From NCBI GenBank assembly GCA_964019425.1, contig OZ025791.1, positions 1,455,075-1,519,074 on the forward strand: DNA of 64,000 nt, given 5' to 3'. The notes beneath the pieces were generated by a model that made no database searches, was not told where the DNA came from, and saw only the letters and a list, made by a program, of their open reading frames with translations. Positions 1-64,000 of this stretch are shown here, piece after piece; position 1 is the stretch's first letter; the number at the start of each line of letters is the position of its first letter. The stretch comes from Flectonema sp. DT1601. Its lineage: Eukaryota > Euglenozoa > Diplonemea > Diplonemida > Diplonemidae. Position numbers and translations under genes: made by a program.

Positions 1-228
1 GGTTGCCCTAGAGTAGCTGAAAGCCTCGCTGACGATGGCTGCCCTAGAGTAGCTGAAAGCTTCGTTGACGATAACTGCCCTAGAGTAGCTGAAAGCCTCG
101 CTGATGATGGCTGCCCTAGAGTGGCTGAGAGCCTCGCTGACAACAGCAACCGTAACCGTTTTGCTGTAGATGAGAGCCTCGCTGACGATGGTAACCGTAA
201 CCGTTTTGCTGTAGATGAGAGCCTCCCT
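1..228 (+). repeat. 36-bp then 45-bp coding tandem repeats
   Basis: Bases 1-120 contain more than three copies of a 36-bp unit with substitutions but no indels. Bases 139-228 contain two near-identical 45-bp units. Both unit lengths are multiples of three, as expected for repeats kept in a reading frame. Confidence 0.7.
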
Positions 229-333
229 AACTGTAGCAGTTCTTTTAGTGCAGATCAATCAACTGAATATGATGAACTCTTAGAAGATCGTTTTGCACGT
301 GTCGGTGAATCCGACCGATTTGCCAGAGACTAA
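1..333 (+). CDS. C-terminal end of a tandem-repeat protein (5' part outside window)
   Basis: The frame is open from base 1 to the TAA at 331-333, so the gene enters from the left. Bases 1-120 encode 12-residue repeats of the type GCPRVAESLADD (36-bp unit). They are followed by two 15-residue repeats containing NRNRFAVDESLADD (45-bp unit, about 139-228), then a non-repetitive acidic tail ending in RFARD. The protein is rich in Asp, Glu, Ser and Arg. I do not recognise a family. The repeats suggest a low-complexity, possibly disordered protein. No start, signal peptide or catalytic motif is visible. Partial coding is moderately certain because the repeat keeps frame and has no stops. Confidence 0.5.
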   Translation, partial: GCPRVAESLADDGCPRVAESFVDDNCPRVAESLADDGCPRVAESLADNSNRNRFAVDESLADDGNRNRFAVDESLPNCSSSFSADQSTEYDELLEDRFARVGESDRFARD

Positions 334-819
334 AATCTGTCTTTAGTTTGCTGCCTCCCTTTTATTTTTTTGTTTCCGTGTAAATTGAACAATCTTTTTG
401 GTAAGGAGAATATCAGCCGTTTTTGATCTTTCGCATGCAAACAAAACAAAGTAGTGTTTTCACTACAAAACATGTTGATTCTTGTGAGGCCAATTGTTTT
501 CCTTATTTTCAAGTCCTTCGGGAGTATAACGCGGGCAAAAGTATTCTACTCAAAAATTTCCTCCTTTTACTTAAACACCTCCTGCCTCCTCCGAATGAGG
601 AAAGGGTAATAGCAATCCGGGCAATCTTTTCGTTCAATTCCTCTGTTTTGAGGAGCCATCTGTTTCTATTAAGAGGGTTAGCGTACGAAGGGGACGTAAA
701 GCTCAATTCCTTCAGTACTGCACACTTCGGCTAATTAGTCGATTGAATCCCGTGAAGTGATAATTATGTATCGCAAAAGTAACTTTTAAATAACTTATCT
801 CCAACAGCAGTTTGATATT
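334..819. other. intergenic, nothing recognised
   Basis: About 490 bases between the repeat-protein stop and the alsin-like gene. Short open stretches exist on both strands, but none has a recognisable motif. It probably contains the 3' UTR of the first gene and the 5' UTR of the next. Confidence 0.5.
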
Positions 820-3800
820 ATGTGGATCAGGTTTAGTCGAAAAGTGTTTCTTGTGTTGTGTTTGTTGGTTTCTTTTATTTATTTAACTTCCAACAGTCAG
901 ATGTCGTCGGAACATCCTTTGGATGCCTCACCTGATGCAGACAATTCGATGTTTCTCGTTCAACGGACTCGATCAGAGTCTCAAGGGATCGCACCAGCAT
1001 CACCTCTCGCAAGCAGTTTCAGTAAACGGCAATTTCCTGGACCGCAATCACCTGTAAAAGGAAAAGTTCTTCAGGTACAGGCAACACCAGTACGAATGCC
1101 ATCAGGTGAAGAGTTCAGAGGGTTCCTTGATGATAACAAGAAGCCACGTGGGATTGGTGAAATGTCACTAAACTCGTGTTATGCTTTCAGAGGATATTTC
1201 GTAAATGGAATGCGACAAGGGAATGGATCAGTTCTTATTCTATGTCATGGAACAGAATTAATGATTCACGCTTCATGGATAGCTAATCGAATTGATGATA
1301 AGAGACCTGCTAAAATAGAATACGCTAACGGTGATCTTTACTATGGAGTCATTACTGCTACCACTGCTCATATTGCTGATGAGAACAGCTTTCCATCTTA
1401 TTTGAAAACATTAACTGTTCAACGTTCAGGTATTGGTGAGCTCTGCAGTAGAGACAGAGAAGGTCGTCAAGAAAGATACTTCGGAACTTTTAAGCAGAAT
1501 CAACGAGCTTGGTTCGGAGTCCAAATATACGGATCGGGTGCGAAGTACTACGGGCAGTGGGAGGGAGGTATTCGATCTGGATTGGGAACACAACTCAACA
1601 GCGATGGAAGTATTTTCGAAGGTCTCTGGAAGAAGGACGAGCCTTGTGGACAAGGATCTCTCCTCCTACCTAATGGCAGCATTGTAAATGGTGTTTGGAA
1701 AGGTGATTCTTTACCGAGCAAGGCAAAGTGTACACCAAATGCGATGGAACCCAGCATGTGGTCAAAGACACAAGTCGCCTGCAGTTGGGGTACAGAACTT
1801 CCCAACAGCATGTACTGGACTCGTCAGGAGAGGATTGGTACTCGTTGGAGAAGTCTAATCGCGTCAGTGGCTTCGGAATTCGCTGCCGAAAAGCAGAAGA
1901 ATGAGTCTCAAGAATCTATATTCCTCAGAGTAGTACTTCAATACTTGAAGGGATTGGGAAGGATTTCTATCCACCAGTCGGCATCACTCGAAATCTTACC
2001 TTTCCTCAAACCTGCTGACTTGAAGGATTTACGACCACAACTTTCATCGGCGTTGTCGAAATATTTACAATCGGCATTTGACTCAAGAAGTAGGCATCCT
2101 TTAGCTAGTATGTGTACGTGGTTTCAGAGGTACTTTATGTTTTTATACGGAACCTGTGCGTCTAATGACGAGATTGGTTCAGGTCCGAATACTGCGATAT
2201 TCAAAGGCGGGTATTTCAGTGATTCAGTCTTTGATGAATTAAAAGTTCCTTCCGGAACCAAACCTGAATCACCAATTACGTGTTCACCAGCTAAGAAGAA
2301 TCGATTGTCGTATTGTTTTACTCGATCTCATTTCGGTGGATGCATTCACAGAAGTCGTAATACAAAAATAAGTAAATTACACTTACACAACGCACATGAA
2401 GATATTGTTACTTTCTTATATAGATTTAAAGATTGCGTTAGGAAGTGTCTCGGCAATCCAATAGCTGACATGTTACAGTCAAGTAATATAGATGAGAGTA
2501 TCTACAGAAGGATTAATGATAAAGTTGTTCTTTCACGAGCCTATCCAATCCTTAGAAATTTGTATTCGGTAGTGTACCGTAGAGATGATTATAAGTTTAA
2601 ATGGAAATTACAAACACTGAAGAATGTTACACTCGATGACATTGGTGTGACTTTTGCAAGAAATAAAGAAGAAGAGAAGTTATTTCATCCATACGATGCT
2701 TCGATCACGGAGTTGTCTGGTCTACAACAGTTTGGTTCGTTATCTGACAAGTTGAGTTGTTTAAGAAAAGTAGCCACAGAAATAGACTCTCATACTATCG
2801 TTAATCAGTTAAAGGAGAAACATCAAAGTAATATTAAAAAACAAAGGAATGCCTACGAAGACGTAATGGCGACTCACAGAAAACGAGCAGGAAGTCGGAT
2901 GCCAGAAACAAGCATCTCTCGCACAGATAATGAATCCAGGATTTCACTTGACTTACCAAAGTCAGTTGAAGATCGTGAGAATCATGCACTGGGGCAAGCA
3001 GAGGAATCACTCTTATTTGCTTCACTACCTGCATCACCTCCACATAGACAAGCCAGCATATCAACTAGCGATGACTTAAAGGGTGGATCAAGTCTTGACC
3101 CAGCCTGTGTGTTCGAACTTAATATTAATGATACACTCTCAAACCACACGGACATCGAGGGAGGTTCTGCGGATGAGTTATTTCCGATTAATTTATATAT
3201 TTTTATTAAGGCGATGCTTCCCAATTGTGTTTCGGAAGTTCAATTTCTTGTTGACTGGACTGGCAACACTCAGCTATTTGAGTCTACAAGTGATGATAAT
3301 TACCGACTCGCTACCTTCCAAGCGTGTACTTCATATTGTCAGGAGCTTGATTGGAGTATTCGTGACGCTCAGAGAGTGCTCATACCTCACTCGGTAATCG
3401 AAAACCGACTCGTCACGGCATGCAACAACGCCATCGGTACAATGCGTCAACGGTATGTTTCTATTCCATTTCTGTTTTTTTTTAATTTTTATCATAGCTG
3501 TCGGACAATAAATAACTACACCACAAAACAGAGGCAAGATTCGCTACCACCCTGGAGACAGCACACTCGTTGAGTTCTTCCCAGGGTTAGTTTGGGTAAG
3601 TAATTTGATGTTATTCATCGGGTCAGCTGATATGAATATGTACTCGCCATCGAAGAAGGGAAATAATAAAGTTCTACGAGTTGATATTTCATCTGTTGGG
3701 AATCTTGATGGAGAGATGGCAGAACTTCTAAGTAAAGTTGTCAGATCTGTTGAATTAGAATTAGTATTCGGTGATGATGAGTTACTTATCGAAGACTATT

Positions 3801-4072
3801 CAGTTCAGTCAATGAAGTCTCAACAAATGGAATCTGATATTACTTCTCAACCATCACTCGTAGATGAGGATGATGATGATGAGGAATGGACAGCAGCAAA
3901 ACCCCGCTGGGGATTCACCCGCTCGGTGTCATTTGCTCCAAATAGCAATTCTTCAGCAACTGCTTTTGTTCATCCCAACACTCAAATATCAGTTCTGTTT
4001 AAAGAGCTTTATCCTTCATCATTATATCAGGCGTTAGCTCGAGTGTTTGAAGATCCCGATGTCCTTAACTAA
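820..4072 (+). CDS. MORN-repeat and VPS9-domain protein, alsin-like Rab5-family exchange factor (two exons)
   Basis: Exons 820-3452 and 3532-4072, 1057 residues. Residues about 100-310 hold MORN-type units (YYGQWEGGIRSGLGTQL, FEGLWKKDEPCGQGSLLLPNG). A long helical region and a Ser-rich linker follow. Residues about 785-850 match the VPS9 core: SADELFPINLYIFIKAMLPN, then a region ending FQACTSYCQEL. MORN followed by VPS9 is the C-terminal layout of alsin/ALS2CL, which load GTP on Rab5-type GTPases at endosomes; RCC1 and DH/PH parts are not seen. The 79-bp intron is placed because splicing at GTATGT and AAAACAG restores frame into the next open stretch. The first 27 residues look like a membrane anchor, but their DNA is T-rich and ends in CCAACAG. 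The true start may be the ATG at 901, giving a soluble protein. Confidence 0.75.
3453..3531 (+). other. spliceosomal intron, 79 bp
   Basis: Donor GTATGT at 3453 and acceptor AAAACAG ending at 3531, with a T-rich tract between. Unspliced reading meets a stop at 3571. Splicing (phase 2) joins the upstream frame to the open frame through 4072. The nearer AG at 3497 leads to a stop, so it is not favoured. Confidence 0.7.
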
Positions 4073-5011
4073 CTTATGTGAGAGGGTGTAGTATCATCTA
4101 ATTTCAGAGTATGTCGTTCTCACAGAGGCCTATTTTTATAGGCTTTTCCATTCATCACATCAGTTGACTGTTTGGTGTGATGCTTTGACTAGAAATGTTT
4201 GATATCTCTTCCTTGCCTGTATGGTCGTTTGTGTATTCGTTTCCTGTGTTTGTGTTAGAATGTACTTCGTTGTTTCGACTCACTAACTGTGATTTGTCAG
4301 TTTTCTCCCGCCACCCCATCATACTCATTCCACGACTCGAATTGTCAGCCAGAAGAGTATCAGTTTTCAGATCTCTTTTTGAAGAGGAATGGTATTTAGA
4401 TGGCCAATGTGTTTATGTTGGTGAAAACTCCACTTGTCTAATAGCAGAGTTCTTATTCAAACAAAGGTTTGTTATCTTGTCGTCTACTCTTGTAGTGTTG
4501 GAAGTAGACTGTCTCTGTGAGGTACTTTATTGACAAGACAACTTCAAAACAACTTGTCACTTAGTCTGAAATAATTATTTTGAACAATTATTTAATTACT
4601 ATAAATTACTTCACTAACTGATTACTAGCTGACATAAGCTAGGCTCCCACTGTGGAGTCAGTCACCCTCTTGTGGGTTGATATGTATATGAATGTCAAAT
4701 TGTTAGTACAGCATAATACTGTGCTACACTTACTCTGGTCCTCTTTTGTATTTCCACAATCAAATTATAACCTCACTGTTGATCCTGTGGGTCAACCATG
4801 TAGAGGGAGGGAAGAGAACAAAGGGAAAAAGTAATGACGAGGTGTCCTCTATTTGTCTTGTGCGAGTCACTTTCAGGGTTTTCGAGTGTTACTTTCGGAT
4901 AATTATTTCATAGTTTACAGGTAGGTGACTTCAGATGGCAGTGGCGCAGGTAGTAATGCTCTCGACAGACTTGTTGATGTGTTTATATAAGTACTTTCCC
5001 CAGGAACGATA
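4073..5011. other. intergenic or UTR, nothing firmly coding
   Basis: This 0.94-kb stretch is T-rich. A 112-codon open stretch at 4195-4533 has no recognisable motif and is hydrophobic in the way T-rich noncoding DNA often translates. A last exon of the upstream gene cannot be excluded. TTTATATAAG at 4982-4991 may be a TATA-like element shortly before the ATG at 5012. Confidence 0.4.
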
Positions 5012-8000
5012 ATGTCTAAAATGATAATTCCAATCTTTGGAATAATTGGAATGTGGGTTTCCGGAGCAAACGCGTTGGGTAGCTGCGGTCTGAGTCCAAA
5101 CGTTGCAACTTGCTCTGAGGATGAGATGTGTGTGACGGTTTCACCAGATGGTCCAAACAGATTTCAGTGTACGAAAGTGTGTTTGGCATCGAAGTGTAAT
5201 AATCACGTTGACCTCATGACTTTTAGAAATAGCCCTACAAATTGTGAGCAAGTAGAGCCCTACTCATGTTCTATAACTGCTGCTATAGAATGTGAGTGCA
5301 CTACTTGTAGTCAGGGCTGGGCTGGAGTAACATGTGAAAAATGTGCAATTGGCTACTCTGGTGCTACTTGCGCTCCAATTTGTACCATTCCTGCTGACTG
5401 CAGTAATCACGCTGATAAAGTAGTCTATGTTGAGGGTAGTGGTACGTGTACCTGTACTTGTTCTGACTCATACAGTGGTGCTGATTGCAGTATTTGTGAA
5501 TCAAAATTCGATCAAAATAATTGCAACAAGTGTGCTGAACTATTCATATCGTACCCAACATGTTCACAATGTACTAATGTAGATAGTTGTAATGGTCACG
5601 CTGCTTCTGTTTCTACTGACGCCTTACAGACACAATGTCTCTGCAGCTGTGTCTCAAAGTTCAAAGGAGATACTTGCGATACCTGCGCGGTCGGTTATAT
5701 TACCTACCCAACCTGTACTGAATGTACAAGTATTGATCATTGTACTAATAGAGCAACTGCTGTTGATAGCAATAGTGCTAATACAAAGTGTGTTTGTACA
5801 ACTTGTCGGAATTCCTATTCTGGTGATCAGTGTGAGACCTGTAAGACAAAGTACGGCGGATCTGATTGTGATGAGTGCGCAGTTAAACACATCAACTACC
5901 CGACCTGTACACAGTGCACTGCTGCAGCTCACTGTTCCAATCACGCGGACAGTGTTACATCAGACGCAATGAAACAAAACTGTGACTGCACCTGCAGAAA
6001 CCAGTGGAAGGGTGCAACTTGCGATACCTGCGATGTGAAATTTGCTGGTGATTGCGACGCATGTGCCGCTGGGTACATTGGACCGTTCCCTAACTGTGTT
6101 CAATGTACAGAAGGAACTCACTGTTCTAACCACGCTTCAGCAGTATCTGATGACGGTACGAGAACTACTTGCAGCTGTACTTGTAATGATGGCTTTGAGG
6201 GAGCTGACTGCAGTGGATGTGCTGCTACTCACATCAACTATCCAACTTGTACGAAATGTACGTCTGCTGATCACTGCAATGGTAATGCGAAGAGTGTTGC
6301 TGACGATATGAGAACCACTTGTGTCTGCACCTGCAAGGGAAAGTTTGAAGGAAGTACCTGCGACTCTTGCAAGGCAGATCACATCAACTACCCGACCTGT
6401 ACACAGTGCACTGCTGCAGCTCACTGTTCCAATCACGCGGACAATGTCACATCAGACGCAATGAAACAAAACTGTGATTGCACCTGCAGAAACCAGTGGA
6501 AGGGTGCAACTTGCGATACCTGCGATGTGAAGTTCGGTGGTGATTGCGACGCATGTGCCGTTGGGTACATTGGACCGTTCCCTAACTGTGTTCAATGTAC
6601 AGAAGGAACTCACTGTTCTAACCACGCTTCAGCAGTATCTGATGACGGTACGAGAACTACTTGCAGTTGTACTTGTAATGATGGCTTTGAGGGAGCTGAC
6701 TGCAGTGGATGTGCTGCTACTCACATCAACTATCCAACTTGTACGAAATGTACGTCTGCTGATCACTGCAATGGTAATGCGAAGAGTGTTGCTGATGATA
6801 TGAGAACCACTTGTGTCTGCACCTGCAAGGGAAAGTTTGAAGGAAGTACCTGCGACTCTTGCAAGGCAGATCACATCAACTACCCGACCTGTACACAGTG
6901 CACTGTTGGGGCTCACTGTTCCAATCACGCGGACAGTGTCACATCAGACGCAATGAAACAAAACTGTGACTGCACCTGCAGAAACCAGTGGAAGGGTGCA
7001 ACTTGCGATACTTGCGATGTGAAGTTCGGTGGTGATTGCGACGCATGTGCCGTTGGGTACATTGGACCGTTCCCTAACTGTGTTCAATGTACAGAAGGAA
7101 CTCACTGTTCTAACCACGCTTCAGCAGTATCTGATGACGGTACGAGAACTACTTGCAGCTGTACTTGTAATGATGGCTTTGAGGGAGCTGACTGCAGTGG
7201 ATGTGCTGCTACTCACATCAATTATCCAACTTGTACGAAATGTACGTCTGCTGATCACTGCAATGGTAATGCGAAGAGTGTTGCTGACGATATGAGAACC
7301 ACTTGTGTCTGCACCTGCAAGGATGGTTTTGAGGGAAGTGCCTGCAACAACTGTTTAGCGAATCACATCAACTACCCGACCTGTACACAGTGTACTGTCA
7401 AAGCTCACTGTTCCAACCACGCAGACAGTGTTGTTGCTGACTCTATGCAGCAAAACTGTGATTGCACCTGCAGAAACCAGTGGAAGGGTGCAACTTGCGA
7501 TACCTGCGATGTGAAGTTCGGTGGTGATTGCGACGCATGTGCCGCTGGGTACATTGGACCGTTCCCTAACTGTGTTCAATGTACAGAAGGAACTCACTGT
7601 TCTAACCACGCTTCAGCAGTATCTGATGACGGTACGAGAACTACTTGCAGTTGTACTTGTAATGATGGCTTTGAGGGAGCTGACTGCAGTGGATGTGCTG
7701 CTACTCACATCAACTATCCAACTTGTACGAAATGTACGTCTGCTGATCACTGCAATGGTAATGCGAAGAGTGTTGCTGATGATATGAGAACCACTTGTGT
7801 CTGCACCTGCAAGGGAAAGTTTGAAGGAAGTACCTGCGACTCTTGCAAGGCAGATCACATCAACTACCCGACCTGTACACAGTGCACTGTTGGGGCTCAC
7901 TGTTCCAATCACGCGGACAATGTCACATCAGACGCAATGAAACAAAACTGTGATTGCACCTGCAGAAACCAGTGGAAGGGTGCAACTTGCGATACCTGCG

Positions 8001-11000
8001 ATGTGAAGTTCGGTGGTGATTGCGACGCATGTGCCGTTGGGTACATTGGACCGTTCCCTAACTGTGTTCAATGTACAGAAGGAACTCACTGTTCTAACCA
8101 CGCTTCAGCAGTATCTGATGACGGTACGAGAACTACTTGCAGTTGTACTTGTAATGATGGCTTTGAGGGAGCTGACTGCAGTGGATGTGCTGCTACTCAC
8201 ATCAACTATCCAACTTGTACGAAATGTACGTCTGCTGATCACTGCAATGGTAATGCGAAGAGTGTTGCTGATGATATGAGAACCACTTGTGTCTGCACCT
8301 GCAAGGGAAAGTTTGAAGGAAGTACCTGCGACTCTTGCAAGGCAGATCACATCAACTACCCGACCTGTACACAGTGCACTGTTGGGGCTCACTGTTCCAA
8401 TCACGCGGACAATGTCACATCAGACGCAATGAAACAAAACTGTGACTGCACCTGCAGAAACCAGTGGAAGGGTGCAACTTGCGATACTTGCGATGTGAAG
8501 TTCGGTGGTGATTGCGACGCATGTGCCGCTGGGTACATTGGACCGTTCCCTAACTGTGTTCAATGTACAGAAGGAACTCACTGTTCTAACCACGCTTCGG
8601 CAGTATCTGATGACGGTACGAGAACTACTTGCAGCTGTACTTGTGACAGTCCGTGGACAGGTAGCGACTGCAGCGTCTGCCCAGTAAACTTTGGAGGTAC
8701 AAACTGCGACAAGTGTGCTGATGGTTTGTTTGGTTACCCAAACTGTCTTCCATGCACGCCATCAGATGCTTGCAACAGTCACGCTGATTCTGCGAAGGTT
8801 GAAAGCGATAAATGCGTTTGCGAATGCAGCAACAAATGGAGCGGTCCGACGTGTGCCATTTGCGACGGACTATTCGGAGGAGTAAACTGCGACATGTGCA
8901 TCGCCAATCACATTAACTTCCCAACTTGCACGGAATGTACAGCAGCTGTTCACTGTAATAATAATGCTGCGAGTGTTGTGGATATTAATAGGGCTACTTG
9001 CAATTGCACTTGCAAAGCTGGTTTTGATGAAGCTGACTGTGGAGTGTGTGCAGCTAATCACACTGGGTACCCTATCTGTTCGGAGTGCACAATTGCAGGT
9101 AACTGTTCGGGGAATGCGAACACAGTAGTTGACGTCAATAAGCTCACCTGTCAGTGTGATTGCAGAAACCAATGGAAGGGTGCAACGTGTGACATCTGCG
9201 ACGCCAAATTTGACAACGACTGCGGTGCATGTGCCCCGGGGTACATCAAACCATTCCCTCAATGTGTTCAATGCAATACTACAACTCATTGCAGTAATCA
9301 CGCTAACACTGTTACAGATAACGGAGATAGATCTACTTGTGTATGTGACTGCAGAAACAAATGGACAGGTGACCAGTGTCAAACATGCCCTCCAACCTAT
9401 GCCGGTGCCGACTGCGATGAATGCGCAGCTGGAGCAATTGGATATCCCGGCTGCGGTAATTGTGACAACGCAACTGATTGTAACGGACACGCGGCAACTG
9501 TTTCCGTCAATAAAACAACTGACTCCTGTGTTTGTCAATGTCTTACTCAGTTTGAAGGAGCTACTTGCGATAAGTGTTCCTCAAATCACATCAACTATCC
9601 AACTTGTACTCCTTGTGATAACACTAATCACTGCAACGGAAATGCACAGCTGGTGTCTGACAACGGAATGCGCACCGGGTGTACCTGCGATTGCAGAAAT
9701 AAATGGACTGGTACGACCTGTGATACCTGCCCTTCACAATATGGTGGCAGTGACTGTGATGAGTGTGCAGTAGGTAGGATTGGATATGACACCTGCACGG
9801 AGTGTACAGTAAGAAATCATTGCAGTAATCACGCTACCTCAGTTACTGATGATGGAACTCGTACTACTTGTAAGTGTACTTGTGATAATGGCTGGTCAGG
9901 TGATCAATGTCAGACTTGTGAATCAAAATACGACAACAGCAACAATCTCTGTGACTCTTGTGCTGTGGGTCATATTAACTTCCCGACTTGTACTCAGTGT
10001 GACTTCACTCTCTGTGGTGGTAAAGCTTCATCTATATCCGACAACGGAAACCGCACCAGCTGCCTTTGCCAATGCAACAACCAGTGGACTGGTCCGACAT
10101 GTACGACCTGTCCATCGAAGTTTGCCGGATCGAATTGTAATAAGTGTGCTGCTGATAGAGTTAACTATCCGAGTTGTGATGTTTGTGATATAACAACTCA
10201 TTGTGGTGGTAATGCTGTCTCTGTATCACCAGATGCTACTCAAACTACCTGTAACTGTACTTGTAAAGATAGCTGGACTTCGCCAACTACCGGAACCCAG
10301 TGCACTGTCTGCCCAACAAAGTTTGACCAAACGACATGTAGCAGTTGTGCATCAGGTTACTTCGGCTACCCGGGTTGTACAAAGTGTGATGTTGCTACGG
10401 GATGTTCTAATCACGCAACGGCCGCAATAGTTCTTGGTGATGTGTGCACCTGTAACTGTACTGACCAGTGGACTGGTGCTACGTGTGATCTGTGTGACGC
10501 AAAGTTCGATCAAAACACTTGCGACAGGTGTGCGAATGGTTTCATTGACTACCCAAACTGTGTCCAGTGTGATAACTCTCTTCATTGTTCTGGAAATGGA
10601 GTCGCGAAATCGAATGCACTCAACACGGAGTGCACATGCGATTGTTCAAACAGTTGGACACATCAAATGGGAAAGTGTGACTTCTGTGACCCAGCCAAGT
10701 ACTCGGGTGCTACTTGTAATGCATGTGCTCAAGGTCTTAAGGATTATCCTCTTTGTGGAGATATTTGTCACATTAGTATGTGTGGTGGTGCTAATAAGGC
10801 TTCTGCTGTAGTTTACAACACAGTGACTGCTGCTTGTGACTGTACTTGTTCTAATCAATACACAGGTGCTAATTGCAGTGTTTGTGATTCGAAGTTTGCG
10901 GGGCTTTGTGACGGGTGTGCTACTGGCTACATAAACTACCCAACCTGTGACGTTTGTACTAATGCTATTCACTGTAGTGGTAATGCCGTATCGGTGACAT

Positions 11001-13176
11001 CGAATTTACTGAATACCGGGTGTCAGTGTCTGTGTAATAATAGTTTTTCTGGCCTCACTTGCGACAGCTGTCCTCCCGGAATGGATCTCGCGACGTGTTC
11101 GAAGTGCGCTGACGGATGGATGGGAGTTGCTCCACAGTGCACGCAGTGCAGCAACGCTATCCACTGCAATGGAAATGCCGCAAACATAACGTCTTCAGCA
11201 ACTAGTTGCACATGCAGTTGTAAGAATCAGTTTACTGGTAGTAATTGTAACCAATGCCCAGATAACTTCTTCGGTTCTCAATGTGACGGGTGTGCTGGGG
11301 GTTTTATTAATTATCCTTTTTGTACTCCAGCTTGTACCCTTCAGGGAAATTGTACTGTCGGCCACGCATCATCAGTCGAATGGATGACTCCAAACGACTG
11401 CATTTGTAACTGCACCGATAACTGGGAAGGTGCAAACTGTTCGACGTGTCCTTTCCTTTTCAGTGGAATCAATTGCGACACTTGTTCTGATGAGAGGATT
11501 AACTACCCAACTTGTACTCAATGCTCTGTTGATCTCCACTGTAGTGGTAACGCTGACTCAGTTGAGAAACTCAATGACTACACTTGTGGATGTAATTGCA
11601 GCGCTCAGTGGACGGGACCAGAATGCGGCGTTTGCCCCGCAAAATACGGAGGAGTGAAATGTGACACCTGTGCTGATGGTCACATTGATTACCCAAATTG
11701 TTATGAGTGTTCAATTATCGCTGACTGCAGTAGTCGTGCAACAGCTGTAAGCACGGACGTCCTAAAAACAAAATGCACATGCGACTGTTTAAATGCCTGG
11801 ACAGGAGAGACCTGCGACACTTGTCCTAAACTCTACCGGGGAGCGAACTGCAATGAATGCATTGTCGGATTTGATGGATATCCGACTTGTGGTCAAGGAT
11901 GTACTATTCCTGGTAACTGTAGTGGAAATGCTATTGAAGTTGAACACGTTAATGACTTCTGTAATTGCACTTGTACTAACAAATGGACTGCAGACGACTG
12001 TTCAGTTTGCCCAGACCCATATGAAGGAATCTACTGTGATCAATGTCAAGAAGGATATATTGGATACCCAGAGTGTACAATGTGTTCTGTTACTGAACAT
12101 TGTAATGATCACGCTGTTAACGTAACTGATGATGGACTTCGACAAACTTGTGTTTGCAATTGTCAGGATCAGTGGAGTGGAGATTCGTGTGACCAGTGCG
12201 ATCGAATGCTCTTTGACGAAAGCTGCTCAAAATGTATTCCATCACTTGTTGACTACCCGACATGTAGAGATTGTTACATCTCAGAAGACTGCAATGACCG
12301 CGCAGTTGAAGTAGTTGTAGTTAACGGTACCTGCCAATGCGGCTGCGTTGCAAAATGGGAGGGTTTCGCTTGCGAAATATGCCCCGAAGTGTTTGAACAA
12401 ACTACTTGCAGGTGTGTTCCCTTTTATGACGACTTTGTTTATTATCGGTAGTACAAAAAAAAATAATTTTATTCTGTGTGTTGTGTTAATATCAATCACA
12501 TATAATTTAATTCTGATTAATATTCTGAGCAAACAATTTACTTTAAGGCGCTCTGTTGTGAAACCTTTACCCAGTTTCTAATAATAAAAATATAAAAACA
12601 GCTCCTGTGCAGTTGGTACGATGGGCGTGTACCCGTACTGCTACTTCTCTCGTACAAAAACTCTTACCTTGACTCTCACTGAGGTATGTGTTAATTGGTA
12701 ATACTGATCGGTAAGAAACAATCACATCATAACAACACAAACAGTTCAAAAATGCAACGGAGACTCTCGATGACGGAAGTCTGTTGGGTGCTCACGAATT
12801 TGAAGAAGATGATGAGAGTTGTTGGAAGCCGTTCGTTGGATGGTGCTTCTGGTTAGTAGTCTCACTTGCTACAGCCTGTAGTATTATCATTGCAGGGCTA
12901 GCCTACCGTTACAGACGTAGAGGAGAGCAATCTCCATATGTGGGTGACGATGCCTTTGATAAGTACGCAGAGATGGCTGAAGCAAACCCGGACATGATCT
13001 TTGAATCTGAAGCACCTGAAGGTGACTACAACTTCCGCGATGAAGCTAAGTTTACCTCATCAGTAGGTGAGGGGGGACTCCTTGAGAATGAACACAGCCT
13101 TCCAAGAAGTGACGGACTTGCTGACGTTCCTCCTGACAACACTCCTCCCTTTGACGTTCAACGTCTAGAGGTATAA
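5012..13176 (+). CDS. giant EGF-like cysteine-rich type I membrane protein (three exons)
   Basis: Exons 5012-12411, 12602-12683 and 12745-13176 give 2637 residues. An N-terminal signal peptide (hydrophobic residues about 4-22, ending ANALGSC) is followed by about 2450 residues of EGF/laminin-like modules. Typical spacing is CDTC, then CNxHAxxV, then CxCTCxxxWxGxxC, with recurring HINYPTCTQC. No enzyme motif is seen. The second exon joins the ectodomain to the third exon, which has one membrane segment (FVGWCFWLVVSLATACSIII, then the basic stop RYRRR) and an acidic tail of about 90 residues. Phases fit exactly: AG plus C makes a codon, and exon 2 ends in phase 0. It is therefore likely a cell-surface adhesion or receptor protein. 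Ligand and role are unknown. Six copies of a 492-bp unit show recent internal expansion. Confidence 0.8.
5888..8650 (+). repeat. 492-bp higher-order tandem repeat inside the EGF-like gene (about 5.6 copies)
   Basis: The HINYPTCTQC codons recur at about 5888, 6380, 6872, 7364, 7856 and 8348, exactly 492 bases (164 residues) apart. Copies differ at few positions. The unit near 7320-7440 carries a variant block (DGFEGSACNNCLAN). Each unit spans about four smaller cysteine modules. Sequence after 8650 diverges, so only this block was recently amplified or homogenised. Confidence 0.9.
12412..12601 (+). other. spliceosomal intron, 190 bp
   Basis: Donor CAG|GTGTGT at 12412; acceptor AAAAACAG ending at 12601. 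Without splicing the ORF ends at the TAG at 12449-12451 with an aberrant tail. With splicing the frame continues into an 82-bp exon. Confidence 0.6.
12684..12744 (+). other. spliceosomal intron, 61 bp
   Basis: Donor GAG|GTATGT at 12684; acceptor CACAAACAG ending at 12744. It joins exon 2 in phase 0 to the transmembrane exon. Confidence 0.65.
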
Positions 13177-15772
13177 TGTGTAAAATACCATCCAAGTTTT
13201 AAAAAAAAAAAAAAAAACGTTTTCTTCCGAGGACAGGAGGGATGCTCTCTACTGGAACTAGAATTACTGGACCAACTGACAGTAGTTCGTTTCTGAGGAC
13301 GATGTTTTCTCTCCTTTCCTCTGTTCCCATTTAATGGAAACGGGAGCACTTCTCTATCGATTAGCTAGGGTATTCGGAAGAAAAAAAAAGAAAAAAAAAG
13401 TACAGATTCTCCTTCTCATGCCTTTACATAGGTATGCAGAGAGAATCTTCCCGCTGCACCTAAGAGTCTTGACGAGGTTTGAATTTAAAATAAAAAAAAT
13501 GAATTTAGTTCTTCAATAAAATGTTTTAAATCCAGTTGGGACCACCTCAGACTAACGAAGTACGTACATACATGAGAAACATGAAATGAAAATATTTCAC
13601 TCCCTCTGGTAAGTTGAGTTACGTAAATAATCGCCTCGTCCTTGTCACAGCAGCGCCGTTTGCGATCTTCCCTCGCACTTTGTTGTAGCCGATGGTTTTT
13701 ATTGTGGCATACGTATTGTTTGATTCGAAAAGAGAAAGAAATGGAAAATAAAAACGTCTTTTGGCGTGTCAGTGCTCTTAAGACAGTGCGTGAGAATTGG
13801 AAAAAAAAAAACTAGTGAAATTCTAAAAAGAACAAAAAAAAAGAATGATTTCTCTTTACCTTTTTTTAATCATCTTTCTGCTGCACCTTCAACAGGTGGG
13901 CTAATATCGACTGCCAGCCAAGTCTCTTTTATTTATTGTGAGTCTCTTGAGAACGTCAACGTGAAGTTGTTAAGTAAACAGCAAACACTACATTTATCAG
14001 TCGTTGTGTTGATTATAAATCAATCTATCGTTCAACCACCCGTTGTTGTTATGACCGATTCTCGAATCTAATATTCCTCACTTTGGAGGAAGCAATAATC
14101 GACAACAAAAAAAAAGATAACAACATATGGGTTTAGTTTCGAGAAATATGATTGTAGTCACTCAGCATACTTTTTTTTGTTTGTTTCCATTTGCTAAAAA
14201 AAAAAAAAAATGAAAAGGGGAAAAAAAAAAAAACTAACAAAAAAACAAAAAAAAATCAATATTCGATTGTAACCCCGACGATTAAATTTGCCGGGCAGCA
14301 CTTGTGACTGCCGGTTTGGTAAAGAGCTACTTTCATTGTATTCCTCTCCCTGAAGATTACAAATCTTTTATGAAAAAAATTAAAAAAAAAACAACAACAA
14401 CAATACGGAAGCTGTTATAAGTTTGACTGTTAATATGAAGGTCTCTTCATTATATAAGTTTGGTATTAAACTGAGCTACTTCAACAAAACAAATTGACTT
14501 CGTTAAATCCATTTCTTGTACGATGTAAGCATCTCAAGGAGTTGTGTTTTGTTTGGATTGGAACGGTCAGCCAGAAAGTAAAGCAGGTGAATGAGTCCAT
14601 TATCATTCTTCTTAGACTATACCCACCCGTCGAATTCCCATTCCCTTATCATAGTATCTTTCCTTATTTGTTTCTTGTTCGGAAGAATGTTTGCGACTGT
14701 ATTGAAGTAGAGAAAAAGAAAGAAAAGACAAGAAAAGAACGGCGAAAGGTGGTAGAAGTCGAACTTTTTTGTAGAACGATTTTCGCACACAAAATATTGC
14801 TGAAGACGTTTCTTACGAAAAAAAAAAAAAAAAAAAGATTTTAATTGCCCCATTGCCACGAATCCGTATTTAGTTTCCTGACGCCCCCCCCCCCATCCTG
14901 AAAAAAATTGTATTTTACGTGCAAGGTGAAACAGAAAAAAAAAAAAAAAAAAAAGGGCTTCCCCTCAGCAACTCACTATTTTAGTCCGGAGCAGTTAAGA
15001 TACAATATTATAAAATAAATAAATATTGTCTTAAGAGCTTCCTTGATTCTGTTCCTCAGATTTAACTTGTTTGAAAGACGTATCAGACTCCGATAATTAA
15101 TCACAGAATACTTTCTTCATTCGTTGTAGAAGTGTGCTCCACCATTTCACAGTGTCAAATGAACAATTAGAACTGTAATAAAATAAAATAAGAAGTGTTT
15201 GCCTTCCCCTGGAAAGGTTTAAACCAACAATAATTATCTTAGTTAGGTAACGTAGTTCTTTTTTTGTTTTTTAATAAAAGGTTTTTTGAAGATCTCGACG
15301 AAATATTGGCTGTCTGTCGCCTGTTTCTGCCAAGAAGAAGTTATTTTTGGTACTTTGTTGGCTTCTTACCTTCTGGCACAAGAAACAGATGATTTCATTT
15401 TGTTCTTTTCTTTTTCTCGTGTTTTCTTTTTTTGTTTGACAACTGTCAGTGACAACCCTCATTCCCACCACACAATCTGCGATTGTATTTTCTCCAACTT
15501 CAACTTTCTTCAATCAGCTACCAATAAAATGCGACAGCTGTGACAAACACATTATTAACATTTATGTATTGCAGGAGTCAATTGTCAGTTTTCGTTCTTT
15601 TCCCCTCCCTTTTTTTGTGTGTGCTCGTTTTCTCGCGCTTCAATGTGTGAGCTGCATCTTCTTCCGAAAAAAAAGAAACAAAAATAAAATAAATAAATCT
15701 AGCTCTAGTTCTTTGTTTCTCGTTCAGTTTTTTAATTACTATTCACAAACAGGAGCTCCATAAAACAATATA
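13177..15772. other. long noncoding stretch rich in A-tracts
   Basis: About 2.6 kb with no supported gene. It contains many uninterrupted A-tracts (near 13201, 14196, 14221, 14819 and 14937) and one C-tract near 14884. Short open stretches on both strands are low-complexity and lack motifs. It probably holds the 3' UTR of the EGF-like gene and the promoter/5' UTR of the next gene. None of the A-tracts follows a recognisable retroelement 3' end. Confidence 0.5.
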
Positions 15773-16660
15773 ATGACAACCGGTGCAGGATTTGCAGTCT
15801 GCAACATGAAGATGAAGATAGGAAGAGGTGTCACTGAGCAGTGGGCAGGAATAATCAGCGAAGCTGACAAGGTAGCACAGATATTGAAGGGGCAGACACG
15901 TGAAATAGCAAAGGGTGGTAAAGACTTGTACGAGTTCAAGGGCTGTTCTGATGGACTCCCTGAAATACAAAAAGCATTACTAGCATGTTCAGACTTGATT
16001 GATGAAGTCAGCACTAAAGCAGTAAACGTTGAGAGATTAGCTACCCTGTTGGAGGTTGAGAAGCACAGGTCACAACACTTACAAAGACTAACGGCATTAC
16101 ACAGACAGGTTAAGAAACATGTTTCTGACAATACAGAGAGCACTACCGCTTTCGAGAATGAGCTCAAAGAAAAATATTTTGAAAATAAAAAAAATGAACG
16201 AATGACTGCAATCAGCCGCGTTCGAAGAAATACACATCCAGCGGGAAGCGGTGATGGCACACCTTCAAGATCAGGTAGCCATCCACCACCAATGAAGGAC
16301 TCTCCTGTTGTGGTTGCTAATAGTTCTCTTCTTTCAGATCAGAATACTGATTGCCGTGCAGAGTCTGTTGAAGATTGTTCAGGTAAATGTACTTTCTGCA
16401 CGTATCCAATTCAAGATTACGAAGCGACTTGCTCTATGTGTGGAGAGCCTATCCCTGGCAGACAAGAAGAAGAAGAAGAACAACAACAACAAGATAATGA
16501 CGATGATGATACTGCTGGTGGGGTCGAAGATGAAACTCCATCCCAATCATCCTCCCACACAAATACTATCAAATCAATTGCTAACACAACAAACACGACA
16601 ACAACTGAAGGAGTTCTTGTTGAGGCTCCAGGAAACCCGTCGCCTGCATCTTCGACGTGA
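15773..16660 (+). CDS. hypothetical coiled-coil protein with CxxC zinc-ribbon-like motif
   Basis: 295 residues from the ATG in ATATAATGACA. Residues about 1-145 are predicted helical, with heptad-like Leu/Val spacing (VERLATLLEVEKHRSQHLQR). Residues about 205-225 have two CxxC pairs (CTFC and CSMC) spaced as in a small zinc ribbon. The tail is acidic, Gln-rich and Ser/Thr-rich. I do not recognise the family. A helical region plus a small zinc module would fit an adaptor, but that is a guess. The A/T-rich DNA upstream changes to balanced codon use at the ATG, which supports the start. Confidence 0.6.
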   Translation: MTTGAGFAVCNMKMKIGRGVTEQWAGIISEADKVAQILKGQTREIAKGGKDLYEFKGCSDGLPEIQKALLACSDLIDEVSTKAVNVERLATLLEVEKHRSQHLQRLTALHRQVKKHVSDNTESTTAFENELKEKYFENKKNERMTAISRVRRNTHPAGSGDGTPSRSGSHPPPMKDSPVVVANSSLLSDQNTDCRAESVEDCSGKCTFCTYPIQDYEATCSMCGEPIPGRQEEEEEQQQQDNDDDDTAGGVEDETPSQSSSHTNTIKSIANTTNTTTTEGVLVEAPGNPSPASST

Positions 16661-17283
16661 CGCTTTAAAACTAATCGTCGTCCTGACCACTGCATTAAAT
16701 AATAGCTACTAAGCTCAGTAGTCACACAGGCTAAGGGTCAATTCAGATTTCCTTTCACCCAACGCTTTACCTGTAATGTTGTTTTTAAAGGTAACCATTC
16801 GAGGGTTTCTTAATTATTTGGTTCTGGTACTCGAAACTGTACAAAATTATTGTGTTGTTTGTGCGGTTTCAATTTTATTATTTAATACAATGCCTATTTA
16901 GTCGCTTGACTGGCATAAACTCTTTTCAAAAAAGGGTGATTTCTGTTACATTGTTTGGTCGGGATCGGGTACGGAGATTTTTAGTTCTGTTAGGGGTCAT
17001 CTGTTACAAACAATCCGCACCCGAGTGCCTGTGTTCGTCATGTGTTTGTCTTTCGGCCAATCGTTTTGTTTTGTTAATATTTGACACTCGTTTGTTGTTT
17101 CAATGTATTTTCTACTCAGGAAACAACACGGTTTGCGACAATCAGTAAGACATCAAAAGGAGACTGAATGACCAATCGTAGATTGTGCGAGGAAATCTTT
17201 CTGTTGTTTGCAAGTCACAACAACACCGACGGTCGTAATTTATTTTATGTTCCAGGTTTGGGAGCGAAGCAAAAGAGAAACAA
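16661..17283. other. intergenic, with possible 3' splice site at 17255
   Basis: No gene is supported. TTATGTTCCAG at 17245-17255 resembles a splice acceptor. The frame of the next gene stays open just upstream of its ATG with helical residues (GSEAKEKQ), so a 5' exon may lie in this interval. I could not identify a matching donor. Confidence 0.35.
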
Positions 17284-19899
17284 ATGGAGAGACGGGGTCT
17301 GGTCGGCGAACTCTCTCAACTCCGATACCAGTTGGCCGAAGAGAAGAAGGCTAACGAAGTGCTGAGGCAGCAGCGAGGGGTTTGGTTATCTGATATTGAG
17401 AAGACGCTGAGGGATAGTCAAGACGCATTATTAAGAGCAGGACAGCAGTCTGTTGAGGCTAAGAATCAAAATATTCATTTAGCGTACCCAGAGCACAATG
17501 ACATTCAGGAATCTCTGAGGCAAAGTCAGCAGGCGCTGGCGAGAGCTGATCATCACACAGCGTATCAAACAGACTTGCATGAGAGTCAGGAAGTTATACC
17601 ACAGACGGTGCAGAGAAGGATATCATATCCGCAGGCATCTGAAGTTGAGAGAGCTCTTCGAGACAGCCTCACAGCATTGAAGCATCAAAAGGCAACTCCC
17701 CCGACGTTGCCAAGTCACATGGACATACAACATTCCCTCAAAGAAAATCAATCTGCGTTGCAGAGAGCTGGTCAAGTGCTGAATTCGGAGATGGATTTCG
17801 TACCATCGTCCGTTGATGTGACGGCGGCAATCTTTGAAAGTCAAGAGGCATTCAGCAGAGCGGCTTCACCCGCAGAAGTGAAAGAGAGTCAGGAAGCTCT
17901 TCTGAGAGCCTGCCAAGCAAATATCGCAGCGATCTCTGTGAGTGAAGATGACGGCCTTCGTAGAAAACTTCGAAGAACAACTGAACTCGTCTCACCGCCA
18001 ATGCCTGGGGAGTCGTATCCCTTTGAAAGTGCTGAACACCCGATTGATGTGTCTCCGGTAACGACTTTCCGTCCAGTCTCGCAGACGGTGGATTCGCCTC
18101 CAGTTGTTGCACCGCTTCCTGTTGTTCCGCAGGCCAACCATAATATCGAACATCAGCACCCTAGTTACGACTTCATTCGTGCGAGTATTGAATTGCCGCT
18201 GGTGCCTTCAGCTGAGGTACCGATTCCCATCGTGAGTCAGGGAAGAATAGTTAACGAATCCCAAGATGTTGTACCGATGAGACCCATTGGCGTACAGGAG
18301 GTTCATTCTGTGGCACATTCGCTACCTCGGCACGACTTCTCAATACCTGTTCCTCAAGTTATTTCAGCTATGTCTTCACGTGAATTACAATACGGTGCTT
18401 CTGTAGCAGCTGCACCTCCGATGGAGCAGCCACCCCCATTTCGTATGAGTCAGTCGCCTCTTCCCTTAAGTCCGACAGGGAATCCGATTCCAGCTCCCAG
18501 ACCTGCTTCTCCATCTCGTGTAATTAGCCCAACGAGAGTCATTACGTCGTCAGTTCCACAAGCGTTGTCTCCACCAGCTTTGTACACTCGTCCTTTATCT
18601 CCTGTCGGTGCTTTCATACCACGAGCAAGAAGTCCAATGAACGTCGTTCCTGCACGCATTGAAAGTCCTGTTCCCGACCTCCCTCCTGCTGCTGAAATTA
18701 ACAACTTCTCGATGATGCCTCCTTCGCAATTACCGTTGGACTCTACCAATGTCCAACCTTACGAAGAGTCTTTCATTCATCAGCAGCAGCAACTGCGACT
18801 CCAGCACCAGGTACTCGAGAGGGACGCACAGAATGAACTTGCGGTGCAAAGGGAGAAGGAACAGGAGATGCAACAGCAACTGTTGCGACAACAACACCAA
18901 CGTCAGGAAGAGGAACTTCATATGATTCAAGAAAGACAGTCGCAGATAGAGTTGGTGTTGCAAAGAGAGAGAGTGCAGGAAGTTCTCCTACAGGAACAGC
19001 AGCAGCAGCAACCATCCGAAGTCGATCTCAGTCACGCGTTGTATCGACAATTACCACAGCAAAACGCCGAGGAGTCCGGTGGCGATGTTGGGGTGCAACA
19101 AGGAGGCGACGTCGGTCGGCAGCAACTTCTCCTGCAGCAAATTCAACAGCAGCAGATCGTCGAGCAGCACCAGTTGAGACAACTTCAGCAGCACCAGCAG
19201 CACGAAATACTTCATTCTGACCTACAGGCTGGTGTTGAGAGATCTGTCACTCCTCGGGGAAGAACTGTGACGCCGGAAGACTGCACATCGCAAGTTGTGT
19301 TGCAATCATCTCCTTGTCAAGAATATGGAAACGGTGAGTGTCCACAACCTCTTCCGCCACCGACTCCATTCACTCCTCGAGAACCTGCAGAGTATGTTTC
19401 TCCTTCTCGTCCAACATCAATCCAGGATGAAACGGTATCTCCCCCGACTCGTGTTGGTTCTGTTCCTCCCTGTGAGTATGTACCTCCAGCACAGCCGACT
19501 GCCCCTTCAAACGTAGCCAAAGAGTCGTGGGATCGCTTGGTATCTGCCACCAACGGCGAACTGACATCGGAGGAGCTGGCTCTGATGTCATTAGACACAC
19601 TGAAGAATCTTCTCAAGCACTATAACGTCTCCAATCCGGTTGAGTGTGCGAGGATCGAAGTCTACTGGCAACTTGCTTCTAAGAATCGGAGGCAGAACCA
19701 AGGAAGTGAGAAACCTGATGGAAAAACCCCCAAACAACAACAACAACCGAAAACCCCTCGCAGTTCTCTCAATCACCCCCCGTGGAGGTCACCTGGTTTC
19801 AAGAATCCGAAGAAACCCTCTACGCCGTCGCGAACTACTCTCATCAACGCACCCCCACCAGGAAGTAGAGCGCACGTACAGTTCCAAAGTAGCAGCTGA
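17284..19899 (+). CDS. hypothetical Gln/Pro-rich coiled-coil protein with SQxAL repeats
   Basis: 871 residues from ATG 17284; the true N-terminus may be longer (possible acceptor at 17255). Residues 1-210 contain a degenerate repeat around DSQDALLRA / QSQQALARA / ESQEALLRA, helical and likely coiled coil. Residues 230-500 are Pro-rich and disordered. Residues 500-650 are a Gln/Glu-rich helix with CAG-type codon runs. After another Pro-rich part, residues about 755-800 (LTSEELALMSLDTLKNLL) could form a small SAP-like helix-turn-helix, but this is weak. The C-terminal tail is basic. No catalytic motif is seen. A scaffold or cytoskeletal role is possible but not shown. Confidence 0.65.
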   Translation: MERRGLVGELSQLRYQLAEEKKANEVLRQQRGVWLSDIEKTLRDSQDALLRAGQQSVEAKNQNIHLAYPEHNDIQESLRQSQQALARADHHTAYQTDLHESQEVIPQTVQRRISYPQASEVERALRDSLTALKHQKATPPTLPSHMDIQHSLKENQSALQRAGQVLNSEMDFVPSSVDVTAAIFESQEAFSRAASPAEVKESQEALLRACQANIAAISVSEDDGLRRKLRRTTELVSPPMPGESYPFESAEHPIDVSPVTTFRPVSQTVDSPPVVAPLPVVPQANHNIEHQHPSYDFIRASIELPLVPSAEVPIPIVSQGRIVNESQDVVPMRPIGVQEVHSVAHSLPRHDFSIPVPQVISAMSSRELQYGASVAAAPPMEQPPPFRMSQSPLPLSPTGNPIPAPRPASPSRVISPTRVITSSVPQALSPPALYTRPLSPVGAFIPRARSPMNVVPARIESPVPDLPPAAEINNFSMMPPSQLPLDSTNVQPYEESFIHQQQQLRLQHQVLERDAQNELAVQREKEQEMQQQLLRQQHQRQEEELHMIQERQSQIELVLQRERVQEVLLQEQQQQQPSEVDLSHALYRQLPQQNAEESGGDVGVQQGGDVGRQQLLLQQIQQQQIVEQHQLRQLQQHQQHEILHSDLQAGVERSVTPRGRTVTPEDCTSQVVLQSSPCQEYGNGECPQPLPPPTPFTPREPAEYVSPSRPTSIQDETVSPPTRVGSVPPCEYVPPAQPTAPSNVAKESWDRLVSATNGELTSEELALMSLDTLKNLLKHYNVSNPVECARIEVYWQLASKNRRQNQGSEKPDGKTPKQQQQPKTPRSSLNHPPWRSPGFKNPKKPSTPSRTTLINAPPPGSRAHVQFQSSS

Positions 19900-20555
19900 T
19901 GAGCAGGGGTAATTCTCGTTGTGCATATGACGTCGGATATGGCACAGGCTACATGTCTAACAAGGGGTGCCTTGCTGTCGATATTCTTAATAGTTCAAGC
20001 CAACTTACTTTTTTGCTTGTTTTCAAGGGTGGAGTGGGGTTAACAGAGGAGGGTGTGTTTTTGGAGCTGGACCCTCGTTGTACCTCATTTAGCAATATTA
20101 ACCTGTAAATCTTTCCTTTTCCTTTTATTACATGATTAAATATTAGTGAAGTGAGAGTCGTTATGATTGTGTCAAAGAAACAATAGTTAATGTGGTCGAC
20201 TTTGGTGATGCCTTTCAGACAAACTTGCTCACAACTAATGTTTTAAGGACGCAGGACTCTCCTTTTTTTTTTTGTTTTTGTAGAATTTGAGTCGAAGTTA
20301 CTGACTTGGTAGCTTTATTTTTAACTTTTTCCATATGAGTGTTCGGTTGTCAATTTAGATGTACCATAGAATTCATTGTAGTTTCGCATTTGCTGCTCAG
20401 TACTTTAGGCACCTTCCCCCTTCAGAATTAACATTATCACTTCTTGTGACTAAATAACTACTTTTATGTTTTATATTTTTCGTTTTTATTGAAGTTACCT
20501 AATTTTTCAATCAGGCTTTTACTTCATAAAATTGGAGAGTGAAAGTAGCAGAGAG
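19900..20555. other. intergenic, with possible upstream splice acceptor
   Basis: T-rich and without a supported gene. TTTTTCAATCAG ends at about 20514 and the transporter frame is open from there, so a short 5' exon or 5'-UTR intron is possible. Confidence 0.4.
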
Positions 20556-21905
20556 ATGAGGGTTGTGAACGACAGCGAGAGCGATAATGAAAGCTGCAAT
20601 ACTTCTCTCAGCACGGTCTCGCTGACCTCGTATGCAACAAGGCCCACAACGGTTAGAGAAAATGGCGTTGGGGTAGTTGGGGGGAGCGTGATTCTGGTAA
20701 ACACTGTAGTTGGAGGAGGAATATCTTTAGTAGCAACTCCTTACGCTGTTCGATGCCTGGGTCTGGCAAGTTTTTGTGTCACGGAGGTCGTGTTTGGGAT
20801 TATGTCAATCATCAGTTTAGTACTTCTGTCGCATATCTGCTTCAAAACCCAACAATTTAATATGAAAACACTAGCGGATGACATAATTGGAAAGTGGGCT
20901 GGATACACTGTTAGCACAGCTATCGCTCTAAACAACTTCAGTGTGGTGGTTGCATTTATTCAAATATGTGGGGATGTTGTAAATGTTCTTGATGGTGATA
21001 AAGCCTATACTCCAATACTGATCGCGGCAGGTGTTGCTGCAGTCACTCCACTGGCTGCTCTTCCTCATGTGGATCGCATAGAGTCAATAGCTGCTGTCTG
21101 TTCTCTTCTGTGGTTTTCGTTTGTTATTGTTTTGATAATTAACTTCGCAACAGCAATCCATAAACACGATCTTTCTTCAGATTGGTCTTGGTCTTCATCT
21201 CTGACAGATGTACTGATAGGCAAAGGACTTCCTGCAGTTAATTTAACCTGGTGTTGTCAGTTCAATGCCGCCCCATTGTTTGGTTCTCTTGTTCCAAAAA
21301 CCAGGAAAAGCATGTCGACTGTTGGAGGGATTATGTCATCAAGTGCTATGTCACTTTACATAGTTTTTGGGTTGGCTACTTACCTTTATTATGGGAGTGC
21401 TATCAAGGATGACATTACAAAGTCGATAAACCCCAACAAAGATGGAAAGGGTTTAGAATATGGCATGTGGTTAGTGTACACAGCTGAGGTTTTGTTGGGA
21501 GCATCTTGTATGTTGACAATCCCATTTTTTATGATTGAGTCGCGAAATATGGTTCATGAAATGATACGTCCTTCAGATGATCGGTCCATCGTGCGTGTTG
21601 CAGAGACTGTCATTATGTGTGGTCTCGCTTTTGGTATAGCATTGGCTGTGAAAGACTTGTCAATAGTGATTGCCTTTATAGGTGTGTTCCCAAGTAATAT
21701 TATTGCTTGGGTGACTCCAGGCCTTCTTGCTGTGTACATCTCATCTCACACTGCTGTTGCAGCAGACCAGCAGCACATCGCTGCTGATACAGCTTCCCTG
21801 CCCCCTCCCATGGTGCCAAGATATATTAAATATCTTGGCTTTGTGCTAATTGCGTTTGCAGGAACATTGGTCCCCCTTGGAATTGCATCAATAATACGAG
21901 GGTAG
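20556..21905 (+). CDS. AAAP/SLC38-like amino-acid transporter
   Basis: 449 residues from the ATG in GAGAGATGAGG. The frame is open upstream to about 20514, but no earlier ATG is seen. A short acidic, Ser-rich cytosolic N-terminus is followed by about eleven hydrophobic segments. The first, with VGGSVILVNTVVGGGISLVATPYA, carries the small-residue break expected for helix 1 of the amino acid/auxin permease family. Later segments include the QFNAAPLFGSL stretch typical of helix 5-6. The length matches SLC38-type secondary transporters, which move neutral amino acids with Na+ or H+ across plasma or lysosomal membranes. Substrate and ion coupling cannot be read from sequence. Confidence 0.8.
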   Translation: MRVVNDSESDNESCNTSLSTVSLTSYATRPTTVRENGVGVVGGSVILVNTVVGGGISLVATPYAVRCLGLASFCVTEVVFGIMSIISLVLLSHICFKTQQFNMKTLADDIIGKWAGYTVSTAIALNNFSVVVAFIQICGDVVNVLDGDKAYTPILIAAGVAAVTPLAALPHVDRIESIAAVCSLLWFSFVIVLIINFATAIHKHDLSSDWSWSSSLTDVLIGKGLPAVNLTWCCQFNAAPLFGSLVPKTRKSMSTVGGIMSSSAMSLYIVFGLATYLYYGSAIKDDITKSINPNKDGKGLEYGMWLVYTAEVLLGASCMLTIPFFMIESRNMVHEMIRPSDDRSIVRVAETVIMCGLAFGIALAVKDLSIVIAFIGVFPSNIIAWVTPGLLAVYISSHTAVAADQQHIAADTASLPPPMVPRYIKYLGFVLIAFAGTLVPLGIASIIRG

Positions 21906-22234
21906 TCTGAGCCAGGACCTGTGGGATTAATCCCTGCTGAAAAAAGTATAGTGTCAACGTAAGGACCAAATACTTTTGTTTCCCTTGCATGTGCAAGTTG
22001 TTCTTTCAATTTATTATCATGACTTTAAGAGTTGTGTCTTTGACCCAATCTTTAGACTATTTATTTATTCTGATGTTTATTCAGTTTATTTTTTTTGTAA
22101 AGGTTACAATGATGCTGTATTGTGATGATGAAGGTTGGAAATATTTTATAAACCTGCAAAATTGGTTAATGCATTTTCTCCACTGCAATTCCTATTGTTC
22201 TTCTCGCATTTCTATTTTATTGAACGATAACCTT

Positions 22235-22571
22235 ATTACTGAAACTATAAATAACATGGTGTATAAAAAGTCTCCAAATCTCCAAAAAATGGCCAAATCC
22301 ACCATCTTTATAAAATCCAAAGTTTTTTTAGTCGAAACATTCACAGAAAACACTTAGCAAAATTCGGATTCGGACTATTGCTCCAGAAACCTTGACCGAG
22401 CTGTGCTTGAAACCAGAGAAGGAAGGCGAAACAAAGTCCAAAGAAGCAGCAGCTGAATCAAACGCGCCATCACAACAGGTTTATCAAACTAATCTCTGCA
22501 ATGTGGGCAACAATCCTACCTGAGATGGAAATAAGTATTACTGTAACTATAAATAACATGGTGTATAAAAA
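22235..22571 (+). repeat. 35-bp direct repeat pair, 302 bp apart
   Basis: 22235-22269 and 22537-22571 match at 34 of 35 positions (core ATAAATAACATGGTGTATAA). The DNA between is unrelated. The function is unknown; it may be the footprint of an insertion or a duplicated regulatory segment. Confidence 0.75.
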
Positions 22572-23209
22572 AATTGGAGTTTTACAACTTGATATAAAAA
22601 AGTTGGTGGATTTTTATAAAAAAGTATGAAAGTACACACATTTTTGACTGTAAAATGGTAGTTTTGAGTATGAATTTTTTTTCGATATGTACAATTTTTT
22701 GAAAAAACGGGATCCTTTTAAAGACGAAGACATTGGTAAGCCAAGGTGACGCTTTTGATAAAGAAAGAGCTATGAGAAGTGGTCAAGCGAGGAGTTGCTT
22801 AACATTGGTGAGATGGCCAGGCGATTGCATAAAACAAGCCATCATCCCGGTGAACGCACCATCCCCCAACCAAGTCCCAGCGCGGGGCATTCATTTTCTC
22901 TATTGTTGAATGCTTTGCGCTGGAGCTCCCCACAAAGCTAAAGTTGCGTGACCCCCTCTCCCTCCCGTGCCCCAGCAGTCCGCCACGCTGACCCAAGCGA
23001 AAGCAGCAGAAAATGCTGCTGCCAGGAAAGTTGCACAAGAAAAAACTGCTCAGCGAAGAGAGGAGGCAAGAAAGGAGAAGGCGAAGGAGGAAGCAAGGGA
23101 TGCAAGGAAGAAGGCTGCAGAGACGAAGAAAAAGAAGACACACATTTTCACACATTTTCACGGGATTTCACTACCAGAAAGCAGCAAAAAATTAAATGAA
23201 AAATCGTGA
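22332..23209 (+). pseudogene. possible exon pair or gene fragment, Lys/Ala-rich
   Basis: An open stretch 22332-22479 (with TIAPETLTELCLKPEKE) ends at CAACAG|GTTTAT. A second stretch after GCCCCAGCAG at 22978 encodes a Lys/Ala/Glu-rich helix (QAKAAENAAARKVAQEKTAQ) to 23209. Both are phase 0, so splicing would join them, but the first lacks an ATG and the donor is weak. It could be a decayed gene or noncoding sequence. Confidence 0.25.
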
Positions 23210-23672
23210 ATTTTCGTGTAGCAAAGTGAAAAATCGTGAACACCTCCACCCTGCCGATCGCCTCAAGTAGTCTGACACGAACTTCATTAATTGTGAGAAA
23301 ATACTTTTGTATCATCGAGTTCTGTTTTTACAGGTAAATGCCAAACCAATGTAAAGGAGGAAAACAAAACCAAATAAAATAAAAAGAGGCGGATTGGTTG
23401 TTTTTCTTGCTTTTGTTAGTTTTTATCCTTGAGAAGTTAAAATCCGTAACTGTTCAAAGGAATTGTTTACAAGCAGAGTAGAGCCGTAATAGTATTTTAT
23501 AGGAAATTACAACCACAGAATATGTTGCACTATTCAGGAATGGAAGCTGCTTTTCAGTTTTTCCTTATTACTTTACGATTGTTGCCGCCGTTTGGAACAC
23601 TTCAGCAAGATTAATAAATCTCTTTTCCTTTCAGTAGATTACTAAAAAAAAAAGAAGCAAAGAAAACAAACA

Positions 23673-25949
23673 ATGCAAGTTTTCGTGACGTGTCCGGATT
23701 TAGGACTCCCAGCGGTGTCAGTCACAGTTGGTGCTGATTCTGTTGTGAGCGACGTGTTGACGGCAGCGGCTGGTGAGTGGGATGTCGATCCGGATGAAGT
23801 TGAACTGTCGTTCGCTGGTGATGCCCTTTGCGACAGTGATCGGCTAGCAGATCGTGGAGTGGGTGCAGACAGCGAGTTTGAAATGCGGCAGAAGCTGGTT
23901 CGGATCTTCGGTAAATGCTGGTTTGTTGATGATAAAAAAAGGGAGAAGCTGCTTCTTTGGATGAGAGACCACATTACGGAGGACTTATGTCTGGACACTC
24001 CCACATTCTCGGTGGATGGTTGCCTCACTATTGACGAAGGGTTGCTTCCTTCAGATGCCAAACAGATTTCCTTCCGCCATTCAAATTGCAACAACACAGT
24101 CATCTCACAAGTTACTGCTATTGAAGATAAGTTCTGTAATAGTTTAGAAATCACCTCTGTTGACCTTTCAGGTCTTGGTAGTGTCACAAGTATTGGAGAT
24201 CATTTTTTGCGTGTGTGTTCACAACTCACTTCTGTTGACCTTTCAGGTCTTAGTAGCGTCACAAGTATTGGAGATTCTTTTTTGTATGAGTGTTCACAAC
24301 TCACTTCTGTTGACCTTGCAGGTCTTAGTAGTGTCACTAGTATTGGAAGTTATTTTTTGTTACTTTGTTCAGAAATCACTTCTGTTGACCTTTCAGGTCT
24401 TAGTAGTGTCACAATTATTGAGGAAGGGTTTTTGTCTAGTTGTTCACAACTCACTGCTGTTGATCTTTCGGGTCTTAGTAGTGTCACAAGTATTGGAAAT
24501 TATTTATTGTCTTGTTGTTCAGAAATCACTTCTGTTGACCTTTCACTTTCAGGTCTTAGTAGTATCACACGTATTGGAAGTTATTTTTTGTTTCGCTGTT
24601 CAGAAATAACTTCTGTTGACCTTTCAAGTCTTAGTAGTGTCACCAGTATTGGAAATTATGTTTTGTCTGAGTGTTCACAACTCACTTCTGTTGACCTTTC
24701 AGGTCTTAATGGTGTCACCAGTATTGGGTATGAATTTTTGTCTGATTGTTCACAACTCACTTCTGTTGACCTTTCAGGTTTTAATAGTGTCACCAGTATT
24801 GGAAATAATTTTTTGTTACGTTGTTCAGAAATCACTTCTGTTGACCTTTCGGGTCTTAGTAGTGTCACCAGTATTAGGGATGGGCTTTTGTCTAATTGTT
24901 CACAACTCACTTCTGTTGACCTTTCGGGTCTTAGTAGTGTCACCAGTATTAGAAATTATTTATTGTCTAATTGTTCACAACTCACTGCTGTTGACCTTTC
25001 AGGTCTTAGTAGTGTCACTAGTATTGGAAGTTATTTTTTGTTACGTTGTTCAGAAATAACTTCTGTTGACCTTTCAGGACTTAGTAGTGTCACAAGTATT
25101 GGAGATTCTTTTTTGTCTGAGTGTTCACAACTCACTTCTGTTGACCTTTCAGGTCTTGGTAGTGTCACAAGTATTGGAGATCATTTTTTGCGTGTGTGTT
25201 CACAACTCACTTCTGTTGACCTTTCAGGTCTTGGTAGTGTCACAAGTATTGGAGATCATTTTTTGCGTGTGTGTTCACAACTCACTTCTGTTGACCTTTC
25301 AGGTCTTAGTAGTGTCACTAGTATTGGAAGTTATTTTTTGTTACGTTGTTCAGAAATAACTTCTGTTGACCTTTCAGGACTTAGTAGTGTCACAAGTATT
25401 GGAGATTCTTTTTTGTCTGAGTGTTCACAACTCACTTCTGTTGACCTTTCAGGTCTTGATAGTGTCACAAGTATTGGAGATCATTTTTTGCGTGTGTGTT
25501 CACAACTCACTTCTGTTGACCTTTCAGGTCTTAGTAGTGTCACAAGTATTGGAGATTCTTTTTTGTCTGAGTGTTCACAACTCACTTCTGTTGACCTTTC
25601 AGGTCTTGGTAGTGTCACAAGTATTGGAGATCATTTTTTGCGTGTGTGTTCACAACTCACTTCTGTTGACCTTTCAGGTCTTAGTAGTGTCACAAGTATT
25701 GGAGATTCTTTTTTGTCTGAGTGTTCACAACTCACTTCTGTTGACCTTTCAGGTCTTGGTAGTGTCACAAGTATTGGAGATCATTTTTTGCGTGTGTGTT
25801 CACAACTCACTTCTGTTGACCTTTCAGGTCTTAGTAGTGTCACAAGTATTGGAGATTCTTTTTTGTCTGAGTGTTCACAACTCACTTCTGTTGACCTTTC
25901 AGGTCTTGGGAAGATCAGCACATCAATGTTCTTGAAGCAGATGCTCTAA
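23673..25949 (+). CDS. ubiquitin-like domain plus BspA-type leucine-rich-repeat protein
   Basis: 758 residues from the ATG in AAACAATGCAAG. Residues 1-75 resemble ubiquitin: MQVFVTC start, beta-grasp spacing, then VELSFAGDALCDSDRLADRG. There is no C-terminal diglycine at the domain end, so it is not a processed modifier. After a helical linker, residues about 157-750 are 25 repeats of 25 residues (TSVDLSGLSSVTSIGDSFLS type), the TpLRR/BspA class with C at the loop. One repeat has a two-residue insertion (SLSGLSS). Such LRR solenoids bind proteins; with the UBL domain a ubiquitin-pathway link is possible but inferred. The final repeat breaks into KISTSMFLKQML, and another frame continues with a plausible C-terminus (see the finding at 25890-26005). 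Confidence 0.75.
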   Translation: MQVFVTCPDLGLPAVSVTVGADSVVSDVLTAAAGEWDVDPDEVELSFAGDALCDSDRLADRGVGADSEFEMRQKLVRIFGKCWFVDDKKREKLLLWMRDHITEDLCLDTPTFSVDGCLTIDEGLLPSDAKQISFRHSNCNNTVISQVTAIEDKFCNSLEITSVDLSGLGSVTSIGDHFLRVCSQLTSVDLSGLSSVTSIGDSFLYECSQLTSVDLAGLSSVTSIGSYFLLLCSEITSVDLSGLSSVTIIEEGFLSSCSQLTAVDLSGLSSVTSIGNYLLSCCSEITSVDLSLSGLSSITRIGSYFLFRCSEITSVDLSSLSSVTSIGNYVLSECSQLTSVDLSGLNGVTSIGYEFLSDCSQLTSVDLSGFNSVTSIGNNFLLRCSEITSVDLSGLSSVTSIRDGLLSNCSQLTSVDLSGLSSVTSIRNYLLSNCSQLTAVDLSGLSSVTSIGSYFLLRCSEITSVDLSGLSSVTSIGDSFLSECSQLTSVDLSGLGSVTSIGDHFLRVCSQLTSVDLSGLGSVTSIGDHFLRVCSQLTSVDLSGLSSVTSIGSYFLLRCSEITSVDLSGLSSVTSIGDSFLSECSQLTSVDLSGLDSVTSIGDHFLRVCSQLTSVDLSGLSSVTSIGDSFLSECSQLTSVDLSGLGSVTSIGDHFLRVCSQLTSVDLSGLSSVTSIGDSFLSECSQLTSVDLSGLGSVTSIGDHFLRVCSQLTSVDLSGLSSVTSIGDSFLSECSQLTSVDLSGLGKISTSMFLKQML
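24148..25910 (+). repeat. 75-bp LRR-coding tandem repeat with 150-bp dimers at the 3' end
   Basis: There are twenty-five units of 75 bp. Upstream units vary. From about 25366 on, two unit types alternate (SSV...SEC and GSV...RVC) almost without change, giving 150-bp higher-order units. A block of 25015-25130 recurs at 25315-25430. This indicates recent unequal exchange at the 3' side. Confidence 0.9.
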
Positions 25950-27206
25950 GGCAGATGCTTGAGGAGATTGAGAAGGGCAGCTCATCTCTCCATTTAGGTA
26001 GATAATACGACAGTCTCTGTGGTTGTTTTAGAAAACAGATGTGTGTTCGCTCACACGTTCTTAACAAGTGTTTACTGGTTGCCACTGACCACCTTTTATT
26101 TTTGAGATGTTCCTACTCCCTGGCATGGGTAAGCACAAAGCTAAACCCTGTTGTTCTTTTATTTTAAATTGTTTTCCATCCTTCATCATCTTCTTTCTTT
26201 CATCAGGTGCAAAAGGAATGCGTATCTAATTCCCGAGTACAAAGTTTTTAGAGATTTTCGCTATTGGTGTGCCTGATAATGTCATTTACGCTATTCACTA
26301 AAAGCAGTAACTTTTTTTTCGCTGGTTTGCACTCTACAAGTTACAAATTTTTTTTCGCTATTCACTACTAGTTACAACTCCACTGCCAAAAAAAAAATTT
26401 CCCCCTTTTTTGTCAATCGCAGAGTGTATACCTACACTAACATTACCTTTAGTCACTGTATCTCAGAACTAATGTTAAATTATCGTTATGTTGTCTATGA
26501 TACAAAACATTTGTATTTTACGTACAAACTCGAACAGTTAACCCCCCTTTTTTCCCCCTTTTTTTCCCCTTTTTTTTCCCCCTTTTTTGTTCTGCTTGCC
26601 CCTTTTTTAATTTTGGAGCGGCATGACCGAAGACAATCTTCTTTTCCCTCTTTTATTTCCAATCCCGTCGCCCCCGGGGATTTTAAGCAAGTAAATTGTA
26701 GGTGAAACCTACACTCTGCCGTATTACATTATACCCTGGTTTTGGTTTCCCAGGGCTCACGATTAATTCAAAATTGAATAACTCGATTCCGTACTGCACT
26801 GAATGACAACAGAAAAAGAGATGTGTATGCAGCTAAGTTAGAAACATTTATTATAATGTAAAGTATTTACGTCAATCGCAGAGTGTAAACCTACCTTTAG
26901 TCACTGTATCTCAGAACTAATGTTAAATTATCGTTATGTTGTCTATGATACAAAACATTTGTATTTTACGTACAAACTCGAACAGTTAGCCCGTGACAGC
27001 TGGGGGGAGTGGAGTGTAGCGAGGGAATGGCACTTTGCCACTTACCGGCTGTTGACCGTATATGCGGGTTATCACGTTTTCTTTTTGTTTTAGGTTTTTT
27101 GTTAGTAGTGAGATGTGCTACGTTTATTTATTTCACAACGTGTTTCGCCATCTTGAACTACTTTTAATACAGTTTTCGTATCATCAAATACCAGCATATA
27201 CGGCTA
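25950..27206. other. noncoding interval with repeats
   Basis: No gene is supported. It contains T/C-rich tracts (26541-26610), CGCTATTCACTA twice (near 26290 and 26363) and the direct repeat listed next. The poly-C run near 27221-27229 lies at the start of the truncated RT. Confidence 0.5.
26412..26988 (+). repeat. direct repeat of about 120 bp flanking 330 bp, upstream of the RT-OTU gene
   Basis: 26412-26540 and 26871-26988 are nearly identical; the second copy lacks 11 bases around CTACACTAACATT. Both begin GTCAATCGCAGAGTGTA and end CTCGAACAGTTA. Penelope-like elements often carry terminal or internal direct repeats, so these could belong to the truncated element at 27207-28868, but that link is inferred from position only. 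Confidence 0.75.
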
Positions 27207-28868
27207 TTGACAAAGAGCCGCCCCCCCTTCCTGGTGCGTTATATTGATGACTTCCTTTGCTGGGGGCATGAGCCTCCACCCCCAAGCATCTACAAGATGG
27301 ACTACAAAGACACTACGATTAGTGAAGACCACGTAGTCTTTTTGGGAGCAAGAATCAGAATTGAAACAAAGGAAAAGAGAAAGTTTATCAGGTTATCTAT
27401 AAGCCGAAAGGATTGGTCTTTTCGCCCTTTGCAATATGTACATAGTAATTCAACTATGCCGGTGTCTATACCGAAAGGAGTGGTTAAAGGTGCTATGTTT
27501 AGAGCTGCAATGATTTGTAATAATTTACCTGATCTTTTTGTTGAATTTGAATTTATACTTTATAGAATGTGGAAAAGAGGTTTTAAGAAACAAGACGTAG
27601 CATTTGCTTTTCGTGAATTCTGCGATGAGTTTTATAAAGCCTACGATTCCACATATAAGAGATTATTTTCTTTAGTTCATGTTGTCTTTGGTAAATTAAA
27701 CAACCCTCACTCTTACCATTTTCCAAAAGAAAGACAGTTTATTGTTTACCCGCCTAAAGCCGTAGTGTTGATTCCAGAAGAACCAATTGTTCAAGAAGGA
27801 AAAGTGGATTACTTTACAATTGACCACACGATATGGTATATGGAAGAAGTTGGTCTTTACCCTGAAGACGTGAACCGTTTTGGTAATTGTTTCTTTGAAG
27901 CAGTATCGAAACAAATCTTTTACTTCTTTGATGCAGCGACGCTGCGTGAATTCACCAGTGCTGAGTTAGTAGAGTATAGTGATAAATATAAAAACTTTGT
28001 ACTCGGTAATTACGACGAATATGCACTTGGAATGGGTTTTGATGGTGTGTGGGCAGACCATGCAGCCATACAAGCCTTATCAAATGTATTGGGTGTTAGT
28101 TTTTTCTTCCTAAGTATGGACCCTTATGAGCAAAAAGACTCCGCTTACTTTGTCGCTCCCGACGCACGGTCTACTTTTTTACTTGTCAGGGGGTTCATCA
28201 TACTCGGGCACCATGCAAATGTTCCATCTGAGCACTTTTTCCCAATACTAGGGCCATACGATTGGTCAGTAATCAATGATTGGTGTATAGAGTATACTGA
28301 GGTCATTCTCAATGGCCTGTTTAATTTGGTTACCTGTTCTGGCTTTACTGATGTGGAGAGTGAAAACTTACCTGACGAAGCCGGGGTACTCTTTGATAAA
28401 TTGCGTGAAGGAGGTTTAGAAATCATATTACCTTTATTTGTTTTAAACGAAAAGGACATAACGAGTAGATTCTTATCGAAAAGTATCGTCAATGAAACAG
28501 ATTCTAAATCCTGCAAGGTGCTCTCTCCAATGAAAGTACATACCGAGTTAGAACAAAAAGGTGTAACCACCACTTGCCCACAAGGTCACGATCTTGAAAT
28601 AGTTCTCATTAATAAACCAGTTTTTTGTGATTTATGTGATTCAAATTATTTCTTTGGACAAATATTTGAATGTCGTCTCCCTTGTAAAGGTGAGAGTTTA
28701 ACATGTGATTGGAATGTTTGCTTGAATTGCGTTGGAATATACTTTTGTTGTGGATGTGGCATGCGTACGACGAAAGCAGGCACATGGTTTGCGGGAAGTC
28801 GAGGTTTGCAAATCCATCAGTTGACTTGTGAACCTTTCCTGCTTTTGAGTCAAACCAACCATAACTAA
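27207..28868 (+). CDS. 5'-truncated reverse transcriptase fused to OTU-like protease and zinc-finger region
   Basis: 553 codons are open. The sequence starts at an RT catalytic box (VRYIDDFLCWGH) with no upstream palm motifs. A thumb like that of Penelope-like RTs follows (FLGARIRIE, SIPKGVVKGAMFRAAMICNN, RMWKRGF), to about residue 150. Residues about 215-345 resemble OTU cysteine proteases: NRFGNCFFEAV with the candidate catalytic Cys, GMGFDGVWADHAAIQALSNV, and the candidate His near HHANVPSEHFFPI. Residues about 465-530 have a CPxGH, CDLC, CDWNVCLNC pattern like C1/ZZ-type zinc fingers. OTU-bearing retroelements are known, but the usual RT N-terminus is absent here. It is either a truncated copy or a retained RT-tail/OTU protein. 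The first ATG of the frame is internal (KMDYKD, 27297). Confidence 0.55.
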   Translation: MTKSRPPFLVRYIDDFLCWGHEPPPPSIYKMDYKDTTISEDHVVFLGARIRIETKEKRKFIRLSISRKDWSFRPLQYVHSNSTMPVSIPKGVVKGAMFRAAMICNNLPDLFVEFEFILYRMWKRGFKKQDVAFAFREFCDEFYKAYDSTYKRLFSLVHVVFGKLNNPHSYHFPKERQFIVYPPKAVVLIPEEPIVQEGKVDYFTIDHTIWYMEEVGLYPEDVNRFGNCFFEAVSKQIFYFFDAATLREFTSAELVEYSDKYKNFVLGNYDEYALGMGFDGVWADHAAIQALSNVLGVSFFFLSMDPYEQKDSAYFVAPDARSTFLLVRGFIILGHHANVPSEHFFPILGPYDWSVINDWCIEYTEVILNGLFNLVTCSGFTDVESENLPDEAGVLFDKLREGGLEIILPLFVLNEKDITSRFLSKSIVNETDSKSCKVLSPMKVHTELEQKGVTTTCPQGHDLEIVLINKPVFCDLCDSNYFFGQIFECRLPCKGESLTCDWNVCLNCVGIYFCCGCGMRTTKAGTWFAGSRGLQIHQLTCEPFLLLSQTNHN

Positions 28869-29993
28869 GTTTATGGGATGGGCTTTGCTGGTAGTGTGCT
28901 ACGAACCAGCGTATTCTTGTCATGTTATTTATCTTTTCTTTTTTTCTCACCCCTGTAACTACCCACCCAGATAATTTTTATTGGTTACCCATTAATGCAT
29001 TAATGTTTTCAAGCTGTAACGACCTGCAGGGCATGGGATGCTCAACCTGTAGTGCGTGGTCCCCGGGTCAATTTGACTTGACAGCATTTCTTTCTCTGGT
29101 AGTTTATTTAAAGCATGCGATTTTGTGTGGACAGAATCCAGTTATAATGATTCATGTCTAATTTGTTGCGTGTTAACCTTGATTTATTTATCCAAGTCCC
29201 CCCTTCCTGGTGTTCATCTTTTTCTATGGTTAATTTTCAAGACAATATAATGTATTAATTAAGTACTCATGAGTTTTATAAAAGCTGTTACGGTAACATA
29301 ATTGATAATGGATTGATTGAAAGCCAATAACACAAACGGTCAAGGATGTGATGACTTGGGAAATGATAAAAGTAATCTTTCTGGAACTTCTGCTCAGTAC
29401 ATGCAAATGCATCTTGACAGGCGGGAACCCTTCAGGCAGTACTGCGCTCTTGATAATTCAAAGTAGCCTTAAAAAAGCTCTCATACCTGCATGAGTTAGA
29501 TACCCTGATAACCCGGTCAGAAACAGGAGTGTCGCTTGCGACCAGGCTGTCTGTAACTCGCAGGTGTCTTGACTTTGAAATTTGGTTGGAATGACGTGTA
29601 AGAGGACAACAGTTCTCTGTAAGGTGACTCAGCCCTGCACACATACCGTTCTTTGCATGCACTCAGTAAATTTTTCAGAGGCTGATAACTATCAGGACCT
29701 GAAGAACAACCCAACCTTTCCGTGAGTACTTGTCTTTGCCTAATCTCGTCAAGCCAGATGAACATCATACAAACGTTCCTAATCATAAACGTTTTGCTTT
29801 CTCTCTAGGCTTTTACTCTTATTCTCAATCTCTAAGATGCCCGGAAACATAGTTGAAACTCAACCTGCTGCCACTGAAACTCAGCCTGCCTCAGCTTTGG
29901 CTGACAAGACCTAGTATTGAGGGAACCTTTCAATCCTTTGATGCACTTCGCGAGGGCAACCCTCGCTTCTTGTTCTTCGGGAAGGGGGTTTAA
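28869..29993. other. interval with no supported gene
   Basis: About 1.1 kb. Open stretches on the minus strand near 29432-29786 have no recognisable motif. A short plus-strand open stretch from ATG 29838 (MPGNIVETQPAATETQPAS) could be a decayed N-terminus of the neighbouring transposase. Otherwise nothing is seen. Confidence 0.4.
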
Positions 29994-30491
29994 GACAAGC
30001 CACATAGTGGGGAAAAGGGTGACATGGATGCTTCTGGGCGAGTTCCCAGTTGCCTTTGCCATCACGGGAAGGCCAAGGGGAAGTGTTCAGCCCACATGGA
30101 ACGCAACATAAAGGTTGCCTTCAAAAGTAAGGAAGCCGTGTCGAAGTTTAAGAAACTTCGAATGACATCATCGGAAGAGAGGTACGAGGAAGTGTTCGAC
30201 ACCCTCGATCCTGAATTTCAGGAGTACCTGAAGGGGAAAGACCCAACATCATGGGCAACGTGCCAGATAAGAGCACGGAATTATGGACATACAACATCCA
30301 ACCTGACGGAGAGCTTTAACGCCTCCTTATCAAAGATAAGGGCGAAAAGTATCCTCGGCCTGTTAAACGGGTTACTAAGCCAGCTTTCTCGTTGGTTCTA
30401 TGAACGGCACATGGAAGATACAGGCAACGACGACGGAGTACTAGAGCACGTGCATCTAAGCCTCACGTTACAGTGTTATTCCTGTAAGTAA
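29994..30491 (+). pseudogene. MULE (Mutator-like) transposase remnant
   Basis: The open frame follows a TAA at 29991. It contains a CSAHMERNI stretch, then about 60 residues later a WATCQIRARNYGHTTSNLTE-type block followed by SFNASLSKIRAKSILGLLNG. This order and spacing match the C-terminal part of MuDR/MULE transposases (CxxH...N, then W...YGH.T.N..ESFN). The catalytic DDE core upstream is not recognisable, and there is no domain after 30491. It is best read as a truncated, inactive copy. Terminal inverted repeats were not found. Confidence 0.65.
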
Positions 30492-30668
30492 GTTAGGGGA
30501 GGTATATGAAGGTATTCCTTGCAAAAACATTCAAACTAATTTTGTATTGTAATCCCCACAGCTTCAGTAATTAAGGGAGGGCTGCAATTCGAAGATGACT
30601 AAATATTACTTCCGAAAAGTTTAATCATCATTAATCATAAAAGTATATCAGTCATTCCTTCAAAAAAG

Positions 30669-30740
30669 CACCCACCGTGGGGATCGAACCCACGACCATT
30701 GGATTAAAGGTCCAACGCTCTACCACTGAGCTAGGTGGGC
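30669..30740 (-). tRNA. tRNA-Lys (anticodon UUU)
   Basis: A 72-nt cloverleaf is readable on the minus strand. The acceptor stem GCCCACC pairs with GGTGGGT (one G-U at the end) with discriminator G. The D stem is GCTC/GAGC with AGTGGTAGA in the loop. The anticodon stem is TTGGA/TCCAA with 7-nt loop CCTTTAA, giving anticodon TTT. The T stem is GTGGG/CCCAC with TTCGATC. A- and B-box promoter sequences (TAGCTCAGTGG, GGTTCGATCC) are intact. There is no intron and no encoded CCA. Position 33 is C instead of the near-universal U, which may weaken decoding or mark a degenerate copy. Retroelement E1 starts directly 5' of this gene. Confidence 0.85.
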
Positions 30741-30762
30741 CACGAAAACTACAGTTTTCACG

Positions 30763-30806
30763 AAAGCTACAGTTTCTGTACTTTATTGTTTCTGTACTTT
30801 ATTGTG
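30763..30806 (+). promoter_or_regulatory. E1 5'-end motif shared with E2
   Basis: 30763-30788 is identical to 36688-36713 in E2 (26 bp, includes CTACAGTTTCTGTACTTTAT). A second block CTGTACTTTATTGTG at 30792-30806 matches 36721-36735. The coding regions of the two elements are strongly diverged, so conservation here suggests a 5'-terminal promoter or RNA signal. A perfect hairpin GAAAAC-TACA-GTTTTC lies just upstream at 30744-30759. Confidence 0.6.
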
Positions 30807-30835
30807 TGTGATTTACAAAAAAAAAAAAACTAAAA

Positions 30836-32200
30836 ATGTCCGGAACACAAGAATCGATGGTCGTGCAGCAACAAGAGCAAGCACAGCAATCAATGATGCA
30901 ACAGCAGCAAGCACAGCAATTAATGGCACAGCAACAGCAGGCACAACACTTAATGATGCAACAACAGCAGCCGCAACAGCCAACACAAAGCCAGCCGGTA
31001 CAACAACAAGCGCAGAACAATTCCAACAATTGCTTTTTACATGGCAACTGGACGCTTGAGACTTTAAGTCAGTCGCAAACTCACCTTCCCAACAATGTCC
31101 CACCAATCTCCCCCTTTTCGTTTATGAGCTCACCAATGATAGCGTTTAAACAGTATCTCAGAATAACAAATCTGTATTTTAAAACAATAAACATTTTAAG
31201 TTTAAAAGAAATGCACTTCACAGTTTCAAAAGACAATGTTGTAAACGTTTTTTCTTGTTTATTGGAAATCAAAAAAGAATGTGCAGCTGATTTCTTAGAA
31301 ATATCCGGCCAACACGGCATTTTCTTTTCCGAACACAAAAGCACTCAACACCTCTCCTCCTACTACACAATTGTGTGGACCCCTGACACACCTTACACCC
31401 AGCTTAAAAAGATAGCAATCGATCTCAATAAAGACCCAAAAAACAAAGGAGCCCTCGGGCTCACAATGTACCAAGGAAGAAGCCTTGGGATACGAATTAA
31501 AAAAGAATCAGAAACAAACTTTCGTTCAAATTTTGGAGTAAAATGTCCGACTTATTTCGAGATAAGCGGCATAAGCAAAGAGAACGCAACGTCATTTGAC
31601 GTTGAATTTTTTTTTGATTTAATGAAAAAAAAAATTAAATACTGTTATAAAAAAAAAAGGGAAGAGTCACATGTTGTGAGCTCGTACGAGAATCTGCAGT
31701 CTTGCGGATCAGTAATCGTTAAAAAAATAACTCAACCCTCAAAAGATGAAAGAAGAATTGAAAAGAACTCAATAGAAACGAAAACAGACCAAACTGAAAA
31801 AAAAGATATTAACGAAAAAGGAAAAGGAAAAGGAAAAGGGAAAGGGAAAAAAGGAAAGAAAGGAACTAAGGGAGAGAGCGGTAAAGGAAAAAAAACTGTT
31901 TTGTCATCACCGTCAACCTCAGTAACCCCGTCAATAGAACAAACGGACATTTTAAACCAGCTAAAATTATTGTTAGATGCACAAACAAAGCATCTAACAA
32001 CAAAGATCATTGGCACTTTTCTAGCCGATGATCCGAAAAAGCAAGCAGAAGCTTGGGATGCGGAAATAAACCCGCAAGAAAAAGAAGGTTTTCTACAAGG
32101 ATCGATGGACGATGACATCGATCTTGTGAAACAGAAGCTGGACAAAGAAAACGATGGTGATGACAACACAAAAAGAAAAAAAGAAGAACCTCCGAATTGA
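30836..32200 (+). CDS. E1 ORF1 protein (Gln-rich N-terminus, RRM-like core, Lys-rich tail)
   Basis: 454 residues from ATG 30836. Residues 1-65 are Gln-rich. Residues about 95-285 form a domain also recognisable in E2-E4 ORF1: a GIFF-type strand, then GRSLGIRIKKE, then CPTYFEISGISKENA. The GIRI/GVRV and FEISGI landmarks occur in the same order in E1-E3 and more weakly in E4. A Lys/Gly-rich block (about 325-345) should bind nucleic acid. ORF1 proteins of LINEs coat the element RNA and help form the RNP. ORF1 ends at TGA followed by CTG and is in frame with ORF2. Confidence 0.75.
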   Translation: MSGTQESMVVQQQEQAQQSMMQQQQAQQLMAQQQQAQHLMMQQQQPQQPTQSQPVQQQAQNNSNNCFLHGNWTLETLSQSQTHLPNNVPPISPFSFMSSPMIAFKQYLRITNLYFKTINILSLKEMHFTVSKDNVVNVFSCLLEIKKECAADFLEISGQHGIFFSEHKSTQHLSSYYTIVWTPDTPYTQLKKIAIDLNKDPKNKGALGLTMYQGRSLGIRIKKESETNFRSNFGVKCPTYFEISGISKENATSFDVEFFFDLMKKKIKYCYKKKREESHVVSSYENLQSCGSVIVKKITQPSKDERRIEKNSIETKTDQTEKKDINEKGKGKGKGKGKKGKKGTKGESGKGKKTVLSSPSTSVTPSIEQTDILNQLKLLLDAQTKHLTTKIIGTFLADDPKKQAEAWDAEINPQEKEGFLQGSMDDDIDLVKQKLDKENDGDDNTKRKKEEPPN

Positions 32201-32278
32201 CTGTTTCCTTATAATTTATATCTTTTTTATTTCTCGAACCTTCTTTTGTGTGGAGACATCCACCCGAACCCCGGTCCA
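32198..32278 (+). promoter_or_regulatory. E1 recoding site: TGA-C readthrough stop plus 2A-like motif
   Basis: The single TGA (32198-32200, next base C) separates two frames that are otherwise the same frame. Twenty-two codons later a Leu-rich stretch (NLLLCGDIHPNPGP) ends at 32278. GDxHxNPGP matches the 2A family except that the usual Glu is His. No in-frame ATG occurs between. Readthrough followed by skipping before the last Pro would give separate ORF1 and ORF2 proteins. Confidence 0.75.
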
Positions 32279-35200
32279 CAAAAAAAGCAAAAAAACAGTG
32301 AGCTGAGAATTGTATCTTTTAATGTTTGTGGTCTCAAGTCGAAATCCGACGAAATAACTTTTTTTTTACAAAATATAAAACCTGACCTATTCATGGTTCA
32401 GGAAACATTGTTAAAGGATAACGACGAAACCATTAATTTTAATGGGTACAAGTGTCTCAGAAGAGACCGGAGAATTCCGGTAAAAAAAAACGCACCCGTC
32501 AGAGGTGGTGGATTGGCAATTTTTTACAAAAACAGCCTAAGCGTGACAGCATTCGCTGTTGCACAACACAGCCAAGACTGCACTGAAGTCCAGGGCATTT
32601 TTGTGTCAAATTCAAAACAAACTGTAAGGGTATACAACGTGTACAGACCACCGGTAAGCCAATCAACCTCTGATAGGTCCCCCTCTTTTGATATGAATAG
32701 TATTTTTCTTTTTAATAAAAATGATAAAGTAGTTATCGCGGGGGATCTTAACGCAAGGCATCCACTCTGGGACCCGAGAGACGAGTCAAACACAAATGGC
32801 CATGAAGTCTCGACTTTTCTAAACAATAACCAGTTTGAATGCTGCAACGTTAAGGAAATCCCCACAAGACCAAAATCAAACACTTCTCCTGATGTTGTTC
32901 TCCAAAAAAACTGTGATATTGGCAACTGGACGACGCTCGAATCTCTATCAAGCGATCATGTACCAATGTATTTTTCTCTTTCTTTTTTTTCGGATTCGAT
33001 AAACAGAGCGAACGGTGCAACGGTTTTTTCTTATAATTGGAACAGGGCACTGTGGCCAAACTACAGCTCCCACCTCGAAAGGGTGGCGAAGCGACTTGAA
33101 AAGATTCAAGATAACCAGAAATTATCAATGGAATTCATAAAAGAATTAAAAAATGCGTTACGGATCTTTGTACCAAGGATTTATTTGAAAGGAAAGTCAC
33201 CAAAGAAGTGGTGGAACACGACGGTTGCATCTAAGTTTCATGAGTTCAACGAGTCACATTGTGACCAACGGGATGATCTTACAGATCTGTCGCAACAGGG
33301 AAAGTCAATTTTTACATCTTTAAAAAAAGAACTCAAAAAAACAGTCGTTGATGCCAAGAATCAACAGTTTAAAAAAAGCCTTAAAAAAGACAAGTCTATT
33401 ATTGAAGCTTTTGAAGACATAAGAGGCCTTGATGGAAGATCAAGACTTAAAGAAATTCGAGAAATCACCTGTGGTGATAAACTTGTTACAGATGATGTGG
33501 AAAAAGCATCAATTTTCAATAATCAATTTTTACAACGTGTTGGTAACATCAAAGAAAAAACAAAGACAAAGAAAATAGAAACAGACCCTTCTGATTTTAC
33601 ACCATTTACACAACATGAACTTAGAATCCAATTGAGAGGAATGGCTCTGGAAAAGAATTCACCAGATGGCGTTCAAGGTATTCTTCTTAACCATTTGGGA
33701 CCTAGAATGCTAAACATTTTACTTAAGATTTTTAACAATTCGTGGAAACATTCTGTTGTCCCGAGTGATTGGAAAGACACACACTGGATCCCTGTTTTAA
33801 AAAAAGGAAAACCCCCAAACCTCCCCTCTTCATATAGAATGATCTCTCTCACCCCTTTTATTGCGAAATTGATGGAAAGAATGGTGAAGGAACGTCTTAC
33901 GTATTTTATGCAATCACCGAATGAAAAGAAAACTGACGGTATTGGTTTCAACCAAACTTCTTATCGGAAAACGCGTTCTTGCCGGGAAAACATCCTATAT
34001 GTTACGGACAGACTTAGATTTCTTAAACACCAAAAAAAGTCAGCGGCCCTTGTTCTTCTTGATATCGAAAAAGCTTTTGATAGTGTGAACCATGATCTTC
34101 TCCTTCAAAGGATGGTAGATCTTGGAATACCAAAACATTTTATAGCCTGGATTCAGGCCTTTCTTAAAAAACGAAGAGCAGCGGTTGTTGTTAATAATGA
34201 AAAAGGTTCTTACCACAATGTTTATTCTGGCGTTCCACAAGGAACAGTTTTGTCGGCTCTACTTTTTACTCTGTATATTGAAAAAGTCGCAGAAAGACTA
34301 GATATTACGGTTGCTAAGTATGCGGATGATATTGCTTTTGTAGTTGATGATGAAGGGAAAGGTTTTACTTATCATTTGGCAAAAACGAAATATTTCTTTA
34401 ATGAGATTGAAAAGGATCTAAACGAATTAAAATTAAAAGTAAGTTATGAGCCTGACAAAACAAAACTTGTGTATTATCCCTACTCCCCAAATTCCCCACT
34501 ACAAACACCTTTCACTTTTACTTCAAATTTAACAAAAAATATTGTTCCATGTGTTGATAGCGCCAAGCTTCTTGGGGTGATCCTTGATAACAAGCTCGAT
34601 TGGAAACAGCATATCTCGTATATTTGTAGAAGAGTTAATCTTCGCTTAAGGTATCTGAAGCTTGTCGCATCAAAAGCATGGGGACAGTGTACTGCAACTT
34701 TGCGTGAGGTGTATGATTTGTATATTCGACCTGTCATAACAAACTCGTGTGAAGCTTTTTATCCTGAAGTTAGGTATAAAAAGATTCACATGGACAGGCT
34801 TCTCTCTTTACACCTTAGGGGTGCGTGCTATGTCTTAGGTGCCTTACCACCAACAAGGGAAACAAGAGATAAGATCTTTTTTGAGGCACAACAACAAAGT
34901 ATCAACACCCATTTGAGACTTGAAACTGGTAGATGGTTCGCCAAAATGGCGCGAATCACGTCCCCTTTATTAAATGTCTTTATTCCACCTGAAAGAATAT
35001 CCTCAACACCCATTGATTCTTTTACTCGTTTAGGAATGAATGTTCTGAAAGAACACAACCTTCTATCACTCAGTTTTGAGAAATATCCCATTTACGTTCA
35101 TCCTCCATGGAGTTTTTCAAATGATTTCAATGTTTTTAAACCAGAAATGCATGTTAGAAAAAAAAAAGACAAAAAGAAAAATAAAAAAGCCTGTGAAGCT

Positions 35201-36145
35201 GTTCTTAATGAAATAAGGAAAGATTATGAACCAGTCTTAGAGGTATATACCGATGGTGCCGTTGTTGAAGAACGCGGTGCTGCGGGTGTGTACATCATAG
35301 ACAGCGAAGGAAATGAATTTCTCACAAACAAAAGTGAAGCAGGAATAATCTGCACCTCTTTTAGGGCTGAAATGATGGCGATCAAAAACGCTTTTGTTTT
35401 ACTTTTTAAGGAATTTAAACCGCCGGAAAATGCGTCAGTTTTATTTGTGTCAGACTCCTCCAGTGCCTTGATGGAACTGGAAAAAGGGGGAACAAAACAG
35501 AAAACGAGACTAGGAAGCCGCATCTGGCAGTTTATTGAATTTTTCAACAATAAATTCAAAACAAAGTTTATTTTCCAGCATGTCTTTTCTCACTGTGGTA
35601 TTGTCGGAAACGAAGAAGCAGACAAACTAGCCCAAAACATTTCATTAAAAAAAGATGAAGAAACCCTTTTAAAACAAAAAAAAGTTCCCATAGACTACAG
35701 CACCCATGTAGCTAAACTAAAACACAGAATAAAAGAAAAATTTGACCCCCGTCCTTTCCCATCTGAAACTGAAAGAGCGGAAGAAATTCTGATTTCACAA
35801 CTCAGAATTGGCGACTGTAAACAAACACAAGGGAAATGTCCTAGGTGCAGAGAAAAAGACTCTGTAGAGCACCTGTTAGCAAAATGCTCAAAGTACAGAA
35901 AAGAGAGGAGGATGTATCTCCAGAAAGACTCTCTAACACAAGAAGAGTTAAAGGATTGTCTTTCCACTGTACAAGGACTAGAGAATGTTTTTCTTTTTAT
36001 GTCATCTGCAAGAAGATATGTTTTTCCAGAAAAAGAAAAGAAAAAAGAAAATTTGAGTCAGGAAACAAAGAAAGAAAATGAAGAAAACGTTATCCTTCAA
36101 CCCACACTTTTCAATACTGTGATTCAAAACTCACAACTGACTTGA
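32201..36145 (+). CDS. E1 ORF2: AP-like endonuclease, reverse transcriptase, RNase H, CCHC
   Basis: The frame opens after the TGA and has no ATG before the enzyme. The product would start at the Pro of NPGP (32276). The endonuclease shows FNVCG, QETLL, GDLNARH, SPDVV and SSDH. The RT shows SYRMISLTP, LLDIEKAFDSVNH, GVPQGTVLSALLF and KYADDIAFVV. RNase H shows VYTDGA, RAEMMAI, SDSSSAL and HCGIVGNEEADKL, so all acidic residues are present. The C-terminal Cys/His motif is CPRCREKDSVEHLLAKC. Together these nick target DNA, prime reverse transcription and remove template RNA. The frame is intact, so the copy may be young. Confidence 0.9.
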   Translation: MFPYNLYLFYFSNLLLCGDIHPNPGPQKKQKNSELRIVSFNVCGLKSKSDEITFFLQNIKPDLFMVQETLLKDNDETINFNGYKCLRRDRRIPVKKNAPVRGGGLAIFYKNSLSVTAFAVAQHSQDCTEVQGIFVSNSKQTVRVYNVYRPPVSQSTSDRSPSFDMNSIFLFNKNDKVVIAGDLNARHPLWDPRDESNTNGHEVSTFLNNNQFECCNVKEIPTRPKSNTSPDVVLQKNCDIGNWTTLESLSSDHVPMYFSLSFFSDSINRANGATVFSYNWNRALWPNYSSHLERVAKRLEKIQDNQKLSMEFIKELKNALRIFVPRIYLKGKSPKKWWNTTVASKFHEFNESHCDQRDDLTDLSQQGKSIFTSLKKELKKTVVDAKNQQFKKSLKKDKSIIEAFEDIRGLDGRSRLKEIREITCGDKLVTDDVEKASIFNNQFLQRVGNIKEKTKTKKIETDPSDFTPFTQHELRIQLRGMALEKNSPDGVQGILLNHLGPRMLNILLKIFNNSWKHSVVPSDWKDTHWIPVLKKGKPPNLPSSYRMISLTPFIAKLMERMVKERLTYFMQSPNEKKTDGIGFNQTSYRKTRSCRENILYVTDRLRFLKHQKKSAALVLLDIEKAFDSVNHDLLLQRMVDLGIPKHFIAWIQAFLKKRRAAVVVNNEKGSYHNVYSGVPQGTVLSALLFTLYIEKVAERLDITVAKYADDIAFVVDDEGKGFTYHLAKTKYFFNEIEKDLNELKLKVSYEPDKTKLVYYPYSPNSPLQTPFTFTSNLTKNIVPCVDSAKLLGVILDNKLDWKQHISYICRRVNLRLRYLKLVASKAWGQCTATLREVYDLYIRPVITNSCEAFYPEVRYKKIHMDRLLSLHLRGACYVLGALPPTRETRDKIFFEAQQQSINTHLRLETGRWFAKMARITSPLLNVFIPPERISSTPIDSFTRLGMNVLKEHNLLSLSFEKYPIYVHPPWSFSNDFNVFKPEMHVRKKKDKKKNKKACEAVLNEIRKDYEPVLEVYTDGAVVEERGAAGVYIIDSEGNEFLTNKSEAGIICTSFRAEMMAIKNAFVLLFKEFKPPENASVLFVSDSSSALMELEKGGTKQKTRLGSRIWQFIEFFNNKFKTKFIFQHVFSHCGIVGNEEADKLAQNISLKKDEETLLKQKKVPIDYSTHVAKLKHRIKEKFDPRPFPSETERAEEILISQLRIGDCKQTQGKCPRCREKDSVEHLLAKCSKYRKERRMYLQKDSLTQEELKDCLSTVQGLENVFLFMSSARRYVFPEKEKKKENLSQETKKENEENVILQPTLFNTVIQNSQLT

Positions 36146-36680
36146 TTTCTCAAGCTTCCAAATTAACCAAAGTAGCACCTACACCATGGGGATGGTCTGA
36201 TTGTTGATTGACTGATGGGCCGATATAGATTGGACACAGATCGAGAGTTTTTGAGAGATCTTAGATGAAAGTCCGCACCTTTCAGGCCATCCCCAAAAAG
36301 CACATAGCAGCTACAGCTATGTCAATTCAAATTGCGACGAGCTGCAACTTCGACATGAAGTTTTTCGTTATTGTTCTTACCTTCTCCACATATTTACATA
36401 TGTGATAAGTATAAGTCATATCTTACGATTGACAATTCCTCCCCATAAATAAATTTCTTTTTATTATTTTATTTTACACCTGCCTTACTAACTTGGGGAG
36501 AAAGAAAGGATGAACAATGGGCCTCTTATGAGGTGGGCAATTGCCCTGGACCCACATTAAATGTACGCGTGTTTTGCGTCAGCCCGTTGCTGTAGAAAAA
36601 GAAGAGACAGTTTCAGGTAGTAATGAAAAAAAAAAGAAAACCAACGATTTTTATTTATTATTAATAAATAAATAAAATAA
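36146..36680 (+). other. E1 3' UTR with two predicted hairpins and TAAA-type tail
   Basis: 36188-36200 and 36282-36294 form a 13-bp inverted repeat (one G-U) closing an 81-base loop. 36302-36308 and 36316-36322 form a perfect 7-bp stem (ACATAGC/GCTATGT). The region ends in A-rich TAAA-type repeats before E2. 3' UTR stem-loops often mark LINE RNA for its own RT. No open frame is seen. Confidence 0.5.
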
Positions 36681-36687
36681 CGATTCT

Positions 36688-36735
36688 AAAGCTACAGTTT
36701 CTGTACTTTATTGAGTCTGACTGTACTTTATTGTG
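36688..36735 (+). promoter_or_regulatory. E2 5'-end motif shared with E1
   Basis: 36688-36713 is identical to 30763-30788 in E1, and 36721-36735 to 30792-30806. It lies 17-64 bases before ORF1, at a similar distance as in E1. Confidence 0.6.
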
Positions 36736-36751
36736 ACATACACAACACAAA

Positions 36752-37825
36752 ATGGCTGACTGGAAAGTATCTGATGGAATCGTTGTTATTGCTGAAACCA
36801 CCGTGAGGGCTTTGACTGAAGCTGAGTATAAAGGCGTATCTGATTTCGACACACAAAATTGTGATGTAAAAGCATCGTTTCAAAGAATTTTAACATCTAT
36901 AAATTACAGTGAAAAAATATTAGGGCTCTATCGTCCCGACATAAGTACACAAAAAATCAACGATAAACTTCCTGAATTTAAAACCTTCTCGATTCTTCTC
37001 AAGATAGAAGAACCAAATCTAAGACTATTTTTAAGTGCCTCCGGAAGAGGAGGGCTGTTTTTCAGACTAAGGAAAGACCACCCCATGAACCAGATCTTAA
37101 GTGTGATCTGGCTGGGGAGAATGGACCTAAAAACGTCCATATTAGCGCAGGAAAGTGTAAAGAGCACTTATGGAATAGCCCTGTGTAGGGGAAATTATGG
37201 AGTACGGGTAGAGAACGCCTGTAGGGAACAGGTACGAAAAAGTATTGGGGTGAAGTCCCTAGGATACTTCTCGGTAGAGGGTATTCCCAAGGGAGTCCCA
37301 GTGGACAAGATAATTGCAAACTTCGCAACAAAAGATATTGTGGTGAAGCCGATCAAAGTAATTGATGGCAAGTGGGTCCTCAAAATAGAGGATGACTTTC
37401 TGGGAGGTGAGAATAGAATGGTGTTGGAATGGCCAGACCATGGGGTGAAGCTTGCATGCTCCCGAACCGAAAGGCCGAAACCAAAGCTGATAACCCATAC
37501 AGCTGAAGGTGCACCACAGGCAAAGCCTGAATCAGACAAACAAGAAAAAGTGCAACAAAGTGGTATGGAGAGTAAACTTGACAAATTATTGTCGATGAAT
37601 GAGACGTATTTCAATAAAATAGAGAACATTGAAAAAAATGTCGAAATAAGCAACGTTCGTGTTGCGAAAATAGAAAATAATGTTGCAAATCAAAACAAAA
37701 ACTTTGAGGCAATCCAAAAACGTTTCATGCAAATTGAAACAAAACTAGAAATACTAATGCCAGGATTAGGGCAGACAGAGATCAGTGGATCTGATGTGGA
37801 CATGTCAAACGGTGAATATGATTGA
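36752..37825 (+). CDS. E2 ORF1 protein
   Basis: 357 residues from ATG 36752. Residues about 75-220 show the domain shared with E1: GRGGLFFRL, then NYGVRVEN, then LGYFSVEGIPKGV. Residues about 270-345 are a predicted coiled coil (KLDKLLSMNETYFNKIENIE), as in trimeric LINE ORF1 proteins. The frame ends at TGA followed by CAT, in frame with ORF2. There is no zinc knuckle. Confidence 0.7.
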   Translation: MADWKVSDGIVVIAETTVRALTEAEYKGVSDFDTQNCDVKASFQRILTSINYSEKILGLYRPDISTQKINDKLPEFKTFSILLKIEEPNLRLFLSASGRGGLFFRLRKDHPMNQILSVIWLGRMDLKTSILAQESVKSTYGIALCRGNYGVRVENACREQVRKSIGVKSLGYFSVEGIPKGVPVDKIIANFATKDIVVKPIKVIDGKWVLKIEDDFLGGENRMVLEWPDHGVKLACSRTERPKPKLITHTAEGAPQAKPESDKQEKVQQSGMESKLDKLLSMNETYFNKIENIEKNVEISNVRVAKIENNVANQNKNFEAIQKRFMQIETKLEILMPGLGQTEISGSDVDMSNGEYD

Positions 37826-37954
37826 CATGCAGACCATACTCATAAAAACAACAACCCGTCCCCTCCAATAGACACCAACGTTGAGAAAAGCATAAATGTG
37901 ATTAATGACAACTTGCTGGTTCAACGTGGTAATGTCCATCCCAACCCGGAACCA
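37823..37954 (+). promoter_or_regulatory. E2 recoding site: TGA-C plus degenerate 2A-like motif (NPEP)
   Basis: TGA at 37823-37825 (next base C) is the only stop between ORF1 and ORF2. Forty-three codons on, the motif reads LLVQRGNVHPNPEP, with Gly replaced by Glu and Asp by Asn. Both are essential in known 2A peptides, so skipping is probably lost here and readthrough would give a fused ORF1-ORF2 protein. Confidence 0.65.
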
Positions 37955-40900
37955 AATAATGAAAGAAACTATACAGACCTTAAAATAATATCAGTAAACA
38001 CGAGGTCGATGACAACATCAATTGAACTTCTACGTCTCCTTGTTATTAACTATGAACCTGACGTGCTATTAATACAAGAGACATTTTTAACGAAAAATAA
38101 GAAAACACCCGTAATTGAAGATTATAACTCATATAGGAAAGATAGGACACTTCCAACACAAGTAGGTAAACCTATAAGAGGAGGAGGTCTACTAACCTAT
38201 GTTCATAATAAATATAAATTTAAAGAAATCGCGATCACACAAAGTGATTGTGACTCACTTGAAATATCAGCTGTTGAAATACAATGTGATGAACCTCTAA
38301 TTGTCTATAACATATATCGTCCACCCCTGCAATATAAAGATACTAGGTGCCCGAATCTTAGCCTAGATTGCATTGACTTGAAAAATAATATGAAAAATGA
38401 TGTTGTCATAATGGGAGACTTTAATACACATAACCATATGTGGGAAGAGAATTCCATTGACGACATCAACGGAGAAATCGTATCTGAGTGGATTAGTGAA
38501 AACAATCTTGTGTGTTGGAATGAGCCATCAATTCCAACAAGGTTGGAATCAAGGACCTCTCCGGACATAACCCTAACGAATACAAATATGAGAATAAAAT
38601 CCTGGTCTACCCTTGGAACAGTTAACTCTGATCACTCACCAATGATGATTGTAATACAAAACTCGTGCAAAAATGTTGACTACCAAAAAGTGAAAAAATG
38701 TGGTTTCAACTGGGCCGAAGCTGATTGGACAAACTTCAGTGATGACCTTGAATTAGTCTCTGAGAGAATCCAAGATATTAAGATCAATGAAAAGAAAGCA
38801 AAAATCTTTAAGAATGAAATATTAAAAGCAAAAAGTAAACACGTACCTAGAATCTATGTGCGTAGGCGAAAAGCGAAGAAGTGGTGGAACTCCGAACTAA
38901 TGAAACAGCTTCGTCAATTTGAAGCTAAACAAAAAGAAATTACAGATGACAGCGACCTGAATGATGAAAATATCGCACTACTAAAGAAATTGAATGAAGA
39001 AATATGTGAAAAAGTAAAAGAATGTAGGGAACAACAAATTGAAAAAAGAGTGAAAGAATGTGTTACGGATGATGGATCTCCGAACAAAGATGGCATTTTA
39101 AAGTACATGGATGATGTGAGAAAACTTGACGGGCGGTGTGAAAGGGTAGAAATACCATTTATACACGACCCAAATATGGAAAAAATAATCGACGATAAAG
39201 AAAAAGCTGATTTCTTTACTGATTTCTTCTCAACTATAGTAGGGAAAGATATAAATGAAAAGTACAGACATAACTTCAACATGAATATTAAAGATGACAT
39301 AGTTCCGTTCACTTTTTCTGAGGTGATGACACAATTGGGAAAACTACATAGTACCAAATCTTCACCTGACGGAATGAATGCGATCCTGTTGCAAAATCTA
39401 AAACCCAAAATGCAAAAAACATTAGTTGATATCCTAAATAACTCTTGGTTGAACATGGTAGTACCTAATGACTGGAAACAGACTTATTGGGTACCGATTG
39501 CAAAACCCGGAAAAGACCCCCACAATCCAGCATCTTACAGAATGATAGCGCTCACCCCTGCGATCACTAAACTTATCGAAAAATTAATAAAGAACAGACT
39601 TGTATATCACTTGGAAAAACATAACAATGGTGTTAAAAACCTGAGTCATAATCAAGCTGCTTATCGTAAAACGAGATCGTGTAGGGAACAGATTCTGTAC
39701 CTAATCGATATACTCAAAGAGAATAGAATAAGAGGGAAAACTTCGGCGGTTGTCTTTATGGATATAAAGAAAGCTTTTGATTCTGTCAACCACCACAAGT
39801 TACAAGAAAGAATGAGAAAGATGTCGATACCTGAAAACTATATTAGGTGGGTCGAAAGCTTTCTGCACAAAAGGACAGCTGCGACTATAATTAACAGCAG
39901 AGTAAGCAAGTACATTAAGCTCACAAATGGAGTCCCGCAGGGAACTGTCCTTGCGAGTATATTATTTGTACTCTACATTGATGAAATAACCGAAATTATA
40001 GAGAACAAAGCAAACATGTCACTCTATGCAGATGATATTGCATTTGTAGTATCTGACGAAAATTGTGCTGGTAGGCTGTCAAAAAGAGTTCAAACTGTAT
40101 TTACGAAAGCGGAAGAACACTTAAACAACATTAATCTTGAGTTGGCGAGAGATAAAACAAAAATAATGATTGTTGACTCGAGTACCTCACGGAAAAAGAA
40201 ATGCCAATATAAAATTAAATTTAAAGATAAGACGTGCCTAACAGAAACTGATTCTGAGAGGTTCTTAGGTGTCCAGATTGATAATGATCTATCGTTTTCT
40301 GATCATGTATCTCAAATATGTAAAAGTGTGAACAAGAAACTTCGCTTCCTAAAAATGCTGGCTGATAAAAGATGGGGTTGTACTAAAAATATAATCAGAC
40401 TAGTCTACTTAATATACATCATACCTGTATTTACCTATGCTATCGAGAGTTTGTACAGCACCATTGTACGAAACAGAAAACTAATGCGAAAACTGAATAC
40501 TCTTCATATGAAAGCAGCTCAAATCATAACTGGTGCTGACTACGGAACAAAATTTGAGAAGGTCTTGGAAGAATCCTGCGTAGCGGATCTGAACAGCTAC
40601 TATCTTGTTGAAACAGCAAGATGGGCTGCAAAGATCGAACGACTGCGTGCCTCTCCTTGTACCAAAAGATTGATGGAAAAACGAAAAATAAAATATAAAC
40701 ATATGCAAACATTGTGTTTTGCAATCAAAACGTATAGTGATATTGGTCTCACAGACCTACCAGTAGAACTTTATCCTCCAACTTACTTTCCTCCTTGGAA
40801 GGATTTTGATAAAATAGAAATTAACGAAAATATTGGTGCGAGAAAATGCGAAAACACGAATAGAAATCAAGATATCTGTAAAGAACTTATCAGAAAATTA

Positions 40901-41761
40901 GAAGAAAAATATGAAAACAACATACTTGCGACAATATATACTGACGGCTCTGTAAGTGAAGGAGTTGGAGGTGCATCATTTGTAATAAATTTTGAAGAGA
41001 AATTCCTGGAAGGTAAATTCCCGGCAGGAAAAATATGCTCTTCTTTTAGATCGGAGTTATTTGCAATATACCACGCTCTCAATACTTTACTGAAAGTAAT
41101 AAAGAAAAAACCAAATAGGGAGTTGGAAGACAAGGCAATTCTAGTTCTCTCAGACTCACAGAGTGCCTTATCTGAACTAAAAAGAGGTCATTGCTACCAA
41201 CGGACTGAGCTAGGTCTTAAATGCTGGATTATCCTGGGAATACTGTGTGAACAGGGTTTGAAAGTTAATATATCTCATATTTTCTCACATTGTGGAATCG
41301 AAGGGAATGAAAGGGCAGATGCTCTTGCTGCTGAAGCAGTACATATGGAACAAGACAAAGTCAAAGTTGATTACAAAACTGTAACGACGAAAATGAAATT
41401 CTTACATACAAAAGTTAAAATAGGAAAGAAAGAATCATTTCCTCCGAAATTCAATAGGGAAATGGGAATATTGATCTCTCAAATAAGGATGGGAAAGGCA
41501 TGCTTTACCACAAAGCAAACTGATAATAGATATAGAAATGGATTGTGTCAATGCTGTGAAGTTGAAGACACAGTACAACATTTTATATGTGAATGTCCAG
41601 CATTCTACAAAGAAAGAAAAACAAACTTCGATTCGCTAATAATATCGGAACAGGAATTAGAAGGACACGTGAATGAATTCGATGGTATGAAAATACTGTT
41701 GAAATATATATGTGAAGTGGGGAAAGGGCTAGTCCATAAAATGATGCTTATAAGGGACTAA
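37826..41761 (+). CDS. E2 ORF2: AP-like endonuclease, reverse transcriptase, RNase H, CCHC
   Basis: Frame open after the TGA. The endonuclease shows VNTRS, QETFL, GDFNTH, SPDIT and NSDHS. The RT shows SYRMIALTP, FMDIKKAFDSVNH, GVPQGTVLASILF and LYADDIAFVV. RNase H shows IYTDGS, RSELFAI, SDSQSAL and HCGIEGNERADAL. The C-terminal Cys/His motif is CQCCEVEDTVQHFICEC. All catalytic residues are present, so the coding region looks intact even though the 2A motif is degenerate. No ATG lies before the endonuclease in frame. Confidence 0.88.
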   Translation, partial: HADHTHKNNNPSPPIDTNVEKSINVINDNLLVQRGNVHPNPEPNNERNYTDLKIISVNTRSMTTSIELLRLLVINYEPDVLLIQETFLTKNKKTPVIEDYNSYRKDRTLPTQVGKPIRGGGLLTYVHNKYKFKEIAITQSDCDSLEISAVEIQCDEPLIVYNIYRPPLQYKDTRCPNLSLDCIDLKNNMKNDVVIMGDFNTHNHMWEENSIDDINGEIVSEWISENNLVCWNEPSIPTRLESRTSPDITLTNTNMRIKSWSTLGTVNSDHSPMMIVIQNSCKNVDYQKVKKCGFNWAEADWTNFSDDLELVSERIQDIKINEKKAKIFKNEILKAKSKHVPRIYVRRRKAKKWWNSELMKQLRQFEAKQKEITDDSDLNDENIALLKKLNEEICEKVKECREQQIEKRVKECVTDDGSPNKDGILKYMDDVRKLDGRCERVEIPFIHDPNMEKIIDDKEKADFFTDFFSTIVGKDINEKYRHNFNMNIKDDIVPFTFSEVMTQLGKLHSTKSSPDGMNAILLQNLKPKMQKTLVDILNNSWLNMVVPNDWKQTYWVPIAKPGKDPHNPASYRMIALTPAITKLIEKLIKNRLVYHLEKHNNGVKNLSHNQAAYRKTRSCREQILYLIDILKENRIRGKTSAVVFMDIKKAFDSVNHHKLQERMRKMSIPENYIRWVESFLHKRTAATIINSRVSKYIKLTNGVPQGTVLASILFVLYIDEITEIIENKANMSLYADDIAFVVSDENCAGRLSKRVQTVFTKAEEHLNNINLELARDKTKIMIVDSSTSRKKKCQYKIKFKDKTCLTETDSERFLGVQIDNDLSFSDHVSQICKSVNKKLRFLKMLADKRWGCTKNIIRLVYLIYIIPVFTYAIESLYSTIVRNRKLMRKLNTLHMKAAQIITGADYGTKFEKVLEESCVADLNSYYLVETARWAAKIERLRASPCTKRLMEKRKIKYKHMQTLCFAIKTYSDIGLTDLPVELYPPTYFPPWKDFDKIEINENIGARKCENTNRNQDICKELIRKLEEKYENNILATIYTDGSVSEGVGGASFVINFEEKFLEGKFPAGKICSSFRSELFAIYHALNTLLKVIKKKPNRELEDKAILVLSDSQSALSELKRGHCYQRTELGLKCWIILGILCEQGLKVNISHIFSHCGIEGNERADALAAEAVHMEQDKVKVDYKTVTTKMKFLHTKVKIGKKESFPPKFNREMGILISQIRMGKACFTTKQTDNRYRNGLCQCCEVEDTVQHFICECPAFYKERKTNFDSLIISEQELEGHVNEFDGMKILLKYICEVGKGLVHKMMLIRD

Positions 41762-42461
41762 AGAAACAATGCTTTTACCCCACAATTTGTGTGAAATCAA
41801 GGTAGGTGACGAAGAGAAGCCGAGAGGAGGAAGGAACGGATGGATGGATTCTGCAGTTATAGAGATGTATGAACTACAGAGGAGAAATCTGACATCATGA
41901 AAGAAACACCACTGAATACAATAAGACGAAGGGCTCATTTAGTAGCCAGTCAATCTTGCTGTTTAATTATGCTGATTAATTTTATTATGTAACTCCTGCT
42001 TTATATTAGACAAGTAAAGCTAACAATCTTGTTCTTCTAAACATCCTCTATGAAAGATTCTTAAGCAAGCAGGAAAGATGAATGCTGAAAGGTGGCTGAC
42101 AGTTTAAAGATGTGGAGAGCACATATTTAGATGAAGACGTAAATTAGATGTACTCACATGAGGATTATAAACATGTCAACAACTCAAAGAATAAGGGTTC
42201 ATCGAGTAACCCGTCAAACCATGCTGTTGTAACTATTATGCTGATTATTTAATTTTATTTTTACGTAACTCTTGCTGCACATTAGACTAAACTAGCTCAG
42301 TCTTCTGTTTCTCTCTTGTATCCCTTTCTATTTATGAACGAACCTATTGGGGTCAACTTACCCCGCTCATTAACAGGATATCGAGTGAACAGAGAATTAA
42401 CCTTCTCTGTATCACAATATATCCAGTATCAAAAAAAAAAAAAAAAAAGAAAAAAAAATCT
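41762..42461 (+). other. E2 3' UTR with imperfect duplication of about 250 bp, then A-tract
   Basis: The segment around 41925-42030 (ATTATGCTGATTAATTTTAT, ATTAGACAAG) recurs in diverged form at 42190-42300 (ATTATGCTGATTATTTAATT, ATTAGACTAA). An A-rich tract at 42431-42461 probably ends the element. No gene is present. Confidence 0.5.
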
Positions 42462-42476
42462 TTTATTTATAATTAA

Positions 42477-44396
42477 AGTTACAAATTACAACAGCAACAA
42501 GAAGACCAGAAGTCAAAGCTAGATCTGGAACTTCAAGAAGGAAAACTGCGACAACAGCAACAGAAGCTCCAACTCCAACAAAGCAGCCTCCGTCAGCAAA
42601 CGCATGCAGTAAGCCAACCTCCGGTTTACTACATGCAGCACCAGCCTTATGCACCGATGCATCAAAGGCAACCGTACCCGCCGGTACTTCCGCAACAACA
42701 GGGAATTGAACAACTCCGACTGGAGCTCCAGAAAGAGAGAGAAGAGAAGGGTGAGCTGAGGAAGTTGCTCATGGAACTCCAGACTCAGCTGAAAGAACTG
42801 AGACAGGAGTTGGCCTCATCGAGAGCGCAGAGAAGCGAAGAAGTGAATGAGGTCGTAGTAGCCCCGAGCCAACCACCACTGGGAATTGCCAACTTAGTGA
42901 ACGGTCTGACCTACTCTCGCTCCTACGGCCTCACCACTGATGAGTCAAAGGTTAGATCAGCTGTACAGAGGAACTGCACATCCGAGTGGGAATCACTGGA
43001 AAAGAAAGCGACGCAGTCGATGAAAGCTGTTGAAAAAGCCAGACGTCTCTGGGAGAAAACCAACAAGAAGGAGAGGGAAGTGTTGAACTCCTGGAGCCTG
43101 AGGGAAGTTGATTGGAACATTCCGGTCACGAAGTTTGAGGAGGTATCGAAAGGGAATCAAGGAGTAGCCCTTGCGACGCCTTCGGAGGCAAGAGATCTTC
43201 TGGGGATGAAGCCGGAGGTTCCTGCATGGAAAACGTGCAGCGTGGTAACGCTGGACCAAGTGAATGGACAAGGAAGAAGGGAACACGTGCTATTATCGAG
43301 CAAGGATGGAAACAAGGTACATCGCATCTTCATTCATGACCTGGGTGAGGCTGCTCTACCAAAGGGTAAGCGGGGTATTAAATCGGTGAAGGCAATAGTG
43401 ACCGCTCCTAAAAGAAGGTGGAAGGATGATAAGTGGCTTGAGTTAGCGAGTAAGCCTGAGCACCTCATCACAAAAGAAATGAAGGACACACCCGGCTTCA
43501 TGGAAGCGTACAACTTCAGGGTAACGAAGAGTACGGTGTCGGCTGTCATCCGACTGAGGAAATCCGGGGCGGTGGAACTGCTAAGAACTTCCGGCAAAGA
43601 TGGGAGGTTCTTGTGGATCCAAGACGAAGGGGAGGCTCCGAAGGATACAGTTATTTGGCTTCAGGACGAGTGCTCTTTGAAGGAGGCAGTTGAACACTCT
43701 GATTCCTTGGAATCGTTGGGATTAGTCGAAAACCCTAAAGGTTTTGGTATCAGAGTTTCACCGGAGCTGGAAGATGTAACCAGGGAAAAACTGGGAATCC
43801 CTGCAAAGCTCCCTGAATTAGAAATCTCGGGAATTCCGTTAGATGTACTTCCCCGTGAAGCGGTAGCGCTGCTGGCGAAGGATGGGTGGCATGTGAGAGC
43901 AACCGTGGATGGAGTAAGGACTGGATACAGATGGATGAGGGTGCGTGCTGAAGTGCCGGATGACGACACGGTATTAATCGACGGTAGGGCATGTACGGTT
44001 GAGGTAGTTCAAAGACAAGATCGTAAGAAGCGCCAAGCTGCCAGAGAGGTGGATGTGAAGGAGAAAACTCAGCCAACGTCAACTGCGGAGAGCACACCGG
44101 AAAAAGGCCTTACTCCGCCGGAGAAGAGACGTGATCCAACAGAGGGGGAGGCCTCTAATCGTTGCTACTTGCGAGCAGAATTCTTATCCTTTCATGGTAA
44201 GGGGAAGGGGAAGAGACTCTGGCGGGAAGCGGGTGTGAAGATTGAGGAGAGGAAAGGAGCCTTGAAGGAAGTAGGTCCTGTAGAGCAGGTTGTGACAAAG
44301 AAAACTGTGAAGAAGTCGACAGCTGAACAGGATACGATGGAACGAAGGATGGATCGTTTAGAGATGCTGATGACGAGATTCTTGGAAGGTAAATGA
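42477..44396 (+). CDS. E3 ORF1 protein, N-terminus missing
   Basis: Open from 42477 in a Gln/Leu-rich helix (KLDLELQEGKLRQQQQKLQL). The first ATG is at 42633 (587 residues), inside this helical region, so the native start is probably lost. A coiled coil continues to about residue 65 from the ATG. The shared ORF1 core follows: GRFLWIQDEGE, GFGIRVSPE, LPELEISGIPLDVLPREAV. A basic tail includes GKGKGKRLWRE. It ends at TGA followed by CGG, in frame with ORF2. Confidence 0.7.
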   Translation, partial: SYKLQQQQEDQKSKLDLELQEGKLRQQQQKLQLQQSSLRQQTHAVSQPPVYYMQHQPYAPMHQRQPYPPVLPQQQGIEQLRLELQKEREEKGELRKLLMELQTQLKELRQELASSRAQRSEEVNEVVVAPSQPPLGIANLVNGLTYSRSYGLTTDESKVRSAVQRNCTSEWESLEKKATQSMKAVEKARRLWEKTNKKEREVLNSWSLREVDWNIPVTKFEEVSKGNQGVALATPSEARDLLGMKPEVPAWKTCSVVTLDQVNGQGRREHVLLSSKDGNKVHRIFIHDLGEAALPKGKRGIKSVKAIVTAPKRRWKDDKWLELASKPEHLITKEMKDTPGFMEAYNFRVTKSTVSAVIRLRKSGAVELLRTSGKDGRFLWIQDEGEAPKDTVIWLQDECSLKEAVEHSDSLESLGLVENPKGFGIRVSPELEDVTREKLGIPAKLPELEISGIPLDVLPREAVALLAKDGWHVRATVDGVRTGYRWMRVRAEVPDDDTVLIDGRACTVEVVQRQDRKKRQAAREVDVKEKTQPTSTAESTPEKGLTPPEKRRDPTEGEASNRCYLRAEFLSFHGKGKGKRLWREAGVKIEERKGALKEVGPVEQVVTKKTVKKSTAEQDTMERRMDRLEMLMTRFLEGK

Positions 44397-44480
44397 CGGC
44401 ACGTAGATGGAAGGAACTGGGCTGAGACTCGAAGACGTCTCTTGCTGATAGCAGGGGACGTTGAACGAAACCCAGGGCCG
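44394..44480 (+). promoter_or_regulatory. E3 recoding site: TGA-C plus canonical 2A motif
   Basis: TGA at 44394-44396 (next base C). The frame continues without stop or ATG to LLLIAGDVERNPGP, ending at 44480. DVExNPGP is the canonical 2A consensus, preceded by the usual Leu-rich stretch. Confidence 0.85.
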
Positions 44481-47400
44481 AATAGGAGAAAGGATGGTCC
44501 CTCTTGCAAACTAAATGTAATCAGTTGGAATTGTCGCACCATCTCGAACAAAATGGAGTTCATTGGACACATCCTGAGTAAGCTTGACCCCGACGTACTT
44601 TGCCTTCAGGAGACTTCTTGCAGGATGGCATTGTTTCATTGGAACTACGTTTGCTACAGGGGGGATAGGCCAGGAAGGGGAGGTGGCCTGATCACTTTAA
44701 TAAAACGAGGAATTCAACATGATTGCTTTGATATCTCCATACCGTCGATGAGAGGAACCGTCGAGTCGATGGGTGTCAGAATTAACGAAGACGTAAGTAT
44801 TCTCAACATCTACTCCCCACCGAGCTCGAGGATTAATTTTGAACTATTCTCCCTGAAACGTGTTGGCAAGTTCATTCTCGCTGGTGACTTCAACGCACAC
44901 CATAGGTACTGGTCCAAGAAAACCGACGTAAAAGGCTGTGACCTTCTCAACTGGACAGGGCAAGAGGACCTCCTGATTGCGAACCCGCCAGGTCTAGCGA
45001 CACTGCCGAGACATGGGACCTCGCCCGATCTGATCCTGCACCACGAGGAGATTCAACTGCTTAACTTTGAGCTGGTAGGTGAAGGAATTGAGCACGGTTC
45101 GGATCATACACCACTCTCTGCTACCTTCGATACGCTCTCACCCCTTGAGCCTTCGGGCAACCACGCGACGAAGAGATCGGTCTGGGACTTCAATACAGCT
45201 GATTGGTACTCATATGAACATGAACTAGACTACAGGTTTGGAAAGGTAAACAACTCTGCGAGCGTTGGGAGAAGAGCAGTAACGTTCAACAGAATCGTTC
45301 TTGGAGTAGCGAAGAGGTACGTTAGGAGAAGGCTTCGGATCAAAGGGAAGAGAAGAAGAATGTGGAACGCTTCCACCCCAGATACCAAGCGTGCGAAGGG
45401 AAAATTTATCGCTGAACGGCTAGCAAAAGGTGAAGGCTTTGCATATGCGTTCAAAAAGATAAAGGACCTTGAGACGGATGAAGGACGTGAAATTCACATT
45501 CCGGAGTTTGACGAGAACCAACTACCTGCGAAGTTCTTGGAACAATTTGTCAAGACCCCGACAAAACGTAAACTAAGACCTCCGAATACGAAGAGCAGCG
45601 ACTTCGCCAAAATCGGAGGGAATCTAACAATGACTGAACTGAAGCGAGCCATCAAGAAGGTAAGGCCCGGGAAAGCACCAGGTCCAGATGGAATCCATGG
45701 GATAATGTTGAAGAACTTATCGGTGATAGGAATGGATTTCCTCCTGGCGTTATTCAATGAATCGTGGCTAACGTCAAAGGTACCGAGGATCTGGAAGGAG
45801 GGTCTTATCAAGCCAGTTTACAAACCAGGTAAGCCAAAAGATAAGATCGCAAGTTTCAGACCGATCACGTTGACCTCGGTGGTGGGTAAAGTACTTGAAA
45901 GAGTGATTTATGATAGGTTGATGTATTGGCTTACCCAGAACAATGCCCTGTCGTCTATCCAGGCGGGTTTTAGAAGAGGAAGGAATACGTGTGAGCAGAT
46001 TTCAATGTTAGTCAACGCTCTTCATGAGGCCAGTGAAAAGAACAAGAGCTCTGTTCTGCTGTCGTTCGACTTCACGGAAGCATTTGATAGAATTAATCAT
46101 GAGAAACTGATCAAGAAGATGAAGAACATGAGTATTCCCTCCCCGTTCATTGCATGGGTAGTTGACTTCCTGAAGGGCAGGCAGGCAAGGGTGAGTGCGA
46201 ATGGCAACCTTAGCTCCTACAGAACGGTAACGAGGGGGGTTCCCCAAGGTTCGATTATCGGCCCGCTGCTATACCTGATTTATGTTGATGACCTGGCGAA
46301 GTTGTTGGAAAAGACTGGCTCAGTTTCGGCTCTTTATGCAGATGACACCGCTTGTGTAGTCTCTGATAAGGACGTTAATTTAACCAATAAGAAAGCGCAA
46401 TGGATCCTTGGACTTGTGGATAGCTGGTGCAAAACCAATGATATGGCACTGTCCGTCTCTAAGACATGCGGTATGCCTGTGCGCTGCCCAAAGGATATCT
46501 ACTGGAGACTGGGCTTCCCCAGGACTGCAAAGGATAATTATTACGTTGTAAGCAGGGGAGATCTGGCTAAGATGATCAGACCGAACGAGTTTGGAAGGCC
46601 AATTCTGGGTAGTGGAGAAACCATTCTCAAGGTGGATGATACCGAAGTTGCTAATACGAAGGACCTGCTTGCAATTTTCCCTGATGGATCAAGTAAGCTG
46701 AGAGTAAGGTTGTTAACCGCAGTACTGATGCCGATGGTAGACAGCGTTAAATACCTGGGGGTGCACATTGATGGTGATTTATCTTATGGAACACAGGTCG
46801 GAAAGATGCTGGATGAGACCAGGAAGGGTCTTGCACTCCTGGGGAAACTAGAACAGTATGATTTTGATTTTAAGACGCTGTGCATGGTCAAGAACCTGTA
46901 CATACTTTCAAGGCTGTCATATGGGCTGGAGAGCTTCGGTCCTTTCCTATCTGAGGGTCAGATTGATCTTGTGGACTTGAATCTGAAGAAGATTGCGAGA
47001 AGGATAACGGGTTGCAGCATCTACACCAGGTCTCTCCCACTGCTCTTGGAGGCGAACATGCTCCCGATGAAGTTGATAATAGAAAAACAGGCCAGAACTG
47101 CTCTGTTTAGGTATCGATCGCTGAAGTGGGTACGTTCGACGAACCGAATAGCGAAAGGATTCTGGAGTTCTAAGTTGCCGCAGGAAGATTGTAACATCGC
47201 CCTCCAAGGAATAGTTCAACCTGACAGCATCGAACCTTGGGCGGATGTACCAAATCTAGAGATATCCTGTGGGTATGGTCATAACAAGACCGGTGATGCT
47301 GATGTGGATAGGAACAAATTTGAGGAATACTGCAGGGACCTAGTCCCTTGCAACTCGGCTATATATGTGGACGGCTCACATGATCCTGCTAACTACACTG

Positions 47401-48284
47401 CGGGTGCGGCAGCAGTACAGGTCTCACCAACTGAGAGAACGATGTCGTCAAGACTTGTAGCTACTGAAAGCAGCTACAAGGCTGAACAAGTAACACTCAA
47501 ACTGCTGATGAGAGAAATTGGCAAAGCTGACTCGATCTTGGGTCCCAGGTCAGGTATTACCAGAATCTTCAGTGACTCGAAATCCAACCTGGAGGAACTC
47601 AATGGAGGGATTGTTGCCCAGAGGAAGTTGAACTCTCTGTTAATACTGGAAAGCATTAGGGATCTGAAGACACAGGTGCATCTCCAGTTTATCCCGGCCC
47701 ATGTGGGGATTGAACCACACGATAAGGCTGATAAGCTGGCCAAAGAAGTCTCGAAGGATGCCGAAAGTAAACCGGTCTCAACGACCATGGATTTCTTCGC
47801 CCACAAATCAAGGGTAGCGAGGGAGTCTCACAGGAAGTTGATAGGAAAGATGATGGAAGCCTCCGAGAAGGCAAAGCCTCCAATGAAACGGGTGATGCTC
47901 AGACAGTATCTGGAGGCGACCGGAGGATTGAGAACTGCTAGATATCCGAAAGACATGCTGAGGGCTTCGGAAGTAAGAATTGCACAATTCAGAACGGGTT
48001 CACACCCCTTGCTGAGAGACAAAGGCGTACAACTGAAGTGCCCTTTTTGTAAACGGACGGACTCATCACCTAGACACTTGATGTTTAACTGCATGAACTC
48101 TGCTCTGGTACGCATCAGAAATGGAACAATTGGATCTGTCATGGAAGAAGCGAAGATTTCAAAGAAGGAACACAGCCTGCTATTTATGTTCGCTACGAGG
48201 AACTTACATTCCCTCGCTGGCTTCATATGGCATTTAGAACAATGGACGGCAACAAGCTGTTATCAGAAGTTACTATCTTTTTAG
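44397..48284 (+). CDS. E3 ORF2: AP-like endonuclease, reverse transcriptase with insertion, RNase H, CCHC
   Basis: The endonuclease shows SWNCRT, LQETS, GDFNAHH, SPDLIL and GSDHTP. The RT shows SFRPITLTS, LSFDFTEAFDRINH, GVPQGSIIGPLLY and LYADDTACVV. Between the catalytic box and VDSVKYLGVHI lies an extra segment (about 46490-46725) with GSGETILKVDDTEV, resembling a half PDZ. RNase H shows IYVDGSHD, KAEQVTL, SDSKSNL and HVGIEPHDKADKLA. The C-terminal Cys/His motif is CPFCKRTDSSPRHLMFNC. The frame is intact to TAG. The product would start at the Pro of NPGP (44478). Confidence 0.88.
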   Translation, partial: RHVDGRNWAETRRRLLLIAGDVERNPGPNRRKDGPSCKLNVISWNCRTISNKMEFIGHILSKLDPDVLCLQETSCRMALFHWNYVCYRGDRPGRGGGLITLIKRGIQHDCFDISIPSMRGTVESMGVRINEDVSILNIYSPPSSRINFELFSLKRVGKFILAGDFNAHHRYWSKKTDVKGCDLLNWTGQEDLLIANPPGLATLPRHGTSPDLILHHEEIQLLNFELVGEGIEHGSDHTPLSATFDTLSPLEPSGNHATKRSVWDFNTADWYSYEHELDYRFGKVNNSASVGRRAVTFNRIVLGVAKRYVRRRLRIKGKRRRMWNASTPDTKRAKGKFIAERLAKGEGFAYAFKKIKDLETDEGREIHIPEFDENQLPAKFLEQFVKTPTKRKLRPPNTKSSDFAKIGGNLTMTELKRAIKKVRPGKAPGPDGIHGIMLKNLSVIGMDFLLALFNESWLTSKVPRIWKEGLIKPVYKPGKPKDKIASFRPITLTSVVGKVLERVIYDRLMYWLTQNNALSSIQAGFRRGRNTCEQISMLVNALHEASEKNKSSVLLSFDFTEAFDRINHEKLIKKMKNMSIPSPFIAWVVDFLKGRQARVSANGNLSSYRTVTRGVPQGSIIGPLLYLIYVDDLAKLLEKTGSVSALYADDTACVVSDKDVNLTNKKAQWILGLVDSWCKTNDMALSVSKTCGMPVRCPKDIYWRLGFPRTAKDNYYVVSRGDLAKMIRPNEFGRPILGSGETILKVDDTEVANTKDLLAIFPDGSSKLRVRLLTAVLMPMVDSVKYLGVHIDGDLSYGTQVGKMLDETRKGLALLGKLEQYDFDFKTLCMVKNLYILSRLSYGLESFGPFLSEGQIDLVDLNLKKIARRITGCSIYTRSLPLLLEANMLPMKLIIEKQARTALFRYRSLKWVRSTNRIAKGFWSSKLPQEDCNIALQGIVQPDSIEPWADVPNLEISCGYGHNKTGDADVDRNKFEEYCRDLVPCNSAIYVDGSHDPANYTAGAAAVQVSPTERTMSSRLVATESSYKAEQVTLKLLMREIGKADSILGPRSGITRIFSDSKSNLEELNGGIVAQRKLNSLLILESIRDLKTQVHLQFIPAHVGIEPHDKADKLAKEVSKDAESKPVSTTMDFFAHKSRVARESHRKLIGKMMEASEKAKPPMKRVMLRQYLEATGGLRTARYPKDMLRASEVRIAQFRTGSHPLLRDKGVQLKCPFCKRTDSSPRHLMFNCMNSALVRIRNGTIGSVMEEAKISKKEHSLLFMFATRNLHSLAGFIWHLEQWTATSCYQKLLSF

Positions 48285-48605
48285 TATATCATACTCATAC
48301 ATCACTCCTAATTCATCTCCTAATAACTCTCTGAGGACATCCGTAGAGCTTCATAGCTCGCAGGTAACCCAGTGGTCTTTGGCCACCGTCTCCGTATTGA
48401 TCATTCGCTTTGTACTTACAGTGTCGTGAGCTTCCTATCCGGGGAAGTCCTCCAACGGACTCACAACAGTTGCACTCGTTGTTGCTTATTTACTTAGTTA
48501 AAAAATAAGAAGAGCGAGTATGCTCAGAAAGAATAAAAACAAAGTAGAAAGACAGGGGGGATGTGACTAAATAAATAAATAAATAAAAATAAATCTTTTT
48601 TTCTT
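48285..48605 (+). other. E3 3' UTR with hairpin conserved in E5
   Basis: 48372-48386 reads GTGGTCTTTGGCCAC, a 6-bp stem (one G-U) with TTT loop. E5 has GTGGTCTTTGACCAC at 48936-48950 on the minus strand. The flanks AG and CG also match. The element ends in TAAA repeats. Confidence 0.6.
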
Positions 48606-48623
48606 TTTTCGTGGCCCACCTAG
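48606..48623 (+). other. tRNA-Lys 5'-end fragment between two converging element tails
   Basis: This 18-bp segment (TTTTCGTGGCCCACCTAG) is the exact reverse complement of 30731-30748. It covers the first ten bases of the tRNA-Lys gene plus eight bases of its 5' flank. It sits exactly where the E3 tail and the E5 tail meet. Confidence 0.6.
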
Positions 48624-50745
48624 AAAAGAAAAAAAAGTTTTTTATTTATTAAAAAAAGTCTTTTTTTGGTTACACTCGTCTGTGCTACCAAACTCTTTGT
48701 TTTTGTTCTTTTCACTTCTATGTTTTGTCTTTCTTTTATACTTTCTTTTGGTTTAAGTCTGACAAATTGGAAAACACGGGAAACGTAGGTAGGCTCCGCC
48801 TGAGGACGTAAGAAGAGCGGCAACGGAAGAAAATAAATGGTCACGCGTCCTTGAAATTGGACACATGAAGCTAATTCGGTTACCATTCCTACCATCGATA
48901 AGGAAAAACAAAGAATCGAGCATATAACTAGAGCGGTGGTCAAAGACCACTTGAACAGCCCGAAGGCCTGCCCTCAAGAGAAATTTATAAGGAGAACAGG
49001 AGAAGAAGGAGACAGGAGTGTTGGATGAGACACTGCGACAACACCGAAGGTGATGTGCAGTTACCCAACCAGGAGATGATTGATAATGATGAAAATACTG
49101 AAATAATAACAAATTGATATTGGCGACTACATGTCACCTACTTTACTTCCAAAGTCTAAGGTTAGATGTTTGTTCCATCCACCTTATGATCAACGCGAGT
49201 GATGGAAGCCACGCTAAAGTGAAGAGGGCTTCAAGGTTAGGAATTTCGTTGGCAATAATAAGTTCCCGGTCGCGATCCCACTTGCCGGTCAGTGTTGAGA
49301 AGCCCAGGATTTTGAACCTGGCCGAGTCGAGTTTGGGAGATTGACATCCCTGCAGCAGGTGAACCTGTGAGGACGGTTCGCCACAAAATGGGCAGTCGAT
49401 CGTCTTGCGCCAGTTCTGAATTAGCGGGTGACATCCTGTCCGGAAGTTCGCTATCCGTATCTCGTCGGCTCTTTCCATCCCAGGAGGGTATTTAACGGAA
49501 CGGCCTCTGATGAGGTGTTTGTAGCAGGTGTAACCACTCACGTTAAGCAGATCCTTTTTGATGCAGCGCTTCACATGTGATGATCGCGAGAAGTACGTGC
49601 CTTTGACTAGCACAGGTCGGATGTTCTTGTTGTGCGCTGCTTCCTTTGCAAGCGCGTCAACTTCATCGTGAACTCGATTCCAATGTGCGAGGGGATGAAT
49701 TGCAAATGCACTTTCATCTCACACATGCGCAGGTATTCCAGTATCTTGAGGGACTCGGTATTCCTCTGTCTGCACCTTCCACCCAGCAGTTCATCCAGAA
49801 GGGATTTTGAGTCCGTGAATATCCTCACAGATTTCATTGAACGATCTTTGCTAAACACTGTTCTCAGATGTCTAGCCGCGTTCTTCAGAGCATGTTGTTC
49901 AGCCCTGTAGCTGCAGTCAGCTTGATAAAGCCTAGACGCGTAAGCAGATCGAAGGCCGCTACGTGACTTGGCAATATGAGCCGCACCGGCCGCGCCGGAA
50001 GCAGAGTAGGAGCCATCGCAGTTGATTACCATGTCGACAGGAGGCAACGTTCCAATGTACGACATGAACTTTTCTTTGTCCACCGCAGGGTTAGCGGACT
50101 TCGGAAATCCGCAGCTGTTGCTAATCCTAAGGTTCGTCGGAGATATCCAGGGTTCCATCGAGTCAGGCTGCACAAGGCACTGGCTTTCTCGCTGACTATC
50201 AGTGCCAGGGATTAGGCCAGCCCAGTAGCTTTGTGTTGAGGCGAGTCTGTTTGTATTAGGTATCCAAGTCATGGCTTTATACCTGTAGTACGCAATTTTT
50301 GTCTGCTTTTCAATCTGACGTTTAAAAGGATACATGTCAGACTCCCACAACAGCAACTCTCTTGGCGTACACTTGCTGCATCCAGTAACCAGTCTGGCGA
50401 CCTTCCTCAGTTCGAAGTCGATGCTGTCAACGCTGCTGCTTATCAGCCAACCAAAACTGTCAAGCGCATACGAGATTCTCGCGGTTACATAAAGGTTCTT
50501 AACCATGTTAAGAGTCTTGTAGTCCAGTTCGTACGGCTGGAGGCACTGCAGAAGTGATATCCCCCTCTTTAATTCTTCGTGAATCTTGCCTACTTGTTTG
50601 TGGAAGGTGAGCCTGTCGTCGATGTGAACCCCGAGGTATTTTACTGAGTCGACTATCGGTAACAGAAAGGCAGTTTTGAATATTGCTCTCACAACCATAA
50701 TGCTGTCCTCACGAACGACGTATTGCAGCATCAAGTTGTCGAGTA
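48624..50745 (-). mobile_element. non-LTR retrotransposon copy E5, 5'-truncated
   Basis: Minus-strand copy of the E4 family. The 3' tail lies at 48624-48660 (A-rich on the minus strand). The 3' UTR has the conserved hairpin at 48936-48950. Coding homology runs from 49143 to about 50745, where similarity to E4 stops inside the RT insertion. It lacks ORF1, the endonuclease and the RT catalytic box. The E5 and E4 5' sides are head-to-head. Confidence 0.75.
49143..50745 (-). pseudogene. E5 ORF2 remnant: RT C-terminus, RNase H, CCHC, frameshifted
   Basis: The upstream frame (50734 to 49607) runs from the end of the RT insertion (MVVRAIFKTAFLLPIVDS) through the thumb and RNase H (INCDGSYSA, YRAEQHAL, TDSKSLL, SHIGIE). 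The frame then breaks near 49676, consistent with a one-base loss after HIGIE. The remainder (49613 to 49143) carries DEIRIANFRTG and the Cys/His motif CPFCGEPSSQVHLLQGC. The 5' truncation and frameshift make it inactive. Confidence 0.8.
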
Positions 50746-50872
50746 ATTAGCCTTCCTATACTGTATGCACCTGGGAAAGAGAAGTATACTTAATTGAATG
50801 GACATGCAGTTAACAAGTCTGAGATCACAAAGAAGAATCTACACTGTGGTGCAGATTACTTCTGCGTAGGGG

Positions 50873-51817
50873 TTGTACTGGGCCGTTTCGATTCGACGGG
50901 ACACCGGCACCACCACCTTGACATTGACCTATATAAAGAAATTGAAGATAAAGGCGGACCCCTTTAGCTACAGAAAGAACGAGTCCCACACCTCGATGGC
51001 TTTCAGAGTCCCCAGAAACCAAGTACACGAGGTTCTGGAATACAACAACAGCGAACCCGAAACTGACAAACCCAAGAATGTCTTTTTCAGAAACCCGAGT
51101 TGGTCGAACGGAAGTGACGTTTGGCCAACGTTGCAATTCAAAAACGACCTTGGCTTCCTGGCAGCGAAGTCCAAGACTTCTGCACTTGATGAATTCAAAG
51201 GAAAATTCTACATGTGCAGGTTTAAAAGCTGTTTTGGACTCCGAGTCCACCCTGACTGTAATATCAGGGTCAGCATTAAGCTCAACGCGGCAATCAAGCC
51301 TGCACTGCCCTCGGGCGACAGGTTTGTTATAAATTCGATGGCGATTCGTAAGTACTCGACAGCGCAGATCAGCGACTTCTTGAAGTCCTCACACAACTGG
51401 GAACACACAGTTGTTGCTTCTTTCCATAAAGGAGGGAGTACTACAATTGTTGCAATTGCGAAATCTCAACCGCCCAACTTCGTAAGCATAGGTACTAATG
51501 AATACCTTGTGATAAACAAAGAAGTTAAACGAACTGACAGAAAACCGCTAGGCCCAACCTACAACCCAGGCGACGCGGCTCAAAAACTAACGGGAACCCT
51601 GAAGAGACAAAAAACAACTCCTCAACCACAACAGCCAACTCAGCAGCCGACATCAGCACCAACACCAGCGCCAGCACCATCAGCACCAACACCAACACCA
51701 GCACCAGCAACAGCACAAACAACAACACCGCCCACCGAATCTGCTGCTAAGCAGGATAGTGATAAAAACCGTGACGTAGAAATGGAAAGTAACGATTCGG
51801 ACTTTGATCTCAACTGA
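50873..51817 (+). CDS. E4 ORF1 protein
   Basis: The frame is open from 50870. The first ATG is 50996 (273 residues, MAFRVPRNQV). The core resembles the other ORF1s in weaker form: KFYMCRFKSCFGLRVHPDC, then DRFVINSMAIRKYSTAQISD. The tail is Pro/Thr/Ala-rich (residues about 190-245) and ends acidic. It ends at TGA followed by CTA, in frame with ORF2. No zinc knuckle is seen. It is likely the RNA-binding RNP protein, as for the other copies. Confidence 0.65.
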   Translation: MYWAVSIRRDTGTTTLTLTYIKKLKIKADPFSYRKNESHTSMAFRVPRNQVHEVLEYNNSEPETDKPKNVFFRNPSWSNGSDVWPTLQFKNDLGFLAAKSKTSALDEFKGKFYMCRFKSCFGLRVHPDCNIRVSIKLNAAIKPALPSGDRFVINSMAIRKYSTAQISDFLKSSHNWEHTVVASFHKGGSTTIVAIAKSQPPNFVSIGTNEYLVINKEVKRTDRKPLGPTYNPGDAAQKLTGTLKRQKTTPQPQQPTQQPTSAPTPAPAPSAPTPTPAPATAQTTTPPTESAAKQDSDKNRDVEMESNDSDFDLN

Positions 51818-51925
51818 CTAGATGACGATGAGGATGAACTCAGTCCGACCAACTCACTTGTGGAAAAGGATACGGCTCGTGAACTGCTGCTAAAGGCAGG
51901 CGACGTCGAACGCAACCCTGGCCCT
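51815..51925 (+). promoter_or_regulatory. E4 recoding site: TGA-CTA plus canonical 2A motif
   Basis: TGA CTA at 51815-51820 is the classic leaky UGA-CUA context known from viral and cellular readthrough genes. The frame continues through an acidic linker to LLLKAGDVERNPGP, ending at 51925, with no other stop and no ATG. Confidence 0.88.
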
Positions 51926-54740
51926 GACAACTCTCTCATATCTCTACTGAGCTGGAACTGTCGATCGATGGGGAACAAAGGCGCTTATATTCTCAAGCTG
52001 CTAAATGCCTATGCGCCTGACGTACTGTGCCTACAGGAGACTTGGACGAATGATGTAATTTCGCACACGGACTATTTCACCTATCGGAATGATAGGGCAA
52101 CACGAGGTGGAGGGGTTATTTCTATGGTGAAAAAATGCCACACTCAGCAGCGTTCTGATATTGTACTTCCGCCTCACTTAAATGATGTTGAAGTTGTAAA
52201 GGTCAACATAGGTGGAAAGATTGACATTTTAAATATTTATGCTCCCCCGGGATGCAAGATCAGAAAGTCAGATCTTCCGGTCTCAACGAAAGCAATCGTC
52301 GCAGGTGACTTTAATGCCCATCATCCGGTGTGGTCATCAAAATCGACGCCAGCAGGTTCTACTCTACATGAATGGGCAGCACACAATGATCTACTGGTAG
52401 CCAACAAAATGGGGTCAATCACAAGGCCTTTTCCTAATATCCCGGGGGGCGGTACCTCGCCGGACGTAGTATTTTTTCAAAACTCGATGATTCTGGAAGA
52501 ATTCTCTGTAATTAGAGAAGATAATAAACATGGATCTGATCACCGACCTCTCTACACCGTACTGGATCCCATGTGTCAACTTACACGGGCCACGGTAGGT
52601 TCTAAGAAACGCGTAGTGTGGGACTTCAAGTCTACGGACTGGAACTGCTTTGGAAATATGCTCGATAAGAGAATTAGAAAATCGAAACTCTCCAACGATG
52701 CAACTGCGAATGCCAAGCTCTTTAACAACATACTGCATGAAGTGGCGGCTAAATTCATTCGTCGACGTCTCCTTTTCAAAGGGAAACGGAGACGAAAGTG
52801 GAAGACGTCAACACCTGATTCTACCAAATCGAAGGGTGTCCACCTACGTGATCAACTTGACAAGGGTAACAACCTTGCCTTTGCGTTTAAGAAGATCAAA
52901 GAACTGCAACAAGATGCTGGTAAAGATATCAGTGTCGACAACATCTCCGACTGCGATCTCCCATCAGCATTCTTGGACCTGTTTGTCTCGAAATCGGAAA
53001 TATTATCGCTAGAGGCCCCCGCACTCTCAGAAGGTGATAATGAAATGGATATTTGCTGTGATTTCACAATGGCTGAAATTGAAGCAGCGATTAAGAACCT
53101 GAAGACCCGCAAGGCTGCAGGACCTGATGGAGTTCACAATGAGATGATCAAAAACTTCACTCCGGCAACAGTGGAATACCTCTTGAGAATTATTAACACT
53201 TCCTGGAAGACTTCAAAAGTACCGTACCAGTGGAAACAAGGTTTAATCAAGCCTATGTTCAAGGCTGGAAAACCTCGAAATGAGCTGAAGAGTTTCAGAC
53301 CCATTACGCTCACATCGGTTGTTGGGAAACTTGCGGAGAGGCTCGTGTATGACCGACTCATGCACTGGCTCACTAAACATTCGTCACTCAGCCCACTACA
53401 GGCTGGATTCAGAAGGGGGAGAAATACCTGCGAACAGATCACCGTTTTGGTAGATGCCGTCGTAAGGATGCACATGAAGAGAAAGAGATCGGTGTTCTTA
53501 TCGTTTGATTTTACTGCTGCGTTTGACAGGATCAACCATAAGATACTTTTATTAAAATTGGTAAAGATGGGTGTTCCGAATGTTATTATCAGATGGATCA
53601 CAGACTTTCTTACAAACAGGAAGGTTAGAGTTGAAGCGAATGGTTACTTTAGCGAATTCCGTACTCTGGCTAAGGGGGTTCCACAGGGATCGATCCTGGG
53701 TCCTCTTCTCTATCTTATCTACGTTGATGACCTCTGCAAGATTTTGGAACTGGAGAAAGAAACAACGACGTCTGCTCTGTATGCGGATGATACAGCATGT
53801 GTAGTATCTGGACATAACATGGAAGAAGCTCTTTCAAATGCTCAAATAATACTTGATAAAGTGGATCAATGGTGTTCTGACAACGACATGGCCCTGTCGG
53901 TCTCAAAGACCTGTGCTCTTAAGATGAAAGTCCGTACGAAGGATACGATTCTCAACGACACCTGCAATCGCGAATTACTATTTTCCAGATCTGTTGTGGA
54001 AAACGTTATCAAAATGGACTATAGTGACATTGAAAAGAGTATCAACTTAAACTCTTCTAGACCCATGCTTCAAAGCGGCGAAACTATTCTCGAGGTTGAT
54101 GGAACTCCGATCAAAACGCAAGATGAACTTGACAACGTGATGTTGCGGAATATTGTTCTCGAAGACAACGTGATGGTGGTGAAAGCCAGGTTTAAAACCG
54201 CATTTCTGTTGCCAATCGTGGACTCAGTGAAATACCTTGGAGTTCACATCGACGACAGACTCACTTTCCACAAACAGGTGGCTAAGATTCATGAAGAACT
54301 GAAAAAGGGAATATCTCTGCTTCAATGCCTTCAACCGTATGATCTTGACTACAAAACGCTAAATATGGTCAAGAACCTTTACGTAACTGCGAGAATCTCT
54401 TATGCACTCGATAGCTTTGGTTGGTTGATAAGCAACAGCGTTGATAGTATTGATTTCGAACTGAGGAAGGTTGCCAGGCTGGTTACTGGATGCAGCAGGT
54501 GCACACCGAGAGAACTTCTACTGTGGGAAGCGGACATGATTCCTTTTAAACGTCAGATTGAAAAGCAAACCAAGATAGCGTACTACAGGTATAAAGCCAT
54601 GACTTGGATACCTAGTACCAACAGACTCGCCTCAACCCAAAGCTACTGGGCTGGCCTCCTTCCTGGCATTGACAGCCAGCGTGAAAGCCAGTGCCTTGTG
54701 CAGCCTGACTCGATGGAACCCTGGGTATCTCCGACAAACA
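51818..54740 (+). CDS. E4 ORF2, C-terminus replaced by satellite
   Basis: I read this frame codon by codon and found no stop. The endonuclease shows SWNCRS, LQETW, GDFNAHH, SPDVVF and GSDHRP. The RT shows SFRPITLTS, LSFDFTAAFDRINH, GVPQGSILGPLLY and LYADDTACVV. An insertion with LQSGETILEVDGTPIKTQDE (about 54070-54125) precedes VDSVKYLGVHI. The frame reaches SMEPWVSPTN and then enters the array, which has no stops in any frame, so RNase H and the Cys/His motif are missing. The truncated copy is probably inactive. Confidence 0.8.
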
Positions 54741-57700
54741 CGCAAACCCGCAAACCCGCAAACCCGCAAACCCGCAAACCCGCAAACCCGCAAACCCGCA
54801 AACCCGCAAACCCGCAAACCCGCAAACCCGCAAACCCGCAAACCCGCAAACCCGCAAACCCGCAAACCCGCAAACCCGCAAACCCGCAAACCCGCAAACC
54901 CGCAAACCCGCAAACCCGCAAACCCGCAAACCCGCAAACCCGCAAACCCGCAAACCCGCAAACCCGCAAACCCGCAAACCCGCAAACCCGCAAACCCGCA
55001 AACCCGCAAACCCGCAAACCCGCAAACCCGCAAACCCGCAAACCCGCAAACCCGCAAACCCGCAAACCCGCAAACCCGCAAACCCGCAAACCCGCAAACC
55101 CGCAAACCCGCAAACCCGCAAACCCGCAAACCCGCAAACCCGCAAACCCGCAAACCCGCAAACCCGCAAACCCGCAAACCCGCAAACCCGCAAACCCGCA
55201 AACCCGCAAACCCGCAAACCCGCAAACCCGCAAACCCGCAAACCCGCAAACCCGCAAACCCGCAAACCCGCAAACCCGCAAACCCGCAAACCCGCAAACC
55301 CGCAAACCCGCAAACCCGCAAACCCGCAAACCCGCAAACCCGCAAACCCGCAAACCCGCAAACCCGCAAACCCGCAAACCCGCAAACCCGCAAACCCGCA
55401 AACCCGCAAACCCGCAAACCCGCAAACCCGCAAACCCGCAAACCCGCAAACCCGCAAACCCGCAAACCCGCAAACCCGCAAACCCGCAAACCCGCAAACC
55501 CGCAAACCCGCAAACCCGCAAACCCGCAAACCCGCAAACCCGCAAACCCGCAAACCCGCAAACCCGCAAACCCGCAAACCCGCAAACCCGCAAACCCGCA
55601 AACCCGCAAACCCGCAAACCCGCAAACCCGCAAACCCGCAAACCCGCAAACCCGCAAACCCGCAAACCCGCAAACCCGCAAACCCGCAAACCCGCAAACC
55701 CGCAAACCCGCAAACCCGCAAACCCGCAAACCCGCAAACCCGCAAACCCGCAAACCCGCAAACCCGCAAACCCGCAAACCCGCAAACCCGCAAACCCGCA
55801 AACCCGCAAACCCGCAAACCCGCAAACCCGCAAACCCGCAAACCCGCAAACCCGCAAACCCGCAAACCCGCAAACCCGCAAACCCGCAAACCCGCAAACC
55901 CGCAAACCCGCAAACCCGCAAACCCGCAAACCCGCAAACCCGCAAACCCGCAAACCCGCAAACCCGCAAACCCGCAAACCCGCAAACCCGCAAACCCGCA
56001 AACCCGCAAACCCGCAAACCCGCAAACCCGCAAACCCGCAAACCCGCAAACCCGCAAACCCGCAAACCCGCAAACCCGCAAACCCGCAAACCCGCAAACC
56101 CGCAAACCCGCAAACCCGCAAACCCGCAAACCCGCAAACCCGCAAACCCGCAAACCCGCAAACCCGCAAACCCGCAAACCCGCAAACCCGCAAACCCGCA
56201 AACCCGCAAACCCGCAAACCCGCAAACCCGCAAACCCGCAAACCCGCAAACCCGCAAACCCGCAAACCCGCAAACCCGCAAACCCGCAAACCCGCAAACC
56301 CGCAAACCCGCAAACCCGCAAACCCGCAAACCCGCAAACCCGCAAACCCGCAAACCCGCAAACCCGCAAACCCGCAAACCCGCAAACCCGCAAACCCGCA
56401 AACCCGCAAACCCGCAAACCCGCAAACCCGCAAACCCGCAAACCCGCAAACCCGCAAACCCGCAAACCCGCAAACCCGCAAACCCGCAAACCCGCAAACC
56501 CGCAAACCCGCAAACCCGCAAACCCGCAAACCCGCAAACCCGCAAACCCGCAAACCCGCAAACCCGCAAACCCGCAAACCCGCAAACCCGCAAACCCGAA
56601 ACCCGCAAACCCGCAAACCCGCAAACCCGCAAACCCGCAAACCCGCAAACCCGCAAACCCGCAAACCCGCAAACCCGCAAACCCGCAAACCCGCAAACCC
56701 GCAAACCCGCAAACCCGCAAACCCGCAAACCCGCAAACCCGCAAACCCGCAAACCCGCAAACCCGCAAACCCGCAAACCCGCAAACCCGCAAACCCGCAA
56801 ACCCGCAAACCCGCAAACCCGCAAACCCGCAAACCCGCAAACCCGCAAACCCGCAAACCCGCAAACCCGCAAACCCGCAAACCCGCAAACCCGCAAACCC
56901 GCAAACCCGCAAACCCGCAAACCCGCAAACCCGCAAACCCGCAAACCCGCAAACCCGCAAACCCGCAAACCCGCAAACCCGCAAACCCGCAAACCCGCAA
57001 ACCCGCAAACCCGCAAACCCGCAAACCCGCAAACCCGCAAACCCGCAAACCCGCAAACCCGCAAACCCGCAAACCCGCAAACCCGCAAACCCGCAAACCC
57101 GCAAACCCGCAAACCCGCAAACCCGCAAACCCGCAAACCCGCAAACCCGCAAACCCGCAAACCCGCAAACCCGCAAACCCGCAAACCCGCAAACCCGCAA
57201 ACCCGCAAACCCGCAAACCCGCAAACCCGCAAACCCGCAAACCCGCAAACCCGCAAACCCGCAAACCCGCAAACCCGCAAACCCGCAAACCCGCAAACCC
57301 GCAAACCCGCAAACCCGCAAACCCGCAAACCCGCAAACCCGCAAACCCGCAAACCCGCAAACCCGCAAACCCGCAAACCCGCAAACCCGCAAACCCGCAA
57401 ACCCGCAAACCCGCAAACCCGCAAACCCGCAAACCCGCAAACCCGCAAACCCGCAAACCCGCAAACCCGCAAACCCGCAAACCCGCAAACCCGCAAACCC
57501 GCAAACCCGCAAACCCGCAAACCCGCAAACCCGCAAACCCGCAAACCCGCAAACCCGCAAACCCGCAAACCCGCAAACCCGCAAACCCGCAAACCCGCAA
57601 ACCCGCAAACCCGCAAACCCGCAAACCCGCAAACCCGCAAACCCGCAAACCCGCAAACCCGCAAACCCGCAAACCCGCAAACCCGCAAACCCGCAAACCC

Positions 57701-60700
57701 GCAAACCCGCAAACCCGCAAACCCGCAAACCCGCAAACCCGCAAACCCGCAAACCCGCAAACCCGCAAACCCGCAAACCCGCAAACCCGCAAACCCGCAA
57801 ACCCGCAAACCCGCAAACCCGCAAACCCGCAAACCCGCAAACCCGCAAACCCGCAAACCCGCAAACCCGCAAACCCGCAAACCCGCAAACCCGCAAACCC
57901 GCAAACCCGCAAACCCGCAAACCCGCAAACCCGCAAACCCGCAAACCCGCAAACCCGCAAACCCGCAAACCCGCAAACCCGCAAACCCGCAAACCCGCAA
58001 ACCCGCAAACCCGCAAACCCGCAAACCCGCAAACCCGCAAACCCGCAAACCCGCAAACCCGCAAACCCGCAAACCCGCAAACCCGCAAACCCGCAAACCC
58101 GCAAACCCGCAAACCCGCAAACCCGCAAACCCGCAAACCCGCAAACCCGCAAACCCGCAAACCCGCAAACCCGCAAACCCGCAAACCCGCAAACCCGCAA
58201 ACCCGCAAACCCGCAAACCCGCAAACCCGCAAACCCGCAAACCCGCAAACCCGCAAACCCGCAAACCCGCAAACCCGCAAACCCGCAAACCCGCAAACCC
58301 GCAAACCCGCAAACCCGCAAACCCGCAAACCCGCAAACCCGCAAACCCGCAAACCCGCAAACCCGCAAACCCGCAAACCCGCAAACCCGCAAACCCGCAA
58401 ACCCGCAAACCCGCAAACCCGCAAACCCGCAAACCCGCAAACCCGCAAACCCGCAAACCCGCAAACCCGCAAACCCGCAAACCCGCAAACCCGCAAACCC
58501 GCAAACCCGCAAACCCGCAAACCCGCAAACCCGCAAACCCGCAAACCCGCAAACCCGCAAACCCGCAAACCCGCAAACCCGCAAACCCGCAAACCCGCAA
58601 ACCCGCAAACCCGCAAACCCGCAAACCCGCAAACCCGCAAACCCGCAAACCCGCAAACCCGCAAACCCGCAAACCCGCAAACCCGCAAACCCGCAAACCC
58701 GCAAACCCGCAAACCCGCAAACCCGCAAACCCGCAAACCCGCAAACCCGCAAACCCGCAAACCCGCAAACCCGCAAACCCGCAAACCCGCAAACCCGCAA
58801 ACCCGCAAACCCGCAAACCCGCAAACCCGCAAACCCGCAAACCCGCAAACCCGCAAACCCGCAAACCCGCAAACCCGCAAACCCGCAAACCCGCAAACCC
58901 GCAAACCCGCAAACCCGCAAACCCGCAAACCCGCAAACCCGCAAACCCGCAAACCCGCAAACCCGCAAACCCGCAAACCCGCAAACCCGCAAACCCGCAA
59001 ACCCGCAAACCCGCAAACCCGCAAACCCGCAAACCCGCAAACCCGCAAACCCGCAAACCCGCAAACCCGCAAACCCGCAAACCCGCAAACCCGCAAACCC
59101 GCAAACCCGCAAACCCGCAAACCCGCAAACCCGCAAACCCGCAAACCCGCAAACCCGCAAACCCGCAAACCCGCAAACCCGCAAACCCGCAAACCCGCAA
59201 ACCCGCAAACCCGCAAACCCGCAAACCCGCAAACCCGCAAACCCGCAAACCCGCAAACCCGCAAACCCGCAAACCCGCAAACCCGCAAACCCGCAAACCC
59301 GCAAACCCGCAAACCCGCAAACCCGCAAACCCGCAAACCCGCAAACCCGCAAACCCGCAAACCCGCAAACCCGCAAACCCGCAAACCCGCAAACCCGCAA
59401 ACCCGCAAACCCGCAAACCCGCAAACCCGCAAACCCGCAAACCCGCAAACCCGCAAACCCGCAAACCCGCAAACCCGCAAACCCGCAAACCCGCAAACCC
59501 GCAAACCCGCAAACCCGCAAACCCGCAAACCCGCAAACCCGCAAACCCGCAAACCCGCAAACCCGCAAACCCGCAAACCCGCAAACCCGCAAACCCGCAA
59601 ACCCGCAAACCCGCAAACCCGCAAACCCGCAAACCCGCAAACCCGCAAACCCGCAAACCCGCAAACCCGCAAACCCGCAAACCCGCAAACCCGCAAACCC
59701 GCAAACCCGCAAACCCGCAAACCCGCAAACCCGCAAACCCGCAAACCCGCAAACCCGCAAACCCGCAAACCCGCAAACCCGCAAACCCGCAAACCCGCAA
59801 ACCCGCAAACCCGCAAACCCGCAAACCCGCAAACCCGCAAACCCGCAAACCCGCAAACCCGCAAACCCGCAAACCCGCAAACCCGCAAACCCGCAAACCC
59901 GCAAACCCGCAAACCCGCAAACCCGCAAACCCGCAAACCCGCAAACCCGCAAACCCGCAAACCCGCAAACCCGCAAACCCGCAAACCCGCAAACCCGCAA
60001 ACCCGCAAACCCGCAAACCCGCAAACCCGCAAACCCGCAAACCCGCAAACCCGCAAACCCGCAAACCCGCAAACCCGCAAACCCGCAAACCCGCAAACCC
60101 GCAAACCCGCAAACCCGCAAACCCGCAAACCCGCAAACCCGCAAACCCGCAAACCCGCAAACCCGCAAACCCGCAAACCCGCAAACCCGCAAACCCGCAA
60201 ACCCGCAAACCCGCAAACCCGCAAACCCGCAAACCCGCAAACCCGCAAACCCGCAAACCCGCAAACCCGCAAACCCGCAAACCCGCAAACCCGCAAACCC
60301 GCAAACCCGCAAACCCGCAAACCCGCAAACCCGCAAACCCGCAAACCCGCAAACCCGCAAACCCGCAAACCCGCAAACCCGCAAACCCGCAAACCCGCAA
60401 ACCCGCAAACCCGCAAACCCGCAAACCCGCAAACCCGCAAACCCGCAAACCCGCAAACCCGCAAACCCGCAAACCCGCAAACCCGCAAACCCGCAAACCC
60501 GCAAACCCGCAAACCCGCAAACCCGCAAACCCGCAAACCCGCAAACCCGCAAACCCGCAAACCCGCAAACCCGCAAACCCGCAAACCCGCAAACCCGCAA
60601 ACCCGCAAACCCGCAAACCCGCAAACCCGCAAACCCGCAAACCCGCAAACCCGCAAACCCGCAAACCCGCAAACCCGCAAACCCGCAAACCCGCAAACCC

Positions 60701-63700
60701 GCAAACCCGCAAACCCGCAAACCCGCAAACCCGCAAACCCGCAAACCCGCAAACCCGCAAACCCGCAAACCCGCAAACCCGCAAACCCGCAAACCCGCAA
60801 ACCCGCAAACCCGCAAACCCGCAAACCCGCAAACCCGCAAACCCGCAAACCCGCAAACCCGCAAACCCGCAAACCCGCAAACCCGCAAACCCGCAAACCC
60901 GCAAACCCGCAAACCCGCAAACCCGCAAACCCGCAAACCCGCAAACCCGCAAACCCGCAAACCCGCAAACCCGCAAACCCGCAAACCCGCAAACCCGCAA
61001 ACCCGCAAACCCGCAAACCCGCAAACCCGCAAACCCGCAAACCCGCAAACCCGCAAACCCGCAAACCCGCAAACCCGCAAACCCGCAAACCCGCAAACCC
61101 GCAAACCCGCAAACCCGCAAACCCGCAAACCCGCAAACCCGCAAACCCGCAAACCCGCAAACCCGCAAACCCGCAAACCCGCAAACCCGCAAACCCGCAA
61201 ACCCGCAAACCCGCAAACCCGCAAACCCGCAAACCCGCAAACCCGCAAACCCGCAAACCCGCAAACCCGCAAACCCGCAAACCCGCAAACCCGCAAACCC
61301 GCAAACCCGCAAACCCGCAAACCCGCAAACCCGCAAACCCGCAAACCCGCAAACCCGCAAACCCGCAAACCCGCAAACCCGCAAACCCGCAAACCCGCAA
61401 ACCCGCAAACCCGCAAACCCGCAAACCCGCAAACCCGCAAACCCGCAAACCCGCAAACCCGCAAACCCGCAAACCCGCAAACCCGCAAACCCGCAAACCC
61501 GCAAACCCGCAAACCCGCAAACCCGCAAACCCGCAAACCCGCAAACCCGCAAACCCGCAAACCCGCAAACCCGCAAACCCGCAAACCCGCAAACCCGCAA
61601 ACCCGCAAACCCGCAAACCCGCAAACCCGCAAACCCGCAAACCCGCAAACCCGCAAACCCGCAAACCCGCAAACCCGCAAACCCGCAAACCCGCAAACCC
61701 GCAAACCCGCAAACCCGCAAACCCGCAAACCCGCAAACCCGCAAACCCGCAAACCCGCAAACCCGCAAACCCGCAAACCCGCAAACCCGCAAACCCGCAA
61801 ACCCGCAAACCCGCAAACCCGCAAACCCGCAAACCCGCAAACCCGCAAACCCGCAAACCCGCAAACCCGCAAACCCGCAAACCCGCAAACCCGCAAACCC
61901 GCAAACCCGCAAACCCGCAAACCCGCAAACCCGCAAACCCGCAAACCCGCAAACCCGCAAACCCGCAAACCCGCAAACCCGCAAACCCGCAAACCCGCAA
62001 ACCCGCAAACCCGCAAACCCGCAAACCCGCAAACCCGCAAACCCGCAAACCCGCAAACCCGCAAACCCGCAAACCCGCAAACCCGCAAACCCGCAAACCC
62101 GCAAACCCGCAAACCCGCAAACCCGCAAACCCGCAAACCCGCAAACCCGCAAACCCGCAAACCCGCAAACCCGCAAACCCGCAAACCCGCAAACCCGCAA
62201 ACCCGCAAACCCGCAAACCCGCAAACCCGCAAACCCGCAAACCCGCAAACCCGCAAACCCGCAAACCCGCAAACCCGCAAACCCGCAAACCCGCAAACCC
62301 GCAAACCCGCAAACCCGCAAACCCGCAAACCCGCAAACCCGCAAACCCGCAAACCCGCAAACCCGCAAACCCGCAAACCCGCAAACCCGCAAACCCGCAA
62401 ACCCGCAAACCCGCAAACCCGCAAACCCGCAAACCCGCAAACCCGCAAACCCGCAAACCCGCAAACCCGCAAACCCGCAAACCCGCAAACCCGCAAACCC
62501 GCAAACCCGCAAACCCGCAAACCCGCAAACCCGCAAACCCGCAAACCCGCAAACCCGCAAACCCGCAAACCCGCAAACCCGCAAACCCGCAAACCCGCAA
62601 ACCCGCAAACCCGCAAACCCGCAAACCCGCAAACCCGCAAACCCGCAAACCCGCAAACCCGCAAACCCGCAAACCCGCAAACCCGCAAACCCGCAAACCC
62701 GCAAACCCGCAAACCCGCAAACCCGCAAACCCGCAAACCCGCAAACCCGCAAACCCGCAAACCCGCAAACCCGCAAACCCGCAAACCCGCAAACCCGCAA
62801 ACCCGCAAACCCGCAAACCCGCAAACCCGCAAACCCGCAAACCCGCAAACCCGCAAACCCGCAAACCCGCAAACCCGCAAACCCGCAAACCCGCAAACCC
62901 GCAAACCCGCAAACCCGCAAACCCGCAAACCCGCAAACCCGCAAACCCGCAAACCCGCAAACCCGCAAACCCGCAAACCCGCAAACCCGCAAACCCGCAA
63001 ACCCGCAAACCCGCAAACCCGCAAACCCGCAAACCCGCAAACCCGCAAACCCGCAAACCCGCAAACCCGCAAACCCGCAAACCCGCAAACCCGCAAACCC
63101 GCAAACCCGCAAACCCGCAAACCCGCAAACCCGCAAACCCGCAAACCCGCAAACCCGCAAACCCGCAAACCCGCAAACCCGCAAACCCGCAAACCCGCAA
63201 ACCCGCAAACCCGCAAACCCGCAAACCCGCAAACCCGCAAACCCGCAAACCCGCAAACCCGCAAACCCGCAAACCCGCAAACCCGCAAACCCGCAAACCC
63301 GCAAACCCGCAAACCCGCAAACCCGCAAACCCGCAAACCCGCAAACCCGCAAACCCGCAAACCCGCAAACCCGCAAACCCGCAAACCCGCAAACCCGCAA
63401 ACCCGCAAACCCGCAAACCCGCAAACCCGCAAACCCGCAAACCCGCAAACCCGCAAACCCGCAAACCCGCAAACCCGCAAACCCGCAAACCCGCAAACCC
63501 GCAAACCCGCAAACCCGCAAACCCGCAAACCCGCAAACCCGCAAACCCGCAAACCCGCAAACCCGCAAACCCGCAAACCCGCAAACCCGCAAACCCGCAA
63601 ACCCGCAAACCCGCAAACCCGCAAACCCGCAAACCCGCAAACCCGCAAACCCGCAAACCCGCAAACCCGCAAACCCGCAAACCCGCAAACCCGCAAACCC

Positions 63701-64000
63701 GCAAACCCGCAAACCCGCAAACCCGCAAACCCGCAAACCCGCAAACCCGCAAACCCGCAAACCCGCAAACCCGCAAACCCGCAAACCCGCAAACCCGCAA
63801 ACCCGCAAACCCGCAAACCCGCAAACCCGCAAACCCGCAAACCCGCAAACCCGCAAACCCGCAAACCCGCAAACCCGCAAACCCGCAAACCCGCAAACCC
63901 GCAAACCCGCAAACCCGCAAACCCGCAAACCCGCAAACCCGCAAACCCGCAAACCCGCAAACCCGCAAACCCGCAAACCCGCAAACCCGCAAACCCGCAA
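54741..64000 (+). repeat. 8-bp satellite array (CGCAAACC)n, about 1157 copies
   Basis: Unit CGCAAACC on +, GGGTTTGC type on the minus strand. The array is continuous from 54741 to the window end. I see one irregular unit, missing a C near 56598. Because 8 is not a multiple of 3 and the unit makes no stop in any frame, all six frames stay open (octapeptides RVCGFAGL on minus, KPANPQTR on +); these are not genes. The minus strand has G3 runs every 8 bases and could form G-quadruplexes. The G-rich strand points left, opposite to a telomere at the right end. The true length is unknown because it runs past the window, and assembly collapse or expansion is possible. Confidence 0.95.

Follow-up and report, generated by a model that had tools for sequence, protein, structure and literature searches.

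Putative readthrough of the ORF1 stop codon as the route to ORF2 in LINEs of Flectonema sp. DT1601

The rare replication enzyme of many LINE families in Flectonema sp. DT1601 appears to be made by readthrough of a weak stop codon, as in some plant viruses, and most of these families would then release it by 2A. Judging from sequence, there is a probability of about 0.8 that these APE-type LINEs, with an endonuclease (EN), a reverse transcriptase (RT) and an RNase H, rely on programmed readthrough at the end of ORF1 to express ORF2. The evidence comes from four elements (E1 to E4) on the forward strand of a 64,000-nucleotide stretch of contig OZ025791.1, here called the window, and from ORF1/ORF2 boundaries read across the genome.

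Organization of four LINEs in the window

In all four elements, ORF1 and ORF2 share one frame and the sole intervening stop is TGA followed by C (4/4, at 32198, 37823, 44394 and 51815), as the first-pass annotation had described. The boundaries and linkers were read from reading-frame translations, with a 2A pattern for E3 and E4, and the ORF2 domains from Pfam.

E1 ORF1, counted from the first in-frame ATG, occupies 30836..32197 in a frame that opens at 30812, and no Pfam family was matched. It is followed by the TGA (32198..32200) and CTG, a linker (32201..32278) ending in the 2A core GDIHPNPGP (32252-32278), and an ORF2 frame (32201..36145) with APE endonuclease, RT and RNase H and its own terminator TGA-T. 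E2 ORF1, also from the first in-frame ATG, lies at 36752..37822 (frame opening at 36737), followed by TGA (37823..37825) and CAT, a linker (37826..37954) ending in the defective 2A-like motif GNVHPNPEP, and an ORF2 frame with EN, RT and RNase H (37826..41761; terminator TAA-A).

E3 begins directly after the poly(A) of E2. Its ORF1 (42477..44393) is without its N-terminal part when compared with P0121, a full relative of 1054 aa with the same C-terminal residues. The TGA (44394..44396) is followed by CGG, a linker (44397..44480) ending in the 2A core GDVERNPGP (44454-44480), and an ORF2 frame with EN and RT (44397..48284; terminator TAG-T). The E4 ORF1 open frame is a short copy (50870..51814; 315 aa vs 558 aa in copy L058), with TGA at 51815..51817, then CTA, and a linker (51818..51925) ending in GDVERNPGP (51899-51925). 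The E4 ORF2 frame (51818..~54740, end approximate) is cut by a telomere-like repeat that it enters at about 54740, and the open frame reaches 4061 aa because this repeat contains no stop. On C69, an open RT frame of 2016 aa was considered as a possible stopless ORF1-ORF2 fusion and proved to be an ORF2 frame that continues into telomere-like repeat.

The ORF2 matches to Exo_endo_phos, RVT_1 and RNase_H were those of APE-type non-LTR elements with RNase H, above Pfam cut-offs in E1 and E2 and with the RNase H of E3 below. The linkers, counted from the stop to the end of the 2A motif, measure 26 (E1), 43 (E2), 28 (E3) and 36 (E4) codons, within the 25-43 codons claimed before, and an in-frame ATG is absent from all four; out-of-frame ATGs are present in those of E2, E3 and E4. 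The two diverged subgroups proposed earlier were also confirmed, with ORF2 identities of 36-37% between E1 and E2, 47% between E3 and E4, and 24-27% between the groups (first ~660 residues).

A homolog search with ORF1 returned two proteins only, both from ENA, and each terminates at boundary residues found in these elements. Separately, homologs P0004, P0006 and P0008 occur in transcripts of other organisms and are known as proteins; in P0004 the starting ATG lies some 22 residues ahead of the 2A core. P0125 carries a candidate Josephin-like domain (E 0.012, below the Pfam cut-off), and its first 163 residues gave no PDB match.

Boundary stop codon and the following base across the genome

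A stop followed by C was kept at 99 of 101 distinct ORF1/ORF2 boundaries (78 TGA, 20 TAG and 1 TAA), and the other two are TGG-C, both in broken copies. The 101 boundaries remained after five duplicate places were merged, checked by coordinates; they were located by alignment to references from the same loci, so that unlike lineages would be missed, and the ORF1 frame was checked in part of the copies behind them. The layout is therefore not peculiar to the window. The E1-E4 layout exceeds chance, both by this count and by the strict 2A pattern, which had 137 genome matches vs 0 for the reversed pattern. Among these 137 matches 100 places were listed, of which 50 were read directly and three more in other loci (L052, L056, L058); a second pattern search gave 34 places, with 20 read and 12 in the window or other loci. 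The pattern matches L098 and L110 are not LINE boundaries.

Within types, the boundary was TGACTG in 10/10 distinct E1-type places (one, L103, frame-broken), TGACAT in 5/6 E2-type places with TGGCAT in 1/6 (L045), TGACGG in 8/8 distinct E3-type places (one, L018, frame-broken), and TGACTA in 13/13 E4-type and 7/7 E4b-type places. Broken copies do exist (L017, L018, L045, L103), as would be expected if the boundary stop were a decay mutation of dead copies. However, many copies in several families have a full-length open ORF2 frame, the stop persists at nearly every boundary, and both losses to TGG sit in broken copies, which leaves decay with a negligible probability.

It is also highly improbable that this host fails to read the boundary codon as a stop, whether through reassignment of UGA/UAG, a suppressor tRNA at high abundance or the insertion of selenocysteine. 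Since 149/150 RT matches are without an internal stop, the boundary stops are not sense codons here. Four other long window frames (758-2479 codons) and the ORF2 frames of ~1300 codons likewise lack all three stops and end in TGA, TAG or TAA. The TAG and TAA lineages rule out selenocysteine as a general mechanism.

The +4 base was C in 20/20 reference lineages, which are related, several being near relatives of each other, so that these are not 20 independent trials. The residue encoded there varies over all five CNN amino acids (L9 Q6 H3 R1 P1), and the constraint thus acts on the base. For comparison, 20-22% of the window's stop triplets have C as the next base, and C begins 104/300 other linker codons; it stands at +4 of ORF2's own terminators in 1/6 of these lineages and in 0/4 ends of neighbouring L051-type LINEs. 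The -2 base was A in 20/20 reference lineages.

If ORF2 came from its own mRNA, by an internal promoter or a spliced transcript, the boundary stop would be an ordinary terminator. A precedent exists in Tca2, where a minor promoter accounted for junction expression in a reporter (PMC2194720). Such an mRNA leaves unexplained the fixed frame, the +4 C, the CAR-YYA context with UAG/UAA and the contrast with ORF2's own stops, and we regard this origin as very unlikely.

TGA, as described for E1 to E4, is correct for these four elements and is not the rule genome-wide, where the rule is a stop then C. In one clade the stop is TAG or TAA, invariably with CAA next and mostly as tobamovirus-type CAR-YYA, which rules out an all-UGA rule. 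These non-UGA families carry TAG-CAA-TCA, TAG-CAA-CTA, TAA-CAA-CCA or TAG-CAA-CGA, and all but the last of these fit the type I motif of PMC3542737. The type I context (UAG/UAA + CAR-YYA) is found in 1374, L087, L088, L089 and L090, and incompletely in 1384 (CAA-CGA). Among the UGA lineages, 4/14 have the type II viral context, UGA with CGG (E3) or CUA (E4, E4b and CTA1276), and 10/14 have UGA-C with another codon (E1, E2, E2b, CTT17, CTT17b, CAT17, CTT47, CTT47b, CTT47c and CCG19). The UAA of L090 is known from one copy. According to PMC4132726, UAA is the least leaky stop with CARYYA, and UGA-CUA on its own gives 1.5% readthrough in human cells. The stop-C layout is common to three well-supported ORF2 clades in a tree of this genome's elements, without named reference elements, and may have arisen once.

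Linkers and 2A motifs

A 2A core was defined as (D/G/C/N)(V/I)ExNPGP or an assayed variant. This core is present in E3, E4, E4b, CTT17, CTT17b, CAT17, CCG19, CTT47 (a, b, c) and 1276, and with G at position 12 in 1384 and L087-L089. E1 has H at position 14, an assayed variant that was active in PMC12846837, and 1374 combines G at position 12 with H at position 14. PMC5972666 describes glycine 18 as a conserved residue that active 2A cannot do without; because Glu replaces it in E2, this motif is not to be counted as 2A. Thus, the earlier claim of a 2A motif in all four elements holds for E1, E3 and E4 and fails for E2 (GNVHPNPEP).

The E2 motif (NPEP) can almost certainly no longer act as 2A, and in the sister E2b it has been lost, yet both keep the putatively leaky stop. 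Readthrough would therefore be the step held in common, with 2A as a module that can be lost, the two not being obligatorily coupled. The first-pass annotation had proposed readthrough and 2A in series. The candidate readthrough part extends well beyond E1-E4, into three deep ORF2 clades and the TAG/TAA clade with its CAR-YYA-type context; the serial order would apply where the 2A core is intact, does not apply to E2 and E2b, and is doubtful for L090 (GFPRHPGP).

The frame is kept at stop-to-2A-end lengths of 25, 26, 28, 32, 33, 36, 38, 43 and 56 codons. The short linkers evolve as protein, with dN/dS of 0-0.30 in eight pairs with estimable dS (for example 0.04 in CTT17/CAT17, 0.16 in E3/CCG19 and 0.15 in L087/1384). 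Long linkers were without peptide-level constraint (0.72 in E4/E4b; 1.4-2.6 in CTT47 pairs, from few changes). Selection on the layout, as suggested before, is supported by frame keeping and by the short linkers, and not at the peptide level for the long linkers of E4 and CTT47. The CTT47 linker has a low dS, and a search there for RNA-level constraint gave no sharp conservation peak confined to the linker.

The linkers also bear on termination-coupled reinitiation, in which ORF2 would be started at a non-AUG codon at or near the ORF1 stop. BmSART1, a LINE that reinitiates at AUG, also switches translation between its ORF1 and ORF2 and needs an overlapping stop-restart site (PMC5972666). In another LINE of this genome, L051, the ORF1 stop overlaps an ORF2 AUG that lies in a different frame (ATGATTGA), an arrangement resembling the victorivirus AUGnnUAG overlaps, and the first linker codon of E1 is CTG. 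However, in a search for a SART1-like ORF2 AUG, one that overlaps or adjoins the stop of ORF1, no in-frame AUG was seen at the stop in the 20 lineages, and L051 alone had such a site. An in-frame ATG is absent from 18/20 lineage linkers, being present in CTT47b and CTT47c, and the first linker codon varies (CTG, CAT, CGG, CTA, CCG, CTT, CAA) with only C constant. Reinitiation would not need the frame relation that is kept over many linker lengths, nor does it fit the protein-level constraint on short linkers, and we consider it unlikely.

RNA structure 3′ of the stop codon

A search for a conserved 3′ RNA structure or an extended stem-loop from ~8 nt after the stop found no consistent structure across lineages. 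E3 alone had a strong hairpin after the stop (z -2.98), and an E1 control window reached -3.68. The E3 stem is not kept by relatives and overlies codons fixed by the RRLLLxAGDV peptide. A conserved local 3′ structure was rejected.

Discussion

Under programmed readthrough, most ribosomes would terminate at the ORF1 stop and yield abundant ORF1 protein. A minority would place an amino acid at the stop and continue in the same frame across 16-47 linker codons, at a rate that may set the ORF1:ORF2 ratio. Weak termination would be due to C at +4 (in CUA, CGG, CAA-YYA and other C-contexts), perhaps with a P-site codon whose middle base is A. Where the 2A core is intact and works in this host, as we infer, the chain would be released at NPG and ORF2 would continue as a free protein starting with Pro. 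With a decayed 2A (E2, E2b), the product would remain an ORF1-ORF2 fusion, as in Gag-Pol.

The contexts resemble those of viruses described in PMC3542737. Type I sites (UAG-CAR-YYA) include tobamoviruses, Providence virus UAG-CAA-CUA and pomovirus RNA2 UAA-CAA-UUA; the counterparts here are 1374 (UAG-CAA-UCA), L087-L089 (UAG-CAA-CUA) and L090 (UAA-CAA-CCA), with a polymerase frame downstream. Unlike in these viruses, the predicted readthrough site lies in a LINE, a 2A core mostly follows, and 1384 is off by one base. E4, E4b and 1276 share UGA-CUA, and E3 shares UGA-CGG, with type II viruses; UGA-CUA is also that of the mammalian UGA-CUAG genes (PMC4132726). Type II sites usually have a 3′ stem-loop, unlike the elements here, in which none is conserved and ten UGA lineages have another C-codon.

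A single in-frame stop between structural and RT frames is likewise found in the LTR element Tca2 (Gag-UGA-pol; PMC2194720) and in gammaretroviruses (gag-UAG-pol; PMC3542737). These are an LTR element and retroviruses with (potential) pseudoknots, and the accessible parts of both sources name no 2A for them. According to PMC2194720, the in-frame UGA between gag and pol of Candida Tca2 failed to bring about readthrough when tested with a reporter in yeast, which counts against readthrough here.

The trypanosome LINEs L1Tc and Ingi, also APE-type, carry a 2A core close to the N-terminal end of ORF2, preceded by a Leu-rich stretch, as here. Work by Odon in 2013 reportedly linked 2A to LINEs with one ORF. 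Unlike L1Tc and Ingi, the elements here keep two ORFs, with a putatively leaky stop before 2A. A text search of open-access literature, of incomplete coverage and with key papers outside it, found no LINE with this layout.

We lean slightly toward boundary readthrough as the ancestral switch of the whole LINE group here. It would have moved among all three stops with a viral-grade leaky context, would outlive 2A loss, and would travel as a cassette of ORF1, leaky stop and 2A recombined before an unrelated ORF2 (CCG19).

It has long been asked how LINEs keep ORF2 scarce and ORF1 plentiful, and the answers to date come mostly from a few elements that use reinitiation. If readthrough occurs here, a LINE group would solve the ORF1:ORF2 ratio as tobamoviruses and gammaretroviruses do and then separate the products by 2A, and the shared contexts would suggest that LINEs and RNA viruses converged on the same hexanucleotide. 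Natural comparisons are at hand within one element group, between members whose 2A is intact or decayed and between UGA, UAG and UAA versions, and the group would supply readthrough signals from beyond viruses and the genes of animals.

An in-frame stop between ORF1 and ORF2 in four LINEs

The window is a contig end of the 89.5 Mb assembly. From about 54740 to the right end (54740–64000) it is a tandem array of AACCCGCA, an 8-base unit, presumably a telomere; this telomere-like repeat was also found in L051 and L085, two loci elsewhere in the genome. Four LINE units (E1–E4) precede the array. In each of them, ORF1 and ORF2 occupy one frame with a single stop between them: TGA CTG at 32198 in E1, TGA CAT at 37823 in E2, TGA CGG at 44394 in E3, and TGA CTA at 51815 in E4. 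The four boundary sequences bear out the first-pass annotation, which had described a shared frame, one TGA and a following C; this observation was right. ORF2 of E1–E3 encodes APE endonuclease, RT, and RNase H domains (the E3 RNase H below the Pfam cut-off), and ORF1 matched no Pfam family above the cut-off. Neither ORF2 nor four further long frames in the window contain TGA, TAG, or TAA, which instead end these frames; therefore, all three are stops.

Other features of the window were also recorded. LINE ORF2 frames run straight into the telomere-like repeat here and in L051; open frames at LINE matches reach 4061 aa, some perhaps due to running into the repeat. Next to E4, at 49143–50746, 3′ pieces of E4-kind ORF2 lie on the − strand, making an inverted pair ahead of the contig end. 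On the + strand lie an ORF (27168–28868) in which an OTU-like protease domain (Pfam E 1.6e-6) is preceded by a YIDDF motif reminiscent of reverse transcriptase, a 758-aa BspA-type leucine-rich repeat protein (23673–25949), and a 2479-aa Cys-rich repeat protein (5012–12451) that matched no Pfam family and whose repeats resemble EGF-like ones.

Genome-wide distribution of the stop-C boundary

A strict 2A DNA pattern gave 137 genome matches and its reverse none. Of these, 50 were read, and TGA-C was the nearest in-frame upstream stop in 48; the two exceptions, L017 and L018, are broken copies. The boundary set comprised these 50 matches, RT- or EN-selected loci, five targeted loci (four with a boundary), and 20 small pieces (two not LINEs), and merging five duplicate places left 101 distinct boundaries. 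A stop followed by C stood at the aligned position in 99 (78 TGA, 20 TAG, 1 TAA), of which at least two (L018 and L103) carry a frame-breaking indel with the stop-C letters intact. The other two read TGG-C (L017, L045) in copies otherwise damaged. The order ORF1-TGA-C-2A-ORF2, for which a genome search had been suggested, thus recurs, and the TAG and TAA boundaries make the inference wider than its original restriction to TGA.

Constraint on bases around the stop

The 20 reference lineages are LINE families of this genome, related and some closely so, and are not 20 independent draws. The +4 base is C in all 20 and opens a codon for Leu (9), Gln (6), His (3), Arg (1), or Pro (1), so that every CNN-coded residue is represented. 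All four bases were seen at +5 and three at +6. At +4, constraint thus acts on the base, not on the residue. Comparison sites differ: C follows 20–22% of stop triplets in the window, one of six ORF2 terminators of these same lineages, and none of four ends of L051-kind neighbouring LINEs. The −2 base is A in 20/20, so the last sense codon is always NAN (Asn 9, Lys 7, Gln 2, Asp 1, Glu 1). At a leaky stop, the identity of the P-site codon reportedly affects termination (PMC9841425), and A at −2 is possibly a P-site determinant of readthrough.

The tree recovered the clades E1/E2 (100/99), 1374/1384/L090 (99/98), and E3/E4 (100/100), in agreement with the two diverged subgroups proposed for E1–E4. 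It gives no settled order among the three clades and L051, and the layout may have arisen once. ORF2 is about 24–33% identical between clades, and even pairs within a clade show saturation at synonymous sites (E3/CTT17, E4/CTT47, 1374/1384).

The 1374/1384/L090 clade lacks TGA at the boundary, as do L087–L089, short loci resembling 1384. Their contexts are TAG-CAA-TCA (1374), TAG-CAA-CGA (1384), TAG-CAA-CTA (L087–L089, three lineages), and TAA-CAA-CCA (L090, one copy). PMC3542737 gives UAG followed by CAR-YYA as the type I motif of viral readthrough, with UAG-CAA-CUA in Providence virus, identical to L087–L089, and UAA-CAA-UUA in pomovirus RNA2. The two type II contexts described there, UGA-CUA and UGA-CGG, occur in E4, E4b, and 1276 and in E3, respectively. 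A leaky context thus appears again after the change of stop identity, which neutral drift does not predict. The earlier view that the layout is under selection is supported by the linkers, which keep frame at many lengths and, when short, have low dN/dS.

Linker and 2A motif

The stop-to-2A-end segment spans 25, 26, 28, 32, 33, 36, 38, 43, or 56 codons, always in frame. In the short-linker group, changes right after the stop are mostly synonymous: CTT17 and CAT17 differ by 7 synonymous (15.0 sites) and 1 nonsynonymous change (36.0 sites), and E3 and CTT17 by 12.5 of 14.3 and 3.5 of 36.7. Linker dN/dS was 0.16 for E3/CCG19, 0.15 for L087/1384, and 0.30 for L089/1384, the highest of eight estimated pairs; E3/1276 and 1374/1384 were too diverged for a ratio. 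Long linkers are without peptide-level constraint (E4/E4b 0.72; CTT47 pairs 1.4–2.6 on few changes) and keep frame and openness. In P0125, a transcript from another organism, a homologous linker-2A follows an N-terminal domain of another kind, all in a single long open frame, as expected if the segment is translated.

The 2A core is canonical in E3, E4, CTT17, CAT17, CCG19, CTT47, and 1276. Variants carry G at position 12 (1384, L087–L089), H at 14 (E1), or both (1374); G at 12 is common, and H at 14 or 16 is active at about 90% or higher (PMC12846837). A 2A motif had been assigned to all four window elements, which holds for E1, E3, and E4. The E2 motif was misread: it ends in NPEP and lacks glycine 18, described as essential (PMC5972666). 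In E2b the motif is gone. The E2/E2b linker is freed (dN about 0.7, with gaps) between strongly constrained flanks (ratios 0.095 in ORF1, 0.099 in EN), yet TGA-CAT is kept at 10/10 E2b boundaries; the putative readthrough would therefore need no 2A.

Chimeric families

The CCG19 ORF1 is 59% identical to that of CTT17, with the same kind of linker-2A, and its ORF2 shares just 24% identity with that of E3, measured over the RT part. Seven CCG19 boundaries were read. L011 and L092 (C2:541325-546900) are CCG19 LINEs, chimeras of a CTT17-kind ORF1 and 2A linker on an unrelated EN-RT polymerase. In 1276, ORF2 is E3-like (70%) and ORF1 is nearer E4 and CTT47 (32%). Near-boundary recombination appears to have preserved frame, leaky stop, and 2A. 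The EukProt transcripts P0124 and P0125 join a CCG-type polymerase in the same frame to another N-terminal domain, weakly Josephin-like in P0125; 2A is present in P0125 and absent in P0124.

Proposed expression mechanism

The best-supported reading of these sequences is that most ribosomes would terminate at the ORF1 stop, a near-cognate tRNA would sometimes read through it, and 2A would then release the product where its core is intact. Reinitiation is a real alternative for ORF2 in LINEs, and this genome holds one such layout: in L051 (C69:695748-702748), a different LINE of which one copy was seen, the ORF2 AUG overlaps the ORF1 stop in another frame (ATGATTGA, near locus position 494), whereas none of the 20 reference lineages has an overlapping AUG. 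For the readthrough reading, Tca2 is a caution, since its in-frame UGA gave no readthrough in a yeast reporter (PMC2194720). A common 3′ stem-loop after the boundary stops was not supported in a structure comparison of lineages. The switch proposed in the first-pass annotation, readthrough followed by 2A, seems largely right and wider than stated, except for E2, which lacks an intact 2A core.

No description of LINE ORF1/ORF2 stop readthrough was found among the matches listed in the open-access literature, and an earlier description of such a LINE may exist. Odon 2013 reportedly tied 2A to single-ORF LINEs. Here, known viral readthrough signals and the known 2A would be combined, as predicted from sequence, into a LINE ORF1/ORF2 switch.
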